Source: Pelagomonas calceolata
Lineage: Eukaryota; Sar; Pelagophyceae; Pelagomonadales; Pelagomonadaceae
Assembly (NCBI GenBank): GCA_918797485.1
Contig: CAKKNE010000004.1
Location: 2,480,001 to 2,544,000, forward strand
Length of the DNA stretch: 64,000 nt
Direction of reading: 5' to 3'
Shown here: in pieces, positions 1 through 64,000 of the stretch
Position numbering within the stretch: position 1 is the first letter of the stretch
Layout: each line of letters begins with the position of its first letter
Made by a program: the position numbers and the translations under genes
Notes under the pieces: model-generated
Told to the model about the DNA's origin: nothing
Seen by the model: the letters and a program-made list of their open reading frames with translations, nothing else
Database searches by the model: none

Positions 1-1470
1 CGCGAGCACGAAGGCCAGACACTTCTCCCGCAAGGAAGCCGCCGCGTGCTGGTCCGCCGCGTGGAAGATGGTGGCCGCGTTCTCGACGTGGATGCTTCCC
101 AACATTCTGGATTCGCACATTCTTTTGAGCCGTTCCACCCCAAATTGGTCTGCGGCCTGGAAAAGCTCCATGGCCATATCTAAGTCCACCTCGACATCAT
201 CCGTGTACAGGTACTCGAGCAGCCGCAGGAAGATGTCCTTGCGCACGTCATTTATCGCGATCCTATCCATCAGCGACTCTCGCATGTCTCCAGTGAGCAA
301 AGCCCGGAAGTAGGGGCACCGCAAACACAGAACCTTGTGGGCCGGGACCTCCTGGCCCTCGACGACGAAGGTGACATCTGACAACAACTCGGAATTGACC
401 AGTTGTTTGAGGTCAGTCACGAGCGACGAAGCCGGAATGTCCGCGCCACCGAAACCAAACCGAAACTCCAGGAAGTCGTTCAGTCTATTGGAACCATCAT
501 ACCCACCGAAGACATACAACGAGTCCTTGTGTGTCACAGCAACATGGCAGAACCGATGCCCCGGCGCGTACCCAGAAGCCTGCACGGGCGCCCAGCACTT
601 CGCCTCGAGTCTCAATTCGTGGAAGTCGTTCATCGCGCTACCGGTAGACCCGCCAAAAACGAACATGCTCCCGCCGTGCGCGACCGCGACGTGCGAATCT
701 CTCGGAATAGGTGCAGGGCCATCCGCTTGCATGGCAGACCAAGCTCTAGCTGAAAAGTCGAAGACGTGCACATCATTTAAGTGCCTTGTCCCATCGTGGC
801 CGCCAAACAAGTACATGGCCTGGTCGTGGACGACGCATGTGGCTCTATAACGCGCTCTCGGTACTCGACCCTCACCAGTAATGGGCGCCCAGGCCCGCGT
901 CACGAAATTGAACTCGTGGAAGTCGCATCTATAACTCCCATCATACCCTCCAAACACGTAGAACGAATCTCGGTGCACGACCGCCGCGTGCGAGTGTCTC
1001 GGGGATGGGGGCAGTCCTGACAACGCTCTAACGGGACTCCAAGCTCGCTCCGCGACGGCGAACTCGTGGAAGTCGTTGACGCGAGAGGTACCGTCAAACC
1101 CGGCAAACACATAAAACGACCCGCCCCAGACAACTGCCACGTGGCGATCCCGCGGCGACGGCGGCGTGCCCGACGACGGCCGCACCGTCGACCAGGCCCG
1201 TTTACCAAAATCAAATTCCCAGCAGTCGTTGACTCGGTGCGAGCCATCGTATCCCCCGAAGCAGAGCATGCGGTCGCGCCAGACCGCGGCGACGTGCAAC
1301 GACCGCTGGCACGGGCCGGCCCCATCCGGAGCGTTCGCGTCGGTCTGGACTCTAAGCCAAGCGCGCATCGCGTCCTGCTCATTCGACGGGGGCGGCGGCG
1401 GTCTTACAGAGGGTGGCGGGGGCGGCCGCGGCGGCGTCGTGGCCTCCTCTCCATCTAACTCGAGGGCCAT
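1..1470 (-). CDS. Kelch-repeat/BTB protein, LZTR1-like (3' end beyond window)
   Basis: The frame is open from an ATG at 1470 (context GCCATGG) to the left edge, giving 490 residues with no stop. After a Pro-rich leader (about residues 1-30) come about six kelch blades with FGGYDGS / FAGFDGT / FGGHDGT motifs and the recurring 'NDFHEF' strand (about 50-350). A BTB/POZ domain follows (SDVTFVVEG, VPAHKVLCLRCPYFRALL) and runs into a BACK-like helix at the edge. The kelch-then-BTB order is that of LZTR1/RCBTB-type Cullin-3 substrate adaptors, so a role as an E3-ligase substrate receptor is inferred. Only the C-terminus is missing. A palindromic promoter motif lies 217 bp upstream in the same orientation. 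Confidence 0.9.
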   Translation of the reverse strand, partial: MALELDGEEATTPPRPPPPPSVRPPPPPSNEQDAMRAWLRVQTDANAPDGAGPCQRSLHVAAVWRDRMLCFGGYDGSHRVNDCWEFDFGKRAWSTVRPSSGTPPSPRDRHVAVVWGGSFYVFAGFDGTSRVNDFHEFAVAERAWSPVRALSGLPPSPRHSHAAVVHRDSFYVFGGYDGSYRCDFHEFNFVTRAWAPITGEGRVPRARYRATCVVHDQAMYLFGGHDGTRHLNDVHVFDFSARAWSAMQADGPAPIPRDSHVAVAHGGSMFVFGGSTGSAMNDFHELRLEAKCWAPVQASGYAPGHRFCHVAVTHKDSLYVFGGYDGSNRLNDFLEFRFGFGGADIPASSLVTDLKQLVNSELLSDVTFVVEGQEVPAHKVLCLRCPYFRALLTGDMRESLMDRIAINDVRKDIFLRLLEYLYTDDVEVDLDMAMELFQAADQFGVERLKRMCESRMLGSIHVENAATIFHAADQHAAASLREKCLAFVLA

Positions 1471-1687
1471 GGCTTTGTGCGATTCTCGGCTGGCCGCGTG
1501 TCGCGGCGGCGTGCGCTTTTTCCCCTCGGCGTGCTGCGCTGTGTTCGGCTCGTGGAGGCCGGAGCGTCCGGCGCGCCTCGTCGCAGCGCTGTCGTACAGT
1601 GTTAGACCGCTGTCGTCGGTCTGTCGGCTCTGGGGATAGCCCAGTATTACAGCCGCAGCTCGAGTAAGCCGCCGCCGCTGTGAGCTT

Positions 1688-1710
1688 GCTAGCGTCTGTA
1701 AGACACTAGC
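1688..1710 (-). promoter_or_regulatory. Palindromic upstream element, copy 1
   Basis: Read on the minus strand it has arms GCTAGTGTCTTACAG and ACGCTAGC. It sits 217 bp upstream of the kelch-BTB start, in the same orientation. It is the only structured sequence in the 313-bp spacer 1471-1783. Confidence 0.55.
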
Positions 1711-1783
1711 GCAAAGTGCGACGTAACTAGCCTCAGCCTCAAAAGCCTCCGCGACGCTTCAAGGAAACACAAAAACGAGCACA

Positions 1784-2704
1784 TTAGGTCATCACAACTC
1801 GCACGCTATCTCCAAATACGGGCGCGAACGACAGGCACGGCACGCCGCCGCCGAAAACCACGACGCCGTCGCCGGAAAACGCCGCGGCCGCGTGGACGGG
1901 GTAGGCCCGCATCACGTCGAGCGGCGCCTCGGCGACGCACTTTACGTCCTCTCCGATGCGGAGCACCGCGACGCCGCCGACCTCGCCCTCGTCCGCCGGG
2001 ACGCCGCCCGCGACGACCAGCTCGCCCGGCCGCGCCGTCGCGCACACGCAGGCCGCGAGGCGCCGCGACGCCGCCGCGGTCGCGTCGTCGAGCGCGAGCT
2101 CGCTCCACGCCGCGTCGGCGAAGCGCGCCGCGCGGCCGCCGCCGAAAGCGATTGTCTGCCCATCGGACGTCGAGCACGCGAACGCCACGGGAAACGCGGG
2201 CGCCGCGACGCGGCTCCACGTTTGCGTGGCCGGGTCGAGCACGTAGGCGTCATCATCGAGGTCGCCCGCGTCGCCCCGGCCGCCGCACACGAGGCATGCA
2301 TCGCCTGGGAGCGCGACGAACGCGTGCGACCACCGCGGCGCCGGCGGCGACCCCTCGCAGCGCAGCTCCCTCCAGACGTCGTCGTGCCAGCGCCAGGCGT
2401 CGCCGAACGCGCCGCCGGCGCGGCCGCCGTGGATGACGAAGCCGCCCTCGACGGCTGCGGCGCCGTGGCGCTCGCGCGCCTTCGGTCGCGGCGTCGACGA
2501 TACGGTGGGCGCGACGGTGCCATCGCTGCTCACGATGACCACGTCGTCGAGGCGGCGCAGCTTCTTGCCATCCCTGCCGTAGCCGCCATGAATAGCTACG
2601 CGAGTGCTGCTCAGTGGCACAGCAATGTGGCCCCAGCGCTGCAGTCTAGCTTCGGCCCAGTAGTTGAGCTGCAGCTGTCCGGCAGCAGCGTGCTGAGCAG
2701 TCAT
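1784..2704 (-). CDS. Kelch beta-propeller protein (wybutosine-enzyme-type propeller)
   Basis: 306 residues from the ATG at 2704; a GTG 12 nt upstream is not needed. At least five kelch-like repeats are visible (IHGGYGRDG, IHGGRAGGAFGD, VCGGRGDAGD, AFGGGRAAR, VAGGVPADEG). The C-terminal 'VVFGGGVPCLSF' resembles the last blade of the propeller in TYW4/LCMT2-type tRNA wybutosine proteins, but no methyltransferase domain is attached. It is therefore either a free propeller or a generic kelch adaptor. No signal peptide or membrane segment is seen. The promoter motif is 78 bp upstream, co-oriented. The opposite strand is also open over most of this gene, which is expected from GC-biased third positions. 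Confidence 0.75.
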   Translation of the reverse strand: MTAQHAAAGQLQLNYWAEARLQRWGHIAVPLSSTRVAIHGGYGRDGKKLRRLDDVVIVSSDGTVAPTVSSTPRPKARERHGAAAVEGGFVIHGGRAGGAFGDAWRWHDDVWRELRCEGSPPAPRWSHAFVALPGDACLVCGGRGDAGDLDDDAYVLDPATQTWSRVAAPAFPVAFACSTSDGQTIAFGGGRAARFADAAWSELALDDATAAASRRLAACVCATARPGELVVAGGVPADEGEVGGVAVLRIGEDVKCVAEAPLDVMRAYPVHAAAAFSGDGVVVFGGGVPCLSFAPVFGDSVRVVMT

Positions 2705-2782
2705 GCGATCGCTCACACACTATCAAGTCAAAATTCCATCACTGCGCACCGATTTTTTATCGGGGAGCTGAACCTCGCGTGG

Positions 2783-2806
2783 GCTAGCGGCCGGTAAGAC
2801 ACTAGC
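2783..2806 (-). promoter_or_regulatory. Palindromic upstream element, copy 2
   Basis: On the minus strand the arms are GCTAGTGTCTTACCG and GCCGCTAGC. It lies 78 bp upstream of the kelch-propeller start codon and is co-oriented. Confidence 0.55.
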
Positions 2807-2893
2807 AAGCTGCTGTGGAAGGATCATGGACAGCCTTGAGTGGAGAGAAATTACGCGACGTCTAGTTCGAGCCGTCCGCGTCCGACGGCGACC

Positions 2894-4012
2894 TCACAGC
2901 TCGAAGTCGGGGTCTTCCTCGTAGCTAACCGCTCGGCGCGGCCGGCGCGTGCGCGTCGACGGCGCGGCGGCGGCGCGCTCGTCGCGGCGGCGCTTCCTTG
3001 TGGCGTAGTCCGGCGCGTGACCCTTCGCCTTGCGCTTTTTGGGCACGAGTTGCCCGTCGACGACCGGGTTGATGTTCCTCCGACGTTGGACGTGTTGAGG
3101 AAGAGCCCGGATCGCCGCGTTGACGGCGTGCGCAGCCTGCTCCTGGGTGTCGAAGAGGCCGACCGTGCGCAGCTTGCCGTTCGCGTCGGTGTAGTGCGCC
3201 TGCCACCGTCGCCTGGTCTTGTCCCAACTCACGCCCCAGAACTTGGACGTCGTCTCCGTCAGCGCGAGTGCCGGGTCCGGCGCGACGACGGCGGAGCGGT
3301 CGCCCCACCCGCGCGGCACCAGCGCGCCCGTCGCATCGACAGCGTTTATGCGGCGCTTGCCTTCCAGGCCAGCGTCGCGAATGGCTTGGTCGCGGGCGCG
3401 TGCGGCCTCCTCCTCGTCGTCGAAGACGCCGACCAAGCGGCACTTGCCGTCCGCGTCTCTATAAAACGCCTTCCAGATCTTGTCTCTCCGATACCAAGTC
3501 ACGCCCCAGAACCGCGACGACGCCGTCCGCGCTCCCCGCGCGCCGCCGTCTCCGTCCGCAACGGCCGCAGGGACAATGTCGCGCGGAGCCAGTGGCGGGG
3601 GCACCGGCGGCGGGGCGGGTGGGGCCATCACCGGCGGCAGCGCCGTCCGAGCCGGCGCCGGCGCCGCGCGCACGTGCGCCGCGCGCACTTCGCCGTCGTC
3701 GCCGTCGTCCCAAATAATCTCGTAGGCGCGGCCGCCGTCCACGACCGCGTCCACTTCGCCCGGATACCACTTCTGTCCCCACAACGCCTCCACCCGGTCG
3801 CCGACGCTAAACGTCGCGACGGGCGTCAGCGCCACTCGAGACACCGTACGACAGTTCGGGCACGCCGTGAGCGCGCCGCGCCTCGTCGCCGTCGTGCCGG
3901 CCGCGCTCGCCAGCCGGGCCAGGCACGCGGCGTGGAAGCGGTGGCCGCACGCGAGCGCCGTTACGCCGCCGTCGAGGGCTTCGAGGCATATGCTGCATTG
4001 CTCGCCCGCCAT
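2894..4012 (-). CDS. RING finger - Tudor/Agenet-like - double AP2 protein
   Basis: 372 residues from the ATG at 4012, immediately before the RING. Residues about 5-55 form a RING domain (CSICLEAL...CGHRFHAACL...CPNC), the signature of an E3 ubiquitin ligase. Residues about 70-118 look like a Tudor/Agenet fold (FSVGDRVEALWGQKWYPGEV...YEIIWDDGDDGEVR). After a Pro-rich linker come two AP2/ERF-type DNA-binding domains, about 163-215 (SRFWGVTWYRRDKIWKAFY) and 255-310 (SKFWGVSWDKTRRRWQAHY). The tail is very basic (KKRKAKG, RKRRRDER), a probable nuclear signal. The combination suggests a sequence-specific chromatin protein with ligase activity. The domain calls are firm; the function is inferred. 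No palindromic promoter motif is seen upstream. Confidence 0.85.
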   Translation of the reverse strand: MAGEQCSICLEALDGGVTALACGHRFHAACLARLASAAGTTATRRGALTACPNCRTVSRVALTPVATFSVGDRVEALWGQKWYPGEVDAVVDGGRAYEIIWDDGDDGEVRAAHVRAAPAPARTALPPVMAPPAPPPVPPPLAPRDIVPAAVADGDGGARGARTASSRFWGVTWYRRDKIWKAFYRDADGKCRLVGVFDDEEEAARARDQAIRDAGLEGKRRINAVDATGALVPRGWGDRSAVVAPDPALALTETTSKFWGVSWDKTRRRWQAHYTDANGKLRTVGLFDTQEQAAHAVNAAIRALPQHVQRRRNINPVVDGQLVPKKRKAKGHAPDYATRKRRRDERAAAAPSTRTRRPRRAVSYEEDPDFEL

Positions 4013-4096
4013 GCCCTGAGTCGCGCGCGGCGGTCGATACTCGTCTACTTGCAGTGAGTGTACTTGGCCTTGTACTCTCAAGTCTCACTGTCCAGT

Positions 4097-4127
4097 TGCT
4101 CTCAAGTGAAGAGAGAGCACTTTTTTT
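4097..4127. other. Hairpin followed by a seven-T run
   Basis: Arms TGCTCTC (4097-4103) and GAGAGCA (4113-4119) with a 9-nt loop are followed on the plus strand by a run of seven T. It lies 85 bp upstream of the RING-AP2 gene and reads away from it. It could be a chance structure, or the end of a small plus-strand transcript; no Pol III A or B box was recognised. The rest of spacer 4013-4326 shows nothing. Confidence 0.25.
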
Positions 4128-4326
4128 ATGAGATGTTTCACCGATACGAGCGGTTGCGGCGGTTATGGGACAGCAATGGAGCCTAGGAATATGATCAGAA
4201 CGTCGCGTCGATCCCCGCGCCGGGCTCGCAAAGCAAAGCTAAGCTGCACCCCCTCCAAGCTCCCCAAGCTCTTACCCTAGCCCCTCTAGCCTGCCTCCCG
4301 TCCAAAAAGAAGTAGAACAACAAAAC

Positions 4327-6083
4327 TTACGCCCCATAATACTCCTCAAACGGAAAATCCAGCACGGCCGCGGGCCACCAGCGGTGGTGCTGGGGAAAGG
4401 CGCCCCGCTTCCGGACCGAGGGCGGCACCGCGGCGAGGACTTGCGGCGGTACCGGGCCATTGAACGCAATCAGCGACACGACCTGGCCCTTCTCAAACCG
4501 CCACTCATCACACCCCGTGTAGTCCTTGTGTCGTAATGGTGTTCTCCCATAGAACCTATCGGCAGAGGGAGAGTACGCGGTGCGAGTACGCCACCAGCAT
4601 CGTAAATGGCTTGAATGTTCGTCCAGCATGCGGCGCATCAATTGGGACCGCGTCATGCCGCTTGGGAGGGGCACGTCGCGCTCGCACGTGCCGCTGTTGT
4701 TCGACGCCCAGTTTCTATGGAGTCGCCCGATTGTATTTCTTGAAGAACAAGATGTGCAGCTCTTTACTAGTTCTGGAGGTAACACTGCCTCCGCATCCAC
4801 GTCCAGCACCCAGAAGTCCGAGGGCGCCACGGGGTGCGTGTGGAACCAACTCGACGTGAACACTCCGGACACCGGCATGCGATACGTGAACCACGCGACA
4901 CCGTCGCCCTTCGTATCATACAAAGCCCCATCCCCACCAACACCGAAATCTAAAATGTGCACCGGTTTCAGCTGTTTATTGGAAGTGTGCACTCTACCAT
5001 ACTCGTAGATAACTTTTCTTGCCCCTCCGGGCGGGACGTGCTCCAAGACACTGTTGGCCCAGTGGTCCTCTCCTTTGTAGCGCGGGAAGCCGTAGCCATC
5101 AGGTACCTTGGCGTAGTAGCAGGGCGTCGCCTGGTCCTCTAAATGGGGATCGCAGCCGTACAAGTCGTTGTTGAAACCTGCGTCAAGGAGCGATCCGTTT
5201 GGACTGAGAGGGCGCGTCGCAACGATGGCGTCGAGGTGGAGCCGGACCGAGGGAGCGCGTCGCGTCGCTGGCGTCAATGGAGCCACCTCGACGCCGTCGA
5301 CGCGTTGCAAGAGGACACCGCGTGCGCACCGGGCGTGTTCGTCGACGTCTGGAGCCAGTCGTCTCCGTTGCTCTTCTTGCCCTGCTCGTTCATTGATGAC
5401 AGAGGCAGGCGCGCGATGGGGTTGAAGCCGAAGAACGGTGAGGACGGGTTGTTGTACGCTAATTTTTCTGGGAAGCCTGTTACATAAACCGCCGAGTGGT
5501 GCGGGTGCACGGGCGGGTAGGATAAAGGTCGCAGGTTGTCGTCGAGGTAGCCGTCGACCGCCTCCACGAGATAGGCCATGTCGTCGTCCAGGGGCGCCGC
5601 CGGCACGAAAAAAGTATTGATGATCTTCCCGGGATTCAGTGTGATCGGACCTAAGCGTGTAATGTCGAGCTGGTACTTATGGCCATCCTGTTCCCAGGTC
5701 TGCGTGCACACCGTGGCCTCCAAGAAGCTCTGGGACCACTGGTTGTACATGTTCCTCGATTTCCACTTGCTGCCCGTGAAGGCACCTCCATAAGTACTTC
5801 GCAGATACTTCTTCGTGTGCGCGAAGACCGACACGGGCGAGGACCACTTGCACTTGCTCCTTTTATCAGCATACCAGCCCGTATACCGGTCAGGATTTTG
5901 ATAAGCAAAGGGCTGGAGCTCCCAGCCATTTGGTGCTTTGTAATTGTGGTCGTAGGCCGCCCAGGTCTCTTCCGCCTCGCCGTCGTTGATGGTCGTGGCG
6001 TTGCCGGCCGTGCGGTAGCCCGGCGCCCAGTTGGACTTTGTTACGGCAGTCGCGACTGCGGCGACGACGAGGACTCTAAGCAT
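4327..6083 (-). CDS. Secreted or luminal protein of unknown function, two exons
   Basis: Spliced as 6083-5330 and 5177-4327, giving 534 residues. The intron 5329-5178 (152 bp) is GT...CAG. The join restores one frame (…TNTPG|FNNDLYGC…), whereas each exon alone runs into a stop. The N-terminus MLRVLVVAAVATAVTKS is a clear signal peptide. The body is rich in Trp, Tyr, His and paired Cys (CSS, CERD), typical of an extracellular or luminal fold. The conserved-looking stretch WFHTHPVAPSDFWVLD could include metal-binding histidines. I do not recognise the family. The intron carries an internal hairpin (GGCGTCGAGGTGG ... CCACCTCGACGCC). The start is the first ATG and sits beside the tandem repeat 6095-6215. 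Confidence 0.75.
5178..5329 (-). other. Intron with an internal hairpin
   Basis: This 152-bp GT-AG intron of the secreted-protein gene has internal inverted arms GGCGTCGAGGTGG and CCACCTCGACGCC. The acceptor TTGACGCAG is followed by GT, as in several other introns here. Confidence 0.7.
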
Positions 6084-6094
6084 GGTGCATCTGA

Positions 6095-6215
6095 GAGTAG
6101 TTTGGAGCCGCGTCGATGGCGTTGGGGCTAACCACTGCGCTCAGCTGTGAGATATGAGTAGTTTGAGCCGCCGATGGCGTTCTGGGGCTGCCCACAGCGC
6201 GCTCAGCTGTAAGAT
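6095..6215. repeat. Two tandem copies of a 60-bp unit
   Basis: Units 6095-6154 and 6156-6215 share GAGTAGTTT, GAGCCGC, CGATGGCGTT, GGGGCT, GCGCTCAGCTGT and AAGAT/GAGAT blocks in the same order. They lie in the short divergent promoter between the secreted-protein gene and the M50 protease. The CGATGGCGT word recurs in several introns and spacers of this window. Confidence 0.7.
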
Positions 6216-6229
6216 CAGAAACGAAGAAT

Positions 6230-6249
6230 GCTAGTGTGTCGCTACGCTA
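6230..6249 (+). promoter_or_regulatory. Palindromic upstream element, copy 3
   Basis: GCTAGTGTGTCGCTACGCTA, 47 bp upstream of the M50 protease start used here. It overlaps an upstream in-frame ATG (6228), which argues that translation starts downstream at 6297. Confidence 0.5.
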
Positions 6250-6296
6250 CCTCACATCTCAAGCCCCTCACAGCTTTTGTGACTAGCCTGTGCAAA

Positions 6297-7502
6297 ATGA
6301 TGCTACGGCTCGCTATAAGGCAAGCTGGACGGGTGCATGGTGTTGCCAGGTCCACCTATTTCACTGGTGCGGCCGCACGCAAGGAGGCTGCATCAAGGCT
6401 CGGCGCTCGGCAGTCGACATCGATCGCGGCGCGACCCGCGAAAGCCTTAAATCATGCACTGATAGTAGCGCGGCCGCGGCCGGTGACGCGCAGCATCGCC
6501 GGCCTCGCGCGCGCGACCGCCGGCGCGCCAGCGAAGGCGCGCGTCACCTGGATCGGCGCCGGGCGGCCCGTGTTAACCGCCTACGCAACGCGCGAGCTAT
6601 CGAGCGGTCGGAAGGGCGGCGGCGGCCGTGTGGGGGCGCTTTTTGGGCTTGCTGCAGTAGCCCTGGGAAAATTCAAGTACGTGCTCGTCGCTCTAAAGCT
6701 GACGAAGCTCGCGCCAGTGCTCTCGATGGTGGCGTCGTCCCTCGCCTACAGCGCCATCTTCGGGCCGGCCTACGGCTGCGGCATGGTCGGTTTAATTTTC
6801 GTCCACGAGTGCGGGCACATCCTCGCGATGCGGTACTACGGGCTGCCCTTCAGCCCGATGCTCTTCATCCCCTTCGTGGGCGCGGTGATCCAGATGCAGA
6901 AGCTTCCCGCGACTGCTGCGCAAAGCGCCGTCGTCGCCCTGGCCGGGCCTGTTGTTGGAGGCGTCGCGGCGGGCGCGACGGCGTTTGCTGGGCACGCCAC
7001 CGGCTCGCAGCTATTGATGGCGCTCGGGGACTGGGGCTTCATGATCAACCTGTTCAATCTGTTGCCGATCGGGGGGCTGGACGGCGGGCGCGTCGCGGAT
7101 GCGTTGCACCCGGCATTGCCGGCGCTCGGTCTGGTGGGCGGCGTGGGCTTGGCGGCTTCCGGAGCCATTGCCAATCCCATATTCTATCTCGTGCTCCTCT
7201 CGGGCGCGTTCCAGGTGGGTGGCCAGCTCTTCGGATTTTCACAGCCGCCGCCGGCGCACTACCGGATGACGGGCGGTCCCATGATCGCCACGGCGCTAGC
7301 TTACGTCGGGTGCATCGGAAGTCTCGTGGCCGGCATGGCTTTGAACAATGTGGGGCGAAAGTCGCCGCGCCGCATCGAGGCGGAACAGCGCGGCGAGATC
7401 ATCGACCGGGCGCCGACGGGCGGCGGCGACGGCGTCTACGACGACTACTTCGCGGAGTTCGACGATAGCAACAGTCGCCGCGACGACCGGTGGGGCGGGT
7501 AA
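6297..7502 (+). CDS. M50-family zinc metalloprotease (site-2-protease-like)
   Basis: 401 residues from the ATG at 6297 (6300 is also possible). The zinc site is HECGH (H170, E171, H174) at the start of a membrane helix. The second metal-ligand motif is 'LFNLLPIGGLDGGR', with D262 as the expected third ligand. Several hydrophobic segments surround both motifs. The basic, Ser/Arg/Ala-rich N-terminus (about 1-110) looks like an organelle transit sequence, so cleavage of membrane proteins in plastid or mitochondrion, as for EGY/S2P homologues, is inferred. The family call rests on both motifs. The Asp/Arg-rich C-terminus is probably solvent exposed. Its promoter is shared with the divergent secreted-protein gene. 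Confidence 0.88.
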   Translation: MMLRLAIRQAGRVHGVARSTYFTGAAARKEAASRLGARQSTSIAARPAKALNHALIVARPRPVTRSIAGLARATAGAPAKARVTWIGAGRPVLTAYATRELSSGRKGGGGRVGALFGLAAVALGKFKYVLVALKLTKLAPVLSMVASSLAYSAIFGPAYGCGMVGLIFVHECGHILAMRYYGLPFSPMLFIPFVGAVIQMQKLPATAAQSAVVALAGPVVGGVAAGATAFAGHATGSQLLMALGDWGFMINLFNLLPIGGLDGGRVADALHPALPALGLVGGVGLAASGAIANPIFYLVLLSGAFQVGGQLFGFSQPPPAHYRMTGGPMIATALAYVGCIGSLVAGMALNNVGRKSPRRIEAEQRGEIIDRAPTGGGDGVYDDYFAEFDDSNSRRDDRWGG

Positions 7503-7508
7503 GTGTTT

Positions 7509-7532
7509 CTAGTGTCTCTGTGTACGCTAGCT
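7509..7532 (+). promoter_or_regulatory. Palindromic upstream element, copy 4
   Basis: CTAGTGTCTCTGTGT then ACGCTAGCT. It begins 7 bp after the protease stop and lies 103 bp upstream of the ferredoxin-like start, co-oriented with both genes. Confidence 0.5.
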
Positions 7533-7635
7533 AATTATTTGGCAACTATGAAACGAGCGTGTTATCGCTCTATCGGTGGAACAGAGCGACTGAACTAGCA
7601 GGTGTGCCTGGTCTACTGCTGCTGCGCAATTCGTG

Positions 7636-8151
7636 ATGAGGGCGTGCGTTGTTTTTGCGGCGGCAGCCAGCGCCATGTCGACCACTACAAAACCGACCGT
7701 GCGCTTCACTGGCGGCGGAATTGATGTGAGCGCACCCATCGAGGCCGTAGCGATGGGCCGGAAGCGGCCCACGCTTATGGACATCGCTGACGAGGCGGGC
7801 GTCCACATCCCTCGGTCGTGTTGCGCCGGGACCTGTGCTGTTTGTGAAGTAAAGATCACGCGTAACGGCCGCGAGCGGACCGTGCGCGCCTGTACGGCGA
7901 CGCCGCGCGACGAGGATGTCGTAGACGTCAGCTCGGGCGACGCGGAGCTGGCGCGAATGATGGCGCGCTTCGAGGGCCAGGACGGCCTAGACTACGGTAG
8001 GGTGGCGCCCGCGGCGCCGTCCAGGCCAGCCAGGCCACCGCCGCCACCCGTGTACGAGGACGCCTGGAGGGAACCCGAGCCAGTAGTCTTCGCCGACGAC
8101 GACGACGATTTCTCGATAGGCGGCGCGGCCCCGTGGGATGTGATACAGTAA
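7636..8151 (+). CDS. 2Fe-2S ferredoxin-like protein with N-terminal leader
   Basis: 171 residues from the ATG at 7636. MRACVVFAAAASA is a short hydrophobic leader. The cluster motif is C62-x4-C67-x2-C70 (RSCCAGTCAVC), followed by 'VRAC' with C86. The 15-residue spacing between the third and fourth cysteines is much shorter than in plant-type ferredoxins and closer to the Fer2_4/NuoG N-terminal type. The C-terminal 60 residues are Pro- and Asp-rich without a recognised fold. Electron transfer in an organelle is inferred; the partner is unknown. Its stop is 18 bp from the convergent NRPS-like gene. Confidence 0.82.
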   Translation: MRACVVFAAAASAMSTTTKPTVRFTGGGIDVSAPIEAVAMGRKRPTLMDIADEAGVHIPRSCCAGTCAVCEVKITRNGRERTVRACTATPRDEDVVDVSSGDAELARMMARFEGQDGLDYGRVAPAAPSRPARPPPPPVYEDAWREPEPVVFADDDDDFSIGGAAPWDVIQ

Positions 8152-8169
8152 TGGTAATTATGTCAAAAA

Positions 8170-11100
8170 TCACACAAGCAGGGGCGCCGACGCGTCCGCG
8201 TCCGCGTTCGGCGCCGCGTCGAGGGAGACGGCCTCCGCGGGCAGCCCCGCGTAGGTCGACCCCGGGGGCGCCGCCTCGCCCTTGAGCACCAGCGAGTGCG
8301 GTAATAAGGAAGCGCCGTCGCCCAATGAGGCGCCCGGCATGACCACCGACCGCGCGCCGACGTCCGCGGCGCGGCCGATGGCCACGTCGGCGAGCTTGAT
8401 CACCATGTTCTCCACCGTATGGCACGTCGTATCACACAAGCGTCCGATCGACGCGCCGTCGGCCACTTGCAACAGATCAAACTCCAACGCTTTCCCGTGG
8501 ACGCACGCTCTATGACCAATTGAAGCCCCCATGGCGCGATAGAACCACACCGCCAATACAGTACCGTGCATGGCCTCGATGAGCGGATAGACGGGCGCTA
8601 AGAGCGTCATCATCAAGGCCCAGCAGAAGTGGTAGCGCGAGTAGAAGCCGTGGTCGCCCTTTGTGAACTTTCCCACTATGAGCTTTTTTAGTAGTACTAC
8701 GAGGACACAATGTAACAGCGCCGTCACCGCACTTAACAAAGGTAAGCAGCCTAAATAAGCGTAGTACCCGTCCCACGACAGGTAGAAGTAGAGCATGTAT
8801 CCACAGCTTATGATGCACACTTCGAAGACGTCCCGTAAAGGATATAAAATAGCAGCTACGAGTATGTTGACCGTATTCCACAGTAAAGTCCACCTTATGC
8901 TCTTATGACGCCTTCTCGCTTCCGCTTCGAGCAGCGCTAACGGTGTAGTTCCCGAGGGAAGCTCGGGCCGCTTTCGCAAGACGACGGCCTGCCCCTTTTT
9001 ATTTCCCGTGGCTACACTTCCAGGCTGAAATACCTGGCGCGCCGCTCCCAGCGAGAACGTTCCTAATACTGCTCTTTCCCCCACAACACAACCAGGAAGC
9101 ACTAACGCGTGGTCCAACACATTCGCCTCTCGCCTCACAACGATCCTCTCAGCTTTACCATGCAAGTGGGCGTCCGCTCTAGGAGCTAATCTAACCAGGC
9201 TTCCGAAGACGACGTCGTCCTCGACAGTTACTAAGTCAAATTCCACACATCGGAAGAAGTCGGCGTGCACCCGTCTCCCGATCTTACAACCAAGGAACCG
9301 GTAGCGCCAGCACAACAATTCGGTCGAGACCCAGGGCTTCAAACAATGCTCGAAGGCCTCCGCTTCGACCAACCGTTCGAGCAGCCATCGCCTCAGAGGT
9401 TTCTCATCACGTTTCTCCGAAAATCTACCAATAAACACCCACTTGTAAATGACAACAGTCCAAAAGTAGAACTCGTGGAAACCGATCCGCCAGACCCAAG
9501 GATAAGCGAACCAGAACAGCCACGACGCCTTCGGCCACGTCAGGTGGCCCCTTCGTTCTTGTAACAAAAAGTAAAACCACCACTCCAGAAAGTAAACAAA
9601 AGGTATGTAAGGTAGGGCTTGTAACATGTAGGCGATGGGCACACCGAGATATGTCCTTCTATTTAGCAATCGTTTCCTTTCCATAGCGTCGAAGGGGTCC
9701 CGGGGTCTGTTTAATGTAGTAACCCTCGAGCCGACTTTGTCCGTCGTCGAGAGGGCGCCTACTTCAGCATTAGCTGGTACGCTCGTCCCGGGCGCGACGT
9801 AGGCGTGGAGGTCCACATATGAATCTTCTCCTATTTTTGTAGAACGCCTCACTAATCTACCTTTGCACATGGCGTGGCCGTCGATCTCGGCCCCCGCTCT
9901 TATGGTACATCGATCACCGATCGTTGCGAGGGGCGGGTCCGCCAACCTGCCTTCCAAGACGACGTCCTTTCCTATGGACGCGCCGAGCGCGCTATAGTAG
10001 ACGTTCATTAATCTTGTACCGTGCAGGACCCTCTCCAATCTCTGCGTGACGATGCTTTGGATCTGAGCGACGAGCCACCACTTGAGGTGCTGCAGGGACC
10101 ACAATGGGGCTTGCTTTTTACATTGCTCTCGATACTTGGTTGTAGTACCGAGCAGGACCCTCTGCACCACCCAAGCAAAGATAAAAGCCCCGAAATCCGT
10201 CAATGCGAGAAAGAGCGGAACACAAGCGAACACATAAACCTTGGGCAGCCACAGGTACAGGTACCACAAGACGTACCACGCCGGCCAGTCCATGTATCTC
10301 ATACCGAGGACCGTGATGACTCCCAGAATTTGAATCAATAGTGATACGCAACGCGTCGGGTCTCGAGCATGATACGTCGTATCTGGGACTAATGGCACGG
10401 GCACGTCATGGACGTGGCGCGACCGTTCTTCAGTGATGACGCGCGCGAGGCTTTTAACAGTGGGATGTTTGTAGAGAGTCGTCCCCGGTATTGATGATGC
10501 ACCCTCCACACGCCTCCGTATCAGGTTCGTGGCCCGGCCCGCGAGTAACGAATTTCCTCCTAATGTTTCAAAATCGTCATCAACACCTACACTATCTATA
10601 CCGAGGACCTCCGCGAAGATCGTGGCGAGGGACGCCTCCAATTCTGATGAAGGCTTCTCTGATGCATGACGCTTTACAGAAGGCAGTTTCTTCAGGTCAA
10701 GTTTGCCTCTATCGGTGCGCGGGAATTCGGAGACGCAGATGATTTGTGAAGGCACCATGTACTTCGGTAATGATGAAGCGAGTTGCTCGCGTAGAATATC
10801 GCTATCCAAAGTAGTTCTAGCGTAGGCTACTAGCGCCATCGCCGCGCCTTCACCGGTCGTCGTACAAACCGATTCCTTCACACCTTGTATCTGATTAAGT
10901 TTGCTTTCGATCTCGCCTAACTCGATCCTTAAACCTCTCAACTTGATCTGGCGGTCCTGTCGCCCCAGAAACCGCAACTCGTTACCACAGTATCGGACGA
11001 CGTCGCCGGTTCGATACATGCGATCCGATTCGTTTCGAGCTAGCTTCGGCGGGGCCTTGCTGAAGGCCTTGTTTGTGGCTTCAGTATTATTCAAATAGCC

Positions 11101-13131
11101 GAACGCGACGTCTCCAATAAATGCTAACTCACCGGGCACGCCGAGCGCCGCGACGTCGTCTTTACTACTATTCAACACGACGACGCGCACGTGGTCCACG
11201 GCGCGGCCGATGGGCACTTGTTGAATAGGAGGAGGCACGCAGCCGACGCCGCGCGGCGCCGGCGCCTCCCAGTACGTGATGTCCGCTTCCGTAGGGCCAT
11301 AAACATTCGCCAATAACGCGCGCGGCGCTTCTGTCGAACACTGGGTTACCACTGAGGGTGGTAAAGCCTCGCCACAGCACACGACCAAGCGCAACGACTG
11401 CAACGAAGCGCTCTCGTTGACTTCTAGAATGGCACCCAATTGCGAGGGCGCGAAAAACGCCACCGTGACGTTTTGTAACGCGTGCAATAAGGCTGACGGG
11501 TCGCGCTCGATGCCATGAGGAGGCACGGCGAGGCACGAACCGACGGTCAGGGGCCAGAAGAGCTCCCACTCGCTCACGCCAAAGACGAAGGGCGTCTTTT
11601 GCAGTACCACACCTCGGTCGCAGCCGAGCTTCCTTCTACTCTCATGAAAGCTCGCGTCTTCATATGAACCGTCCCGCGGTGTGCTACGACCGGTCAGCTG
11701 CGCCCCGTAGCGCCGCTGGAACCAGGCCACGCGCCGCGCCAACGTCAGGTGCGGCACGGCCACGCCCTTCGGTCGTCCCGTCGTGCCGCTCGTGAAGAGC
11801 ACGTAGACGCAGTCTTGGGGTGTTGGTGGTGTTTGTATTACTGGTGTGACGGCGGCGTCGTAGATAGAATCGTCGACGACAATTGTCGGTAGTTGCAAGG
11901 GCACCTTGTCCTCCAGTCCTGCAGTAAGCACGACGGCGACCGGTTCACTATCTTCGAAGATGGCCCTTCTCCTCTCGTGAGGATAGTCGGGGTCGACGGG
12001 CACATAAGCGCCGCCCGCGCCCAGAACACCGTAGACGGCTGCCGGTAGGGCGAGACATCGTCGCATCACAATGGCTATTCTATCTCCCGGTTGACAATCT
12101 ATCGAGTTCGCAATGAATCGTGAAGCTCTGTGAAATTGATCATATGTAATTTGCGTCGAGGTATTGACGTCCAACAACGCCGTGCCGTCGCCACACGCGA
12201 GCATGCGGTCCCACACTGTTGTATGAGAATCCCAGGGCGGACTCGGGCCGTCGCCCAGCGCCAGGATCTTTCTTCTAGTAACGTCGTCGACGAGCGATAC
12301 TTCTGACGCGACGTCGTCGCCAGACGCTCTAAGATACGTCTCGAGCTGGTCCGCGAGGCGCTTCGTCGTTCTGAAGCCGGACTTGGTCTTGACGACCAGG
12401 ACGTCCAGAGCATTTGGAGGCGGCTTCGCGAGCGCGACGCCCGCCTGGAAAGGTTCATGTCCAAGAGCCGTCGCAATCTTGTTTGGTGAAGGCGCTCTTC
12501 CAAAATCCGCCGTCATTGTACGAGCCGCTCTCACGTTCTCGACGAGCGTCCTGACCGATTGATTGCGGTCGCACGCTATCCGTAAAGGCGTCCAGCGCCC
12601 GTCGTCGAAGACGCCGACCACAACTTCGTCCTGGCGCGCGTGGTGCGCTATTACTCGGACGAAGGCCGCTATCAGAGAGTCGTCATCGATCTGAGTCTCG
12701 AGCGATGCGAGCTCCTCCGTTTGCCGTGGGCAGTCGAGGACCGGCGGCGCGCCGCGGAGGTATTCTGCCCACGGCGCGACGTCGATCGCTTCCTCTGGTT
12801 TCGGTCGTCGTCGCGTCAGCACTCCTATTTCTATGATGGCACCAACCAAAGCCCACGCGTCGATGACGTAGAACTTGCGCAGCGACGCCGCGGCGACGCC
12901 GGCGGTCGCGGAGGCGACGGCGACGACGATGGCGGCCGGGTGCAGCTGTTCGACGTGGGCGGTTACTGAGGCCAGCACCGCGCGAATGAGCATCAATGCC
13001 AGCGTCGTCAGCGCGATTTTGCTCCGCAGCACTGCATGGAGGTCAAAGCCTGCTGCTGTCACAGTGATCACGGCGTCGGCTAGGGCCACCGCCAGCAGGC
13101 CGTACGTCTCGAGAGGCATTCTGAGCTTCAT
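8170..13131 (-). CDS. NRPS-like A-T protein with tandem membrane/hexapeptide domains (epsilon-poly-lysine-synthase architecture)
   Basis: 1,653 residues in one exon, ATG at 13131. Residues 8-105 hold membrane helices. About 110-180 resembles the end of a condensation N-lobe (WAEYLRGAPPVLDCP, VIAHHARQDEVVVG) but HHxxxDG is absent. The adenylation domain has A3 (YVLFTSGTTGRPKG, about 443), A5 (NVYGPTEAD, about 609), A7 (MYRTGD), A8 (RQDRQIKLRGLRIELGEIE) and the A10 lysine region (RTDRGKLDL). The carrier site is LGGNSL (Ser about 861). The last 720 residues alternate membrane segments with three left-handed beta-helix hexapeptide domains, starting near 1040, 1300 and 1540. This is the order of Streptomyces Pls and of the NRPS terminal domain TIGR02353. 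The usual FDVSVWE is FGVSEWE: the Asp that normally binds the alpha-amino group is Gly, so the substrate may not be an ordinary alpha-amino acid. No thioesterase is seen. Confidence 0.85.
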   Translation of the reverse strand: MKLRMPLETYGLLAVALADAVITVTAAGFDLHAVLRSKIALTTLALMLIRAVLASVTAHVEQLHPAAIVVAVASATAGVAAASLRKFYVIDAWALVGAIIEIGVLTRRRPKPEEAIDVAPWAEYLRGAPPVLDCPRQTEELASLETQIDDDSLIAAFVRVIAHHARQDEVVVGVFDDGRWTPLRIACDRNQSVRTLVENVRAARTMTADFGRAPSPNKIATALGHEPFQAGVALAKPPPNALDVLVVKTKSGFRTTKRLADQLETYLRASGDDVASEVSLVDDVTRRKILALGDGPSPPWDSHTTVWDRMLACGDGTALLDVNTSTQITYDQFHRASRFIANSIDCQPGDRIAIVMRRCLALPAAVYGVLGAGGAYVPVDPDYPHERRRAIFEDSEPVAVVLTAGLEDKVPLQLPTIVVDDSIYDAAVTPVIQTPPTPQDCVYVLFTSGTTGRPKGVAVPHLTLARRVAWFQRRYGAQLTGRSTPRDGSYEDASFHESRRKLGCDRGVVLQKTPFVFGVSEWELFWPLTVGSCLAVPPHGIERDPSALLHALQNVTVAFFAPSQLGAILEVNESASLQSLRLVVCCGEALPPSVVTQCSTEAPRALLANVYGPTEADITYWEAPAPRGVGCVPPPIQQVPIGRAVDHVRVVVLNSSKDDVAALGVPGELAFIGDVAFGYLNNTEATNKAFSKAPPKLARNESDRMYRTGDVVRYCGNELRFLGRQDRQIKLRGLRIELGEIESKLNQIQGVKESVCTTTGEGAAMALVAYARTTLDSDILREQLASSLPKYMVPSQIICVSEFPRTDRGKLDLKKLPSVKRHASEKPSSELEASLATIFAEVLGIDSVGVDDDFETLGGNSLLAGRATNLIRRRVEGASSIPGTTLYKHPTVKSLARVITEERSRHVHDVPVPLVPDTTYHARDPTRCVSLLIQILGVITVLGMRYMDWPAWYVLWYLYLWLPKVYVFACVPLFLALTDFGAFIFAWVVQRVLLGTTTKYREQCKKQAPLWSLQHLKWWLVAQIQSIVTQRLERVLHGTRLMNVYYSALGASIGKDVVLEGRLADPPLATIGDRCTIRAGAEIDGHAMCKGRLVRRSTKIGEDSYVDLHAYVAPGTSVPANAEVGALSTTDKVGSRVTTLNRPRDPFDAMERKRLLNRRTYLGVPIAYMLQALPYIPFVYFLEWWFYFLLQERRGHLTWPKASWLFWFAYPWVWRIGFHEFYFWTVVIYKWVFIGRFSEKRDEKPLRRWLLERLVEAEAFEHCLKPWVSTELLCWRYRFLGCKIGRRVHADFFRCVEFDLVTVEDDVVFGSLVRLAPRADAHLHGKAERIVVRREANVLDHALVLPGCVVGERAVLGTFSLGAARQVFQPGSVATGNKKGQAVVLRKRPELPSGTTPLALLEAEARRRHKSIRWTLLWNTVNILVAAILYPLRDVFEVCIISCGYMLYFYLSWDGYYAYLGCLPLLSAVTALLHCVLVVLLKKLIVGKFTKGDHGFYSRYHFCWALMMTLLAPVYPLIEAMHGTVLAVWFYRAMGASIGHRACVHGKALEFDLLQVADGASIGRLCDTTCHTVENMVIKLADVAIGRAADVGARSVVMPGASLGDGASLLPHSLVLKGEAAPPGSTYAGLPAEAVSLDAAPNADADASAPLLV

Positions 13132-13532
13132 CGATCCATCGATATCGATTGATGTGCGTCGAATTCAGGCGCAGAGACCAAGCTGGACGGAGACTTTAGC
13201 TTGGACGGAGACTTTGCTCATCGGCCCGGCTGCAGAATTGCTCGATTCGGATCTTCCATACGGCCGTATACGTCGTGTTGACTGCGTCTTCGCGAGCTGT
13301 TGCTGCATCGCACGGGTTTAGCAACAGATTTTCACATCAATAAATCGACCACGGCGCGTCATTTCACTCGAAAGGACTCACCGCCGGCCCTCTTCTACGT
13401 ACACTCTACTCACACACCGCCCAAGCTACCGAGAACCGCGCGCAAAGGCGGTTTCAAAGGTCAGAGCCCCACTAAGAACCAGATTGCTGCGACGCTCGCG
13501 ACTCCGCAGGCTCTAAACCACCAGTCACAAGC
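13132..13532. other. Divergent spacer with an 18-bp tandem duplication
   Basis: This spacer lies between the NRPS-like gene and the membrane-protein gene. Two copies of an 18-bp unit (core TGGACGGAGACTTT) lie at 13184-13197 and 13202-13215. No palindromic promoter motif or other gene is seen. Confidence 0.6.
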
Positions 13533-14425
13533 ATGATCTCCCTCGCAACGCTTCTCGCGAGCGCCACGGTCGCCGCCGCGGCCAAAAAAGTCGAGGACGT
13601 GCCGGCGCCGGGCATCGTCGACACGATTCTCGGCTTCGTGCCGTCGTGGCTCGGCGGGCCTGTCGCGCAGGTCTTCGACAAGGGCGTCGAGACGCTCGGC
13701 TGTGTCCTTGGCTGGATAACCGCGGGGCCGCAGGTCGTCGCCAACGTGGTCGCCTGTGCGGGAAATCAACGCGACGAGAGATCCGCACCGTTACGCCGTC
13801 GACGCAGGTGATCACGTGGGGCGCCGACACGGCCATGTCCCTCCCGGCGACGGCGCGCGACGTCGCGACGGGCGACGCCGGCACGCTCGACACGCTCGCG
13901 GACTTGGCTGTCACGATCGGGTCGATCGTAGCGTGCGGTGTCACGACGTCGTCACGTCGAAGCGCCACGCCAATGCCTTCCACGCAGGTCTTCGTGGTCT
14001 ACGTGGTCCTCACGGCGATCAACCTCTTCCTGTCCACGCTCGAGTCCGTCCGCGACTACCTCGCCAAGCAAGGCCTGCTCACGCTGCCGCGCGTGCCGGC
14101 CAAGGTACCGCTCGTCGGCGTCGAGGTCCCCGAGGGCGTACGTGGTGTCCTAAACACGCCCATCGACCTCGCGCAGAAGTACCTCGTCGACCCGATCAAG
14201 CACTACCAGCACCGCACGATCATTCCTCTCGAAGGCGGCCACGGCTCGACGCTCGGCGGCACGATCGCGACGATGGCGTCGGCGACGGCGGCGTGCCTCT
14301 TCTTGGCCTCGACCCCGGACCTCTTGGCGCTCGCGCGCGGCGGCGCCGACAAGGCAGCCGCCGAAGCTATTGCTTGGACGCTCGGTACGGCTCTGGGCCT
14401 GAAGTACGTCGCGGCGAGGGCGTGA
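13533..14425 (+). CDS. Membrane protein of unknown function with signal peptide, three exons
   Basis: Best model 13533-13757, 13808-13939, 13988-14425 (264 residues). MISLATLLASATVAAAA is a signal peptide. The protein has hydrophobic helices (LGCVLGWITAGPQVVANVVAC, VFVVYVVLTAINLFLSTL, GTIATMASATAACLFLAS). The first join is required because the two reading frames differ. It fits only if intron 1 (13758-13807, 50 bp) uses a GC donor, GC...CGACGCAG. Intron 2 (13940-13987, 48 bp, GT...CACGCAG) is in frame and could be retained; removing it joins two halves of a membrane helix. The family is not recognised. Location in the ER, secretory pathway or plastid envelope is possible. Confidence 0.65.
13758..13807 (+). 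other. GC-AG intron with introner-like 5' end
   Basis: The donor side CCTGT|GCGGGAAATCAAC matches the family CTGT|GTGGAAATCAACC seen at 34.4 kb except for T>C, which turns GT into GC. The 8 bp before CTGT (GTGGTCGC) and after the intron (GTGATCAC) match at 6 of 8 positions. Confidence 0.55.
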
Positions 14426-14983
14426 GCGCGCGCCGCCGACGACGCGCGCCCCGCGGGGACCAAGTCGCCCGCGTCGCGGCGCGCGTCGGATTCCTCCCTC
14501 CACCTTTCTCCCGCCTACCCCGACGAAACTTGAAGGAACTCGGTCTAGCGGTTCTTCGACACACTAGGACCAAGGCTAGTGCTCGCCGTCCTCTACGACG
14601 CGGAGCGGCTGGTCCTCCCTGTTCATAGCTTGAATGCACCATTCAGCGTCCGCAATCCTTTATACGACTCCCCAGGAAGCTGCTCGTTGCAGCGCGGCTG
14701 CCGCCGCACTGTCGCCGGAAAGTTATAGCCTAAACAAGGGAGAGCTGGATATTGGCACGTGTTCCGCTTCGCGGGGCGCGCGGCCGCAGCATACCGCGGC
14801 GATGGGCGGCGGCAGTCATCAGGACGCTGCCGCGGGACCCGCTTCGACCACGGCTGCCTGCGCCGGCCGCACCGGGCGAAACCGCTCCGTCCCGCCCCAG
14901 CCCACACACCACACACACGCCGCCCCGCCCCACGCCACGCCACACACACACAGCACTCACTCCGACCCACGCAGAACACAAAG
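14426..14983. other. Spacer with CA-rich 5' leader
   Basis: This 558-bp spacer precedes the RRM gene. A palindromic element copy sits at 14545-14567. A CA-rich stretch (about 14899-14958, repeated CACACA) forms the probable 5' UTR. No coding sequence is supported. Confidence 0.5.
14545..14567 (-). promoter_or_regulatory. Palindromic upstream element, copy 5 (orientation against neighbours)
   Basis: On the minus strand CTAGTGTGTCGAAG then ACCGCTAG. Both neighbouring genes are on the plus strand, so this is one of the few copies not co-oriented with a downstream gene. Confidence 0.45.
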
Positions 14984-15598
14984 ATGTCCATCATCATCGA
15001 CGACGCGGGCGTCAACGGCGCTGACGGCAAGAACGTCTATGTGGGCAATTTGTCCTGGGAGACCGACGACGCCCAGCTCCTCGAGCTCGTGAGCCAGTAC
15101 GGCACGGTGACGAGCGCTCATGTGGAGACGTCGAAGTCCGGCCGCTCGCTCGGTTATGGTCTGGTGGCCTACGCGTCGGAAGCCGACGCGTCGTACGCCA
15201 TCGAGCAGCTCGACGAGCTCGAGTTCGGCGGCCGCAAGATCCGCGTGCGCGTCGACCGCGGCCCGACGGCGCCGAAGGCCAAGAAGGAGCGGGCGCCGCG
15301 CGAGCAGCGGCCGCGCCGCGAGCGCGTGCCCGACGAGGACAAGGTCGTCGAGCCGACGAAGGTGTTCGTCATGAACCTCAACTTCGACACGACGGAGGAC
15401 GAGCTCGCGGACCACTGCGCCTCGTACGGTTCGGTGGTCGCTGCTGAATTACTGACGCGCGGCCGGAACAACCGCCCGTCGGGCTCGGCCATCGTCGAGT
15501 ACTCGGCGGACCACGAGGCCAAGGCGGCCATCGCCGGGTTGGAAGGCCAGGAGCTCGGCGGCCGCCCGCTGCGCGTGCGCGAGTACTACTCCGCCTGA
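14984..15598 (+). CDS. Two-RRM RNA-binding protein
   Basis: 204 residues; the ATG at 14984 directly follows a CA-rich leader. RRM1 covers about residues 17-88 with RNP2 NVYVGNLSW and RNP1-like LGYGLVAYAS. RRM2 covers about 127-200 with RNP2 KVFVMNLNF and a weaker RNP1 (PSGSAIVEYS). The linker is basic and rich in Arg, Lys, Glu and Pro. The size and layout match small nuclear or cytoplasmic mRNP proteins. No splicing-factor RS tail or prion-like tail is present. The target RNA cannot be told from sequence. Confidence 0.9.
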   Translation: MSIIIDDAGVNGADGKNVYVGNLSWETDDAQLLELVSQYGTVTSAHVETSKSGRSLGYGLVAYASEADASYAIEQLDELEFGGRKIRVRVDRGPTAPKAKKERAPREQRPRRERVPDEDKVVEPTKVFVMNLNFDTTEDELADHCASYGSVVAAELLTRGRNNRPSGSAIVEYSADHEAKAAIAGLEGQELGGRPLRVREYYSA

Positions 15599-15738
15599 GC
15601 GTAGGCGAAAGGAGGGGGAGCGGCCCGCCGTGCCGAGGGCCCGTCGTCACAAAAGAGAGAGGTGTTTTTACGATTAAGGAGGGATGCTTTTTAGTTTGTT
15701 GTTTCGCGGCGGCGGCGTCGCGGCTGGTTTGCTCGCTT

Positions 15739-15762
15739 GCTAGTGTCTTACAGGACGCTAGC
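15739..15762 (+). promoter_or_regulatory. Palindromic upstream element, copy 6
   Basis: Arms GCTAGTGTCTTACAG and ACGCTAGC, 196 bp upstream of the Nudix gene, co-oriented. Nothing else is seen in spacer 15599-15958. Confidence 0.6.
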
Positions 15763-15958
15763 TCGCGCCGCGGCTGCCCTACCGCTGTCTCCTTGGTACA
15801 ATTCGATCACTTGTCGGCTCCTCAGCTACCTTTCAGCCACAGCACCACGTGGACGCGCTGGCTGTTGCCGTAGGGAGCGCTGCGCAGAGAGGGTCAGCTG
15901 GGTTCAAACCTTGTGTGGGCCACACCGGTCGACGCCGCGGCTTACAGTTATCAAAAAG

Positions 15959-16696
15959 ATGCGCCGCAGCACGGCCGCAGCGCGCACGGTGCTCTGCGGC
16001 ACGGTCATCCGCTGCGCGCGGGCCCTGAGCGCCGCGCCGATGGACACGATCCAGCGGTGCATGCTGAGACGAGCGGAGCAGCGCGGCGGCCCCGTGCCCC
16101 TCGTAACCAGAAAAGTTCAGGAGTCCATCGAGCGCCGACGAAGTAATGGAGCGCGCACGGCGGCCGTGCTCGTGCCGATCGCTTCTGTCAATGACGAGCC
16201 GCACGTCGTTTTTAGTGTGAGATCCGATAAAGTGTCCACGCATAAGTCGCAAGTGAGCTTCCCGGGCGGCCACATCGAGCTCAACGAGACGGCGGAGCAG
16301 GCGGCGTTGCGGGAAGCGCGCGAAGAGTTCGGTCCCGATTTTGAGTCAGGCTTTTCAGTGGTAGCAGAGTGTAGAGAAGTTTTAGCTGTGACGGGCACGG
16401 TCGTGACGCCCGTCGTCGCGTGTCGTTCTCGGCCCTTGGACTTGGGGCGGGACGTTGTCTATGAGGAGGACGAAGTGGCAGAGGTCTTTTCGTTACCGGT
16501 GGCGCATTTACTGGATCCAGTCAATCGGGAGGAGCGTATGTATGAGAACCGGGGCCGCCTGCCGGTCTTCCACGGCGGTCCCGCAGAAATATGGGGGCTC
16601 ACCGCGTACGTCCTGGACGGCGTCCTCGAGAAGCTCGTGCGGCCCTGCGTCGGGGGGCTGGAGGCGTCCGAGGCGCCGCGGGGAAGCGGGTCTTAA
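15959..16696 (+). CDS. Nudix hydrolase, CoA-pyrophosphatase type (NUDT7/8-like)
   Basis: 245 residues from the ATG at 15959. The Nudix box GX5EX7REUXEEXG is intact (GGHIELNETAEQAALREAREEFG, about residues 102-124). It is preceded by 'SVRSDKVSTHKSQVSFPGG', the segment that marks the CoA-diphosphatase subgroup (UPF0035/NUDT7/NUDT8). The Arg/Ala-rich N-terminus (MRRSTAAARTVLCGTVIRCARALSAA) looks like a mitochondrial presequence. No SKL-type peroxisomal tail is present (the protein ends GSGS). Hydrolysis of CoA or acyl-CoA to 3',5'-ADP and phosphopantetheine, probably in mitochondria, is inferred from family membership. Confidence 0.88.
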   Translation: MRRSTAAARTVLCGTVIRCARALSAAPMDTIQRCMLRRAEQRGGPVPLVTRKVQESIERRRSNGARTAAVLVPIASVNDEPHVVFSVRSDKVSTHKSQVSFPGGHIELNETAEQAALREAREEFGPDFESGFSVVAECREVLAVTGTVVTPVVACRSRPLDLGRDVVYEEDEVAEVFSLPVAHLLDPVNREERMYENRGRLPVFHGGPAEIWGLTAYVLDGVLEKLVRPCVGGLEASEAPRGSGS

Positions 16697-16776
16697 TGTT
16701 CTATCGTTTTATCTATCAACTGATGGCCCCACAAAACAGAACGAACGACGTCGCGTCGATGGCGTAAAGGGGACGC

Positions 16777-16806
16777 CAAGCAAGCAAGCAAGCGCAAGCA
16801 AGCAAG
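16777..16806 (+). repeat. (CAAG)n microsatellite
   Basis: About seven CAAG units with one CG interruption, in the 5' region of the RCC1 gene. Confidence 0.8.
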
Positions 16807-16863
16807 TCAATTGGAGTCCAAGGGCACCTCCTTCCTAGAGCTGACGCGAAGCGCCTGTCCAAG

Positions 16864-16883
16864 CTAGTGTTTCGACACACTAG
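16864..16883. promoter_or_regulatory. Palindromic upstream element, copy 7 (near-perfect palindrome)
   Basis: CTAGTGTTTCGACACACTAG reads almost the same on both strands. It lies 119 bp upstream of the RCC1-repeat gene. It is the most symmetric copy, with CTAGTGT on both arms. Confidence 0.5.
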
Positions 16884-17002
16884 GTTTTGCCCGAACCGTT
16901 TGCGAAGCGTCGAACGCAAATACGGACACCGAAGGCAGTCAGCCGAAGCAGTAAAACCTCACACAGCCACAACAAGCACCGCACCCCAACCGGGCAGCAC
17001 CC

Positions 17003-18866
17003 ATGTCGCGCAAGACGACGCTCACCTCCCGACCACCCGCCGGCCGCCGCCGCGACGCCCACGGTTTTTTAAGGGACGGCCCGCCGCACAGACACCCCTG
17101 GTCCCATTATGGTACCGAGCTCGCCGTCGTCGAGGCCTACACGGCGTCGGAGCGGAAAGTTCGACTGGCGCACGCGGCGTTGAATGCAGCGGGCCCGCAC
17201 GTGCGGCCGCAGCATCCTCCCAGAAAGGGTTCGAGGGAGTGGCTCCAGACCTACATCAAGATTCCAGAAGACGCCGACGTGCGCGACGTCCAATCGCACC
17301 TGCGGACGGCGTCTTTACATGTCAAAAGTGAACCTGTACCCGAGCCTCCGCCCGTGGTTAAGGAACCGACGTGGCCCTTTGCGGCGCCGCCGGCCGGCGT
17401 CGGGCTCTGTCTCCTCTACTGCTCCGTGGACGACGTCTGCGCGGTCTGCGCGTCTGGCAAAGGCTGGTCAAGTGCTCTAGAGACCTACGGTCTCAAAAGA
17501 GTCGGCTTCTGGGCGCCTTTACCATTCGAGACGGCGCCGTCGTACTGCCGTTCCATGGAACGATTACGGGCGACGCGGACCGTGAACAGCGTGTGGGACT
17601 GCGTTGGTCGCGGGAGCGCGTCGCACCTATCCGTGGTCATCAATAAAGGAAGGATCATCACCTGCGGAAAAAACGATGGCGGACAACGAGGAGATGCAAA
17701 AATAGGCCAGGGCCCGGGCGGCTGGCCCACGACACAATGTGTGAACCATCTGGAGCCGTCCATTATTGTTGCCGTGGCGGTTGGTGGGGAGCACACGGCT
17801 TTTCTGGATTCCGACGGGTGTGTCCTGGAGTGCGGCCGCGCGGGCGGCCGCGAGGGGAGTAAAGATGCGCAAGGCGACCGGCGGCCCTGCCGCTTCCGGC
17901 CCGAGCGCGTTTTGTTACAAAGACGCGTTCTACAAGTTTCCGCGGGCGACGACTTCACTATTGTCATCACCACAAAAGGCGAGCTCTGGAGCTGGGGCCG
18001 CGGCGACTTCGGCGAGCTCGGTGCTGATGTGAGGGTGCGCCGGGACCCGGGCCCCTGTCGTACTGATGAACGGTTCGCACAAGTGAGCGCCGGGTCCCAT
18101 CATTGCCTCGCCTCCACGAACAATGGGAGGCTCTACGCCTGGGGCTTTGGCGAGGACGGCGCGACGGGTTTGGATGCGACGGCCTGGCGGCCGCGGCGCG
18201 TCGAGCTCGTGCAGGGTGTTTGTACTGATATCTCCGCGGGCGGCGCGCACTCTCTGGTGCTAGTGAGGGGCGCGGTCCACGCCCTGGGCACGACATTGAA
18301 TGGAAGGGCCGGCGTGCCCTGCGGCAACCCGCCGGTCGAGCGCGCCGTCTTTGATTGCGTCCGCGGGCTGCCGAACGATATCATAAGGGTCGCCGCGGGC
18401 GGCGAGCACTCGCTGTGTTTGACGGCCTCCGGCGAGGTCTACGCCTGGGGCCGCGGCGGCCGCGCGGGGCAGCGCTCGCCGCGCGACGTTTTTGCCTGTG
18501 TGTTGAATCGTCACGTCGACCTCCATGCCATCGACGCGACGCCTGCTCGATGGCGTGGCGGTGATGGTCCATCACTGCTCGACACTGGTTGATTCCACAC
18601 AGGTCTGGGCGCCGACGCTCGTGCAATTGGATCAAAAGGCCGTGGCGGTCGCCGCGCACGCGGCCCATTCGGTGATAGCGATGGAGGACGGGACCTTCCG
18701 GACGTTCGGGAACGGCGACCACGGGCGGCTGGGGTGCCTCGACCGGTTCCAACGATCAGATCCGCGCGACAAGGGATTACCGATAGAGATGGCGCTGCCC
18801 GCGGAGCCCAAACGGCGCCTGAAGCCGCACGAGTACTTCGGGGAGACGGAGCGGAGGTACGCTTAG
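17003..18866 (+). CDS. RCC1-repeat beta-propeller protein, two exons
   Basis: Spliced 17003-18499 + 18603-18866, 586 residues. RCC1 repeats run from about residue 200 to the end, with strong motifs GGEHTAFLDSDG, SAGDDFTIVITTKGELWSWGRGDFGELG, SAGSHHCLASTNNGRLYAWGFGEDGATG, AAGGEHSLCLTASGEVYAWGRGGRAGQ and, in exon 2, AHAAHSVIAMEDGTFRTFGNGDHGRLG. Exon 1 alone ends in a stop soon after 18500. The acceptor at 18602 restores the repeat frame (RDVFAC|VWAPTL). The N-terminal 200 residues are without a recognised domain. RCC1 propellers serve as GEFs or protein-binding scaffolds; which applies here is unknown. Confidence 0.85.
18500..18602 (+). other. Intron, introner-like (inverted ends, decayed target duplication)
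   Basis: The ends are CCTGT|GTGTTGAATC and TTGATTCCACACAG. Internal inverted words are GCCATCGA (18527-18534) and TCGATGGC (18547-18554). The flanks GTTTTTGC and GTCTGGGC agree at 5 of 8 bases, and the protein reads VFA-C-VWA across the join, as expected for a duplicated target plus a CTGT footprint. Confidence 0.6.
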
Positions 18867-18933
18867 GTTTACATTTTTTATATCTACTAGGGACTTTTCA
18901 CGAAAGGGGTTGGATCACGACGACGATTGTTGT

Positions 18934-19521
18934 TCAGCAGCGGCGGCGGCCGAACTCCTTGTGCATGAGGTGCTTCACCTTGGCGTCGCGCTTCGCGAAG
19001 GGCATCGAGCGGTAGGTCGACCGCGGGCTCCGCGGCGGCGACGCCGAGTCGTAGTCGAGCGCCGGCGCCAATGACAGCGTCGTGAGGCGCGGCGGGTCCG
19101 CGAGCTCGCCCGTCGCCGCGAGGTAGTCCTGGGCCATGAGCTCGTACAAACCGCGCGTGATCGAGTCCTCCTGCTCGAGGAGCTCGAGCCGCGCGAGCGT
19201 CTCGTTGCAGAGGTCTACTTCCTCGAGCTCGTTGACGTCGGCGGGACTTAGGCCCGCGTGTTCGGGCCGGAACTCCGGTGCTAGGGCGTCGAGCATCATG
19301 TTCCTGCGTTCGGACGACGTGTTGGGATCGATAGCTGGTATGAAAGGCGCGTATGGAGTGAAGAACACCCTCCGAGCTCTGCGGCTGGTGCGGCTCGACG
19401 CGCGCGTCTGGGCTGGGCACAATTCATGGGCCGAGAAAGGCCACCGATGGGACGCTGCGGCGTGCGTTTTTGTTGGATGGTATGGCTTGTGGGGCTTGTG
19501 CAGAGGCTTGAAAGCTCGCAT
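18934..19521 (-). CDS. Hypothetical protein
   Basis: 195 residues from the ATG at 19521. The N-terminal third is basic and His/Pro-rich. The middle is acidic and helical (SPADVNELEEVDLCNETLARLELLEQEDSITRGLYELMAQDYLAATGEL). The end is Ser/Pro- and Lys-rich (SPPRSPRSTYRSMPFAKRDAKVKHLMHKEFGRRRC). No known domain, signal peptide or membrane segment is seen. Its 3' end is 67 bp from the convergent RCC1 gene. A later ATG at about 19298 (MMLDALAPEF) would give a shorter protein limited to the helical part. Identity as a gene rests on length and plausible composition only. Confidence 0.5.
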   Translation of the reverse strand: MRAFKPLHKPHKPYHPTKTHAAASHRWPFSAHELCPAQTRASSRTSRRARRVFFTPYAPFIPAIDPNTSSERRNMMLDALAPEFRPEHAGLSPADVNELEEVDLCNETLARLELLEQEDSITRGLYELMAQDYLAATGELADPPRLTTLSLAPALDYDSASPPRSPRSTYRSMPFAKRDAKVKHLMHKEFGRRRC

Positions 19522-19843
19522 CACAGAGCATAAGCTCGAGCTCTTCGCGGCTCGGCTCGACCCCGCCGGCGCGATAGATCACGTCTCTAAGGCGCCTGGC
19601 AAAGGTAGTAGACGCGTCCAGGCGGTTTTTTATCGGCGCGCAAAACCCGCTGAAACACAGGCACATTTGGCATCTGCGGCAGTCTTGCTCCACCGCGGCG
19701 GGCCTCCTCTGGTCGCCGGGGTACTTATTTGGAGTGCCCAAACCACGCGAGATCGACGAGCCGACGCGGATCTAATTGCCGTGCCACAGAGCTCAAGACT
19801 TTCACTGGAAAGCTCCAGTAGACGGCGCCTCACAAAGCAGACG
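19522..19843. other. Divergent spacer, nothing recognised
   Basis: 322 bp between the hypothetical gene and the cyclase fragment. Both strands are open in places but no domain, repeat or promoter palindrome is seen. Confidence 0.4.
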
Positions 19844-20443
19844 ATGGACGGGAGCGACCTCAAAGTGAGCGACTCGAGCGGTAGCGACCGGAACCCGCTC
19901 CGCCTGCCGTCCGAGCGCTTGCTAAGACGCATCGAGACGAGCGGCGACTTGTTTGCGGCGGCACCGGAAGCCTTTGGCCTGAGCGAAGTTGTGTTAGGGG
20001 CCCACGTGGCCTTGGCACAGAAACTACGACGGGCCGACGCGAGTCAACTGAAAATCGCCGCAAAAGTTGTAGGGTCATTCGTGCCCGAGAGCGCGCGGAG
20101 CGACATCAGGAGATGTGTCAGACCTACAACAGAAAGAAGAGGAGCAGTCCTCTTCGCGGACGCTTCGGGATTCACGGCACTAGCTAGAAGGATGGGCGCG
20201 GATAAAGATGGCGTCGAGCGATTGACGGTGACCCTGGAAGTAAGCCGAATCCCGATAGGCGGGAGTCTGCGTTTGCTGGGGCTTTACGTAGGGGTTCGAG
20301 ACGCGTCAGCTCGAAGACCGATGGCTCGCACCGGTCGTCGACGACGTCCCAAGGTTCCAATGATCGGCGGGGCAGCGGCGACCGGCGGCATCGTGCAGAC
20401 TCGCGGGCCAGCGACCGGCGGGGGTCCGGGTAGATCGTGCTAA
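19844..20443 (+). pseudogene. Truncated class III adenylyl/guanylyl cyclase (soluble AC type)
   Basis: The ATG at 19844 opens a 199-codon frame. Residues about 20-110 and the motif 'RRGAVLFADASGFTALARRMGADKDGVERLT' match the start of a class III cyclase catalytic domain of the ADCY10/soluble-AC type; the Asp of FADASGF is the first metal ligand. The homology stops at about residue 128. The remaining sequence is Arg/Gly/Pro-rich and unlike the family, so the second metal Asp, the transition-state Asn/Arg pair and the C2 partner are absent. Only 51 bp then separate it from a convergent gene. Either the gene has been truncated or a distant exon is missing; no acceptor leading to more cyclase sequence is visible. 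Catalysis is unlikely. Confidence 0.6.
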
Positions 20444-20494
20444 CAATCGACATCGTTTAGTCTCACATACACACTTACTTGTACGCCACAGAAA

Positions 20495-21529
20495 CTAGCC
20501 GAAGGGGTTCAGCCGCGCGAAGAGGCCTGTTGGCGGCGCCTCGTCGTGGACGACGTCGGGTTCTATATCGGCTGGATCGACGACGAGCTCGCCGCCGTCC
20601 CAGCCCTGCGCCGCGCAGAACTCGACGAACTTGGGCCGAAGCCACTCGTCGTAGAAGGCCGGATCCTTGGCGATGGCGTCGCGGTGCGGGCACTGCTCGT
20701 GGGCGGAGACGTAGCGGCTCTGGCGCCGCCACAACCATATAAATAGTCCAACCAACCTCTTCATAAAAAAGTCGAGCACCGCCCGCGGCAGCCGCGTCCG
20801 CAGATCGACGCAGACCACGACCTCGCACCGCTGCGCGAACTGGCTTAAAAATTGAACCCGCGCGTAGAAGTCCCGCACCACCATTCTATCCATGCCCCAG
20901 GACCGGTCGCGCGGCGGCACCGCGGCGCCGTTCCACTCCGTCACGTCGTCGTCGAGGCTCCGCCCCTCGAAAAATAATGAAGCGCCCGACAGCGCGTGGT
21001 TGCACGCCGCGACGCGGAAGACGCAGTCGCGGCTCAGCACGCCTCTTACCCCAATCGTGAAATGGGCCAATAGGCGAGCGAAGTCCTGGGCCTTGACGAC
21101 GCAGCTCTGCCGCAGAAACGGGATCCACTCGCCGAACAGCTGGATCTCCCGCAGCACGGCCACCGTGTGGAACAGGTCCACGTCCTCCATATTTCCCGCG
21201 GTTCTGAGCCACAACAAGCCGTCTTCGTCATATCTGAAAGCCGTCTCCACCCCAAACCGCTCCGTCCGGCCCTGCCACTGATGATTGTCGTCGTCCGGGT
21301 CCTCGAACGCGGCGCGCGCGCTCCGAAACCGCCCGCCGTGGTGCCGCACTTCGGCCGCGAGCGCCTCATCATCAATTTCATCGGCGCTTAGCGCGTCAAG
21401 CGCGTCGAGCGCGTCCAGCCAGCGCGCGTCGGCGGCGTGCTTGCGGATGGCGTCCATCGATGCCGACGCATTACTGCCCTGCGCCGCTGCTGCGGGCGCG
21501 GCTGCTGCAGGGGGTATCAATGCCGCCAT
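20495..21529 (-). CDS. START-like lipid-binding protein
   Basis: 344 residues from the ATG at 21529. After an Ala-rich start, residues about 95-300 have the pattern of a START domain: 'GRTERFGVETAFRYDEDGLLWLRTAGNMEDVDLFHTVAVLREIQLFGEWIPF' (substrate-pocket strands and the 'W.pf' element) and the C-terminal amphipathic helix 'CVDLRTRLPRAVLDFFMKRLVGLFI', which resembles the 'LPxWLxNFVxKR' helix of STARD proteins. No membrane anchor or signal peptide is present. Cytosolic transfer or sensing of a lipid is inferred; the ligand is unknown. A degenerate palindromic promoter element lies 55 bp upstream, co-oriented. Confidence 0.6.
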   Translation of the reverse strand: MAALIPPAAAAPAAAAQGSNASASMDAIRKHAADARWLDALDALDALSADEIDDEALAAEVRHHGGRFRSARAAFEDPDDDNHQWQGRTERFGVETAFRYDEDGLLWLRTAGNMEDVDLFHTVAVLREIQLFGEWIPFLRQSCVVKAQDFARLLAHFTIGVRGVLSRDCVFRVAACNHALSGASLFFEGRSLDDDVTEWNGAAVPPRDRSWGMDRMVVRDFYARVQFLSQFAQRCEVVVCVDLRTRLPRAVLDFFMKRLVGLFIWLWRRQSRYVSAHEQCPHRDAIAKDPAFYDEWLRPKFVEFCAAQGWDGGELVVDPADIEPDVVHDEAPPTGLFARLNPFG

Positions 21530-21584
21530 CTGGCCGGTCACACGCCGACCGGTGAGACTGGGCGGAGAGTTGAGCGCGACGGTG

Positions 21585-21607
21585 AGCTAACGTAGTAACA
21601 TACTAAG
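21585..21607 (-). promoter_or_regulatory. Palindromic upstream element, copy 8 (degenerate)
   Basis: On the minus strand CTTAGTATGTTAC then TACGTTAGCT; both arms carry substitutions. 55 bp upstream of the START-like gene, co-oriented. It is the only signal seen in the 305-bp divergent spacer 21530-21834. Confidence 0.35.
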
Positions 21608-21834
21608 AGAGTTCGACGCGACCGCGTCCGCGTGGATAAATTGCCTGTGTGCAATCTCTGCGTGTCACAGTCTACGAATCGCGCGCATAACTACCGCTGC
21701 GCTGCGCGCTGTCAGCTGTTCGCAAGCTCGAGCCATCCCTACGCCTGACCCTTTGGCGCCCAGTCTCCACAGTTGCCGCCGCGGCTGCGCGACCGCGAAC
21801 GTAACCACTCGTAGCGACCGCGCTCGACCACACG

Positions 21835-22272
21835 ATGAACGACAACGCCAAGATCGGCACGGCCCTGCTGGGCCTGGGCTGTCTGTTTATCGTCCTCGGC
21901 GTCGTCTTCTTCTTCGACAGGATGTTTTTGAGTTTAGGAAATGTCATGTTTTTGGGCGGACTATTGTTGACGATGGGCGTGTCCCGTAGTCAACGCTTCT
22001 TCGTGAAGAAGGCCAAGGATTCGGGTTTCCGGGGCGTCGGCTGCTTCTTCGGAGGTGTTATTCTAGTGGTCTTCTTCAAGCGGCCGCTGCTGGGCATGTG
22101 CTTGGAGGGCTTTGGGTTCGTGAATTTATTTGCGAACTTCTTTCCGATCGCGCTGAGCGCGATGCGGTCGATGCCAGTATTGGGGGACGTGCTCGCGATG
22201 CCCGGTGTTTCTGCCATTGCGGACAAATTAGCAGGGGTCGAGCCGCGGCGGGCGCAGAGGTCTTGGGCCTAA
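21835..22272 (+). CDS. GOT1: Golgi transport protein GOT1
   Basis: 145 residues with four membrane segments (IGTALLGLGCLFIVLGVVFFF, LSLGNVMFLGGLLLTMGV, GVGCFFGGVILVVFF and MCLEGFGFVNLFANFFPIAL). The order of GLG...FFFDR...LGN..FL.GL, then the RP..G...E..G..NLF..FFP signature, is that of the Got1/Sft2 family. Length fits yeast Got1 and human GOLT1 (about 138 residues). It acts in ER-Golgi vesicle traffic as a small membrane protein. The ATG at 21835 is the first in frame. Confidence 0.93.
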   Translation: MNDNAKIGTALLGLGCLFIVLGVVFFFDRMFLSLGNVMFLGGLLLTMGVSRSQRFFVKKAKDSGFRGVGCFFGGVILVVFFKRPLLGMCLEGFGFVNLFANFFPIALSAMRSMPVLGDVLAMPGVSAIADKLAGVEPRRAQRSWA

Positions 22273-22643
22273 GGTCATGTTATATAATCTGTCGCCTTCC
22301 TTTGCTTAGAGCTAGGCCACTTTTCAAGTTGGCCCAGCCCGGGGCGGCGGGGCCTTTGCTATTTCAGCCTGCCAGTCAGTCACTTGCAGTGGCAGACGCA
22401 GTGTCCGTGTGTATAGCTTCGCGCGGATCGCCGGAGGGAGTGCCGGAGGGACCGCCGGTGGGTCGCGCAGATGCCCAGGCACGCCGTCGCGGCGTCGCCG
22501 CGACACGTATCTAGACTAGTGGACAACAGCTGTTATAATACTTTGTCGAGTGCGTTTTCGAACTGCGAGAGAAAGTTGGTGCGCCGTAGGGGCGCGGGGC
22601 GCGACGGGCGTCTAGGACCCCGTCCGCGCGGGCATTTGCGGCC
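22273..22643. other. Convergent spacer, no gene seen
   Basis: 371 bp between GOT1 and the ankyrin gene. It holds only short GC-rich imperfect repeats of CCGGAGGGA near 22430-22460; no coding or RNA feature is supported. Confidence 0.4.
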
Positions 22644-23444
22644 TCAGAACTGGCGCGGCGGGCCGAAGTCTGAGGGCGGCGGCGGCCGCGGCTCGCACTT
22701 GGCGCACCGCGCGTAGTCGGCGAGCTTGCCGTGGTTCCGGTAGTCGGCGACCATCTCCTCGTTCCGGTGCCTGTGCGCAAATCAACCCGTGAGTCAGTGT
22801 GGTCGACGATTTGATTCATACACTGTCAAGCACGCGTCGGGGTACGCGTCGCGCACGGCCTTGATTGCAGCAGGGTGGGCCTCGTAGAGCAACGCCAACG
22901 ACAGAGGCAGCCTCCCGAGAAAGCCGCGCATCGCGCACGCCAGAGGATGCGTCTTCACGAGTAATTGCACGACGGCCGGGTGCGCGCTCCGGATCAGCGC
23001 GAAATGTAAAGGAGCGTTCCCGTCCCGGTCCTGGACGCCGCAGGCCTCGGGATATCTATCCACCAGTAATTTGGCCACTCTAGGATCGCACTGGTGGCAA
23101 CAGGCATAGTGTAAAGGCGTCTGGCCGTTGGCCAGGTGTCTCGCGGCCCCGGGGTTCGCTTCCAGCAGCATCTCAATGACGTCGGGTGCCGCGCCGCACG
23201 AACATGCCCCGTGGAGGGGCAAATTCCCGTCGCCGTCTTCTACCGAGGCGGCGCCGGGGTAGGCGCGCAATAACGCCCGTACCAATTCGATAGGTGCGCC
23301 GTTGCAACAAGTAAAATGGAGGGGCGTGTTGCCCGTCTTCTCATCAGTGTCTTTGCAGCACACCGGGTCGCGGGCGACCGCGTCCAATACATCTTTGGGC
23401 CGCACGGGGCCGCCGCGCGTGAACATGTCGATGAGGACGCCCAT
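22644..23444 (-). CDS. Ankyrin-repeat protein, two exons
   Basis: Spliced 23444-22822 + 22770-22644, 249 residues. Five or six ankyrin repeats are visible (TGNTPLHFTCCNGAPIELVRALLRAYPGAA, GNLPLHGACSCGAAPDVIEMLLEANPGAA, GQTPLHYACCHQCDPRVAKLLVDRYPEAC, GNAPLHFALIRSAHPAVVQLLVKTHPLAC, GRLPLSLALLYEAHPAAIKAVRDAYPDAC). The 'LL..YP.A' style is common in diatom and pelagophyte ankyrin families. Exon 2 adds HRNEEMVADYRNHGKLADYARCAKCEPRPPPPSDFGPPRQF, with a CxxC pair. The intron is only 51 bp. The start is taken at the first ATG (MGVLIDMFTRGG); the frame is open 45 nt further up without an ATG, so an upstream exon is possible. Confidence 0.8.
22771..22821 (-). other. Intron, introner-like inverted ends
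   Basis: Read in the gene direction: CAGT|GTATGAATCAAATC ... GGTTGATTTGCGCACAG. The ends are imperfect inverted copies of each other and match the introner at 34.4 kb. The flanks GTGCTTGA and GCACCGGA agree at 4 of 8 bases, consistent with an old target duplication. Confidence 0.5.
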
Positions 23445-23984
23445 TTTGCTGCTGTTGGTGCGGAGAAATGCTTTCCCGCGCCCCTTCAATAGGCTGTTTG
23501 GTCAGCCGGAATTCTTGAAGGGAGTGCTGTTTTTATTGTTGTGCGACGAGCGGCGGACTTTTGAGTCCCTGGCAGCGATCAGGGTATGTACAGGATGCTG
23601 CGGCAGAACTGACTGGGTCCGCGGCGCCGTCTGCGGTCGATACGCAGATCAAAGACAAAGTTAGCGGAGGACGCCGCTGGTTCACGTGCGGGGTCACGCG
23701 AAAAAACAGCCAAGCCAAAAATCCTCGCCCCAGTGGTCCAAAACCGTCGTCTCTGCAACCAAGGCGCTGCTTTTCTTGCCCTCGCGAACTTGCACTCCGC
23801 CTTAACTAGGGCAGCATCGTTAAGCCGACACCATTTGCATAATTTGGCTGCCCATTGACGGCCATCTGTGCACTGTGGGAAGCAAAAACATAAGCCTTGA
23901 CCGCGGTACCAACCGCACTCCCGCCGACGCGAAAAAGGCAGCCAAAACACACCACACACTAAGCACCACAAAAGGCAGCAAACC
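23445..23984. other. Divergent spacer, no gene seen
   Basis: 540 bp between the ankyrin gene and the coiled-coil gene. No palindromic promoter motif was found, and no frame matches a known protein. Confidence 0.4.
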
Positions 23985-24737
23985 ATGATGCGCCCCCCGA
24001 CCGCCCGCAAGCCCCTGAAAGCACGCCAGCCGCCGCGAGGGCGCAAGCCCGCGACGACGAAGGCGCTGCAGGAGTCGCAAACCACAAAAGATGTCCGCGC
24101 GCTCATCGACCGCGTCCGCGCCGCGCACGGCGTCAGGGCCCCGCCGGCCGAGAAGCGCGGCGGCCGCCCGGCGGGCGCACCCAACGCGCGAAAGCGGCCG
24201 CCGAGCCCGCCGCCGCCGCCGCCCAAGCCCCAGCAACCACCGCCGCCCGCGCCGAGCGCCGCGGACTTGGACGCGCGCGAGCGCGAGATCGCGGCCGAGC
24301 ACGAGGCTCTCGAAAGGCAGATGGCTCAAGTCAGACGGCAGCGCGCGGCGCTCACTTTACAAAGACGCGAGCGCGAGCTGCGCGACGAGGCGGCGGCGAC
24401 GCTTTCGAGAAGGCGGGCGCAGCTCGACGCGAGGGTCGAGCGCGACGTCGAAAACTTGCGGCGGGACCTCGCGGACCGCGAGGCGGCGCTGGGGAGGCGG
24501 CGCGCCGACATCAAGCGCGAGATGGACGCGTTGGTGCTCAAATACGAGGCCTGCGCGACGGAGGCGTGCGGCGCGCGCGAGGCCTTCCAAAGGGCGGCGG
24601 AGAGCGCGCGCGCCGCGGCCGCCGAGGAGGCGTCCCAGTACCAGCGCCAGGCCGACGACGCGATCCGCGCGCGGCTCGAGCGCGAGGCGAAGCAGCTCGG
24701 CTTCAAGATGTCCGCAAGTCCACGTCCGCGGGACTAA
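23985..24737 (+). CDS. Coiled-coil protein of unknown function
   Basis: 250 residues, ATG at 23985. Residues 1-90 are basic and Pro-rich with a poly-Pro run, probably disordered. Residues about 95-245 form one long coiled coil rich in Arg, Glu and Ala (LDAREREIAAEHEALERQMAQVRRQRAALTLQRRERELRDEAAATLSRRRAQL...), with a short break around the Cys-containing segment YEACATEACGAREAF. No known family is recognised. The strand choice is based on the coiled-coil composition and the single long frame with its own ATG. Confidence 0.65.
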   Translation: MMRPPTARKPLKARQPPRGRKPATTKALQESQTTKDVRALIDRVRAAHGVRAPPAEKRGGRPAGAPNARKRPPSPPPPPPKPQQPPPPAPSAADLDAREREIAAEHEALERQMAQVRRQRAALTLQRRERELRDEAAATLSRRRAQLDARVERDVENLRRDLADREAALGRRRADIKREMDALVLKYEACATEACGAREAFQRAAESARAAAAEEASQYQRQADDAIRARLEREAKQLGFKMSASPRPRD

Positions 24738-24808
24738 TATGTGTGCGGAATGATAACTGGGGGGTCCCGGGGGGCCCTCGTCGATGGCGTTAACTCGTCA
24801 CTGCCGTC

Positions 24809-24830
24809 CTAGTGTGTCCATACGCTAGCT
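24809..24830 (+). promoter_or_regulatory. Palindromic upstream element, copy 9
   Basis: CTAGTGTGTCCA then TACGCTAGCT. No confirmed gene follows, but the short coding-like modules beginning at 25126 are on the same strand. Confidence 0.45.
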
Positions 24831-25125
24831 CACCAGGTCTTGCGGCTCGCCAATTTACACCAGCGATTGACGCCGCCATCTACCGTCCAAATAGTACATC
24901 ATATCAACTCCAGCCCAGTTTTCATGCACACTCGACGGAACCGGAGCCGACGGCCCGCGCTCGGAGGGCGGGAGAAGAATTCTACTAGACAACTCTCGCG
25001 TTTATGTTCGTTTTTATCCGTTTGTTAGTGGTAGAGTCCATCTAGCCCGGATCAGCAGGTACTGAGCTATTTTAGATGACCCGTTAGAGCCGCGCGAAAC
25101 GTCGACTTTGGGCCCCTACGTTTAG

Positions 25126-25597
25126 ATGAATAAAGGCACGAATCCTGAAGCTGCGAGTATCAGCGACGACACTATCCAGATGGACCATAACGCCGTTGTT
25201 CTATTCACAATCGACCGACTTGCCCGTTCTCCGCGGACGATGGTGCGTACGCGGGGCACTGAATTGGCCCCAGACCGGTGGATTATAAAATAAATTTGTG
25301 TTTCAGGCGCTTCGGTTGTGGGACGGGCCAGATAACCGGCATGGACGTGTATCAAATTGCTCAAGGCCCCACGATGCTCCGCGCGGCTCGGCCATCCCAC
25401 GAGCCCATTATCTGGCTAATTGGGGCGAGTTACTTGAACCTGCGGTCATCAGCCCGTGTACCATTACCATGGACCATGACGCGATCATTTGTTCCATGAC
25501 CGACCGACTTGTGCGAGGTCCAGATCAAGATGTTCACGTCCCGAGCGTGGGCAGCCAAAAGTACCCTTCTTATAATGTAGATGTCATATACTTGTAG
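25126..25597 (+). other. Two diverged copies of a short coding-like module
   Basis: Frame 25126-25293 encodes MNKGTNPEAAS... and contains TIQMDHNAVVLFTIDRLARS. A second frame ending at 25597 contains TITMDHDAIICSMTDRLVRG. The two share MDH(N/D)A(V/I)(V/I)...TDRL-type residues over about 28 codons, with preceding P-A-A/V-S/I context, although the DNA has diverged. Stops separate them. Either they are exons of a fast-evolving gene or the decayed remains of a tandemly repeated one. The family is not recognised. Confidence 0.35.
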
Positions 25598-25617
25598 TTG
25601 ACTATCGCTGGGGTAGT

Positions 25618-25773
25618 ATGGGGTCCAGCGAGACCGCTACGGCGACTACTGGGGAGCCTCTGGTAATTGACGTTTTTGACGGGAATGAGGCGCCATCGGG
25701 ACCAAATTACACACTTTTTTCGGATGCAGATCGGCCCGTGGAGGTCTCTCGAGGTAGGTCTAGTGGTGGGTAG
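25618..25773 (+). other. Possible short coding sequence, 51 residues
   Basis: ATG at 25618 to TAG at 25771, acidic with Thr/Ser/Gly (LVIDVFDGNEAPSGPNYTLF). A GTAGGT donor-like site (…CGAG|GTAGGT) near 25753 could continue it into an unseen exon. Weak support. Confidence 0.2.
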
Positions 25774-26216
25774 TCACCTGTGCCGCATACGCCGTCGATG
25801 CGGCAGTCTAGAGCTCCCCGAGAGCTCTGGAACCAACTAGCCAAGCTATTCATGGTTTAATGAGCTCCAATGGAGAGAGAATTGGTCGATTATGCCCCGA
25901 GCCCGGGCGCATGCGGTGTAGGCGCTTGCGCACGTCTAATACCATCCCTCAGCGGCCCCAGGGAGACCTCCGGACCACGAATCGACAGGATTCCATCGAC
26001 GCGGCCGCCGTGGCGGGACCGTCAATATCGCGAATTAAAAAAATTATTTTTTTCGGCCCCCAGTAAGTGTCCCATTGTTCTCTTTGGACCAGTATCGAAC
26101 CGAACGATACTCAAACAGCTGCATGTCACGTTTGAATCGGCCACCGCCAGACGTCCATCGAGGGAGCCACTGGTGCGCCGCGAACAAAACTCCGGGGCGA
26201 CGGACAAACAAAACAC

Positions 26217-28112
26217 TTACTCGAGGTCCTCCGCGAGCCCCCACCCCTCCGGCAGCGCGCCGCTCTCCGCCGCGGCGGCGAGGACCTTCGCGGCGCGCTT
26301 CGCCGGCACCTCGACAAACGCGGCTGAGCCCTCGTCGACGACGCGGACGCGGCCGAGCTTGCCCGAGCCCAGCGCCTTCAATGCTTTCACGACAGCACCT
26401 GGCGCTAACCCTCCAGACGACGCCGTCACTCTTAAAGTGCGGTCGCTCGCCTTGCCCGTTTCTCGTGAGCGGCGGCCTTGTACTTTGACATTTGCCAAAG
26501 CCGCCAGCGCCGCCGCCAACAACCGCTTCGCCTCATTATCAGAGAGGGCCGGCAAGTCGCCGAGGACCGCCGCCACAGTATCATCGTCTACTCGGTCGCA
26601 GGCGCCAAGAGCGCGCCGGATGGCCGCCTCCCGCACCTTTGACGGAGCCGGCGGCGGCTTCGACGGCCACAAATCGGGATAGTCTTCGGACAGCGCCTCA
26701 ACCATTGGAGCCTCGCCGGCCGTCGCGTCGAACGCGACGATGGAGGAGGCGCCCGCCTCGCCGCCGCGCGCCGCTCTTCCAAAACGGTGCGCGTAGAGAT
26801 CCGGATCTAAAACGCCCCGCCGACCCGCTTTCAAAGGCGCTCCCAGCTGCAGACACAAACCCACGTCCTCGATGTCCAAGCCTCGCGCAGCAACATCGGT
26901 CGCAACGAGAATGATTGATCTATCTTCACTCTGACGGGCTTCGCGGAAGACGCGCCTTCTCGCGGCCGCATCCAAATCACCGTGCAGTTCCAATATGATG
27001 GACGTCTGCGCGGGTAAAGATCTTCTCAGAATATCCGCTGTACTTTTACACGTCGCTATAGATCGACAGAAGACCACCGCATTACTTGAGCACCCCTGTA
27101 TTAGTTCGGACGCGACCTGGGGCCACTCGGCTTCTGGGGCTGCGATACTTTCGTGCTCCACAATTCTCCTCGACTGATTGATATCTACATCACCCGCATC
27201 GACGATCTCCATGGCGCCCCGCGCGAACTTCCTTACCTTGTTTGTGATGGTCGCCGACACCAATGCTAGCTGGTAGTCGTGGTCCATGCCGTCCAAAAAA
27301 CGCTTGACTTCCGGGACGTCCTCCTCATTGAGTAAAGCATCAGCTTCATCTAGCACAAAGGTCTCGAGGTTGTCGAACGATAATACGATTTCCTGGTCCA
27401 CGAACCGGCCGCGGCCCTGCCTTATGAGCTCCGCCAATCTCCCAGGCGTCGCTACAACAACATCCGCGCCACCACCTCTACGTAATGAAGAGATGCACCT
27501 ATGTAAAGGTACGCCGCCGATGGTCAACGCGCACTTCATGGCTGACGTGCCCTTGACCAATTCATCCCACTCCTTGGCGATTTGCGAGGATAACTCTCGA
27601 GACGGCGCCATGATCACTACTCGAGGTGAGGCGGGACCCCGTTTCGTGGGCATCTCGCGGGGCTTCTCCAGTAACCGCTGCGCGAGGGGTATCATATACG
27701 CGAGGGTCTTGCCCGTCGCCGTCGGCGAGCTGACGATCGCGTCGAGGCCGTTGACCAGAGGGCCCCAAGCTCTATCCTGGGCTGGCAGCGGCGTGTTTAT
27801 GTTGTGCGCCGCGAGATTATCGAGGACGGTCTCCGGCAGGCCCTCCCAGCAGGTCGCGGCGGCGGCTTTTTTTGTTTTTTCTTCGAGCTCGGCCTGGTAC
27901 CTTGCTTCCTCTTCAGCCTCAGCAGCCTCGTCGAGCTCAGCGGTTAGATCCTCTTCGATGCTATTACGCGCCTCCTCTACATCCTCGGCGGTGGCGTCGA
28001 GCTCGGCAATTAAATCATCTTCGATGCTCCTTTGACGCACGCATGTTCTACGGCTTGTGGGCGCGAGGAAGGCGTGCGCGCTGGCTGCCAGGAGCAGCCA
28101 GAGCACCCGCAT
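26217..28112 (-). CDS. Plastid-targeted DEAD-box RNA helicase
   Basis: 631 residues from the ATG at 28112. MRVLWLLLAASAHA|FLAPTSRR is a signal peptide followed by Phe at the cleavage site, the ASAFAP-type bipartite plastid leader of stramenopiles. An acidic region (about 30-80) precedes the helicase core. Motif I is PTATGKT, Ia is APSRELSSQ, then TPGR, II is DEAD, III is SAT, V is ATDVAARGLD and VI is HRFGRAAR. The C-terminus (RTLRVTASSGGLAPGAVVKALKALGSGKLGRVRVVDEGSAAFVEVP) resembles the RNA-binding domain of bacterial DbpA. A role in plastid rRNA or ribosome assembly is inferred from that similarity. Promoter shared with BET1. Confidence 0.9.
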   Translation of the reverse strand: MRVLWLLLAASAHAFLAPTSRRTCVRQRSIEDDLIAELDATAEDVEEARNSIEEDLTAELDEAAEAEEEARYQAELEEKTKKAAAATCWEGLPETVLDNLAAHNINTPLPAQDRAWGPLVNGLDAIVSSPTATGKTLAYMIPLAQRLLEKPREMPTKRGPASPRVVIMAPSRELSSQIAKEWDELVKGTSAMKCALTIGGVPLHRCISSLRRGGGADVVVATPGRLAELIRQGRGRFVDQEIVLSFDNLETFVLDEADALLNEEDVPEVKRFLDGMDHDYQLALVSATITNKVRKFARGAMEIVDAGDVDINQSRRIVEHESIAAPEAEWPQVASELIQGCSSNAVVFCRSIATCKSTADILRRSLPAQTSIILELHGDLDAAARRRVFREARQSEDRSIILVATDVAARGLDIEDVGLCLQLGAPLKAGRRGVLDPDLYAHRFGRAARGGEAGASSIVAFDATAGEAPMVEALSEDYPDLWPSKPPPAPSKVREAAIRRALGACDRVDDDTVAAVLGDLPALSDNEAKRLLAAALAALANVKVQGRRSRETGKASDRTLRVTASSGGLAPGAVVKALKALGSGKLGRVRVVDEGSAAFVEVPAKRAAKVLAAAAESGALPEGWGLAEDLE

Positions 28113-28222
28113 GGCGGTGCACTTGTCCGGCACCTGCAGCGCACTGTCACTGCGGCCTAATGCTTACGTTTGCAAGCCGAGGTCCGCTGGGGACGCCGCG
28201 AGCTGTGCTTCGCCGCGTGCTT

Positions 28223-28246
28223 GCTAGTGTCTTACAGGCCGCTAGC
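28223..28246 (+). promoter_or_regulatory. Palindromic upstream element, copy 10
   Basis: GCTAGTGTCTTACAG and GCCGCTAGC arms, identical to the copies at 61869 and 63591. It points toward BET1, whose start is 246 bp away. Confidence 0.6.
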
Positions 28247-28256
28247 CCGCCGCGTT

Positions 28257-28280
28257 AGCTAGCGTCATCGACACACTAGG
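28257..28280 (-). promoter_or_regulatory. Palindromic upstream element, copy 11
   Basis: On the minus strand CTAGTGTGTCGATG then ACGCTAGC. It points toward the DEAD-box gene, 144 bp away. With copy 10 it makes a back-to-back pair in the divergent promoter, one for each gene. Confidence 0.6.
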
Positions 28281-28492
28281 AAGCAAAAAAACGTGCTTTG
28301 CGGGGTTGGTGGCTTTTTACCGCCCGCTTGAATCAACAGGAGCCAAATTCTTCGTTAAGCTGCCGCTGTGATCACACTCTCGTCGATCTGCGGCATTGAT
28401 AGGCGCAGTTAGCGCGCACGAGGATCTACGCGACCAGCGCGCCGGGCAGCGCGAAACCAATAGCCACAAAACAAGCGGCCCGCCGCTACTAA

Positions 28493-28861
28493 ATGCAGCG
28501 GGGCCGCGGCGCGGGCATGTCCTACCGCGGGAATGGCCAGACGGCGCGCGACAAGGCCAACGCGAGCGACGTCGAGCTCGGATTAAGGGAGAACAGCGCC
28601 CACTTGGATGCGTTGAGTGACAAGGTCTCGCTGCTCAAGGGCCTGACGCAGGAGATCGAGGGCGAGGTCGCCGGCCAGAACCGGTTTCTAGATACCATGG
28701 GCGGAGGCCTCGGGAACGCGGGCTCGGCGCTGGACTCGACGATGGCAGCATTGGAGCGCATGAGCTCCCAGGGCGGCGCGCGGTTTGGGTTGTGCGTCGC
28801 GGGCGCCGTCGTCGTCTTCTTCTTCTGCCTGCGCTACGCGGTGCTGACGGCGCGGGGGTAA
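28493..28861 (+). CDS. BET1: BET1-like Qc-SNARE
   Basis: 122 residues from the ATG at 28493. One SNARE motif (about residues 30-92: LRENSAHLDALSDKVSLLKGLTQEIEGEVAGQNRFLDTMGGGLGNAGSALDSTMAALERM) has the zero-layer Gln in 'GQNRFLD'. A C-terminal membrane anchor follows (FGLCVAGAVVVFFFCLRYAVL) with a 5-residue luminal tail. Layout and length match Bet1, the Qc-SNARE of ER-to-Golgi vesicle fusion. It is tail-anchored with the SNARE domain in the cytosol. Confidence 0.92.
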   Translation: MQRGRGAGMSYRGNGQTARDKANASDVELGLRENSAHLDALSDKVSLLKGLTQEIEGEVAGQNRFLDTMGGGLGNAGSALDSTMAALERMSSQGGARFGLCVAGAVVVFFFCLRYAVLTARG

Positions 28862-28958
28862 GGGATTGGTGTTGAACTCTGTGTCTGCGGTGGGTCCGGG
28901 GAGCGGCTCCGGGCGAGCCTTCGCTGCGCCGGCAGCCAACGCGTGCGTGGCTGTCATC

Positions 28959-28981
28959 GCTAGTGTCTCTATGCTACGCTA
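28959..28981 (+). promoter_or_regulatory. Palindromic upstream element, copy 12
   Basis: GCTAGTGTCTCTATG then CTACGCTA, 186 bp upstream of the SLC35B-like gene, co-oriented. The final G of the right arm is lost. Nothing else is seen in spacer 28862-29167. Confidence 0.5.
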
Positions 28982-29167
28982 AGGGCCTAATTTTTCGATT
29001 TTTGACATTTGACAACTAGTGCAAACTGCTGGGTAGCCTGTGGGTGCACAAGACGCGCCATCAATACGGCAACTGGTGCAGCGTGCTGCGTTTTGCATCT
29101 TTGCGGCAGTAAAGAGCAGCTATCTCCACAGCTTTGGCTGCCTCAAAACGCCGACGCAGCGCAACCT

Positions 29168-30271
29168 ATGCAACCCGCGCGCATGCGGTCGCCGCGGAAC
29201 ACGGAGGAGGAGGAGGTCTTCCTCGAAAAAGCCGCCGCCGGGCCCAAGGACCACGTGATGCTCGCGCCCACGAAAGCAGCCGAGCTGATAAAGGGAGCGC
29301 TCTTCTTCGTGGTCTTCTTCGCGGCGAGCTGCGGCTTCACCGCCTCCCAGGAACTCATCGTGTCGACGCCGGGCTTTAAACCCTTGCATAGAGGGTTCCT
29401 GACGCTGTGTCACTCGGCGTCCTACTGCTGTTTTGCGGGCTTGGAGCTGTTCCGGGACGGCTGGTCGCCCGCAAAACGCACGACGCCATTGCGAGATTAC
29501 GCCATCGTGGCCGTCTTTTGCTTCCTGAGCGTTTTCCTGGCGAATGCCTCGCTGGGATACATCCAGTACAGTACGCGTGTTATGGTGAAATGTCTGAAAC
29601 CCTTGCCGACGATGGCGCTGTCCAGGATCATGTTAGGAAGAGAGCGCGCCGCTTATGGGGTCTGGGAATATGTGGGAGCGCTGGTGCTTGGATTAGGCTT
29701 GGCCACGGCGACGCTCGACGGGGCCGATTTTGCTGGAGGCGAAGCATCACCCAGATTGGTGCTCGGGGCTTCTCTTGCTGGATTGGCCATCCTCGCCGAC
29801 TCGTTTGTCTCAACTTTCGAGCAGTGCACTATATTTGCAAGGGAAACGCGGCCGCCTCCAGCTGAATTAGTATTGTACACGTACGCGATGGCCGCGTTCC
29901 AATCCTTCCTGGTCTTCGTGTCGAGTGACGAGCCGCAGCACGCCTATACGTTCTTCTCGGCGAATCCTACTTTATTAGCAAAAATGTTTTGTTCCGAAAT
30001 TTTTGGCTATGCCTCCATCAGCATGGTCGTGCGGCTCGTCGCGCACTACGGGGCCACCAATGCCGAAGTCGCGAAGACCGCTAGGAAGGGCGTCGTGCTG
30101 TTCTTTTCGCTGGTCGTCATCGAGGGCAAGGCGATCAAAGGCGCCCAGGTCCGGGGCGCGCTCGTGTTCCTGGCGGGCACGGCGGTTTTTGTGGAGGCGA
30201 AGCGGCGGCGGAAGGCGCGGTCGTCGCGGCCACGGCTCTACCAGCAGGTGTCTACCGAGGGGCTTGTGTAA
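29168..30271 (+). CDS. SLC35B-like nucleotide-sugar/PAPS transporter
   Basis: 367 residues from the ATG at 29168. About ten membrane segments are visible from residue 45 (IKGALFFVVFFAASCGFTASQELI) to 350 (GALVFLAGTAVFVEA). Conserved-type segments such as 'LGYIQYSTRVMVKCLKPLPTMALSRIMLGR', 'STFEQCTIF' and the closing 'VAKTARKGVVLFFSLVVI' match the SLC35B2/B3 (PAPS) branch of the drug/metabolite transporter superfamily. The tail is Arg/Lys-rich and cytosolic. Import of PAPS or a nucleotide-sugar into the Golgi is inferred; the exact substrate cannot be fixed. Confidence 0.82.
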   Translation: MQPARMRSPRNTEEEEVFLEKAAAGPKDHVMLAPTKAAELIKGALFFVVFFAASCGFTASQELIVSTPGFKPLHRGFLTLCHSASYCCFAGLELFRDGWSPAKRTTPLRDYAIVAVFCFLSVFLANASLGYIQYSTRVMVKCLKPLPTMALSRIMLGRERAAYGVWEYVGALVLGLGLATATLDGADFAGGEASPRLVLGASLAGLAILADSFVSTFEQCTIFARETRPPPAELVLYTYAMAAFQSFLVFVSSDEPQHAYTFFSANPTLLAKMFCSEIFGYASISMVVRLVAHYGATNAEVAKTARKGVVLFFSLVVIEGKAIKGAQVRGALVFLAGTAVFVEAKRRRKARSSRPRLYQQVSTEGLV

Positions 30272-30311
30272 TTTTCTCGTCGTTTACTCCTGGTCTGCGC
30301 GATATCCGAGA

Positions 30312-30335
30312 GCTAGTATGTCTATACGACGCTAG
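30312..30335 (+). promoter_or_regulatory. Palindromic upstream element, copy 13
   Basis: GCTAGTATGTCTATACGA then CGCTAG, 178 bp upstream of the carrier-like gene and co-oriented. Confidence 0.5.
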
Positions 30336-30513
30336 TCGACGCTGCAGTTGACAAGAACGCTTTCCCGCTGTGGGCCTGGTTTTTTTTTGTACCGATTCTG
30401 GGTGCATCGTCATATTAATCAATCTGAACTGCACCGCCGGTGCTTTGAGCATCAATTCCCTGCCACACACTGAGATGACATTTTGCTGCCACTGACTGTC
30501 CGACGCTGATGAC

Positions 30514-30984
30514 ATGTTTTGTGCAGACTGGGCACTGATGTTTGGCTTCTGCGGCGCATCACTGCGCCAACTACGCGCTGCTGGGTTCTCCGACGACGCA
30601 TTGCTGCGGTCGCCGGCACCAGCCGTTCTCGGCGCCGTGAGCGGCACGTTCGCAGCACTGGTTCTCTATCCTCTGGACTTCGTGAGGCAGACGGCGACGG
30701 CGGCGACGGGCACAGCCGGCCGACCCGTGTTCGCGTGGAGTTCCATACCCTTCGGCGCGTGCGCGTTCGGGCTCTTCCTGCGGCCCGGCGGCGCCGACGC
30801 GCCTTTGAGTGACCGCGCGGCCCGCGCGCTGGGCGCCTCGGCCGTTGCGCTCGCCGCCGAACTTCCGCTCGACCGCGCGAAGATCGCGCTCGCAGGAGGC
30901 CTGAGGAATGCGGCCCTCGTGACGACGTTCCGCTGGCCCCTGAGCGCCGCGCTCCTGCTCGCGTTCGAGACTGTTGTGAGATAA
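30514..30984 (+). CDS. Short mitochondrial-carrier-like membrane protein
   Basis: 156 residues, ATG at 30514. 'ALVLYPLDFVRQTATAATG...' contains the mitochondrial carrier signature PxDxxR at the end of a membrane helix. A second weaker instance is 'ELPLDRAKIAL'. Several hydrophobic helices are present (APAVLGAVSGTFAALVLYP, GASAVALAAELP, WPLSAALLLAFETVV). The usual carrier has three 100-residue repeats; here only about one and a half are present, so it is either a reduced carrier or a decayed one. Its stop is 11 bp from the convergent gene. Confidence 0.55.
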   Translation: MFCADWALMFGFCGASLRQLRAAGFSDDALLRSPAPAVLGAVSGTFAALVLYPLDFVRQTATAATGTAGRPVFAWSSIPFGACAFGLFLRPGGADAPLSDRAARALGASAVALAAELPLDRAKIALAGGLRNAALVTTFRWPLSAALLLAFETVVR

Positions 30985-30995
30985 AATGTACATAG

Positions 30996-31430
30996 TTAGA
31001 GCTTGCCAGTGAAGAGCACCCGCGTCTCCCAGACCGCGACCAGCGCTTCCGCCGCCGACGCGTCGTCGACGCCGTTCGCCACGCGCGACGCGTTGAGGAG
31101 GCGTTCGAGGGGAGGCATCCAGCGGCAGCCGCCGCAGCGGTGCAGGACGTAGGTCGACGCATTATACGCGCCGCCCGGCGAGCTCTCCTCGGCGATCACG
31201 GAGACACGTTCTTCCCTCCCCAATACTCGGATGAATTCCCGCTGATCGCTTCGGTGATTCGCGCCGGCCCACCACCGCTTCAGGAGGAGCCGCGCCGGCG
31301 CACAGCTTACCAGAGCGAGTGCGCCCGTCGTCGCCCAGCGCGCGTGGCCGAGGGCCTTCGCCTTTTTCCAGCCCCAATGCGTGTTGTTCCATGACGCCGC
31401 TGCACTACGCCGCGCGCGGTGGACGCACAT
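30996..31430 (-). CDS. Hypothetical single-pass membrane protein
   Basis: 144 residues from the ATG at 31430. The N-terminus is basic, then a hydrophobic segment (ATTGALALVSCAPARLLL), then a soluble C-terminal part with CGGC (YVLHRCGGCRWMPPLERLLNASRVANGVDDASAAEALVAVWETRVLFTGKL). The layout resembles small mitochondrial inner-membrane proteins, but no family is recognised. It overlaps an ankyrin-like frame on the other strand, so one of the two may be non-functional. Confidence 0.45.
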   Translation of the reverse strand: MCVHRARRSAAASWNNTHWGWKKAKALGHARWATTGALALVSCAPARLLLKRWWAGANHRSDQREFIRVLGREERVSVIAEESSPGGAYNASTYVLHRCGGCRWMPPLERLLNASRVANGVDDASAAEALVAVWETRVLFTGKL

Positions 31431-31675
31431 GGGATTATGAGGATTCTGGGGGCGAGTTGAAACGAATATGTAAGGTCTGTGCATCCAATGAGGCATCGGC
31501 AAAAATGGTGTCGCTCCTCGTGGCACACGGTGCCGACGTATCGTCGTGCGCCGTCGGGCCGTGGCGAAAGATTCCCTCCTCGCACGCCTTGTGCGCCTGC
31601 CGAACAGTACCGTCTGGCACGTCCTCACGTACTGGCGAGGAGATAGGCTGCCTGCAGTGTAGTCGGGGTGAGTAA
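31391..31675 (+). pseudogene. Lone ankyrin-repeat fragment
   Basis: The plus-strand frame begins MTPLHYAARGGR and later reads SAKMVSLLVAHGADVS, which together make one canonical ankyrin repeat split by about 25 inserted residues. The rest (CAVGPWRKIPSSHALCACRTVPSG...) is unlike ankyrin. It overlaps the 5' end of the gene on the minus strand by 40 bp. It is probably a remnant; if the 25-residue insert is an in-frame intron, a tiny gene is possible. Confidence 0.4.
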
Positions 31676-31740
31676 GTCAATGCAGGTGACGGGTATTCCT
31701 CAGGCTTGGATCACACAAGAAAAGCTACATACAAAGGTGC

Positions 31741-32769
31741 TTATTCGGCGCGGACCCACTCGTTCCCGTCATGGACGTAGCCAGCATTCTCCTCAAGGTT
31801 GGCCGTGGCGATGCGGAGGAGCTCGAGCCGCGCGTCGATACCGGCGACGTCGTCGCCCGCCTTTTGATCGGCGACGCCGCGGAGCATCTCGCCGATCGTA
31901 GTTGCGCAGCGGTAGAGAACACACAAATTCTCCCGATAGTCGTCGCTCATCGACCGAAGGAAGGACAGGGTGGTGACCCAAGGCGCATTCCGGTCATACC
32001 CGGGCTGGCCCTCTTGCAGCATGCGCTGGGGATGCTGGCGAACGGCGGAGTCAATATCAAAAGCTAAGCGAGACAAGTCTATCGCCTGGTTGATCTGGGT
32101 TCGCCGGTACTCGACAGTCGACGCTCGGAACCATTGCGATGTGAGGATCGTGCGGACCGCGGAGACGTGCAGGTGGCTAGCGGCCGGCGGCAGCGCACCA
32201 CGCACATAACCACCATCGGCGCCCTCCGAGAGGGGCCTGGACTGCGACGCTAGGACCGACGCGACGAATAACCCGCGCGCAGCATCCCGTTCTGGCGCGA
32301 GATCAGGGGTCAGGAGTTCGGCGGGCCGGAGGGCGAGTCCCAGCGCCGTATCGAAGTCCTCGAAGGCGGCACCGCCCTGCTCAACCTCTTTGCACGCCCT
32401 ATCGAACTGGCCGGTTTGGACGTAGTGCTGGAGCATCGTGTTGAAGGTGCCTTCGCGTAGCCTGACCGAGCGCAGCTTCGTCTGGACACAGCTCAAGTAT
32501 GTGCGACGCCAGCACGTCGAGAAACGACACTCCTCGCCCTGCCATATTTTGGCGGACCGCGCCACGCTTAGGGTCCGGGATTGGGTCGACGAGAGAAAGG
32601 GGAAGCGGCGCTGGAACTCCGGCCGCCAGCGCAGCGTGTCGACCTCCGCGTCGCTCGCGCAGCGGAGCGCGGTCTTCGATGCGCTTGCGAACGAGCAGAA
32701 GGAGGCCAGCTCCACGACATCGTGCTGTAGCGCGCAGCGCCACGCTTTCTCCAGGTCGGCGCTCGCCAT
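31741..32769 (-). CDS. Hypothetical helical protein, F-box-like N-terminus
   Basis: 342 residues, ATG at 32769. The N-terminal segment (LEKAWRCALQHDVVELASFCSFASASKTALRCASDAEVDTLRWRPEFQRRFPF) has the hydrophobic pattern of an F-box, though the core Leu-Pro is lost. The remainder is predicted helical with no recognised repeats. No signal peptide or membrane segment is seen. If the F-box reading is right it would bind Skp1 as an SCF substrate receptor; this is tentative. Divergent from the Cys-rich gene at 33092. Confidence 0.55.
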   Translation of the reverse strand: MASADLEKAWRCALQHDVVELASFCSFASASKTALRCASDAEVDTLRWRPEFQRRFPFLSSTQSRTLSVARSAKIWQGEECRFSTCWRRTYLSCVQTKLRSVRLREGTFNTMLQHYVQTGQFDRACKEVEQGGAAFEDFDTALGLALRPAELLTPDLAPERDAARGLFVASVLASQSRPLSEGADGGYVRGALPPAASHLHVSAVRTILTSQWFRASTVEYRRTQINQAIDLSRLAFDIDSAVRQHPQRMLQEGQPGYDRNAPWVTTLSFLRSMSDDYRENLCVLYRCATTIGEMLRGVADQKAGDDVAGIDARLELLRIATANLEENAGYVHDGNEWVRAE

Positions 32770-32928
32770 CGCAGCGCAGGCACAAGGCTACTCCCAGGGT
32801 GTAGCCTGTAAAGCGACGCTGTCAGCAGCCTGCCGCCGCAGCGCTAGGGATGCGAATGGATCACAAATGTAGATTAACGTCGCAAATCAAGCCGGTCGCG
32901 CGTTTTTTGCCCTCGGCCAAGAGTGTAT

Positions 32929-32952
32929 GCTAGTGTCTTACGGTGCGCTAGC
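32929..32952 (+). promoter_or_regulatory. Palindromic upstream element, copy 14
   Basis: GCTAGTGTCTTACGG then GCGCTAGC, 139 bp upstream of the Cys-rich gene, co-oriented. Only signal seen in the 322-bp divergent spacer 32770-33091. Confidence 0.55.
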
Positions 32953-33091
32953 TCTATGACCGACTCGCGACGTGGCCAGGACTGCGGGTTTCTATGTCGC
33001 CATTGCGACGTGGCAAGGACTGCAGTGACGTCGCCGCAGACGCCTAGACGCTGCCCGAAAGCTCGCGAACGCAGCCCGGAGAGCCCGGCGC

Positions 33092-33931
33092 ATGGACATG
33101 GCCCGCGTCCTGCCGGCCGAGGCTGGCCCTACGCCCAGCGCCGCCGATCTGGAGGCCTACGACGCAATACTGGGCAATGCTGCTCGGTTAACGTTCCGGA
33201 TGGTGCAACACGTCCACCAGGGAAAAGTCACGACGTTTCGCGTCGACGCGGACGGTACGAAGGACGCGTTCTCCATTCTCGTCAACCACGACCGCGCGCG
33301 GCCCGGGGAAAACCTGGCCAACAACGAGCCGTTCGGCGCCTTCGTCGCGGACGTCGTACTAGGAGACGGGTCCGACAACCGCGTCGTGCAGACCATCACG
33401 TGCTCGGGCCAGATGGACTGGAAGGAATTTATGTACAATAAGAAGTCCTGCCCCCCGGTCCAATCGATGGACCGCGGCGACCAGCTCACGCTTACGAGCG
33501 GCTCCCCGGGCGGCGCGACAGGCGCGTGTGGGTGTCCCAAGTGTGACAAGGAGATCGAGTACAAGGTCGAGCGGTCGAGCGGCGCGTCCACCCGGCTCTT
33601 CGCGTCGAAGGAGCGGAACGAGGCGCAGTGCCGGCGCGCGTGGTGCGATTGTCTTTGTTGGATCACGTTCTTTGGTCCGATCTGCTTGAGCGTGTGCTGC
33701 GCGCACCCCGACTGGCACTACGAGCTCCAGGACGCGTCGAACGCGCCTCTGGGGGGCGCGTCCTTCACGCACAAGCAGTTCACGTGCTGCTACAACGAAT
33801 GCTGCGCGAAAAACCAGCCGCATAAGTCCTTCGCAGACCTCGGATCCGCGCCGCTCGCGGCGCGCCGGGACCTCGTCGCCAGCGTCGCCATGAGAATCGG
33901 CAGCATCCTCGCGACGCCGGCAACGGGGTAA
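33092..33931 (+). CDS. Cysteine-rich protein of unknown function
   Basis: 279 residues from the ATG at 33092. A first half without special features (about 20-150) is followed by GACGCPKCDKEIEYKVE and a Cys-rich hydrophobic stretch 'CRRAWCDCLCWITFFGPICLSVCCAHPDWHYELQD', then 'KQFTCCYNECCAKN'. The arrangement of two related beta-rich halves around a Cys cluster is reminiscent of phospholipid-scramblase-type proteins, but no diagnostic motif is clear. The cysteines could be palmitoylated or bind metal. I leave the function open. Confidence 0.65.
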   Translation: MDMARVLPAEAGPTPSAADLEAYDAILGNAARLTFRMVQHVHQGKVTTFRVDADGTKDAFSILVNHDRARPGENLANNEPFGAFVADVVLGDGSDNRVVQTITCSGQMDWKEFMYNKKSCPPVQSMDRGDQLTLTSGSPGGATGACGCPKCDKEIEYKVERSSGASTRLFASKERNEAQCRRAWCDCLCWITFFGPICLSVCCAHPDWHYELQDASNAPLGGASFTHKQFTCCYNECCAKNQPHKSFADLGSAPLAARRDLVASVAMRIGSILATPATG

Positions 33932-33965
33932 TCGCTTCGCTCGCACGCAACAATTCGCTCGCGCA

Positions 33966-34000
33966 TAACATATCCCGTCGATGGGATACGGGATATGTTA
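33966..34000. other. 13-bp perfect hairpin between convergent genes
   Basis: TAACATATCCCGT (33966-33978) and ACGGGATATGTTA (33988-34000) are exact inverted copies around a 9-nt loop that itself contains GGGAT. ATCCC can therefore pair with either of two GGGAT words. It lies in the 162-bp spacer between two convergent 3' ends. Confidence 0.7.
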
Positions 34001-34093
34001 CGCATCTACGAAGTAAACTTAATTTTAATCCAAGAGAATACATGCCGAGGTTCACGACGGGTGTTCCTCACGCTCGAAACACACAAAAAAAGC

Positions 34094-35521
34094 TTACGCA
34101 GCCACCGCGCCGTCGCCGCGGACGGCCGCCGCCGCCGCAATGGTCGCAAGCAGCAAGAAGAGCAAATGGAGCGCGGTCCCCCAGATCTCCGTGATGATGT
34201 AGCGACACAGAGGCGGCGCGCGGGCCGGCGACGGCCGCCCGTACATGTCCGAGGCGTCGCGCCGCGCGAGGTAGTCGGCCACGCAATGATTTGTGCCGCC
34301 GAGCCAGAGGCCGCGGCGCCGCGCCGCGTCGGCAGTCGCGATCTGTGTGGAAATCAAAATTTTACGGCGCGTGCGTCCTCCGCACCCGACACACTGGTTG
34401 ATTTCCACACAGGTCGCGACGAATGCGGGCAGATTGATATACAGCGCCACGGCGCCGAGCAGCGCGGCGACCCGCAGGTGCGCGCGGTCCCCGGTCGCGA
34501 CGCCACGTACCGCCATCGCAACCGAGGCGAACGCCGTCGCGCCGGCGAGCTGGAAGCCGGGCTGACCGGCCACATAGGCCACGACGCTCCAGCGATCGAA
34601 GAAGAACGCGTCGAAGGACCGCTGCGCGAGGACCGAGACGCCCAGCCGCGCGAGGGCCGCTACGGCGTAGCCCACGAGGGCCAGGCCGCCCAGCGCGACG
34701 ACGGCCCTTGGTTTGCTCCGCTTCTCCCCGGCGGCGGCGGCGCGGCGGCGCAGGCGCTCGGCCCACACGAGGAAGATTAAAACGCCAGCGTTCGTCGCGA
34801 GCGCCGCGGCCGCGACGCCGACGCACCACCGGGCGAACCGCCGCGAACTTTTGCAGCCGTCATCACCGAAGGGGCGGAATGCCCAGGAAGCCAGCGTCGC
34901 CAGGCTGGAGGATATCGCGGTGGGTGCAGGCCAACCGGAGGCTGCCGGTGGCAAAAGAATAGCGAGAGTGAGGAACAGCACGTTGACCACCGCCGAGCCG
35001 AGCCATTCCATGCGAACGCAGGCGCGATGCGCCACGAGCAAGCTGGCAGACGCGAGGATAATACTCTGCAGTAACGTCGCCGAGAGGACGACGGGAATCT
35101 TCTCGGGCTGCGAGCTGTCGACCCAATGCGCCGCGACGGACTGCTCGCAGAGGCAGCTCCACCACTCGTGCGTGTCGTCGTCGTCCGTGCCGCGGGCCCG
35201 GCGCGCCGCGACGACGACCCATTCCGCGATCGACGCCAGCACGCCCGCGCCGATAGAGACGACGAGGAGGTAGGCCGCCAAGCATTTGACCAACATCAGG
35301 CCGCGCGCGCAGCACGCGCGCAGCGCCTCGCGCCGGGCCGTGGCGTCGGCCTCGTCCTCATCGGGGTTTTCTGGCAGCAGCGGCGCGTCCAGCGCGCCGC
35401 CTTCCGATTGTGAGAGGGAATCGGCGTCGCTAGTGTCTTCGTCATCCGAGCGGCGGCTCTGAGCGAAGCCGGTGGGGCCTGCCGCGCCGTCGACGCCGTC
35501 TTGGGCCCAGAGTACTACCAT
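34094..35521 (-). CDS. Polytopic membrane protein of unknown function, with an introner
   Basis: ATG at 35521. Spliced 35521-34409 + 34342-34094 gives 453 residues; if the 66-bp intron is retained the frame stays open (475). The N-terminal 70 residues are acidic and cytosolic. About eight membrane helices follow (CLAAYLLVVSIGAGVLASIAEW, ATLLQSIILASASLLVAH, AVVNVLFLTLAILLPP, VAAAALATNAGVLIFLVW, LAGATAFASVAMAV, ALLGAVALYINLPAF) and the last helix is near the C-terminus (LHLLFLLLATIAAAAAV). A CEQ/HEWWSCLC loop is notable. The family is not recognised. Confidence 0.7.
   Translation of the reverse strand: MVVLWAQDGVDGAAGPTGFAQSRRSDDEDTSDADSLSQSEGGALDAPLLPENPDEDEADATARREALRACCARGLMLVKCLAAYLLVVSIGAGVLASIAEWVVVAARRARGTDDDDTHEWWSCLCEQSVAAHWVDSSQPEKIPVVLSATLLQSIILASASLLVAHRACVRMEWLGSAVVNVLFLTLAILLPPAASGWPAPTAISSSLATLASWAFRPFGDDGCKSSRRFARWCVGVAAAALATNAGVLIFLVWAERLRRRAAAAGEKRSKPRAVVALGGLALVGYAVAALARLGVSVLAQRSFDAFFFDRWSVVAYVAGQPGFQLAGATAFASVAMAVRGVATGDRAHLRVAALLGAVALYINLPAFVATCVEINQCVGCGGRTRRKILISTQIATADAARRRGLWLGGTNHCVADYLARRDASDMYGRPSPARAPPLCRYIITEIWGTALHLLFLLLATIAAAAAVRGDGAVAA
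34343..34412 (-). mobile_element. 70-bp introner element with 15-bp TIRs and 8-bp target duplication
   Basis: Terminal inverted repeats CTGTGTGGAAATCAA (34343-34357) and TTGATTTCCACACAG (34398-34412) are perfect. The flanks GTCGCGAT (34335-34342) and GTCGCGAC (34413-34420) match at 7 of 8 bases. In the host gene direction the intron starts 4 nt inside the element (CTGT|GTGG) and ends exactly at its edge (CACAG|), so mRNA gains 8+4=12 nt and keeps frame (protein ...VAT-C-IAT...). Confidence 0.8.
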
Positions 35522-35706
35522 CCCGATGTTCGGCTTTCGGCAGTGCTTGTGCTTGGACAGCTGTGGGTGGGCTTTTGGTGGCTTATTGCTGCAAATGCTC
35601 GACGGGTTCGATAGTTTGTGATAATAGTCGAAACTACAATCACTAAATTCACTCAGTTTGCCCGCGGACGCTGCGTTCTCGAGGCTGCACAGGCATGCTG
35701 CCTGCT

Positions 35707-35730
35707 CTAGAGTGTCTTACAGCCGCTAGC
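35707..35730 (+). promoter_or_regulatory. Palindromic upstream element, copy 15 (opposed orientation)
   Basis: CTAGAGTGTCTTACAG then CCGCTAGC, 186 bp upstream of the minus-strand membrane-protein start but pointing the other way. Confidence 0.45.
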
Positions 35731-35800
35731 GCGGCTTTGCCAGAAGAGAAGCGATAAGCTGCGAGAGAGAGAGAAGCGACACTCACCGTACTAAGTTTAC

Positions 35801-36451
35801 TCATTGGATCGGCGCGTGCCCCGCCCAGTACGCGACGCTCTCGCGGTACTTCGCCGCGTCGAGCGCGACGCCGCTGCCGCCCTCGTCCGCGCCCAAGGCG
35901 TTCCGCATCATCGTGATGGGCTGCATGGGCAGTTCGCTGTCGACGTCCTGGGCCTTGACCGAGACGATGCCCCAGGGTGCATCACTACCGCTATCTTCGC
36001 CCATGGCCGCGTTCTCGATTCTTATTTGTTCCCGCGAGTACAGGATCAGGTCCAAGTATTTTGCTGTCGGTGCTGCTATGGACTCCTTCGGGAACCACCT
36101 TGATAATACCGCGAGCTCCTTCTCCGTCCGCGCCGAGTAGCCGCTCCTCAGCAGGTGCTCGTTCTCCGGCGTGATCGCCGCGACCGCGCCCTTTGCATTC
36201 ACGAAGTTCTCGACGAAGACGTGCTTGCAGAAGGGCGCGTAACCATCAACGAGGCACGCCTCGCCGCCCGCGGCCTCATACAACTCATTCACGCGCTTCT
36301 CGAAGTCGGCCACGGGCACGTCGAGGAACGGCGCCTTGCCCGACGTCTTATCAAATTGGCGCAGGCAGAACGGGTCGACGACCAGGGCGGGCTTGAGCGC
36401 TGAGGCCATCAGGGTGGTGGAGGCGAGGCGCAGTGTGCGTGCGCTGCGCAT
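35801..36451 (-). CDS. Conserved-looking protein, possible DUF3228 family
   Basis: 216 residues from the ATG at 36451. MRSARTLRLASTTLMASALKP looks like a mitochondrial or plastid presequence. The mature part begins VVDPFCLRQFD and has 'YAPFCKHVFVENFV', 'ENEHLLRSGYSARTEKELAVLSRWFP', 'AKYLDLILYSREQI' and 'WGIVSVKAQDVDSELPMQPITMMRNALG'. This is the run I associate with DUF3228 proteins of algae and bacteria; the assignment is from memory of the pattern. No catalytic residues can be named. Confidence 0.6.
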   Translation of the reverse strand: MRSARTLRLASTTLMASALKPALVVDPFCLRQFDKTSGKAPFLDVPVADFEKRVNELYEAAGGEACLVDGYAPFCKHVFVENFVNAKGAVAAITPENEHLLRSGYSARTEKELAVLSRWFPKESIAAPTAKYLDLILYSREQIRIENAAMGEDSGSDAPWGIVSVKAQDVDSELPMQPITMMRNALGADEGGSGVALDAAKYRESVAYWAGHAPIQ

Positions 36452-36593
36452 GCGGCTCTGCAGCGGTGCAGGGACCCTCGGTCGAGGCACGTGGCGCTTC
36501 CTACCGCTGCGTGGAGACAACGGCAGCCACAAACGAGTTCAAAAACGATCGCTAGGGGATCACTGGGCGTTTTTACGGCAAAAGCAAAGCCGT

Positions 36594-36616
36594 CTAGTGT
36601 CTTACACACCGCTAGC
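36594..36616 (+). promoter_or_regulatory. Palindromic upstream element, copy 16
   Basis: CTAGTGTCTTACACAC then CGCTAGC, 140 bp upstream of the NSE1-like gene, co-oriented, in a 305-bp divergent spacer with no other signal. Confidence 0.55.
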
Positions 36617-36756
36617 TAATCGAGTCCGCGCGGTCTCGCGTTTGAGCCCCCGGGCGAACCAGTGCTGCATTGAGCATCTGCCGCAGTGCTTCTGCCACGA
36701 CTGGGCCGCTGCAGCGATCCCTACGCCGTCGCCGCGCCCACAGGGACCGATCCAGC

Positions 36757-37350
36757 ATGGCGCCCATCACGGCCGCCGACCAGGCCTTCCTCCAGCTCCT
36801 CACGCAGCGCAAAGTGCTGGAAGAAAGCGAAGCTTTGGAAGCGATGGACGCCGTCGGGTCCAAACTGGGGGGCTTCGGCGCCTTCGACGCCGGCGGCTCG
36901 GGCGACGCGCGCGCCGACCTGCGGGCGACGCTCGCGAATTTGAATAGGAAGCTGGCCTCAGCTGATCTGCAGATCCGCGGCTACTACGCTGATAGTAGTG
37001 AGGAGGACGACGGGCCGCCGAAGATCCACATCGCTTTGATCAACCTCGCGAGCGACGACGTCGCCAAGCTCACGGGCGCGTCCCAAAAAGAGGAGGAAAT
37101 CACGTGCTTGAAATCAATCCTCAAGGCGCTCGCTTCTAGTGAAGGCGCGGAGCTCGCCGAGCTGCGCAAGGGCGCGCGGGGCAAGCTCTCGGCGGCGGCC
37201 TTCGACGCCTTCGTGGCGGATCTGGTGAATGGCCGCTGGTTGGAAGTGGGCGACGAGGGCGAGGTGGCCTACGGGCCGCGCGCGATATTGGAACTGGCGG
37301 ACGTGCTCCGCGGCCACGGGGCGGAGGTGCCGCAGATGGTGAATTACTGA
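36757..37350 (+). CDS. NSE1-like SMC5/6-complex subunit lacking the RING
   Basis: 197 residues, ATG at 36757. The start (ADQAFLQLLTQRKVLEESEALEAM) and the two winged-helix-like parts (KIHIALINLASDDVAKLTGASQKEEEITCLKSILKALASS; LSAAAFDAFVADLVNGRWLEVGDEGEVAYGPRAILELADVLR) follow the order of NSE1. In NSE1 that block leads directly into a variant RING ('...EVPxCxxC'). Here the protein ends EVPQMVNY just before the first expected zinc ligand. The next gene is convergent only 38 bp away, so no RING exon follows on this strand. Without the RING, ubiquitin-ligase stimulation would be lost while MAGE/NSE3-type binding could remain. Confidence 0.68.
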   Translation: MAPITAADQAFLQLLTQRKVLEESEALEAMDAVGSKLGGFGAFDAGGSGDARADLRATLANLNRKLASADLQIRGYYADSSEEDDGPPKIHIALINLASDDVAKLTGASQKEEEITCLKSILKALASSEGAELAELRKGARGKLSAAAFDAFVADLVNGRWLEVGDEGEVAYGPRAILELADVLRGHGAEVPQMVNY

Positions 37351-37388
37351 CTGCTGCCCGGGGCGGGGACTGTGTGTAAGAAACTACA

Positions 37389-38693
37389 TTATTCTGGACG
37401 AATGAGGCCAAGCTCGCCGTGGAGATCGCGTACGAACCTGTCGAAGTCGCCTCGTGGATTAATATCAGAAAATCGTCCGGAGTAGGGGTTGCAGTGCTTG
37501 CCGCGGATCGCCGCCGATATCTGCGGGTCTTTGACACGCATGTGGGCGAGGAGCATGAGCCGCGGAACCGGGCCCCAATCATAATTTCCCCAGGATTCGA
37601 CGATGTCGCGGATCAACCGCGCAACGTGGAAGGAACCGATCCGCCGATGGAAATAGCGGAGCGCATCCGCGAGTGGCCTCATATCCATGACTTCCTCGTC
37701 GGGATTTTCCCACCCCGTCTCTGCGAGTGCCAGAACGCCGTAATACTGCAGGCTTAGCAGATTCGCGAGGAGCCTCAGGCTCGATTCGTCGGTAGCCTCA
37801 TCTTCAGTACACACGCCGTCGCTCGAACTCGCGATTTGCAGGTGCTCGGGAATGTCAATGAGAGTCGTCAGCGGGCCCATCGCAGGATCCTGCCACGCGA
37901 CCAGGTGCGCAACCCCGCTCATAATGGCCACGGCCTCCGGAAGAAAAATCCACGCATATCCCTCAGGGGTCTGGTCCAAATTTTCGTCGTCATCGTGAAC
38001 CTCCGGGTCGTACGTAAACCAGCGCAACGTGGCTTCGTACTCCTTGATGTCGCCTATCCATCGCTTGTGCCAGGATGGCGTGACCTCGACGACCGCAGCG
38101 AGTAGATCGTGCCCGCCCATGCCGAGGCAATGCAGCGCCGGCCTGACCCGGTCGGCGGCATCTTTCGGATAGTCGCGACCCGAGTATGTGCGCCAATCGT
38201 GGAACTCGCTGACGGCGGCCTTGTTCAAATAGAACGACAAGAACACATCGCGGCGCGTGGTCACGTCGTCTCGCCACGACTGGCCCCACCGCTCCGAGCT
38301 GATATGCAATTCGACCAGCGACCGCAGCCCGCAACCCATCTCGACCAGGTTATGCAGCGCGCTCGTCTCGTTTCGCCGCAGCATCGACTCCAGAAACACA
38401 AACAGCTTGCGCGGACGCATCATCCACGCACGAGCGCGCCAGAAAAGTGCCGGGGCATATCGTTCGTCGTCGCGCCAGACCTCCAGCGCCGCGAGCGCGT
38501 CCCGCAGGCCCGGCGCGCACGCGTGGAGCTCGACGAGTCCGGTGTCGCCGGCGACATATGTGGTCGTGTGTCGCAGCAGCTCCGGCGGCAGCGTCTCCAG
38601 GCGCGACGACAGGCGGGACCGTTTCATTGGTGGTGATGGCGTGCCATCGTCGGTTTGCAGCCGTGCGAACTTGTCCATGAGGAGCTGGCGCAT
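37389..38693 (-). CDS. F-box-like protein of unknown function
   Basis: 434 residues from the ATG at 38693; longer upstream readings would run through the promoter palindrome and are not used. Residues about 28-70 (RLETLPPELLRHTTTYVAGDTGLVELHACAPGLRDALAALEVWRDDERYAPALFW) have an F-box-like LPPELL start and the following helix pattern. The rest is helical, with conserved-looking segments such as CLGMGGHDLLAAVVEVTPSWHKRWIGDIKEYEATLRWF. No LRR, kelch or WD repeats are visible. An SCF adaptor role is tentative. Divergent from the DUF4336 gene. Confidence 0.6.
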   Translation of the reverse strand: MRQLLMDKFARLQTDDGTPSPPMKRSRLSSRLETLPPELLRHTTTYVAGDTGLVELHACAPGLRDALAALEVWRDDERYAPALFWRARAWMMRPRKLFVFLESMLRRNETSALHNLVEMGCGLRSLVELHISSERWGQSWRDDVTTRRDVFLSFYLNKAAVSEFHDWRTYSGRDYPKDAADRVRPALHCLGMGGHDLLAAVVEVTPSWHKRWIGDIKEYEATLRWFTYDPEVHDDDENLDQTPEGYAWIFLPEAVAIMSGVAHLVAWQDPAMGPLTTLIDIPEHLQIASSSDGVCTEDEATDESSLRLLANLLSLQYYGVLALAETGWENPDEEVMDMRPLADALRYFHRRIGSFHVARLIRDIVESWGNYDWGPVPRLMLLAHMRVKDPQISAAIRGKHCNPYSGRFSDINPRGDFDRFVRDLHGELGLIRPE

Positions 38694-38866
38694 GGTGAAT
38701 GCTGGCCCGACGCGTCGTGCAGCACGGGTCCAAGGGAGTATCGCACGGCCACTCGCACGCGAGAAACGGCTGCCCAAGCGCTCGGACCGAGGCTTAGGGG
38801 CTTGCAGGCTCACTCTGTCGCTGCTTACGCGGCCCGCACAGGGCTCGAGGGGTTCAAATCCAGGCT

Positions 38867-38888
38867 CTAGTGTCTTACAGACGCTAGC
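38867..38888 (+). promoter_or_regulatory. Palindromic upstream element, copy 17
   Basis: CTAGTGTCTTACAG then ACGCTAGC, 61 bp upstream of the DUF4336 start, co-oriented. One of the shortest motif-to-ATG distances. Confidence 0.6.
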
Positions 38889-38949
38889 AAGCGATGCCGG
38901 CTCAACAACGCCACGTCGCGAGCCGCAGGGCTGCATACTCGCCGTAGGC

Positions 38950-40146
38950 ATGCGTCGACGACGAAGCTATGCGACACTTCTCGCACTAGGCGTGCTCTTG
39001 GCCGACGCCGCGGCACCCCGCGCAAACTTGAGGCCAGCGCTGCAGCAGGCGCTGCCGAGGCGAGCAGCCCTCGCGACACTCTTGACGCCCGCCGCCGCGC
39101 ACGCCGCGCAGCTCACGGACCAGAACGCGCCCGTCACGCGACCGGAGGCCGGCCGCGCCTTCGGCGAGGCGATCCTCCCGCCCGTACCTTTTGGCAGGGC
39201 GACGTACCGCTACGACCTCGGGCGGGGCGCTTATGCTTTTGAGCAATTATTGCGGTTCCAGAACGTGTCGGCGACGGTGAGGATGAACGTTCAGAGATTG
39301 AGGAACGGGAAGTTGTGGGTCGTCGCACCAGTGGCGCCGACCGGTGAGTGTTTATCACTCCTAAAGGACATCGGAGAAGTGGAACACTTGGTCCTACCGG
39401 TCACAGCACTGGAGCACAAGGCCTTCTTCGGGCCCTTCCAGCGCCAGTTTCCGTCCGCGTCAGTGTGGGCCGCACCCGGCCAATATGGGCCCTTCGGGAC
39501 GCTCGGTTTCTCACCAGAAACGTCGACGCTGCCGTTTCGAGTCGACGGCGTGTTACCACGGACGAAGAAGGACAAGCAGCCGCCCTGGTCGTCGGAAATC
39601 GAAACCAAGACGTTCTACGTTGATTTACCCGGCAACGCGGGCCCGGTCGCCGAGGCGGCCTTCTTCCACAAGGATACCAAAACTCTGTTCGTGACGGATG
39701 CGGTGTCCTGGATTCCACGACTATCTAGAGCTCCCAACATTTTTCGGACGTCCTTCGATGACAAAACATACGACAACGACGACTTTTGGCCTAAGTCGGT
39801 GTTACAAGCAGTTTTCTTATCGTTGCGGAAGGATGGCCAGAGGTGGCCGGGCTACGACGCCATCACGGACAAAGTCGTGCGGGCTCCTATCCTAGCTGCA
39901 TTCGCGGACATCCGGGCTCCCTCGGAAACGATAGCGTGGATCGACGACGTGTGTAGGTGGCCCTTCGAGCGCGTCGTGACGTCGCACTTCGCGTCGCCGT
40001 TCGCTGCCTCTCCGGCGGAGGTGCGGAGAGCCTTCGGCCAAAATCCCAATAAAATCGATGCGCGAGACTGGAAGCAGCTTGACGACCTCAACAAGGTCAT
40101 CGTCGACAACGACCTCGGCGCCGTCATCAAGGGCGACTACCACTGA
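38950..40146 (+). CDS. DUF4336 protein, plastid/thylakoid-type leader
   Basis: 398 residues, ATG at 38950. The leader has two parts: a signal-like stretch (RRRRSYATLLALGVLLADAAA) and, about residues 36-53, PRRAALATLLTPAAAHAAQ, a twin-arginine/thylakoid-style second signal. The mature protein contains the block 'LRFQNVSATVRMNVQRLRNGKLWVVAPVAPTGECLSLLKDIGEVEHLVLPVTALEHKAFFGPFQRQFPSASVWAAPGQY', characteristic of DUF4336, found in cyanobacteria and plastid-bearing eukaryotes. The biochemical role is unknown. The His and Asp residues within the beta-lactamase-like layout could bind metal, but this is not demonstrated. Confidence 0.82.
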   Translation: MRRRRSYATLLALGVLLADAAAPRANLRPALQQALPRRAALATLLTPAAAHAAQLTDQNAPVTRPEAGRAFGEAILPPVPFGRATYRYDLGRGAYAFEQLLRFQNVSATVRMNVQRLRNGKLWVVAPVAPTGECLSLLKDIGEVEHLVLPVTALEHKAFFGPFQRQFPSASVWAAPGQYGPFGTLGFSPETSTLPFRVDGVLPRTKKDKQPPWSSEIETKTFYVDLPGNAGPVAEAAFFHKDTKTLFVTDAVSWIPRLSRAPNIFRTSFDDKTYDNDDFWPKSVLQAVFLSLRKDGQRWPGYDAITDKVVRAPILAAFADIRAPSETIAWIDDVCRWPFERVVTSHFASPFAASPAEVRRAFGQNPNKIDARDWKQLDDLNKVIVDNDLGAVIKGDYH

Positions 40147-40205
40147 AAATCGCACCATTCGTCAGTAGTAGGCCTAACATCGGTAATCTAGTCACACACT
40201 CTTAC

Positions 40206-41246
40206 TCAAGCAGCGCCCCGCTGCAGCGCGGCAACATCCGCCTCGTACTTCGCCATGGCCTGGGACACGACGTGCTCCAGCGCGAACGCGACATCACCTG
40301 GAGAAGATTCATCATCCGGATCCGTGCGCGACGACGCGTAGAGCGACCAGAACAGCGCCGGGCAGCGCGTCGCGACGCCCTCGGGCGTCAGCAGCCGCGT
40401 GGAGGGCTTGTCGCCCGACAGCTTGCGCCGCGTCGAGCCGGCTTGCCGGTGGAGGATGGCGCAGACGACGGCGACGGACTCGTCGGCCGAGAACTGGCGC
40501 ACGCGCTCCTCGGTCTCCTTCTTGGCGCGTGCCGTCGCGCGCCAGTAGACTTGCAATGTTGAAGACGCCGCGCGGACGCGGACGCGGCCGGCGCGCGCGG
40601 CCTCGACGCGGCGGGCGGCTTCCTGGGATGTCCACATGCCCGCCGCGGCGCCCATCAGGCCCTCCGGAGCTTCATGACAATTAATAAACGACGCGGCCAC
40701 GGTGGCCGCGTCATCATTTTGTCGAGCGCCTCCATCTAGAACCGCGGAAGCCCGGGCACCTAATAATCTCCGCGCCTTGGCGTCGTCGTCGTCGTCGCCG
40801 TCCGACGGCACCCAGACGTCCTCCTCGTCACTATCATCGTCCCGCGGGCGCTTCTTTTTCGTCTTCTTCTTCGGGGCGGGCTTCTTGGATTGCACCTGGA
40901 CCATGAGCGTGTCGCCGCTCGCGAGGCCCACTTCATTCAAAGTGCTGTCGGGGCCGATCAGTAAAGCGCCGCCGGCGGGGTACGCGCCCTCGCTTAATAA
41001 AGTAACGGGCTTGCCGGCGGGGTCGCGGAAGCTAACGTTTGCGATGACTCCATTGAGCTGTTTCGCGCAGGCTTCGACGAGGTCCTTGAGCGGCGTCGTG
41101 GTCTGTAGGTCGAGCGTCACCGGTCCGGTCGGGCCGCGGACGCGGAGGCGTACGGGCTTCGGGGCTTCCGGCGCTGGCGCGGCCAGGGAGTTGGCCGCGG
41201 GCGCGGCGTCATTGCTTGTCGTGGGGTTGGTCTTGGTCCTCACCAT
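40206..41246 (-). CDS. Ubiquitin-like-domain protein with acidic linker
   Basis: 346 residues, ATG at 41246. Residues about 32-120 form a ubiquitin/UBX-like beta-grasp (VRLRVRGPTGPVTLDLQTTTPLKDLVEACAKQ...LNEVGLASGDTLMVQVQ), similar to the N-terminal domain of OTU1/YOD1- or NPL4-type proteins. A basic then acidic stretch follows (KKPAPKKKTKKKRPRDDDSDEEDVWVPSDGDDDDDAKA), probably nuclear. The C-terminal helical region (about 190-346) is unrecognised and contains no OTU catalytic motif. A link to p97/ubiquitin pathways is inferred from the N-terminal fold only. Confidence 0.6.
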   Translation of the reverse strand: MVRTKTNPTTSNDAAPAANSLAAPAPEAPKPVRLRVRGPTGPVTLDLQTTTPLKDLVEACAKQLNGVIANVSFRDPAGKPVTLLSEGAYPAGGALLIGPDSTLNEVGLASGDTLMVQVQSKKPAPKKKTKKKRPRDDDSDEEDVWVPSDGDDDDDAKARRLLGARASAVLDGGARQNDDAATVAASFINCHEAPEGLMGAAAGMWTSQEAARRVEAARAGRVRVRAASSTLQVYWRATARAKKETEERVRQFSADESVAVVCAILHRQAGSTRRKLSGDKPSTRLLTPEGVATRCPALFWSLYASSRTDPDDESSPGDVAFALEHVVSQAMAKYEADVAALQRGAA

Positions 41247-41362
41247 TTTAGCAGTGCCGCAGCGGTCTCGGCGCTGGGCGGTGATGTCGAATAGGCAAAA
41301 TTGAGCTTCTGTCGATCGCCCTCGATCGCTGCGGCTCTGATCTTGGCGCGGCTGCGGCTAGC

Positions 41363-41384
41363 CTAGTGGTCGACTACGCTAGCT
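41363..41384 (+). promoter_or_regulatory. Palindromic upstream element, copy 18
   Basis: CTAGTGGTCGAC then TACGCTAGCT, 170 bp upstream of the plastid-type hypothetical gene, co-oriented. Only signal seen in the 308-bp divergent spacer 41247-41554. Confidence 0.45.
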
Positions 41385-41554
41385 TGAGCTGGCATCCTTG
41401 CACAGCTGTTTGCCAGCTCTCTTTGCTAGCCAACGGCCACACAATCACAGCCGTCATCCCCAATAAGCCTCAGAATTTCGCGCACAAGGCCTACGTAGTC
41501 GCACGGAGCCCAAGCGGGACGCCTACACTCCATCATCATCAGAGGTGTCGCATC

Positions 41555-42370
41555 ATGGCGCAACGCGTCGCATTGATGCTCCCCTTAGCGGTCGCTGCGG
41601 CTGTGACGCATACCCGCCGCGCCGCACTCAAACACACCGCCTACGCCGTCGCTGCGGCGGCCGCACCGGCGGGCGCCAAGGAGCTCTACTACACCAAAGA
41701 AGAGTTCTGCCGCATCAGCGACGAGCAATCCAAGAACGGCATCGAGTTCGGCTGCGAGCAGTACGTCGCGAGCCCCGAGAAGCGGGCCCGCATGCGTTTG
41801 AGAGCGCTTGATGCGATTACACGGGCGTCAGAAAAGCTCGACACCTACCGCGTCGAGACGGCGGAGAGCGGCGCGGTCATCCGAGGCGCGCTGCGCCGGG
41901 ACCCGCTGGACGGCCTGCGGGCGCAGGGGCGGCGCCTCGCGACGCTGACGAAGACGTCGGACGCGGGCCTGAAGTACGACGACGCCATCGCGCGCGTCGA
42001 CGCGTTGGATCGAACCCTGAGAAGGCTCGAGATCGACGGGAGCGACCGGGCGCTCGCGGCCGCGGCGACGGACCTCGACGCGGCGCAGGGCGCGCTGCGG
42101 ACGCTCGTGGCCGTCGGTTGCGAGCCGCGCGGAACCTATGGCGACACGTCCGCTCGATGGCGTGAGGCCTGACGCCATCGACGCTTTCGCCGAGAAACGA
42201 GTTGTGAAGAATTAACCGGTCCCAACACAGGCGGCGACGGCGAGGTGCTCCCGCAGCTGACCGTGCCGCTCCCGAAGGGCTGCAGCCCCGACGGGCGCGG
42301 CTGCGGGCCGCTCGACGCTCCCGGATTGGACCTCGCGCGGCCGGACATGGAGGCGCGGAAGGCGTCCTGA
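41555..42370 (+). CDS. Hypothetical organelle-lumen protein, two exons
   Basis: Spliced 41555-42161 + 42231-42370, 248 residues. The leader has two hydrophobic parts (ALMLPLAVAAAV and, after THTRRAAL, KHTAYAVAAAAAPAGA), like a plastid or thylakoid-lumen signal. The mature chain is helical (MRLRALDAITRASEKLDTYRVETAESG...), and exon 2 adds GDGEVLPQLTVPLPKGCSPDGRGCGPLDAPGLDLARPDMEARKAS. Exon 1 alone stops at 42172. A GTGAGG donor at 42162 and CAACACAG acceptor at 42230 join the frames. The donor lies in one arm of the hairpin CGATGGCGT...ACGCCATCG. The family is not recognised. Confidence 0.68.
42155..42180 (+). other. Hairpin containing a splice donor
   Basis: CGATGGCGT (42155-42163) and ACGCCATCG (42172-42180) are exact inverted copies around 8 nt. 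The GT of the intron donor is the last two bases of the left arm. The same two words occur at 43123-43131 and 43159-43167. Confidence 0.65.
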
Positions 42371-42460
42371 CGGCGTGTGTACTAGTAAGAATGAGAATGT
42401 TATAGTAACACAGATATTTGGGGGGGAAACGCGCTCCCGCGCGCCGGATGCACAGCTTGC

Positions 42461-42901
42461 CTAGACGGCGTGGATCTTCTCCTTGGCCTCGCGCACGAGG
42501 TGCCGCTCCTTCGTCGACAGGCCCCAGACCGGCTCGCCGCCCATCTCGAGGCCCTCGAGGAGCTCCGTCACCTCGTCGCCGGTCATGAGCTTCTTGAGAT
42601 TTCCCTTCGCCTCGATTACTTTTTCGTCGAGCGCGTCACCCGTGCGGATGACTTCCTCGAGCTTGAAGGCCTCCTCCATGAGGCCCGTGAGGGTACTAAT
42701 CGCTTCCGAGCTCGCGACGGCCTTCGTGTCCCAGGAGACGGGGCCCTTGGCGACGCGCGCGCCGCCGCTTCCGTAGAAGCCGCCCTGGCCCTCGGAGGCC
42801 TGGCCGCCGGAGTAGGTGATGGACGGCGCGTATGAGCGCGCGAGGGGCTGGGTGGTGCGCGCAGCGCGGCGCGCTGCGGTGCGTATAGAGGGTAGCATCA
42901 T
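42461..42901 (-). CDS. Small mitochondrial-type hypothetical protein
   Basis: 146 residues from the ATG at 42901 (a second ATG follows at once). MMLPSIRTAARRAARTTQPLARSYA is a typical mitochondrial presequence with Arg and no acid. The mature part has a Gly-rich link (SGGQASEGQGGFYGSGGAR) followed by helices (EAISTLTGLMEEAFKLEEVIRTGDALDEKVIEAKGNLKKLMTGDEVTELLEGL). The Gly-rich start plus long helix is reminiscent of F1-ATPase inhibitor-like proteins, but the match is weak. The function is not assigned. Confidence 0.6.
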   Translation of the reverse strand: MMLPSIRTAARRAARTTQPLARSYAPSITYSGGQASEGQGGFYGSGGARVAKGPVSWDTKAVASSEAISTLTGLMEEAFKLEEVIRTGDALDEKVIEAKGNLKKLMTGDEVTELLEGLEMGGEPVWGLSTKERHLVREAKEKIHAV

Positions 42902-43223
42902 TTGTTGGCTTCTCTGGCCTGTTTGACTGCTTCTCCGCAGTAAAATTTCGCGTAAAAATTTGTGTGGAGCAGTGCGCCGATGGGACCGATAGTATAGGCA
43001 AACAGCTGCGAGTCAATGTCACCGTTGCGCTGCGATTTACGGGCAAAACCGCCACGAAAGTACACGCTCTGAATTTTGCTCTTGACGTACGGGTTGCACG
43101 CGCGACGGAAACTTGAGCGCGCCGATGGCGTGGGGGAGAGGCCCTTACCACCACAATCACGCCATCGCCGCGAAGAAGCAAGAGGGAAAGCAACGTACTT
43201 ACACGAACGGCAAGGCCGCGAGA
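42902..43223. other. Spacer with CGATGGCGT...ACGCCATCG inverted words
   Basis: 322 bp between two minus-strand genes. The inverted words lie at 43123-43131 and 43159-43167. On the minus strand a GTAAGT donor consensus occurs just after the stop of the gene at 43224, so a 3'-UTR intron is possible. No coding sequence is supported. Confidence 0.5.
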
Positions 43224-43736
43224 CTAGCCGTCCTCGCCCGGCACGCGCGTCTGCGACCCCATCACCTCGAGGTCCGCCTTGCCGTCGTCCGTCCAGGTCA
43301 CGCCGATCTTGGGCGGCCAGGAGAAGGCCTCGCCGGGCTCGTCGCGTTGTGGGTCTTCGTCCCACAGCCTCGTCTCCTCGCGCATTTGTTGCAGGAGCGG
43401 TTTAATGCCCTCCGTGTTCTGTTGCCCCGCGACCTGGTCCAATAACGTGCGCTGCTTGGCCTTCCTTGCGAGCGTGACGACGGCCTCGTAGCGGTTGGGC
43501 TGGCGGCTGAGGCAGGCGTGGATCATCGGGGTCACGGAGCCGTTGTTGATCGACGAGCCGTCGTCGATGGCCACGTAGAGGAGCGTTTCTCGTCTTAGTT
43601 GTCGCAGTTGGGGTTGCGGTCGTGGCGCTTGCGGTCGCGGAGCGACGCTGCGGCGTCGTCCCTTCGGCAGCGCGACGTTAGGCGCAAAGCCCAGCACGTT
43701 AAAAACGGCAGCGGCGATCAGCGACGCTCGGCGCAT
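43224..43736 (-). CDS. Signal-peptide protein with an RNA-polymerase-omega-like segment
   Basis: 170 residues, ATG at 43736. MRRASLIAAAVFNVLG|FAPNVALP is a signal peptide followed by Phe-Ala-Pro, compatible with the stramenopile plastid leader. In the middle, 'NRYEAVVTLARKAKQRTLL' resembles the 'NRFELVLLAAKRARQL' helix of RpoZ/omega. The rest (QQMREETRLWDEDPQRDEPGEAFSWPPKIGVTWTDDGKADLEVMGSQTRVPGEDG) is unrecognised. It could be a nucleus-encoded plastid omega-like factor or an unrelated luminal protein. Confidence 0.5.
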   Translation of the reverse strand: MRRASLIAAAVFNVLGFAPNVALPKGRRRSVAPRPQAPRPQPQLRQLRRETLLYVAIDDGSSINNGSVTPMIHACLSRQPNRYEAVVTLARKAKQRTLLDQVAGQQNTEGIKPLLQQMREETRLWDEDPQRDEPGEAFSWPPKIGVTWTDDGKADLEVMGSQTRVPGEDG

Positions 43737-44139
43737 GGTTGAGTGTCAGTGCTTCAATTTGCACAGCGGCGATTGCGGCTTTGTTGCCGTGCGCGTGGAC
43801 GTGTAACTTGCACAGCTACGCTGCCAGAGCGTTAGCACGCTATCAATTTTGTTATGAAACGATGCGTCGCCCTCTAATAGCCGCAAAAGCGTAGCGACGA
43901 GCAGCAAGAGTCCTAGAGCCCGAGCTACGCTAGCTCGTATGGGCAAGCAAAAAGCGCGTCAGCTGAGAGCTTACCCGCGCGCGAGAGGTTGCAGAGTACC
44001 GCTGTCTTGCACCGCATCTACGCTCCACCGCTCCATCGAACTGCTGCGACGCCTGCGCTCAACAGCCAGCCGAGGCGACTACACAGCGTCGACGAGCAAA
44101 GGCACGCGTCGGAAATATCTCGCAGCAACCAGCTACTGC
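43737..44139. other. Divergent spacer and probable 5' UTR
   Basis: 403 bp with a palindromic element at 43913-43935. The frame upstream of 44140 is open back to an ATG at 43939, only 4 bp after the palindrome; its translation is low in complexity and is treated as untranslated. Confidence 0.45.
43913..43935 (+). promoter_or_regulatory. Palindromic upstream element, copy 19 (left arm diverged)
   Basis: CTAGAGCCCGAGC then TACGCTAGCT, 204 bp upstream of the ATG at 44140, co-oriented. Confidence 0.4.
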
Positions 44140-45270
44140 ATGCCACCGACGATGGAGCTCGAGCCCCCGCCACCTCCAAACTTCAGGAGCCCAGCCTGGG
44201 GCTGGACGAAAGCAACTCGAGCGCTCACGCTGTTGGTGCTCCTCTTCGCCCTCTACTTAATTGTCGGTGAAACGCCAGCAACGCACGGCGCGGTCTACGA
44301 TGATGATGGATTTGATGCCATCGACGACTTCCGAGGCGCCGTACTCGACGGCGGCTCGGGCAAAGCGGCCTTAACGGTGTACGAGTGCACGCTCGATTCA
44401 CACGGCTGCGCTCCCGGATCCGTGAAATCGAAGCAGCTCTCGCGCGCCAAGGCCGACGCTGTCGCTGCCGTAAGAGCCGCGGACCTCTCTCAGCTCGTGA
44501 CGACCGCGACGCCTCCGCTCAGCATTGGTCTGACGGGCGGCGTGCGAGCAGCGATGGCGCGCGGCGACCTCGCGAGACCAGACGTCGACCGATTCTTCGC
44601 GTCAATACAGCGTCCGACGCGGACTCTGAAAGTGCTGTCCGGAGCCGACGAGGCTAGGCTCGAGCGCCGGGGCGGCGGATACTGCGCACACGCGGCGCTC
44701 GGCGTCCACAGCGACCGCGTGGGCACGATGGGCTCGGGCGGCGCCACGATGCAGCTCGCGGCACCGGGCGACGGCGCCGTGGCGTCGCTGTCGACGGACC
44801 TGCTCGGCATCGAGGACAGGGCCGCGGCGACCGGCGACGAGACTGCTCTCCGCCAGTGGCGCGACAATATAGACGCACAGCTGGCGAGCGTCGACGTCCG
44901 CGGCTTTGCCGAGGCGGAGGTCGTCTTCGGGCTCGCGATGCACGCCTCGGCGGCGGCGCTCGCCGGTGTCGACGGTCGCCGCGTCATGCGCAACGTGGTG
45001 CGAGATGCGCTACAGACGCTCGTCGGCGCCGCGTCCGCGCCCGGTCCGGCGTGGGACGCCGTCGGCGCGCCGAATCCCTATCACCTGGACCCGGAGCTCT
45101 TACGGCGGGCGACGCTGTTCAACGCCGCACGAACGCGAGCGGTTGTCGAACGGTTGCCCGAGGGCTCAAGCTTCTACTTCGCGCGACAAGTCGGCGACGT
45201 CAGCTGTGACTGGTCGCTCGGCCTGTTTCTCGAGGACGCGGCGGCGGCGGCGACGGACCGGTCTTCGTAG
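44140..45270 (+). CDS. Type II membrane protein with Ppx/GppA- or CD39-like phosphatase features
   Basis: 376 residues from the ATG at 44140. A Pro-rich cytosolic tail precedes one membrane helix (LTLLVLLFALYLIVGE), leaving a luminal domain. That domain contains 'LSIGLTGGVRAAMARGD', 'TLKVLSGADEARLERRGGG' (compare LSGEEEARL of Ppx/GppA) and 'GTMGSGGATMQL', which resembles the DxGGxSxQ/E phosphate-binding loop of Ppx/GppA and GDA1/CD39 enzymes, with the acidic residue replaced. A nucleotide- or polyphosphate-hydrolase fold is inferred; the altered loop makes activity uncertain. Confidence 0.55.
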   Translation: MPPTMELEPPPPPNFRSPAWGWTKATRALTLLVLLFALYLIVGETPATHGAVYDDDGFDAIDDFRGAVLDGGSGKAALTVYECTLDSHGCAPGSVKSKQLSRAKADAVAAVRAADLSQLVTTATPPLSIGLTGGVRAAMARGDLARPDVDRFFASIQRPTRTLKVLSGADEARLERRGGGYCAHAALGVHSDRVGTMGSGGATMQLAAPGDGAVASLSTDLLGIEDRAAATGDETALRQWRDNIDAQLASVDVRGFAEAEVVFGLAMHASAAALAGVDGRRVMRNVVRDALQTLVGAASAPGPAWDAVGAPNPYHLDPELLRRATLFNAARTRAVVERLPEGSSFYFARQVGDVSCDWSLGLFLEDAAAAATDRSS

Positions 45271-45329
45271 GTAGTAGTGTTAATGTGTCTATTTATCGTC
45301 CAAGCGGGAGAAAATAGCGCTAGGATAGT

Positions 45330-45364
45330 CGATGTTACGGTGCTAGGCGATGTTACGGTGCTAG
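45330..45364 (+). repeat. Tandem 17/18-bp duplication
   Basis: CGATGTTACGGTGCTAG twice, period 18, both ending in CTAG. Confidence 0.8.
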
Positions 45365-45527
45365 TACTAGTGGGCGGAGCCCCTGGGGGGGAGACACCGC
45401 GCGTCGCCGATTCATCGGCGGCGGGCGCGGGCCGCTTCTTTCATAACAGCGTACCTCCTTCTAAGCTGAACCGCCTCGGCAAACCCCCCCGAACAATGTG
45501 CAACGTTCGCCCAAATGAGCGCTAGAA

Positions 45528-45549
45528 CTAGCGTATCGACACACTAGCT
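45528..45549 (-). promoter_or_regulatory. Palindromic upstream element, copy 20 (opposed orientation)
   Basis: On the minus strand AGCTAGTGTGTCGAT then ACGCTAG; 189 bp upstream of the plus-strand deubiquitinase start but pointing away from it. Confidence 0.45.
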
Positions 45550-45738
45550 GGCAACAGAGACCCGAGGCGCCAGGAGCGCATTGCGCATTGCGCGGCCGGA
45601 GCCAAGGCGTGGCGGGCGCCAAGCCGTCTGTTGAGACGCGCTGCGGGTAACAAGCGCTTCGGCGCCAGCAAATTGCGCAAACAAAAAACAAGACCACAGA
45701 GCTCGGCTCTCTTTCCGCGCCGATACTGCGGGCGGACG

Positions 45739-48700
45739 ATGGCGCCGCCACCAATCCCCGTCGTCGTCGACGTAGTAGTCACAAGAGGAAACGTGCTCGG
45801 CCCGGCGGGCTACAGCCGCGTCACCACGAGGGACGGCGGCGTCTTCGACTTACATCGAGGCAAGGACGACAAGTCCACGGACATTTCTGATGATGCGGCC
45901 TTCCTCTGGTGTCGAAGGGGCGCGCCGGGCGAGACGGCGATCACGAATGTCGTGAGAGGCGCCCTGGAGCATGTCCAAGTGGTCGATCTGGGCGCCGGCG
46001 AGCAGCTCTCATTTCTGAGAGAGGCTGGTCAAGATCCCATCGCGGAGTTAACGGGCGACTTCAAGGACGATGATGGCGTCGTGCTCAAGAGCGGCGCTTG
46101 TATTAGAATTACGAGAGTCAAAGACGTGGAAGCGATGCGACCTACTACAGAAGAGCCCACGGCGAAAGAGGCACAATCCATAGAAAACGACGTCGTCGCA
46201 AAGATTACATCAGCAGAAGTTACGGGAGAGGACTGGTGGCGCTCTCATGAAACGCAGCTGAAGCGACTCGTCGAGGCGTCGGCGGCGGATCCTTCTTCCC
46301 AATTGGCCGCGAAGACGATACGAGTGGCTCGACGCACGCTAGAACTCGTAGCGAAGCGCCTCGCGTCGAACGGCGTCGTCCCGGACGCCTGCCCGCGGTG
46401 CTTTGATTTTGCGGCACTTGGCGGCGGGGGCCTCATCGCGGCGAAGAGCGCGCCCGTCGACGACATCCTCGAGGAGGCGTCGCACCTCGAGTCGCCGGAC
46501 CAACCGAAGAAGAAGGGGTCGTTCTTCGGGCGCATCCGGAAGCCCTCTCGCAGTCTGTTGCAGGCGGCGCAGGCCTCTTCTGATGTTTGTGAACCTCTCC
46601 AAGAGGTAGAACTACGTGTATCCAGAGACCCGCCTAGCGATGACGAGGAGGAGCCGCCCGACGCCCTGCAGGGGTTAGATGTCAGAAACCCATCAAAATA
46701 CGCGTCTTTGGCAAAGCGCCACCCGCAGCAGGTGAGTTTCTGTCGAGGGCGAGGTACCAAACAAGGTACCAGTCACGAATTTTTAGATAAGGGCGCAGAA
46801 GGGCTGCTCAAGAACAGCGAGGCGGGCTGCGGGCAGATGTTAGATCACTTTTTGATCTGTGGCGGCCTCGATGCTTTATTAGCGAGAATCACGCCTAGTT
46901 CAGGCCTGGAATGTTCCGCACAAAAACTGGGCGAACTGTTGAGAGCCTTCGAGATCGTCTGCGACCGGGCCGCTCCGACCACGGCTCCGCACTTCGCTTT
47001 GAGCTATGCGCGGCATTTGCAGCGCGCGGCCCACGCGCGATTAAGACGGGAAGCGTCACAAGTAACAAACACGACAAAACAGGATCTAGACGGCCGCTGG
47101 GACGCCGATGAAAAAATAAGGAGGACCTGCGACCGACTCGCTAGGTGTCTGGCCCAACTGGCACCCGACGCGTTTGGCGAACAAACGCAACAGACGCCTA
47201 GAAGCTGGACGCAGCACGTCGCTTCCTATTGGGCGTCCGGGCCGTCGATCGACGCGCGCTCCAAGGCCCTACGTCTCTCGGCCGAACGGTTCGTCTGGGC
47301 CCATGCGTTAACGGCCTTTGATGATCAGAAAAGGACGCCCGACGCGCGACTCAAAGGCCTGAGGAACCTCAGCAGTGTAGTACGAGGCTGCTGCGCTTCG
47401 GAACCGTCGGAGGTCCCGCCCTGGAGTTCACGCTCTACGAGATGGGAGACGTCCGAAGAAGTTGTCGCTCTTAAGGTAAGGGAGTCTGGCGTCGTCGCAA
47501 GAATAGCTCAAGTCGCGAAAGACGACCGACGGGCCTTACGTAGTGGATTGCATGTCATCATGCTCGCGGCGCAACGGTCGACGATTGCCGGTCGAGTCGT
47601 AGATGATCTGACGTCCCTGGCTGTCGAGGACGCGGCCGGCGACGACCCACCTTCCTCAGAAGGGCCTAGTTCGTGGCAGTGCTGCTGGGCCCTCGCACGC
47701 CATTTGGAAGATACGACATTGGTACAGAGGCAGCGCGACGTGCTGGAGGACGCCTTTTCTTCCCAGAAAGCCACTCCAAAAAACGTGCATTTGGTCGCGC
47801 GGTTTTCGCAGTGCGCCGCCGAGAGATTAGTGTCGTCCGAGGATAAGTTAGATGGTGGGCTGGAGTTGTTGTGGCGGTGGGCCTCATCGCCAGAAGAAGA
47901 CGATTGTCAAGCTACACGATCGCTGAGACATCTGTTGCGAGGTGCGACGCACTTGGATTCGGCGGCATCGTTGATCGCGCAGAAATGCGTCGACGCTTTG
48001 GGAGGAGAGGACTCGCCGGGATTGAATCGGGCGGCGGAATTGTTGGCAGCTTTAGTTGTGGCTTCTGGCGAGGATAACACGTACCGGCAGCCGTCGCCCG
48101 TCGACACTCGTAGAAGAAGAAGATTGAGGATAGAACGGGGCCTCAAGACGTCTTTGTTAGATGTGGCCGTCGCCGGCGCCGCCCGACATAAGCACTCTAT
48201 CAAATCGTATGAGGCTTCTCTACGATTAGCAATAGAGCTCGCCGCGGATGCCTTGCTGAGTGTTGCTGGTTTAGATAGTGAAGAACCGCTACCTTTCCTA
48301 CGGGCGAGAGACATCAAGGCGTGCTACAAAGCGGGCGACGACACGTGCGCGCGGTGGTTGGCGGCCTGCGCGGAGCGTCTAGCATTAGAACCGTCCGCGG
48401 CGGACGCAGCCTTAGTAGAGCTGGCAAACGACGAAAATCCATCGTCATACGTCGCGGACGCCGCCGCGTCGCTCTACGAAGCGGCGGAGCAGCCTTCATC
48501 GACGAAAATTCGGCCCCCGGCGTACGGGTCGGACTCATTAACACCGCCGCCTCCCGTGCAAGAACCTCTTGTCAATAGACATAAGCGCGTCGACGCTTTA
48601 TTAGATATCTGTCTGAAGACCGACGCCGTTTCTAAGAGAAGAGACGCTCTGTTAGCGCGCCTCGCGACGTCCGACCTGCGAGGTAGGATCATCGCGCGCG

Positions 48701-51700
48701 GTATTGACACTTTAAGATCTACGAACGAAGCGAAGGAAGCGGATAGAGCCGCGGACATCGTGCGACGAGCTCTCAAAGGAAGGTCGTCCCAGGACGCGCC
48801 GCCCGGCCTCGATGCGGAAGCCTCACAGTGGCTGTTGCTCGAAGGCGACCGAGGGTTGCTCGGGCCTCGTTTACGTGTCGCCCAGGCCTGCGCCCTGGCG
48901 CATACGGCCTGGTTCGCACAGCATGGCGGTTCGCGACGAGCGGCGTCGCGATGTGCTCAACTGTGTCAGACGGAGGACCACCAGTCCCTACGAGCTGCGT
49001 TACGATTAGTCGCGTCCGCGCTGCAACGAACGGAAGCAGATAGACCACCGACGCCGCCGACGCCTACCACCAGTTTCAGACCTGTGCAACCGCCGCGGCC
49101 GCCTGTAGATACCGAGGACGGCCTCGACGTGCGAGCCTTGGGCGACGAGCGCAACACTTTAGTGGAAGCGTTGGGAGTTTATGTGAAGCAAGGTAGCGAT
49201 AGCGTCGCGCGGGCGTTGTCCGGCGACCTGCTGATCGGTCTGTCCCGCGTCGCCCCGGAGGCCCTCGCGAAAATATCAGAGGTCTCTCCGGCGTTGGTGG
49301 ACGTCATGGTCGCGCCGCCGGCGACGGCGTCTAGGGCCGCATTGAGACTGCACGCCGTTTCGATAGCAGGCGACTTCCAGGAGTGCGGCGCGGCGTTGCG
49401 ACGAGCGGCTCTAGAGGCCGTGTCTGCAAGACCGTCGGCGTCCGCCGCGGCCTTCGCCTCGGCTATTGTGGATGCGGCGCGGCAGTGCTCTATGTCTTCA
49501 GATGATGAGACCATGCTGTCGAAGGCCGTAGAATCTCTAGTGACGAGCGACGTGAGTGACGACGACGAGGACGCGGACGCCGAGTCTGCGAGATTGAAAT
49601 TACTCGCTTCGCTATTAAGATCCGGTGCGAAAGCGCCCTCAAATAGTACTGTAGTAGCGCAACAACTGATGGCCAAAGGTGGCTTAGATGGGTCGGCGGC
49701 GAACGCGCAAGCGTTGCAAGCTCTGGCGGCCCTATGTGATGCTGATGATGACGCAGCACGAGCGACTTGTATAGCCTTAGCTGAACTGCACGGCCCGCCA
49801 CCCTTCACGGAGGACTTGAGAGATGAGACGTCGGTCGCGTCGCGACTGGAAGCTGCTGATGTAGTGAGAGCCATCCCGTCGACGGAGCAGCGCTTTTCCG
49901 TGGAACGGTTACGTGTCCATGGGCCACCTCCATTAGACGATCGTCGAAGGGAACGGTACCCAAGCAATGCGGTAAGCGTACCATCAGCCAGGAAGACGGA
50001 CACGCCTGGACTAGATAACTTAGGCTGCACCTGCTACCTCAACAGCACATTACAAGTCATATGTTCGGCACCTCTCTTCAGAAAGACAGTATTCTCCTTA
50101 GATACGTCACAAGATTCATTGGCGAGAGAACTCCAACTACTTGTAGCGCGGATGCGCAGCAGGGACGCGTCGTCGATCTCCCCAAGAGATTTCATCCAAC
50201 AAAACACGACCCAGGACGGCGAGGCGATTGACGTCCGCATACAACAGGACGCCACAGAATTCTTAGCTAAATTGATGCAAGACGTAGAGCGGATGAAATC
50301 AGCAACAGATATAAGCGCGGCGAAGTTAATCCAGCGGACCTTTGGATGTGTCTTGCTGCAGGAGATCAAGTCCGTGAACGGCAAGCACAAGGGGGACCCG
50401 CGGGAGGTGCCCTTTTATGGGATACCGTTGGAGCTCGGGAAAGACAGGAATGATATTGCGGATTGTTTGAGGCACTACGTGGCTCCCGAGGAGGTCGAGT
50501 TGCGGTTTGTGGAAGGCGAGGCCATGCTGCCTTCTATTAAAACTGTTCGTATTAAAAAAGCGCCATTTAACTTGCTGTTGCACCTGAAGCGGTTCCAGTT
50601 TGATTTGGAGACTCTATCCACCAGAAAGAATAATTCTAGATTGGAGTTTCCCCATACACTTGACTTAAGGCCCTTCATGAGTGATGAAGGAGAACCAATA
50701 TTATATGATCTCAAGGGTGTAGTAGTACATAGCGGAACGGCGCAGTCGGGCCACTACTACTCGTTCGTCAACACTGGTAGTCAATGGACGGAATTTAATG
50801 ACTCGCACGTGGCGCCCTTCGACGTGAGCGAGATGGAGGCGGAGTGTTTTGGGGGCTATGAAGACGTTACTACGGATTCGTATGGTAGGCGGTCGCAGCC
50901 GCGGGAACGCACCAGGAACGCTTTTTTACTGTCTTATGAACGGAGGTCCGATAAAGCCGAGGACAGCTGGGCGTCGCCGGCGCCGCCCGCGTCCGTGGAT
51001 GCGAGAATAGCGCGGGAGAACGTTTCCCTGAGAAGAGCGCGCGCGGCCTTCGACGACAACGGCATCGTCGTGGCCGCTTCTGTGGCCAAGGCGGCCTTTT
51101 CTTCTGATTCTATCGAGACGCGGAGGGCCGCCGCTTTATTAGCTGGGGCGCTCGTGGCCCGGACGTTGTCTCGGGCGCGCGGCGACGACGCTGCTGCTAG
51201 GCTGGCATCGACCGCGTCCTTGCTCGCGAATCTCGACTCAGATGTTGCTTCTGAGGCCGTCAAGGGCCTCGGTTTAAATGACACGGATGCCACAACTGCC
51301 TTATGTCGGCGGGCGGCCCAGCTCGCGTCGGACGAGGCGGCCCGGGAGTCCCTGTGCGGCGCGTGCGCGGCAGTATTGAAATCGGCCCCGTTCGACGAGG
51401 CGCTGACCAATTTACTAAGTGTGGCGAGCGAGTGCCCGCCTCCCGTACCCGGGAGACGTGCGCACGACTACGAACGGGACGCGTCCAGGGCTGCGTGCGA
51501 CATTCTAGCCAGGCTCGGCGCGCAACGCGGGTGTCGGGAAGTCCTCGAAGGCTGCGTCAAAGCGTCGGGCGGTGCTGTGTCCGAAGAAGCCCTCTCGCAG
51601 ACGACGTTACGAGCTTTGTTGGAGGCCGCGCCGTTCCTGGGCGGTGCGTTCGCGCCGCGGGCGGAGGCCGCCGCCGCGTTATTGAGTGCGGACGCCTCTG

Positions 51701-52668
51701 CATTGGATTCGCTGTCGGACGCGCAAATTGGCGCCCTCGCTCTCGCGACCTGCGGATGTCTAGACAGAGGCACGTATTCGCGCGCTGGAACCGACGAACA
51801 AAAGCGGCGCGGCGCCGCGGCGCGCGCGGTGCTCAAGGCTCTGGTGGTTGACTCGACGGATCGGTCGAAGGTTGTTATCAGTGCGTTACGAGGCTGCGTG
51901 GAACGCTGTGGTACGGCAAGACCCGACGAGTCGTCGGCCTCGGAAGATGAGGATTCTGATGAAGAGATTGAGGGCTGGCATCAACCACCACCTCGCAATC
52001 GCCTCGATCGAGGTAGACCGTACGGGTCGTCGCGCCAGCTGCGGCGAGCTTGTCGTGCGCTGGCCATCGTGGCTACTGTCGACGACAAGCACACGTCCGG
52101 ACGCATCTCCTTAGTTGTCAGAGAATCATTACAGACGGCAGAGACCGCATTTCGTCGCGGTGCTAGGGACGCCAAGGTCAAGGCTCAGGTCGACGCCATC
52201 CTCAAATTGTGTAAAAGGGAGCCGCGAGCCAAAGCGGCCGTGCTCGACTCGGGCGCGCCACGATGGCTTGAGGCGTTCGCCGAGGGTCGGGAGATGGCTG
52301 GTCCTCTCTCACCGCGCGGGGAGATCCCGCCGCTGACACCACTCCATCGTGGGGCGCGGAATGATGATGATGGTGATGGTGAGGACGAGGACAACTATCA
52401 CCCGAACCTGCCGCGGCGGCGTCAGCTCCGCCGGGAACTACTCGCCAGAATCCGGGCGCTCCCTACAGATACGGACGTCGTGAGCTACGACAGCGACGAC
52501 GACCCCAACGAATTAGTCGGGCGCCGCATCGAGGTTCGCTGGAGCGGCGGCCAGTTCTACGGCGGCGTCGTCATCAAACACGACCACCTGGGCCACCACG
52601 TCCGCTACGACGACGGCGACGACCGCGTCTACGCGGACATCCTCGCGAAGACGTGGCGCTTTGCCTAG
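45739..52668 (+). CDS. Giant ubiquitin-specific protease (USP9X/USP24/USP34-like)
   Basis: 2,309 residues in one exon, ATG at 45739. Residues about 150-1400 and 1760-2200 are helical-repeat-like, as in the large USPs. The USP (peptidase C19) domain spans about 1420-1735. The Cys box is GLDNLGCTCYLNS with catalytic C1432; the usual N in LGNTCY, which helps form the oxyanion hole, is Cys. The His box is VVVHSGTAQSGHYYSFV with H1672, followed by WTEFNDSHV and RNAFLLSYERR. The C-terminus adds a Tudor/Agenet-like module (ELVGRRIEVRWSGGQFYGGVVIKHDHLGHHVRYDDGDDRVY). It removes ubiquitin from substrates; targets are unknown. Its 3' end is 35 bp from the convergent SAM-RING gene. Confidence 0.88.
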   Translation: MAPPPIPVVVDVVVTRGNVLGPAGYSRVTTRDGGVFDLHRGKDDKSTDISDDAAFLWCRRGAPGETAITNVVRGALEHVQVVDLGAGEQLSFLREAGQDPIAELTGDFKDDDGVVLKSGACIRITRVKDVEAMRPTTEEPTAKEAQSIENDVVAKITSAEVTGEDWWRSHETQLKRLVEASAADPSSQLAAKTIRVARRTLELVAKRLASNGVVPDACPRCFDFAALGGGGLIAAKSAPVDDILEEASHLESPDQPKKKGSFFGRIRKPSRSLLQAAQASSDVCEPLQEVELRVSRDPPSDDEEEPPDALQGLDVRNPSKYASLAKRHPQQVSFCRGRGTKQGTSHEFLDKGAEGLLKNSEAGCGQMLDHFLICGGLDALLARITPSSGLECSAQKLGELLRAFEIVCDRAAPTTAPHFALSYARHLQRAAHARLRREASQVTNTTKQDLDGRWDADEKIRRTCDRLARCLAQLAPDAFGEQTQQTPRSWTQHVASYWASGPSIDARSKALRLSAERFVWAHALTAFDDQKRTPDARLKGLRNLSSVVRGCCASEPSEVPPWSSRSTRWETSEEVVALKVRESGVVARIAQVAKDDRRALRSGLHVIMLAAQRSTIAGRVVDDLTSLAVEDAAGDDPPSSEGPSSWQCCWALARHLEDTTLVQRQRDVLEDAFSSQKATPKNVHLVARFSQCAAERLVSSEDKLDGGLELLWRWASSPEEDDCQATRSLRHLLRGATHLDSAASLIAQKCVDALGGEDSPGLNRAAELLAALVVASGEDNTYRQPSPVDTRRRRRLRIERGLKTSLLDVAVAGAARHKHSIKSYEASLRLAIELAADALLSVAGLDSEEPLPFLRARDIKACYKAGDDTCARWLAACAERLALEPSAADAALVELANDENPSSYVADAAASLYEAAEQPSSTKIRPPAYGSDSLTPPPPVQEPLVNRHKRVDALLDICLKTDAVSKRRDALLARLATSDLRGRIIARGIDTLRSTNEAKEADRAADIVRRALKGRSSQDAPPGLDAEASQWLLLEGDRGLLGPRLRVAQACALAHTAWFAQHGGSRRAASRCAQLCQTEDHQSLRAALRLVASALQRTEADRPPTPPTPTTSFRPVQPPRPPVDTEDGLDVRALGDERNTLVEALGVYVKQGSDSVARALSGDLLIGLSRVAPEALAKISEVSPALVDVMVAPPATASRAALRLHAVSIAGDFQECGAALRRAALEAVSARPSASAAAFASAIVDAARQCSMSSDDETMLSKAVESLVTSDVSDDDEDADAESARLKLLASLLRSGAKAPSNSTVVAQQLMAKGGLDGSAANAQALQALAALCDADDDAARATCIALAELHGPPPFTEDLRDETSVASRLEAADVVRAIPSTEQRFSVERLRVHGPPPLDDRRRERYPSNAVSVPSARKTDTPGLDNLGCTCYLNSTLQVICSAPLFRKTVFSLDTSQDSLARELQLLVARMRSRDASSISPRDFIQQNTTQDGEAIDVRIQQDATEFLAKLMQDVERMKSATDISAAKLIQRTFGCVLLQEIKSVNGKHKGDPREVPFYGIPLELGKDRNDIADCLRHYVAPEEVELRFVEGEAMLPSIKTVRIKKAPFNLLLHLKRFQFDLETLSTRKNNSRLEFPHTLDLRPFMSDEGEPILYDLKGVVVHSGTAQSGHYYSFVNTGSQWTEFNDSHVAPFDVSEMEAECFGGYEDVTTDSYGRRSQPRERTRNAFLLSYERRSDKAEDSWASPAPPASVDARIARENVSLRRARAAFDDNGIVVAASVAKAAFSSDSIETRRAAALLAGALVARTLSRARGDDAAARLASTASLLANLDSDVASEAVKGLGLNDTDATTALCRRAAQLASDEAARESLCGACAAVLKSAPFDEALTNLLSVASECPPPVPGRRAHDYERDASRAACDILARLGAQRGCREVLEGCVKASGGAVSEEALSQTTLRALLEAAPFLGGAFAPRAEAAAALLSADASALDSLSDAQIGALALATCGCLDRGTYSRAGTDEQKRRGAAARAVLKALVVDSTDRSKVVISALRGCVERCGTARPDESSASEDEDSDEEIEGWHQPPPRNRLDRGRPYGSSRQLRRACRALAIVATVDDKHTSGRISLVVRESLQTAETAFRRGARDAKVKAQVDAILKLCKREPRAKAAVLDSGAPRWLEAFAEGREMAGPLSPRGEIPPLTPLHRGARNDDDGDGEDEDNYHPNLPRRRQLRRELLARIRALPTDTDVVSYDSDDDPNELVGRRIEVRWSGGQFYGGVVIKHDHLGHHVRYDDGDDRVYADILAKTWRFA

Positions 52669-52703
52669 TAGGCCGCTGTGTACACTATCTAATGTGCCTG
52701 AAA

Positions 52704-54476
52704 TTAGTACACTCGTAGATACAGCTCAACATCGTTACGACATCGGGGGAGGGGGCAGGGCGGCGGCGGCGGCGGCGGCGGGGGGGGGGGGGGGGGATAC
52801 AGACGCCACCCTTTGTTGGGAGCCGCCCGCTGGACGCAGACGACGTCCACGGCTTTCCACTGGCGGCCCGCCCAGTGGGATGGAGCCATACTGTTCTTTT
52901 TTTGTTCTCTGTCTTCCACGATGCGAAAAGAGCATCTATCCCCGTCCGACACATAACCGTCTGGCGCGTCCTTCGGGCTCACAAACACTAGGTTCTGCGT
53001 GTGATCGAGCCGAATAAACCCGTAGCGGCGCTTGGCCGTAGCCTCACCCTTGGTCCCGAGATCAATGACGGTGCCCTGGAAGATGATGTCCGGCGGCGGC
53101 GGCTCCGCGTAGGCTAACGGCGGCGGTTGGGCCCAGGACCACGGGTGCGTCCCTGGCGCGACGGGCCCCAGGACCACGGGGGGCGACACCCCCGGCACGT
53201 AGGCTAACGGCATGGGGAAGGGCTCGTACGGTATATCATGGTCGGGGTCCGGGAGATCCTCCCCACTCGACAGGACGCTCAAAATCGTGCCCTGGTGCGC
53301 TTTCAGCTGGCTCTCGAGGCTCTCCCGTAAGGTCTCAGTCTCGGCCGCGCGCGCGGTAGCAGCGGCCGCGGCCGCCTCAGAAGCGTCAAGCTTCGCCAAG
53401 AGCCCGGAAGTCGCTGCTTGGAGCTCGGTTGCCGTGACATACGCCCGCATCCGATCTTCCTGGGCCGCCGCCGCTCGCGCTTCGGCCGCACGCGCTCGCG
53501 TGAGGGCCGTCACCGCTCGCGCCTCGGCCGCACGCGCTCGCGTCTCGGTCAACGCCACTCGCGCCTCTGCCGCCACCGCTCGCGCCTCCGCGGCCTCATA
53601 ACACAAAAGGGCTTCGCTCGCCACGTCCAGGTCGGTGCGCTCGACCGAGGCGGCACGCACTCGCGTCCCGGCCACCACCGCTCGCGTCTCCGGGCCCGCA
53701 CCCGCGCCCGGCCGCGGCCGCGCCCGCTCCACTATCATCTTAGACCACCTCGGGTGTCTCTTCTGGGACCAAATTTCTATGGCTCGAGCTGCGGCCTCCG
53801 GTTCCGAGAACTCCACCATGCCGCAGCCTTTGCTTCGTCCGGCCGAGTCCAGCATGATGTAAGCGTCGACGACGCGGCCGAATTCCTTGTAGAGTTCTAT
53901 CAACTGCGGCGTCGACATGTCGTACGCCCTCCCAACGAAGATCCGCGTCGTGGGCTCGACGGCCGACTGGACGATCGGTACAGGCGAGGGTCGCGTCGTC
54001 GCGGGCTCGAGGGCCGGCGGGACCAGCGGCTCAAAATCCGTGCACGGGCCGCGGCAGGTAGGACACTCCGTCACGTGGCCCGCGGGCGTCCGTGCGAACC
54101 ACCCGGCGGCGCAGGACGAACACATCGTATGCCCGCAGCCCACGACCCGCACCTCGACGCTAACGTCCATGCAGATACTACACTCCGCGTCCACCGCCTC
54201 CACGGGGCGCGGAGGCGACCGCGGCGGCGTCACGACCGACGGCGCCCACTGACGCTCCCTATCCTTGATCGTTTGTATCGCGGCGAGGATCTTCCGGCGG
54301 GGTACCCTGGCAATGGAGATTTCGCGAAGGTCGGCGTCGTTCAGTTGGAGGAACGCCGCGTCGTCGACCTCGTGCTCGGCAAAAATTCCGATCAAGTGTG
54401 ACAGACCCAGCTCCGTCAGCAGCGTCCGGACGGCCGCGTCCGGCGGCAGCGACGTTGCTATCGTCGGCGACGCCAT
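52704..54476 (-). CDS. SAM - RING - RRM - coiled coil - cold-shock-like protein
   Basis: 590 residues from the ATG at 54476 (MASPTIATSL); the frame is open for another 112 codons upstream, including MSSTTSRLLASC, so a longer form is possible. A SAM domain (about 12-75) is followed by a RING (about 95-145, CSICMDV...CGHTMCSSC...CPTC). An RRM comes next (about 178-255, RIFVGRAYDMS...SKGCGMVEFSE), then an Ala/Arg/Glu coiled coil made of short repeats (about 285-390). A cold-shock/OB-like domain (about 470-550, GTVIDLGTKGEATAKRRYGFIRLDHTQNLVFV) comes before a poly-Pro tail encoded by a CGG/G tract. It probably couples RNA binding to ubiquitin ligation. The domain order is unfamiliar to me. Confidence 0.8.
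   Translation of the reverse strand: MASPTIATSLPPDAAVRTLLTELGLSHLIGIFAEHEVDDAAFLQLNDADLREISIARVPRRKILAAIQTIKDRERQWAPSVVTPPRSPPRPVEAVDAECSICMDVSVEVRVVGCGHTMCSSCAAGWFARTPAGHVTECPTCRGPCTDFEPLVPPALEPATTRPSPVPIVQSAVEPTTRIFVGRAYDMSTPQLIELYKEFGRVVDAYIMLDSAGRSKGCGMVEFSEPEAAARAIEIWSQKRHPRWSKMIVERARPRPGAGAGPETRAVVAGTRVRAASVERTDLDVASEALLCYEAAEARAVAAEARVALTETRARAAEARAVTALTRARAAEARAAAAQEDRMRAYVTATELQAATSGLLAKLDASEAAAAAATARAAETETLRESLESQLKAHQGTILSVLSSGEDLPDPDHDIPYEPFPMPLAYVPGVSPPVVLGPVAPGTHPWSWAQPPPLAYAEPPPPDIIFQGTVIDLGTKGEATAKRRYGFIRLDHTQNLVFVSPKDAPDGYVSDGDRCSFRIVEDREQKKNSMAPSHWAGRQWKAVDVVCVQRAAPNKGWRLYPPPPPPPPPPPPPCPLPRCRNDVELYLRVY
52761..52796 (-). repeat. (CGG)n followed by a 17-G run, coding for poly-Pro
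   Basis: About seven CGG units run into an uninterrupted run of 17 G on the plus strand, within the 3' coding end of the minus-strand SAM-RING gene. It is slippage-prone: length changes not divisible by 3 would alter the last 20 residues. Confidence 0.8.
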
Positions 54477-54816
54477 ATAAAACAATTCTCCAGTTCGGCT
54501 GTAGATGGGGTGTTGCCGGATGGCCTGCCGACGCGAACGGGCCACGGCAGAGCTAGCCTGGGGCTCAGATGAGGCACAGTAGAGTGTGTTCAGCGCGTTT
54601 GTGCGATGGGCTGCGTTTCCGCCGCAGGCACAAGACGTGCGGAGGAGGCGCCTCGAAGCCGCGGCCCCGCACGAGGCGAGGAGGCGAGACGTTGTAGAAG
54701 ACATATGGCATGAAGGCTGATGAAGCACAAGACTACAGCGAGTCACTATCGCACCGCTATTGAGGAAGCTCTGGACTCGGATTCTTATTCCGGGGGAGGG
54801 GATGGGGGTCATGGGA
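54477..54816. other. Spacer, no gene seen
   Basis: 340 bp between two minus-strand genes. The minus frame is open upstream of the SAM-RING gene but shows no domain. No promoter palindrome is present. Confidence 0.4.
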
Positions 54817-57800
54817 TCAGAGCTCTTCGTCGGCCAAGTGGATTTCTACGCGCCGGTTCGACGCGTTCGCCGAGCCCTCGGTGTCGTCGGCAACTCTCCT
54901 CGAGCCGGCCAGACCGACGCAGTTGAGGCGCGAGCGGTCGATGCCGCGCGCCACGAGCGCGTCAGCAACGGCCTGGGCCCGGCCCAGCGAGAATGCGACG
55001 GCACCACCCTTTTCGCCGCCGAAGTGTTTTTGACAAACTCCGTTCGAACACTTGTGGTCGCCGCCGACGCAGTCGAGACCGCACTTCGAATTCGTGTGCC
55101 CTTCTAACCGCACACTGTCGACGTTCGGATGCGTGCGGAGCATCAAAGCTAACTGATCGATGAGCTCTGAGGAGTCCTCATGGATCGTCGTAGCGTTGCC
55201 GTGGAATCGCACGTGCTCGGAGAGCCACAGCCGTTTCGCGCCGACGTCGAGGACGACGGAGCTCCGGCGTCCGGCGCGGGGCCTCACGGCCGAAGCCGTG
55301 GCGTCGTCCTTCAATGGCGGCGCGAGCGATTCCAGCGTAGCGGTCGGCTCATTCAACTCGAAGACAGCAGTGCGCGCCTCGCAAAGGACCGTGCCCGTCG
55401 CCACATTCACTCCGCGCGCCGCGAAGACGTAGGCGCCAGGGGCGTCGATCGTTACCTCAATACGATTGTCGTCGGCGCGAATCCAGGCCGGTTCGGAATC
55501 GTCATCAAGAGAACGGTGGACGTGCTCGAGCACGAGGCCAGCCGGCGCCTCCACGGCCACAATCAGGACAGCGGGTGACTGCGAGACATTGGTAAAGGTG
55601 CAGCGCATGCCACCGCCGACGATCGACGATCGCCGCCGCGCCTTCGCCGCGGCCGAGAGATCAGACACCGTCGACAGTCGTCGCGCCTTATCGCGCTTAT
55701 GCTTCTCGACGGCGCCCTCGAACAGTCCGACGAGACCTCCAACGTCGGCGGCCGCTTCAGCCGATCGCGCCTTCGCGGCTTCCCGCTGACGGTGCCGTTC
55801 CGCATCTTCGGCAACGTTCGCGAGGTGTCGTTTCCGCAGCTCGGCGACGTGGCCGCTACCCAGAGCCTCCAACGACTTGCGCTTCTTCGACGGCGCCGCG
55901 GCGGGTGCCACGGCGGGCGGCGCCGCGGGCCGCGGCACCGGCGCGGGCGGCGGCATGGCCGACGGCTCGGCCGGCGGTGCCGCGGCGGCCTCCGGCGCGG
56001 TCGTGGGCTCGGCTTCCATCGGCGCGGGCTCGGGCGGCGGCGGCGGCGGGGCGGCTACCTTCTTCCGCGACGAAGGTACTGGTGGCGACTGAAACAGCCC
56101 CCGCTGCTCCTTCTTTTTCTTCTTCGACGGTGGCGCGGCCGGCGGCGCGGCCGGCGGCGCCTCGTCCACCGCAGCGAGCATCGAACCGAGGTCTGCCTCC
56201 AATTGCACGGTCTCTCGGCGCGAGGAGGCGACTTCGGACGGTCGTGCCGGCGGCGCCTCGTCGACCGCGGCCAGCATGGATCCAAGGTCATCTTCTAACT
56301 GCACGGTCTCCCGTCGAGAAGCGTCGATCTCGGACGGCCGCGGGGCCGGCGGGGGCATCGGCGCCTCCTCCCCGACCGCCGCCAACATAGAACCAAGATC
56401 ATCTTCCAGCTGGACCGTTTCCCGCCTCGACGCGTCGACGACGCTCGGCCGCGCCGGCGGCAAAGCCAGCAGGTCGCTCAAGTGATCTTCGAGCGGCTCC
56501 TCCTCCGTGGGAGCCGGCGACGGCGCGGCGACTGGAGGTGGCGCCATCGACGGCTCCGCGGCGGCGGCCGGTGGCTCCGGGGCGGCCGGCGATGGCGCAG
56601 CAGCGGCCGGCGGTGACGGCGCCGGCGGCGCTGCCGGGCTCGACACCGTGAAGAAGGGCGACGGCAGCGGCGGCGTCGGCTTGCACACCGGCGGCGGCGT
56701 CGGCGCCTTCGGGGTCGGCTGAGGCGCGGGTGACGCCACGCGCGGCGACCGCGCCGCGACGATGCCCGTTCCGCGCAGCATCTCGACCGAGCCGCGCCGG
56801 CGGCGCGAGGGCGGCGGCTGCGTCGGCGCGTCCTCGTCGGCCTCGTTCACAAACTCCTCGTGGGCCTTCTGCGCGGCGGCTCGGCGGTCGGCCGATCTTC
56901 TTCTAGCTTCAGCGCGCGCCTTCTCCGCCGCGGCTCGTTGCTCCTCGGTCGGCTCCGCAGGTACGGGCCGCGGCGAGGCCGGCCGCGGCGACTGCGTCAC
57001 CGCGGGCTGCGGCGACGCCGCCCGCGGTGATCGCGCGGCGACGATGCCGGTTCCGCGCAATGCCGCGACACTACCGCGTCGCCGCCGAGGCTTCGGCGCT
57101 TCGTCGAGGTCCTCATTGGCGAATTCTTCAGCAGCCTTCCGTGCCGCGATACGCCGTTCGGTTGACTTCCGGCGCGCCTCGGCAACTTGCTCTTCGGTGG
57201 TCTCCACGGGCGGCGGCCGCGGCGAAGACGTAGGTCGGGGCGACGCCGGCCGCGGCGACGTCATCCGCGGCGGCGACGCCGTAGCCAGGCGCGGCGAGAG
57301 GGCGGCCACTTTCCCGGCACCTCGTAGAGCTTCCACGCTGCCGCGGCGTGAGGGCTTCTTCGGCGCGTCGTCGTCGAGGTCCTCGTTGGCGAACTCTTCG
57401 GCCGCCTTCCGTGCGGCGGCCCGGCGTTCGGCCGATTTGCGGCGGGCCTCGGCCCGTTGTTCCTCGGTGGTCTCCACGGGCGGCGGGCGCGGAGAAGACG
57501 CAGGCCGCGGCGACGCGGGGCGCGGCGACAGCCGCGGCGGCGACGCCGTCGCGAGGCGTGGGGATAGAGCAGCTACCTTTCCCGTCGACCTTAGGGCTTC
57601 GACGGAGCCGCGGCGCGTCCGCGTCGGTTGCGTCGGCGCTTCGTCTAGGTCTTCCTGCGCAAAGTCCTCCGCGGCCTTGCGCGCGGCGGCTCTGCGGTCG
57701 GCCGAGGCGCGGCGGGCGGCGCGCTCGGCCGCGGCCGCCTCTTCCGCGGTCGGCGCGCGGCGCGGCGACCGCAGCGGAGACCTGGCCGGGGAGGCCGCCG

Positions 57801-57903
57801 CGCGCGCCGGCGACGCGGCCTTTTTTAGCGCTGAGGCTGTGGCGCCGGTGTCCGTGCCTATACTGTCGCGTCGGCGCCGGTTCTCACTCAGAGGCGGGTC
57901 CAT
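54817..57903 (-). CDS. Repeat-rich protein with C-terminal OmpA-like domain
   Basis: 1,028 residues, ATG at 57903. Residues about 52-400 hold four copies of a 75-90-residue unit (A(D/E)RRAAARKAAEEFANEDLDEAP...RRRGSVEALRGTGKVAA.SPR.A.ASP). Residues about 490-580 hold three copies of a 35-residue unit (ASRRETVQLEDDLGSMLAAV) in a Pro/Ala-rich background. A helical part (about 690-760) and a beta-rich part follow. From about 892 to the end is an OmpA/MotB-type domain (VRLEGHTNSKC..., LGRAQAVADALVARGIDRSRLNCVGLAGSRRV, NRRVEIHL) with an inserted Cys cluster. OmpA domains bind peptidoglycan in bacteria; the eukaryotic role is unknown. Divergent from MPS1. Confidence 0.75.
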   Translation of the reverse strand: MDPPLSENRRRRDSIGTDTGATASALKKAASPARAAASPARSPLRSPRRAPTAEEAAAAERAARRASADRRAAARKAAEDFAQEDLDEAPTQPTRTRRGSVEALRSTGKVAALSPRLATASPPRLSPRPASPRPASSPRPPPVETTEEQRAEARRKSAERRAAARKAAEEFANEDLDDDAPKKPSRRGSVEALRGAGKVAALSPRLATASPPRMTSPRPASPRPTSSPRPPPVETTEEQVAEARRKSTERRIAARKAAEEFANEDLDEAPKPRRRRGSVAALRGTGIVAARSPRAASPQPAVTQSPRPASPRPVPAEPTEEQRAAAEKARAEARRRSADRRAAAQKAHEEFVNEADEDAPTQPPPSRRRRGSVEMLRGTGIVAARSPRVASPAPQPTPKAPTPPPVCKPTPPLPSPFFTVSSPAAPPAPSPPAAAAPSPAAPEPPAAAAEPSMAPPPVAAPSPAPTEEEPLEDHLSDLLALPPARPSVVDASRRETVQLEDDLGSMLAAVGEEAPMPPPAPRPSEIDASRRETVQLEDDLGSMLAAVDEAPPARPSEVASSRRETVQLEADLGSMLAAVDEAPPAAPPAAPPSKKKKKEQRGLFQSPPVPSSRKKVAAPPPPPPEPAPMEAEPTTAPEAAAAPPAEPSAMPPPAPVPRPAAPPAVAPAAAPSKKRKSLEALGSGHVAELRKRHLANVAEDAERHRQREAAKARSAEAAADVGGLVGLFEGAVEKHKRDKARRLSTVSDLSAAAKARRRSSIVGGGMRCTFTNVSQSPAVLIVAVEAPAGLVLEHVHRSLDDDSEPAWIRADDNRIEVTIDAPGAYVFAARGVNVATGTVLCEARTAVFELNEPTATLESLAPPLKDDATASAVRPRAGRRSSVVLDVGAKRLWLSEHVRFHGNATTIHEDSSELIDQLALMLRTHPNVDSVRLEGHTNSKCGLDCVGGDHKCSNGVCQKHFGGEKGGAVAFSLGRAQAVADALVARGIDRSRLNCVGLAGSRRVADDTEGSANASNRRVEIHLADEEL

Positions 57904-58260
57904 CGCTCCGCTTTAGTCTGTTAAAGGCCCAGCGGGCAGTTCACAGCTTCTCGGGCGCGCGCAAATTGCGAGGGCACTGGCCTGTGCGCGGAGGCAAAGC
58001 AAACCGCATTTTGGCCCTCACGCGCTACGCGAGCGCAACGACGCCCGCAGCGCTGCAGCGCTTCTAGCGGCCGCCAGAGACGTTCTTTTCGCCAGCGGCG
58101 GGCAGAAATCGCCGCGCCGCGCGGTGACGGGATCAAAAATAAACAGCCGACGCCAGCGCACGGTTTGCGCCGCGTAAACGCCGCGCCGCCGCTAAACGAA
58201 TCAGCGCTGCGCGCAGTTGAGACGCCTCGCCGCCGCTAGACGACGCACCGCGTTCAAAGA
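57904..58260. other. Divergent promoter region
   Basis: 357 bp between the OmpA-repeat gene and MPS1. It is CG-rich with CGCCGCGCCG repeats and lacks the palindromic element found at most other promoters. Confidence 0.5.
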
Positions 58261-60675
58261 ATGGCCGACACGCAAAAAGAGAACGCCGCGCCGACGTCGC
58301 GCGCCGCAAGAGCGAGCAAGCGCGCCGCCCGCGGAGTCCTGCGCTGGGGCGAGACGCTAGAGAGCCTCTTCCTCCTCTCGCCCGACTGCCCGGAGCGCAA
58401 AGCTTTAGCAGAAAGGGTCGTCCAGCGGCCCGACGACCCCGCGGCCTGGTATGCCGTATTGCAGAACATCCCGGAGGCGATCAAGCCCGACGCGCGCTGC
58501 CGACTGTTCCGACGGGCGACGCAGTCCATCCCCAAGAACCGGCCCGAGTTGTACGAGTCCGAAGCGTACGTCTCGATCTGGCTCGGTTTTGCGGTGGAGC
58601 AGGCCAAGCTCGGACAAAGGCAAGAGGGCGCCGACGCTCTGGAATATATGCGGTCCGAGGGCATCGGCAAACGGTCGAGGGCCTTCTACGAGACCTGGGC
58701 GCTCTGTGAGGTTGCTTCTGGTCATCTAGAGAAGGGCCGCGACGCGCTGAAGGCCGGATTACGGGCGTTACCTACGAGAGAGCGGCCTTCATTACAAATT
58801 CTAGCGAAGTGCTCTGATGAAGAATTGCAGACGAAGAGCTCGCAGCTCGCCGGCTCCGTGAAAGTCCAAGAGGACGCGACGGGCGTCGTTTCTGTAAGGG
58901 TCGGTCAAGCTCGTGGAGGTGAGATGGACACCGGCGACGATACCGTGGTCTTACCGCCGCCCGCGCCTTCGGCCACAAAAAAGGCGCCCATGAAGCGCGA
59001 GGACATCGATTATATGCTGAAGTGGAAGCCTTCGCTCGGACGGAAACAGCCCCCTGTTACTACGAGGCGCGCGGCCGTCAAAAAGTCGGTCTCGCCCGAG
59101 GACGAGACGGCGGAAGCGCCGCGCAGTACGATCAAGACCACGTCCTCGTCGTCTACGACTCGATCCTTGCACGACGAGGACGACTCTTCGGATTCCGACA
59201 CCGGTGGGTCGTCTCGAGTTTCCCCCTTCGCCGAGTTGGTGGGCGAGCGGAACGCCGTCTCAGTGGACGGCGCTACTTACGCGAAGCTCGCTCTCGTGGG
59301 ACGCGGCGGGTCCTCCAAGGTCTTTCGCGTATTGTCATCGGACGGCCGCGTCCTCGCATTAAAAAGGATCAGGCTAAGAGGGCAGGAGATCGACCACTCC
59401 TTCGCCGGTTATGCGAACGAGATCACTTTACTGAGGAGACTAGCGGGCAAGCCCGGCATTGTTAGGTTGTTCGCGGCCGACGTCCAACAACAGACGGGTA
59501 GCATACACATGGTCATGGAGGCCGGCGAGGCGGACCTCGCGACCGTACTCACACGTACGAGGAACGAAAAGGGCTACGTCGAGGGCAACTTCGCTAGATT
59601 AGCTTGGCAGCAGATGCTTGAAGCGGTACAAACCATACATGAGGAAAGGATAGTGCACGGCGATTTGAAGCCGGCGAACTTCCTGTTCGTGCGTGCCGGC
59701 GTCCTCGTCTCCGTCTTCCGATGACGTGGGTGGTCGCGTTTTCGATTTCGAGGCGTTTCGGACCGCGTCGGGGCCGTGGGGCCGCGTCGATGGCGTCGCG
59801 CGGAGCTGAGAGTACGCCCGTCCCACCGGCACGCCGTCGCCGCGACCCATCGGGGAAAGATGTATATGTCGATGGCCACCCTCACGCCTTCACACTCACA
59901 GGTCCAGGGCCGCCTGAAGCTTATTGATTTCGGGATTGCGCGAGCTATAAAAAACGACACGACGAATATATATAGGGACACGCAGATCGGCACGCTGAAC
60001 TACATGTCGCCCGAGGCCATTCGAGATAGCGGCGCGGGGCCGCCGCAGCCCTCCGGTAAAAGGAGACCGACGATGAAGGTCGGGCGAGCTTCCGACGTCT
60101 GGTCTTTGGGTTGTATCTTGTACCAGATGGTGTATGGCAAAACGCCGTTTGGCGACCTGCATTTATATGCGAAGCTCCAAGCGATTACCGACGCGAGGCA
60201 CGCCATAGCTACACCGGCAAATACGCCGCTGGCGACGCCGGACGCGTTGGACTGCGTCCGCGGGTGTCTCGAACGGGAACCGTCGCAACGGCTGGAGATT
60301 TCTTCGTTGCTGTGTCACGCGTTCCTGGATCCTAGATCTTCGAAAATAACGTCGGCGCAGATTCAGAAGGCCGTCCAGGACGCGCTGGCCAAACAAGATT
60401 GCAGGGTCGACGCCGACAAACTAGCAAAGGACGTCTCTTCACAATTACTCGACGAACCAAAGACTTTAGTCGCCGCCATCGCGGGCGTGACGTTGCAATC
60501 AGCCTCGCTGCCGAACAAATACCAGAAAGACAAAGCAGAGCAGCAGCCCGACGGCCTCGCCGGCTTGATGCAGCGGGGCTTCGCGCAGATGGCGCCCGTC
60601 GCCGAGGAGGGGACCGGCGGGTCGGACATGGACGTGACCGCGACGAACGCGTCGGGCTGGACGACTGGAGTGTAG
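58261..60675 (+). CDS. MPS1: MPS1/TTK dual-specificity spindle-checkpoint kinase, two exons
   Basis: Spliced 58261-59688 + 59902-60675, 733 residues. Residues about 55-180 form a TPR/BUB-like N-terminal region (WYAVLQNIPEAIKPDARCRLFRRATQSIPKN...). The kinase domain starts at about 340: glycine loop LVGRGGSSKVF, K368 in LALKRIRL, HGDLKPANF (D468) and IDFG (D485), then DTTNIYRDTQIGTLNYMSPEA and SDVWSLGCILYQMVYGKTPF. 'GGSSKVF', 'DTT...QIGT.NYM.PEA' and 'VYGKTPF' are diagnostic of MPS1/TTK. The 213-bp intron separates HGDLKPANFLF from VQGRLKLIDFG and restores the frame. MPS1 phosphorylates kinetochore proteins to start the spindle checkpoint. Confidence 0.92.
59689..59901 (+). other. 213-bp intron of MPS1 carrying the CGTCGATGGCGT word
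   Basis: GTGCGTGCC ... CACTCACAG. It contains CCGCGTCGATGGCGTCGCG, matching words in spacers near 6.1, 16.75 and 24.78 kb and in two other introns. The acceptor is followed by GT. Confidence 0.7.
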
Positions 60676-60713
60676 TCCGTCCCCTATCTCTACTAAGCTA
60701 TACGTATATCATC

Positions 60714-61637
60714 TTATACATACGCCCGCTCGACGCCGTCGTCTACCGGAGGAGGCTTCTCCGGCGTCGGTGCCGGCTCCTCGCCGGCAGGCTCGCGCCG
60801 CGCGTTATCCAGCTGCGCCGCGTTCGCGACATGAGCGACGACGAGGCAGGCCACGACCATCAAAGAAGCGAAGCTCAGCGCGCCGCGCGTCGACACGGCC
60901 ACCGCTTGGGCCAGAGCGCTCCAGTCGTGCGCGAAGACCGCGAACGCGAGGTGGGCGGGGTCGTCCGCATCAAACGGCGACGCGCAGAGCACTTGTAAGG
61001 CAAGCGCACCTAATGCGAGCAAACAAACGACGTCCGTCGTATCCAATGGAGGCGCCACGTCCGACACGTGCTCCGCGACGCGTTCCGCGCCCATGACCGC
61101 GAAGCCAATGGAAGCCAGACCTGCCGCGCCGTACAATAGTCCATCATGTAGAGCTCGCGTCTTCTGGCGCAAGGTACCCGTCATAATACCCCCGAACGTC
61201 TCCGTCATCCTCTCGTCCGTCGCGATGCGCATCGACAATGTTAGTAGTAAACAAGCTAACGCGCCGCAGGCCGCGCCGAACGTGTCCAGTTGGACCTTTT
61301 GTACCGACGCGAAGATTACGGAGACTACACCAGCTCCATTGAGGAAGGCGAGGGTTTTGACCGGTACGGCGTGGAGCACGGCCGTTACTAAAGGCGCCCT
61401 GGTTTTTATTTGTCTCAGTAAATACTGTCTCACTGTAGAGAAGAGGAGGACTGCTCTCGTAATCATGGTCGCGAGGGCTGTTAAGAGTGTCGCGAGAGCT
61501 TCGAGGAGTGGATTGCACAAGGGCGCGATGTAGGGACCGAGGCCCCAGTCTTGTCTGAGGCACTCGCAGAGGCACTCGCAGAGCCGCGTTTCGACGCAGA
61601 ACTTGCAGAAAGCGCAGAGGCACTCGATGGCTCGCAT
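60714..61637 (-). CDS. Polytopic membrane protein with Cys-rich start
   Basis: 307 residues, ATG at 61637. The N-terminus (MRAIECLCAFCKFCVETRLCECLCECL) is Cys-rich with CxC and CxxC spacing and could be lipidated or bind metal. Six or seven hydrophobic helices follow (LLEALATLLTALATMITRAVLLF, LAFLNGAGVVSVIFASV, AACGALACLLLTLSM, GLLYGAAGLASIGFAVMG, DVVCLLALGALALQVL, LSFASLMVVACLVVAHVANA). The tail is acidic and Pro-rich. No family is recognised. Its stop is 38 bp from the convergent MPS1 gene. A co-oriented promoter palindrome is 231 bp upstream. Confidence 0.7.
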   Translation of the reverse strand: MRAIECLCAFCKFCVETRLCECLCECLRQDWGLGPYIAPLCNPLLEALATLLTALATMITRAVLLFSTVRQYLLRQIKTRAPLVTAVLHAVPVKTLAFLNGAGVVSVIFASVQKVQLDTFGAACGALACLLLTLSMRIATDERMTETFGGIMTGTLRQKTRALHDGLLYGAAGLASIGFAVMGAERVAEHVSDVAPPLDTTDVVCLLALGALALQVLCASPFDADDPAHLAFAVFAHDWSALAQAVAVSTRGALSFASLMVVACLVVAHVANAAQLDNARREPAGEEPAPTPEKPPPVDDGVERAYV

Positions 61638-62190
61638 GCGCTGCGCGCAGGCAGGGAATCCGACTGGCTACGGAGAATTCCTGTGGCTCTCGCGCTGCGC
61701 GTATGAGCTAGAGCAAGATTCTTGGGCAGGGCTCCGGAGGTCGGTGTGGGCTTAGCGCTCCCACAAACAGCCTGTGCTCGTGAAGGCAGCTACAAAAGGT
61801 GCTCTCGTGTGTTGTAGCTACAGGCACGAAGCTTGTTTGGCTCGTTTTTTTGGCCGCGCGCACCTGGGGCTAGCGGCCTGTAAGACACTAGCAAGCCTAC
61901 GCTAAGGGCCACAGCCGTCCAGCTCCTTCTCCAAACAGGTCTCCTAGCCACGTCTGTAGGGCCGTGGGGATCCTAAGGTGCGGGGCCGCCTCTGTACCTT
62001 GTAGCCCCATAAAACGCACGCAAGGGCTGCCATACGGCTGCCCCCGACGCGCGCCGCGCGGCGAAAAGGAGCGCTCCACACCGGCTCTCGTCGCGAGCGG
62101 GCGAGGCAGCCGCGCGCGCGCCTCCGAGGCACAACACTCACCACAAAAGGCATCGTCGACGGCGTCTAGCCCACCGGCGCGCAGCGAAAA
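61638..62190. other. Divergent spacer
   Basis: 553 bp between the membrane-protein gene and the G-gamma gene. A palindromic element lies at 61869-61892; nothing else is recognised. Confidence 0.45.
61869..61892 (-). promoter_or_regulatory. Palindromic upstream element, copy 21
   Basis: On the minus strand GCTAGTGTCTTACAG and GCCGCTAGC, identical to copies 10 and 22; 231 bp upstream of the membrane-protein gene, co-oriented. Confidence 0.6.
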
Positions 62191-62442
62191 ATGGCGGACG
62201 CCGCGAGCCAGAAGCTCGCGAGCGACCTGGCGAGAGCCGAGGCGCGCAAGACATTGTGGGAGTCTGAGTTGGCGGGCCTCGCGGCGCGGCGCGAGGACGA
62301 CGCCGCGGCGGCGGCGGCGGCCGTCAAGGAAAGCGTCCTCGCGCGCGAGGCCGCGGACCCGCTCATGACCGTCCACGGCGACGCCGACGGCAACCCCTAC
62401 GCGCGGCCCGCGCGCGGCGGCGGCGGCTGCGCCGTCATGTGA
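62191..62442 (+). CDS. Heterotrimeric G-protein gamma subunit-like protein with CaaX box
   Basis: 83 residues, ATG at 62191. Residues about 5-50 form an amphipathic helix (QKLASDLARAEARKTLWESELAGLAARRED), as in GGL domains. The end 'DPLMTVHGDADGNPYARPARGGGGCAVM' parallels the G-gamma 'DPLLTPVPxSENPFxxxxxCxxL' tail. CAVM is a CaaX box in which Met favours farnesylation, so membrane anchoring is expected. It would pair with a G-beta propeller. The short length fits the family (about 70-80 residues). The call is by pattern only. Confidence 0.72.
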   Translation: MADAASQKLASDLARAEARKTLWESELAGLAARREDDAAAAAAAVKESVLAREAADPLMTVHGDADGNPYARPARGGGGCAVM

Positions 62443-62565
62443 CGCTGTTCCTACCCTCCTCCCCGTCTGTGGTGTAAGGCACTGTTCTAGGTCGCGGCGC
62501 GTCGGCGGCGTCGAGGCAAGTAGTAGTACGAACGCCTCCTTATGAAGCGGGGGGGGGGACAGAGC

Positions 62566-63318
62566 CTAGAGGCCGCGCCGCGCGTCGGCCGCCGCGCCGC
62601 GCGACGCCTTCGACGCCGCGACCGCCAGGTCGCGGCGGAACTCGCGCGCGGCCTCGGGTCGCTTGGCTGCCGATTTAGGCGGCAATCGCCACGGCTCGGC
62701 GTTCGCGGGGCTGAGCGGCGGCGGCGGCGAGCGCACCGGCGAGGCCGTGGACAGGAAGGCCCGCGGCGGAGGGGATAGCACGTGGGCCTTCTTCTCGCCG
62801 TGGGGCCGGAGCTGCTTCGTCGGGCGCGGCACGTTCTGCGCGCCGACGCGGTGCGCTTGCGGCACGGGCGGCCGCATGTCCCGCATCGCGCCGACCGTCC
62901 GCGCGCGGTTGTGGTCTTCGGCCTTCTTCGCCGACTTGGCGCCGCGGTCCGCTTTGATCTGCTGAGCCCGGTTCACCTCCTGCACGGCCGCGTCGATCTT
63001 GCCGAGCGTCGCCGCGACGGCCGCGGCCGGGAGCGAGGGCTGGCGCGGCGGCGGCGCGACCGCGGCCGAGGCCACGGGCGGCGGCAGCGGCGGCAGCGAG
63101 GCGACGGGCGGCGCCGCGATGGAGCGCCGCGGGAGCGCCGGGGCCGGCGGCGGCGGCGCTGCGGCCACGAGCTTCTCGAGCTCCTCGAGGATCACCGTGC
63201 TCTTCTGGTTGGCCTTGATGCCGCACAGCTTCGCGAGGCGCTGGAGTTCCTTGCGCGCCGGCTTCGCGGCGGCGGCGACCGCGCGTATCGCATCGATGGT
63301 GGCGTCGTCGAGCGTCAT
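62566..63318 (-). CDS. SAP-like-domain basic protein (NuSAP-like N-terminus)
   Basis: 250 residues from the ATG at 63318 (MTLDDATIDAIRAV). Residues about 24-52 (ARKELQRLAKLCGIKANQKSTVILEELEKLV) fit a SAP-like helix pair and resemble the N-terminal 'LKxLAKxxGLKANxK' region of NuSAP-type proteins. The rest is Pro-, Ala- and Arg-rich, disordered, with basic clusters (KADRGAKSAKKAEDHNRARTVGAMR; KQLRPHGEKKAHVL) and Ser-Pro sites (LSPPPRAF, VRSPPPPLSP). A nuclear role with DNA or microtubule binding is plausible but not established. Confidence 0.6.
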   Translation of the reverse strand: MTLDDATIDAIRAVAAAAKPARKELQRLAKLCGIKANQKSTVILEELEKLVAAAPPPPAPALPRRSIAAPPVASLPPLPPPVASAAVAPPPRQPSLPAAAVAATLGKIDAAVQEVNRAQQIKADRGAKSAKKAEDHNRARTVGAMRDMRPPVPQAHRVGAQNVPRPTKQLRPHGEKKAHVLSPPPRAFLSTASPVRSPPPPLSPANAEPWRLPPKSAAKRPEAAREFRRDLAVAASKASRGAAADARRGL

Positions 63319-63794
63319 CTTCGTGTCACAGCTGTTTCGTCGCACACAGGCGGTTTTGCGCGTCGCACACCGCTGAGAGTTGGTATACGCGGCGGGGGCC
63401 CAGCCGTTACTTCGGCGCAGCGTTGCGCGGGCGCGGCGTTGTCTCTCCGCGAAGCGCGGCGCGAAAAACGAGGGCCAAAAAGCAACAATCGAGGCGAATC
63501 GTGCGGCAGCGAACTGATCTAATCAGCGCACCGAGGTGTAGATGATGAATAATAGACGGGTCAAAGACGTGTCCTTTGAGGTAAATGCTTGCTAGTGTCT
63601 TACAGGCCGCTAGCTTGGCCCGCGTTTTGACTTTAAGAGCAGCTAGTGGTGGCTGTGATCGACCATCTGCGTCATACGCGACAGCACTGGCTCTCCATCG
63701 CTGCGACGCAGCGCCGTGACGCGAAAACGCTGCTCAAAAGCATCTCTATTGCTCAGTACAGCTGCCTGCCTTGTTGAGTGCTTAAATTTGAAAG
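63319..63794. other. Divergent spacer
   Basis: 476 bp between the SAP-like gene and the PIP-box gene, with a palindromic element at 63591-63614 and nothing else recognised. Confidence 0.45.
63591..63614 (+). promoter_or_regulatory. Palindromic upstream element, copy 22
   Basis: GCTAGTGTCTTACAG and GCCGCTAGC, 180 bp upstream of the PIP-box gene, co-oriented. Confidence 0.6.
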
Positions 63795-64000
63795 ATGAAG
63801 CAGCAGTCCCTCCTCTCCTTGTGGGGCGCGAAACCGAAAGCCAGAAAAGCAACAGCCGGCGGCAAAGAAAACGCAAGGAAGCAGAAACGCGTCGCGCAGC
63901 CGGCCGAGCCGCCACGGGCGCCGGCCGAGCCGGCTCCAGCCGAGCCGCCGGCCGCCACGCCGCCCCCGCAAGCACAACCACCAACGGAGGACATCCCGGT
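63795..64000 (+). CDS. N-terminus of a PIP-box protein (cut by window edge)
   Basis: The ATG at 63795 opens a frame that runs to the right edge (68 codons). It starts MKQQSLLSLWGAKPK, a PCNA-interacting-peptide motif (QxxLxx-aromatic region), followed by a basic stretch with KENARKQKRV (probable nuclear signal) and a Pro/Ala/Glu linker. An N-terminal PIP box with a disordered linker is the layout of MSH6, and also of some replication factors; the visible part cannot decide between them. Confidence 0.6.
   Translation, partial: MKQQSLLSLWGAKPKARKATAGGKENARKQKRVAQPAEPPRAPAEPAPAEPPAATPPPQAQPPTEDIP

Follow-up and report, generated by a model that had tools for sequence, protein, structure and literature searches.

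In animals, NRF-1 and RFX (X-box) sites are imperfect or perfect inverted sequences that lie near many promoters, with variable spacing in the X-box. Their sequences are not known to be related to the element analysed here, whose halves, by contrast, are not interchangeable. In yeast, the sites of the general regulatory factors Rap1, Reb1 and Abf1 are found in promoter regions upstream of transcription starts and, according to PMC6602560, repression of divergent transcription by Rap1 is independent of motif orientation. The element described below resembles these sites in its location in promoter regions upstream of starts and, in its placement on either strand, recalls the orientation independence of Rap1. 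Unlike them, it is bipartite with a variable spacer, and its binding by a factor is putative. Within the stramenopiles, a composite promoter motif of 16-19 nt (INR+FPR) has been described in oomycetes, where no TATA boxes were detected; according to PMC3599244 it lies at the transcription start of about 13% of genes. A composite promoter motif and a stramenopile host are common to both systems, whereas the element of Pelagomonas calceolata is found some 130-380 bp upstream of the coding sequence and is orientation-neutral.

The element consists of a left half, TTGCTAGTGTCTTAC, and a distinct right half that reads AGCTAGCGG on the other strand, separated by a flexible spacer. It is usually 20-23 bp long (about 20-24 bp overall, full spread 18-24 bp). 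The strict pattern, CTAGTGTNT-N5..14-CGCTAG (also written CTAGTGTNTN{5,14}CGCTAG), occurs 14 times in the window, i.e. the whole 64-kb stretch analysed, compared with 0 in 100 shuffles. A whole-genome search, which the first-pass annotation had asked for, returned 3344 strict matches in 32.4 Mb and 1 for the reversed control, showing the repeat to be real and far above chance. At no more than one mismatch across both arms the window contains 20 copies, none in a coding segment of the trained coding model, and two weaker candidates (43913, with two mismatches, and 21587, with a profile score of 14.7) would bring the number to the roughly 22 originally proposed. The recorded ten-copy subtype was recovered as the CTTAC type, all ten copies of which contain TCTTAC, as were three identical 24-mers at 28223, 61869 (reverse complement) and 63591. 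Scoring 304 kb (the window and 240 kb more) with a purpose-trained coding model yielded 62 copies at one arm mismatch or less, 40 of CTTAC type and 14 of GTC type with the same arms in both. None of the 62 falls in coding sequence, where frequent occurrence had been named as an argument against a promoter role.

Table 1. Copies of the bipartite element and weaker candidates in the window.
Feature	Position	Strand	Context
Element, CTTAC type	1689..1709	-	Tandem gap, with gene
Element, CTTAC type	2784..2805	-	Tandem gap, with gene
Element, GTC type, 1 mismatch	6231..6250	+	Divergent gap
Element, CTCT variant	7509..7530	+	Tandem gap, with gene
Element, GTC type	14545..14567	-	Tandem gap, against gene
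Element, CTTAC type	15740..15761	+	Tandem gap, with gene; whole-genome similarity centred on element
Near-symmetric copy (CTAGTG...CACTAG)	16864..16883	+	Tandem gap
Degenerate candidate	21587..21606	-	Profile score 14.7
Element, GTC type	24809..24828	+	Convergent gap, 1391 bp from the next coding segment
Element, CTTAC type	28224..28245	+	Divergent gap, member of head-to-head pair
Element, GTC type	28259..28279	-	Divergent gap, pair partner of 28224
Element, CTCT variant, 1 mismatch	28960..28982	+	Tandem gap, with gene
Element, GTC type, 1 mismatch	30313..30335	+	Tandem gap, with gene
Element, CTTAC type	32930..32951	+	Divergent gap
Element, CTTAC type, left arm CTAGAGTGT	35707..35729	+	Tandem gap, against gene
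Element, CTTAC type	36594..36615	+	Divergent gap
Element, CTTAC type	38867..38887	+	Divergent gap
Element, CTAGTGGTCGA variant, 1 mismatch	41363..41382	+	Divergent gap; absent from profile matches
Weak candidate, 2 mismatches	43913..43933	+	Divergent gap
Element, GTC type	45528..45547	-	Tandem gap, against gene
Element, CTTAC type	61870..61891	-	Divergent gap
Element, CTTAC type	63592..63613	+	Divergent gap; genome search of its gap matches only the element elsewhere

Copies are largely confined to gaps that contain a promoter. In the 304-kb sample, 54 of 129 promoter-bearing gaps are occupied compared with 2 of 48 convergent gaps (Fisher p 3e-7), copy density is 1.0 versus 0.21 per kb (p 0.014), and 2 of the 62 copies are found in convergent gaps. 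Copies lie 131-379 bp (5th-95th percentile) upstream of the coding boundary, and 0 of 32 tandem copies fall within 100 bp of it, where 8.3 are expected. In divergent gaps the copies concentrate near the middle (KS p 6e-9); in tandem gaps, spacing to the start is no tighter than under random placement (p 0.89). Second copies are rare, with two in one gap in 1 of 109 promoter-bearing gaps of at least 200 bp (9.9 expected), and a single copy stands between the two genes in 21 of 22 occupied divergent gaps. The pair reported at 28.2 kb does sit head to head between divergent genes (28224, plus strand; 28259, minus strand). No element was found in 46 of these 109 gaps, even by degenerate profile. 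Roughly one in two of the gene-start regions sampled contains the element, mostly as a single copy and on either strand. With no coding copies, this occupancy pattern and, for two searched copies, similarity nearly confined to the element, the view that it is promoter-associated, conserved and non-coding rather than a passive repeat was borne out; a single orthologous stretch gave weak evidence of constraint (p 0.085).

The first-pass annotation had also seen a strand bias toward genes and had named its absence as evidence against a promoter element. Copies in divergent gaps are uninformative in this respect since any strand points at some gene, and 9 of the 20 window copies are of this kind; ten others are tandem (seven with the gene, including near-symmetric 16864, and three against) and one is convergent. 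Tandem copies outside the window comprise 10 with and 12 against the gene. Once tandem and divergent gaps were separated and the 240 kb added, the bias was rejected: 17 tandem copies point with the gene and 15 against it (p 0.86), and counting gene-facing sides gave 43 of 83 (p 0.83). By subtype, the tandem counts are small: 11 CTTA-type copies follow the direction of the gene and 7 oppose it, compared with 6 and 8, respectively, for the others. Placement in either orientation is what is expected of a general-regulatory-factor site.

We consider it probable, by analogy with such sites, that the element is bound by a general-regulatory-factor-like protein that would mark and open promoter regions. 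Among the alternatives, a chromatin boundary, replication origin or other chromosome-structure element located only incidentally in promoter-bearing gaps fares best, though we regard it as unlikely. Orientation neutrality, the scarcity of second copies and thousands of copies per genome would all suit such a role, as would the 2.585-2.963 Mb interval of C1, which contains none of the forward CTTAC-type copies listed and is partly low in GC. Against it, convergent gaps, where a boundary would also be wanted, are nearly empty, and about 4000 or more copies per 32 Mb would be many for replication origins.

The earlier interpretation, a directional core promoter or initiator at the transcription start, appears improbable. 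The restriction of the element to promoters is real, the most enriched words of promoter-bearing gaps are those of the element, and TATAAA occurs once in the 16.9 kb between element and gene, which would leave room for another signal to define starts; no convincing second fixed element was found between motif and gene. However, a core promoter should have a fixed orientation, and neither the balance of tandem copies, nor their absence from the last 100 bp before coding sequence, nor the wide spread of distances, nor the presence of one copy between two divergent promoters sits well with this assignment.

The element had further been described as a palindrome. Genome-wide, the asymmetric form CTAGTG...CGCTAG occurs 3996 times, compared with 122 and 41 occurrences of the two symmetric forms, which would pair better and are 33- and 97-fold rarer. 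Its arms lack strict complementarity because a conserved T stands opposite G at the fifth position, and of 2364 occurrences of the left half CTAGTGTCTTAC, 2048 have the right half after them. The half-sites are not interchangeable as those of a homodimer site would be, and their difference speaks against a stem in RNA or in a cruciform as well as against a simple homodimer site. True palindromes are therefore disfavoured, and a hairpin or cruciform acting in the transcript is very unlikely: the arms could pair over 6-7 bp, one of the pairs being U-G, around a loop of variable length, yet Watson-Crick stem variants are far rarer and both orientations are used.

Inverted arms and short, nearly identical copies numbering in the thousands could also suggest a miniature mobile element or its remnant, an origin to which we give very little credence. 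Searches with two copies returned 37 and 33 other matches at the element, mostly ending within about 30-50 bp, and similarity so nearly confined to the element indicates that it is not a transposon. For the 15740 copy, three partial matches extend over 57-73 bp. In the alignment of 62 copies, conservation stops within about 3 bp of flank and no target duplications, which had been named as a sign of mobility, are seen; none of the 62 lies in coding sequence. Least plausible of all is a splice-related signal such as spliced-leader addition: the CTTAC type reads CTTACAG/G, similar to a 3' splice site (GTAAG on the other strand, similar to a 5' splice site), yet the GTC type has the same arms and lacks both signals, and placement is orientation-neutral.

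Genes with and without the element could not be told apart by the features compared. Pfam matches were found for 10 of 20 genes with it and 9 of 20 without. Of 143 genes, 68 and 71, respectively, were usable, and both samples were taken from these after shuffling; an element-less gene skipped as already scanned (window:8179-13113) has a match and changes the latter to 10/21. GC3 and length are alike (p 0.78 and p 0.67). Element-less genes include RPL19e, V-ATPase subunit E and a light-harvesting protein, too few for a conclusion. In viral contigs, CTAGTGTCTTACNNNNCGCTAG gave 0 matches; a looser pattern gave 3, each a single copy in the stretch examined, which were taken as chance. Bacterial and archaeal genomes contained 2 matches, one a single copy on 8 kb and the other on a contig that is algal at one end. 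One unrelated paper contains the 12-mer CTAGTGTCTTAC, and other papers contain GCTAGTG. No description of the element was recognised among the titles and beginnings of abstracts listed; in its main text the genome paper uses neither 'motif' nor 'promoter', and the text of a 2026 P. calceolata paper contains none of 'promoter', 'motif', 'cis-regulatory', 'transcription factor' and 'palindrom'.

Overall, the element looks like a putative protein docking site that organises promoters rather than the transcription start itself. We hypothesize that an abundant sequence-specific factor would recognise it in double-stranded DNA in the manner of yeast Abf1, Reb1 or Rap1. As the halves are not interchangeable, the site would most likely be read by two non-identical DNA-binding surfaces, belonging to a heterodimer or to one two-domain protein. 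One bound factor per intergenic gap may exclude nucleosomes and act on the flanking promoter or promoters irrespective of its own orientation, with transcription starting between element and start codons. The 18-24 bp spread is wide for a single protein complex and counts against this docking-site reading, as do the 46 empty gaps, the two convergent copies, the loose tandem spacing, the likeness of genes with and without the element, and the weakness of the evidence for constraint in the one orthologous stretch. More speculatively, and with considerable doubt, pelagophytes may possess a system of their own, in which a heterodimeric or double-domain factor that other eukaryotes do not use in this way occupies a single bipartite, asymmetric site in the majority of gaps with promoters. 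The site would then be the main promoter-defining signal in place of TATA/initiator grammar; it would establish bidirectional promoters and might also shape replication or domain structure.

Promoter grammar is poorly known beyond a few model lineages. With one well-defined site in roughly half the promoter-bearing gaps sampled from this abundant ocean microalga, the putative factor can be fished for directly, and non-interchangeable halves, a flexible spacer and usually one copy per gap on either strand yield sharp predictions. The element would also be useful for annotating gene starts, designing reporters and spotting related algal DNA in metagenomes.

Strict matches to the bipartite element (an exact left arm CTAGTG..., a spacer of 5-14 nucleotides and the right arm CGCTAG) occur 14 times in the window versus 0 in 100 shuffles, and genome-wide 1690 times forward and 1654 times reverse versus once for the pattern read backwards. 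The P. calceolata genome comprises 32,445,274 bp in eight contigs, six of 3.9-6.3 Mb and two of 90,574 and 39,373 bp; the window occupies C4:2480001-2544000. For strain RCC100, the published description (PMC9481584) gives a 32.4 Mb nuclear genome in six contigs, a 90 kb plastid and a 39 kb mitochondrion, with 63.6% GC, 16,667 genes and 0.45 introns per gene. Placement was analyzed in 304 kb, consisting of the window and 24 ten-kb stretches, with all six nuclear contigs represented. This sample contains 62 non-overlapping copies with at most one arm mismatch. Raw matches with 0, 1 and 2 mismatches, counted on both strands with overlaps kept, number 40, 25 and 65 in the real sequence, against 0, 5 and 52 after reversal; because the two-mismatch counts are so similar, all 41 non-overlapping matches of that class were excluded from element counts. 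The first-pass annotation is confirmed for the window's copies, for the CTTAC subtype and for the identity of the three 24-mers.

Alignment of the 62 copies yields the consensus TTG-CTAGTGTCTTAC-variable-(A/C)CGCTAG-CT, with no further flank column above the information cut-off within 45 bp. Lengths are 22 bp (25 copies), 20 bp (16), 21 bp (11), 23 bp (7), 18 bp (2) and 24 bp (1); the CTTAC type (40 of 62) mostly measures 22 bp, while 20 bp is commonest for the GTC type (14 of 62). CGCTAG follows 2-7 bp past 2048 of the 2364 genomic CTAGTGTCTTAC copies, and the two halves are therefore interdependent. The arms are near-complementary except at the fifth position, where T stands opposite G. With 8-15 bp between six-base arms, CTAGTG...CGCTAG occurs 3996 times genome-wide (2017 forward, 1979 reverse; control 30), CTAGTG...CACTAG 122 times (control 9; among the sites listed, at least nine belong to a single unrelated repeat) and CTAGCG...CGCTAG 41 times (control 58), the palindromic patterns being counted on a single strand since they match each site on both. 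Non-coding arm pairs in the 304 kb follow suit, with 48 of the T/G kind, 3 TG/TG and 1 CG/CG. If pairing or binding of a symmetric dimer were the purpose, the symmetric forms, only one mutation away, should be common, yet they are 33-fold and 97-fold rarer, respectively. The element therefore consists of two different halves, which, judged by these counts, are non-equivalent.

A seven-state model trained on the same 304 kb (coding fraction 76%) places all 62 copies outside coding segments, partly because each strand of CTAG includes a stop codon. By itself, however, CGCTAG is coding at 41 of its 147 occurrences, and a degenerate profile matches twice in 232 kb of coding sequence, once at window position 10817. 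Where coding segments are separated by 40 bp or more, the gap holds a copy in 32/76 tandem, 22/53 divergent and 2/48 convergent cases (promoter-bearing versus convergent, Fisher p 3e-7), with approximate gene starts, some introns possibly included among tandem gaps and five copies at stretch ends, each with one neighbouring gene undefined, omitted. Corrected for length, density is 1.0 copies per kb in promoter-bearing versus 0.21 in convergent gaps (p 0.014). A variable-gap profile, trained on the same copies, scores at least 6 in 63/109 promoter-bearing gaps of at least 200 bp versus 1/109 when reversed. With element copies masked, a second word, GATGGCGT / ACGCCATC, is enriched in promoter-bearing gaps of the 304 kb (31 versus 1.9 expected); containing ATG, it may represent start-codon context or a separate signal.

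The strand bias toward genes proposed by the first-pass annotation did not hold: tandem copies point with the gene in 17 and against it in 15 cases (p 0.86; window 7:3, outside 10:12), and 43/83 gene-facing sides agree overall. Its 17 concordant copies largely reflect divergent gaps, which account for 9 of the window's 20 clear copies and in which any copy points at some gene. Over the 83 sides, the edge of the element lies a median of 209 bp from the coding boundary (5th and 95th percentiles, 131 and 379 bp), and 0/32 tandem copies lie within 100 bp of a coding boundary (8.3 expected). Copies are central in divergent gaps (KS p 6e-9) and non-uniformly positioned in tandem gaps (p 5e-5); tandem start distances are no tighter than under random placement (p 0.89), a spread dominated by one 2107-bp outlier. 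Only 1/109 promoter-bearing gaps of at least 200 bp, at 28.2 kb of the window, holds two copies, versus 9.9 expected when 53 copies are placed in proportion to length (0/5000 simulations as low as 1). Such gaps average 0.54 copies when tandem and 0.43 when divergent; thus, two promoters do not entail two copies.

Whole-genome searches with the gaps around two copies, 63592 and 15740, argue against a mobile repeat, as similarity beyond each full self-match is confined to the element and its surroundings: 37 further matches all at query positions 255-305, and 33 all at 103-179, respectively. Three of the latter either run longer or occur as a pair (C3:3798173-3798220 with 3798221-3798293; C6:2826209-2826265). 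A 339 bp segment (3551-3889) of CAJWOS010000634.1 matches C6:3207604-3207945 at 89%, differing in 37/349 columns with the element identical over 22 bp (chance of no change, 0.085), which lends weak support to conservation. That contig is filed under a proteobacterial MAG, has the algal-like segment at its end and beside it an open frame resembling, by eye, a bacterial AAA-type protein; it is probably chimeric or contaminated.

Noticed post hoc, C1:2585303-2963179 (378 kb) has no CTTAC-type element among the forward copies listed (12 expected). Several copies of CTAGTGAGTTTTGCGCCACTAG, an exact 22-bp palindrome-armed repeat distinct from the element, lie within or close to it. Inside, C1:2750001-2755000 has 48% GC and a single loose two-edit element match, and may therefore belong to the low-GC zone called centromeric in PMC9481584. 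Among other genes, groups of light-harvesting-protein matches on two chromosomes suggest recent duplication or gene conversion, as their match scores are identical or nearly so.

Locations of the CTAGTGAGTTTTGCGCCACTAG repeat and of other genes noticed (C1, C2 and C4, contigs of this genome)
Feature	Location	Strand	Remark
CTAGTGAGTTTTGCGCCACTAG repeat	C1:1196660
CTAGTGAGTTTTGCGCCACTAG repeat	C1:2231511
CTAGTGAGTTTTGCGCCACTAG repeat	C1:2722326
CTAGTGAGTTTTGCGCCACTAG repeat	C1:2884445
CTAGTGAGTTTTGCGCCACTAG repeat	C1:2886250
CTAGTGAGTTTTGCGCCACTAG repeat	C1:2905263
CTAGTGAGTTTTGCGCCACTAG repeat	C1:2905618
CTAGTGAGTTTTGCGCCACTAG repeat	C1:3004753
CTAGTGAGTTTTGCGCCACTAG repeat	C2:1724570
ORF, 1653 aa	window:8170-13131	-	AMP-binding, phosphopantetheine-attachment and hexapeptide-transferase matches
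Single ORF	window:52704-54812	-	SAM, RING-finger and RRM domains
ORF, 1028 aa	window:54817-57903	-	C-terminal OmpA-family domain; nuclear contig
Light-harvesting-protein match group	C2:5301845-5306341
Light-harvesting-protein match group	C4:4741259-4745507

Among alternative explanations, a role in chromosome structure is the least excluded. A core element, a hairpin, a transposon and a splice signal each disagree with at least one of the tests described above. PMC3599244 places the oomycete INR+FPR motif near the start for about 13% of genes. Among yeast general regulatory factors, whose sites lie in promoter regions upstream of starts, Rap1 represses divergent transcription whichever way its motif points (PMC6602560). 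Because the site is asymmetric, bipartite, orientation-neutral and nearly always single, central in divergent gaps and upstream of single genes, it would fit use by a promoter-opening factor, whose binding and effect are putative. For such a factor to read two distinct halves over 18-24 bp, two domains of one protein joined by a flexible linker would suffice. The likeness to sites of yeast general regulatory factors (Rap1, Reb1, Abf1) would lie only in the apparent mode of working.
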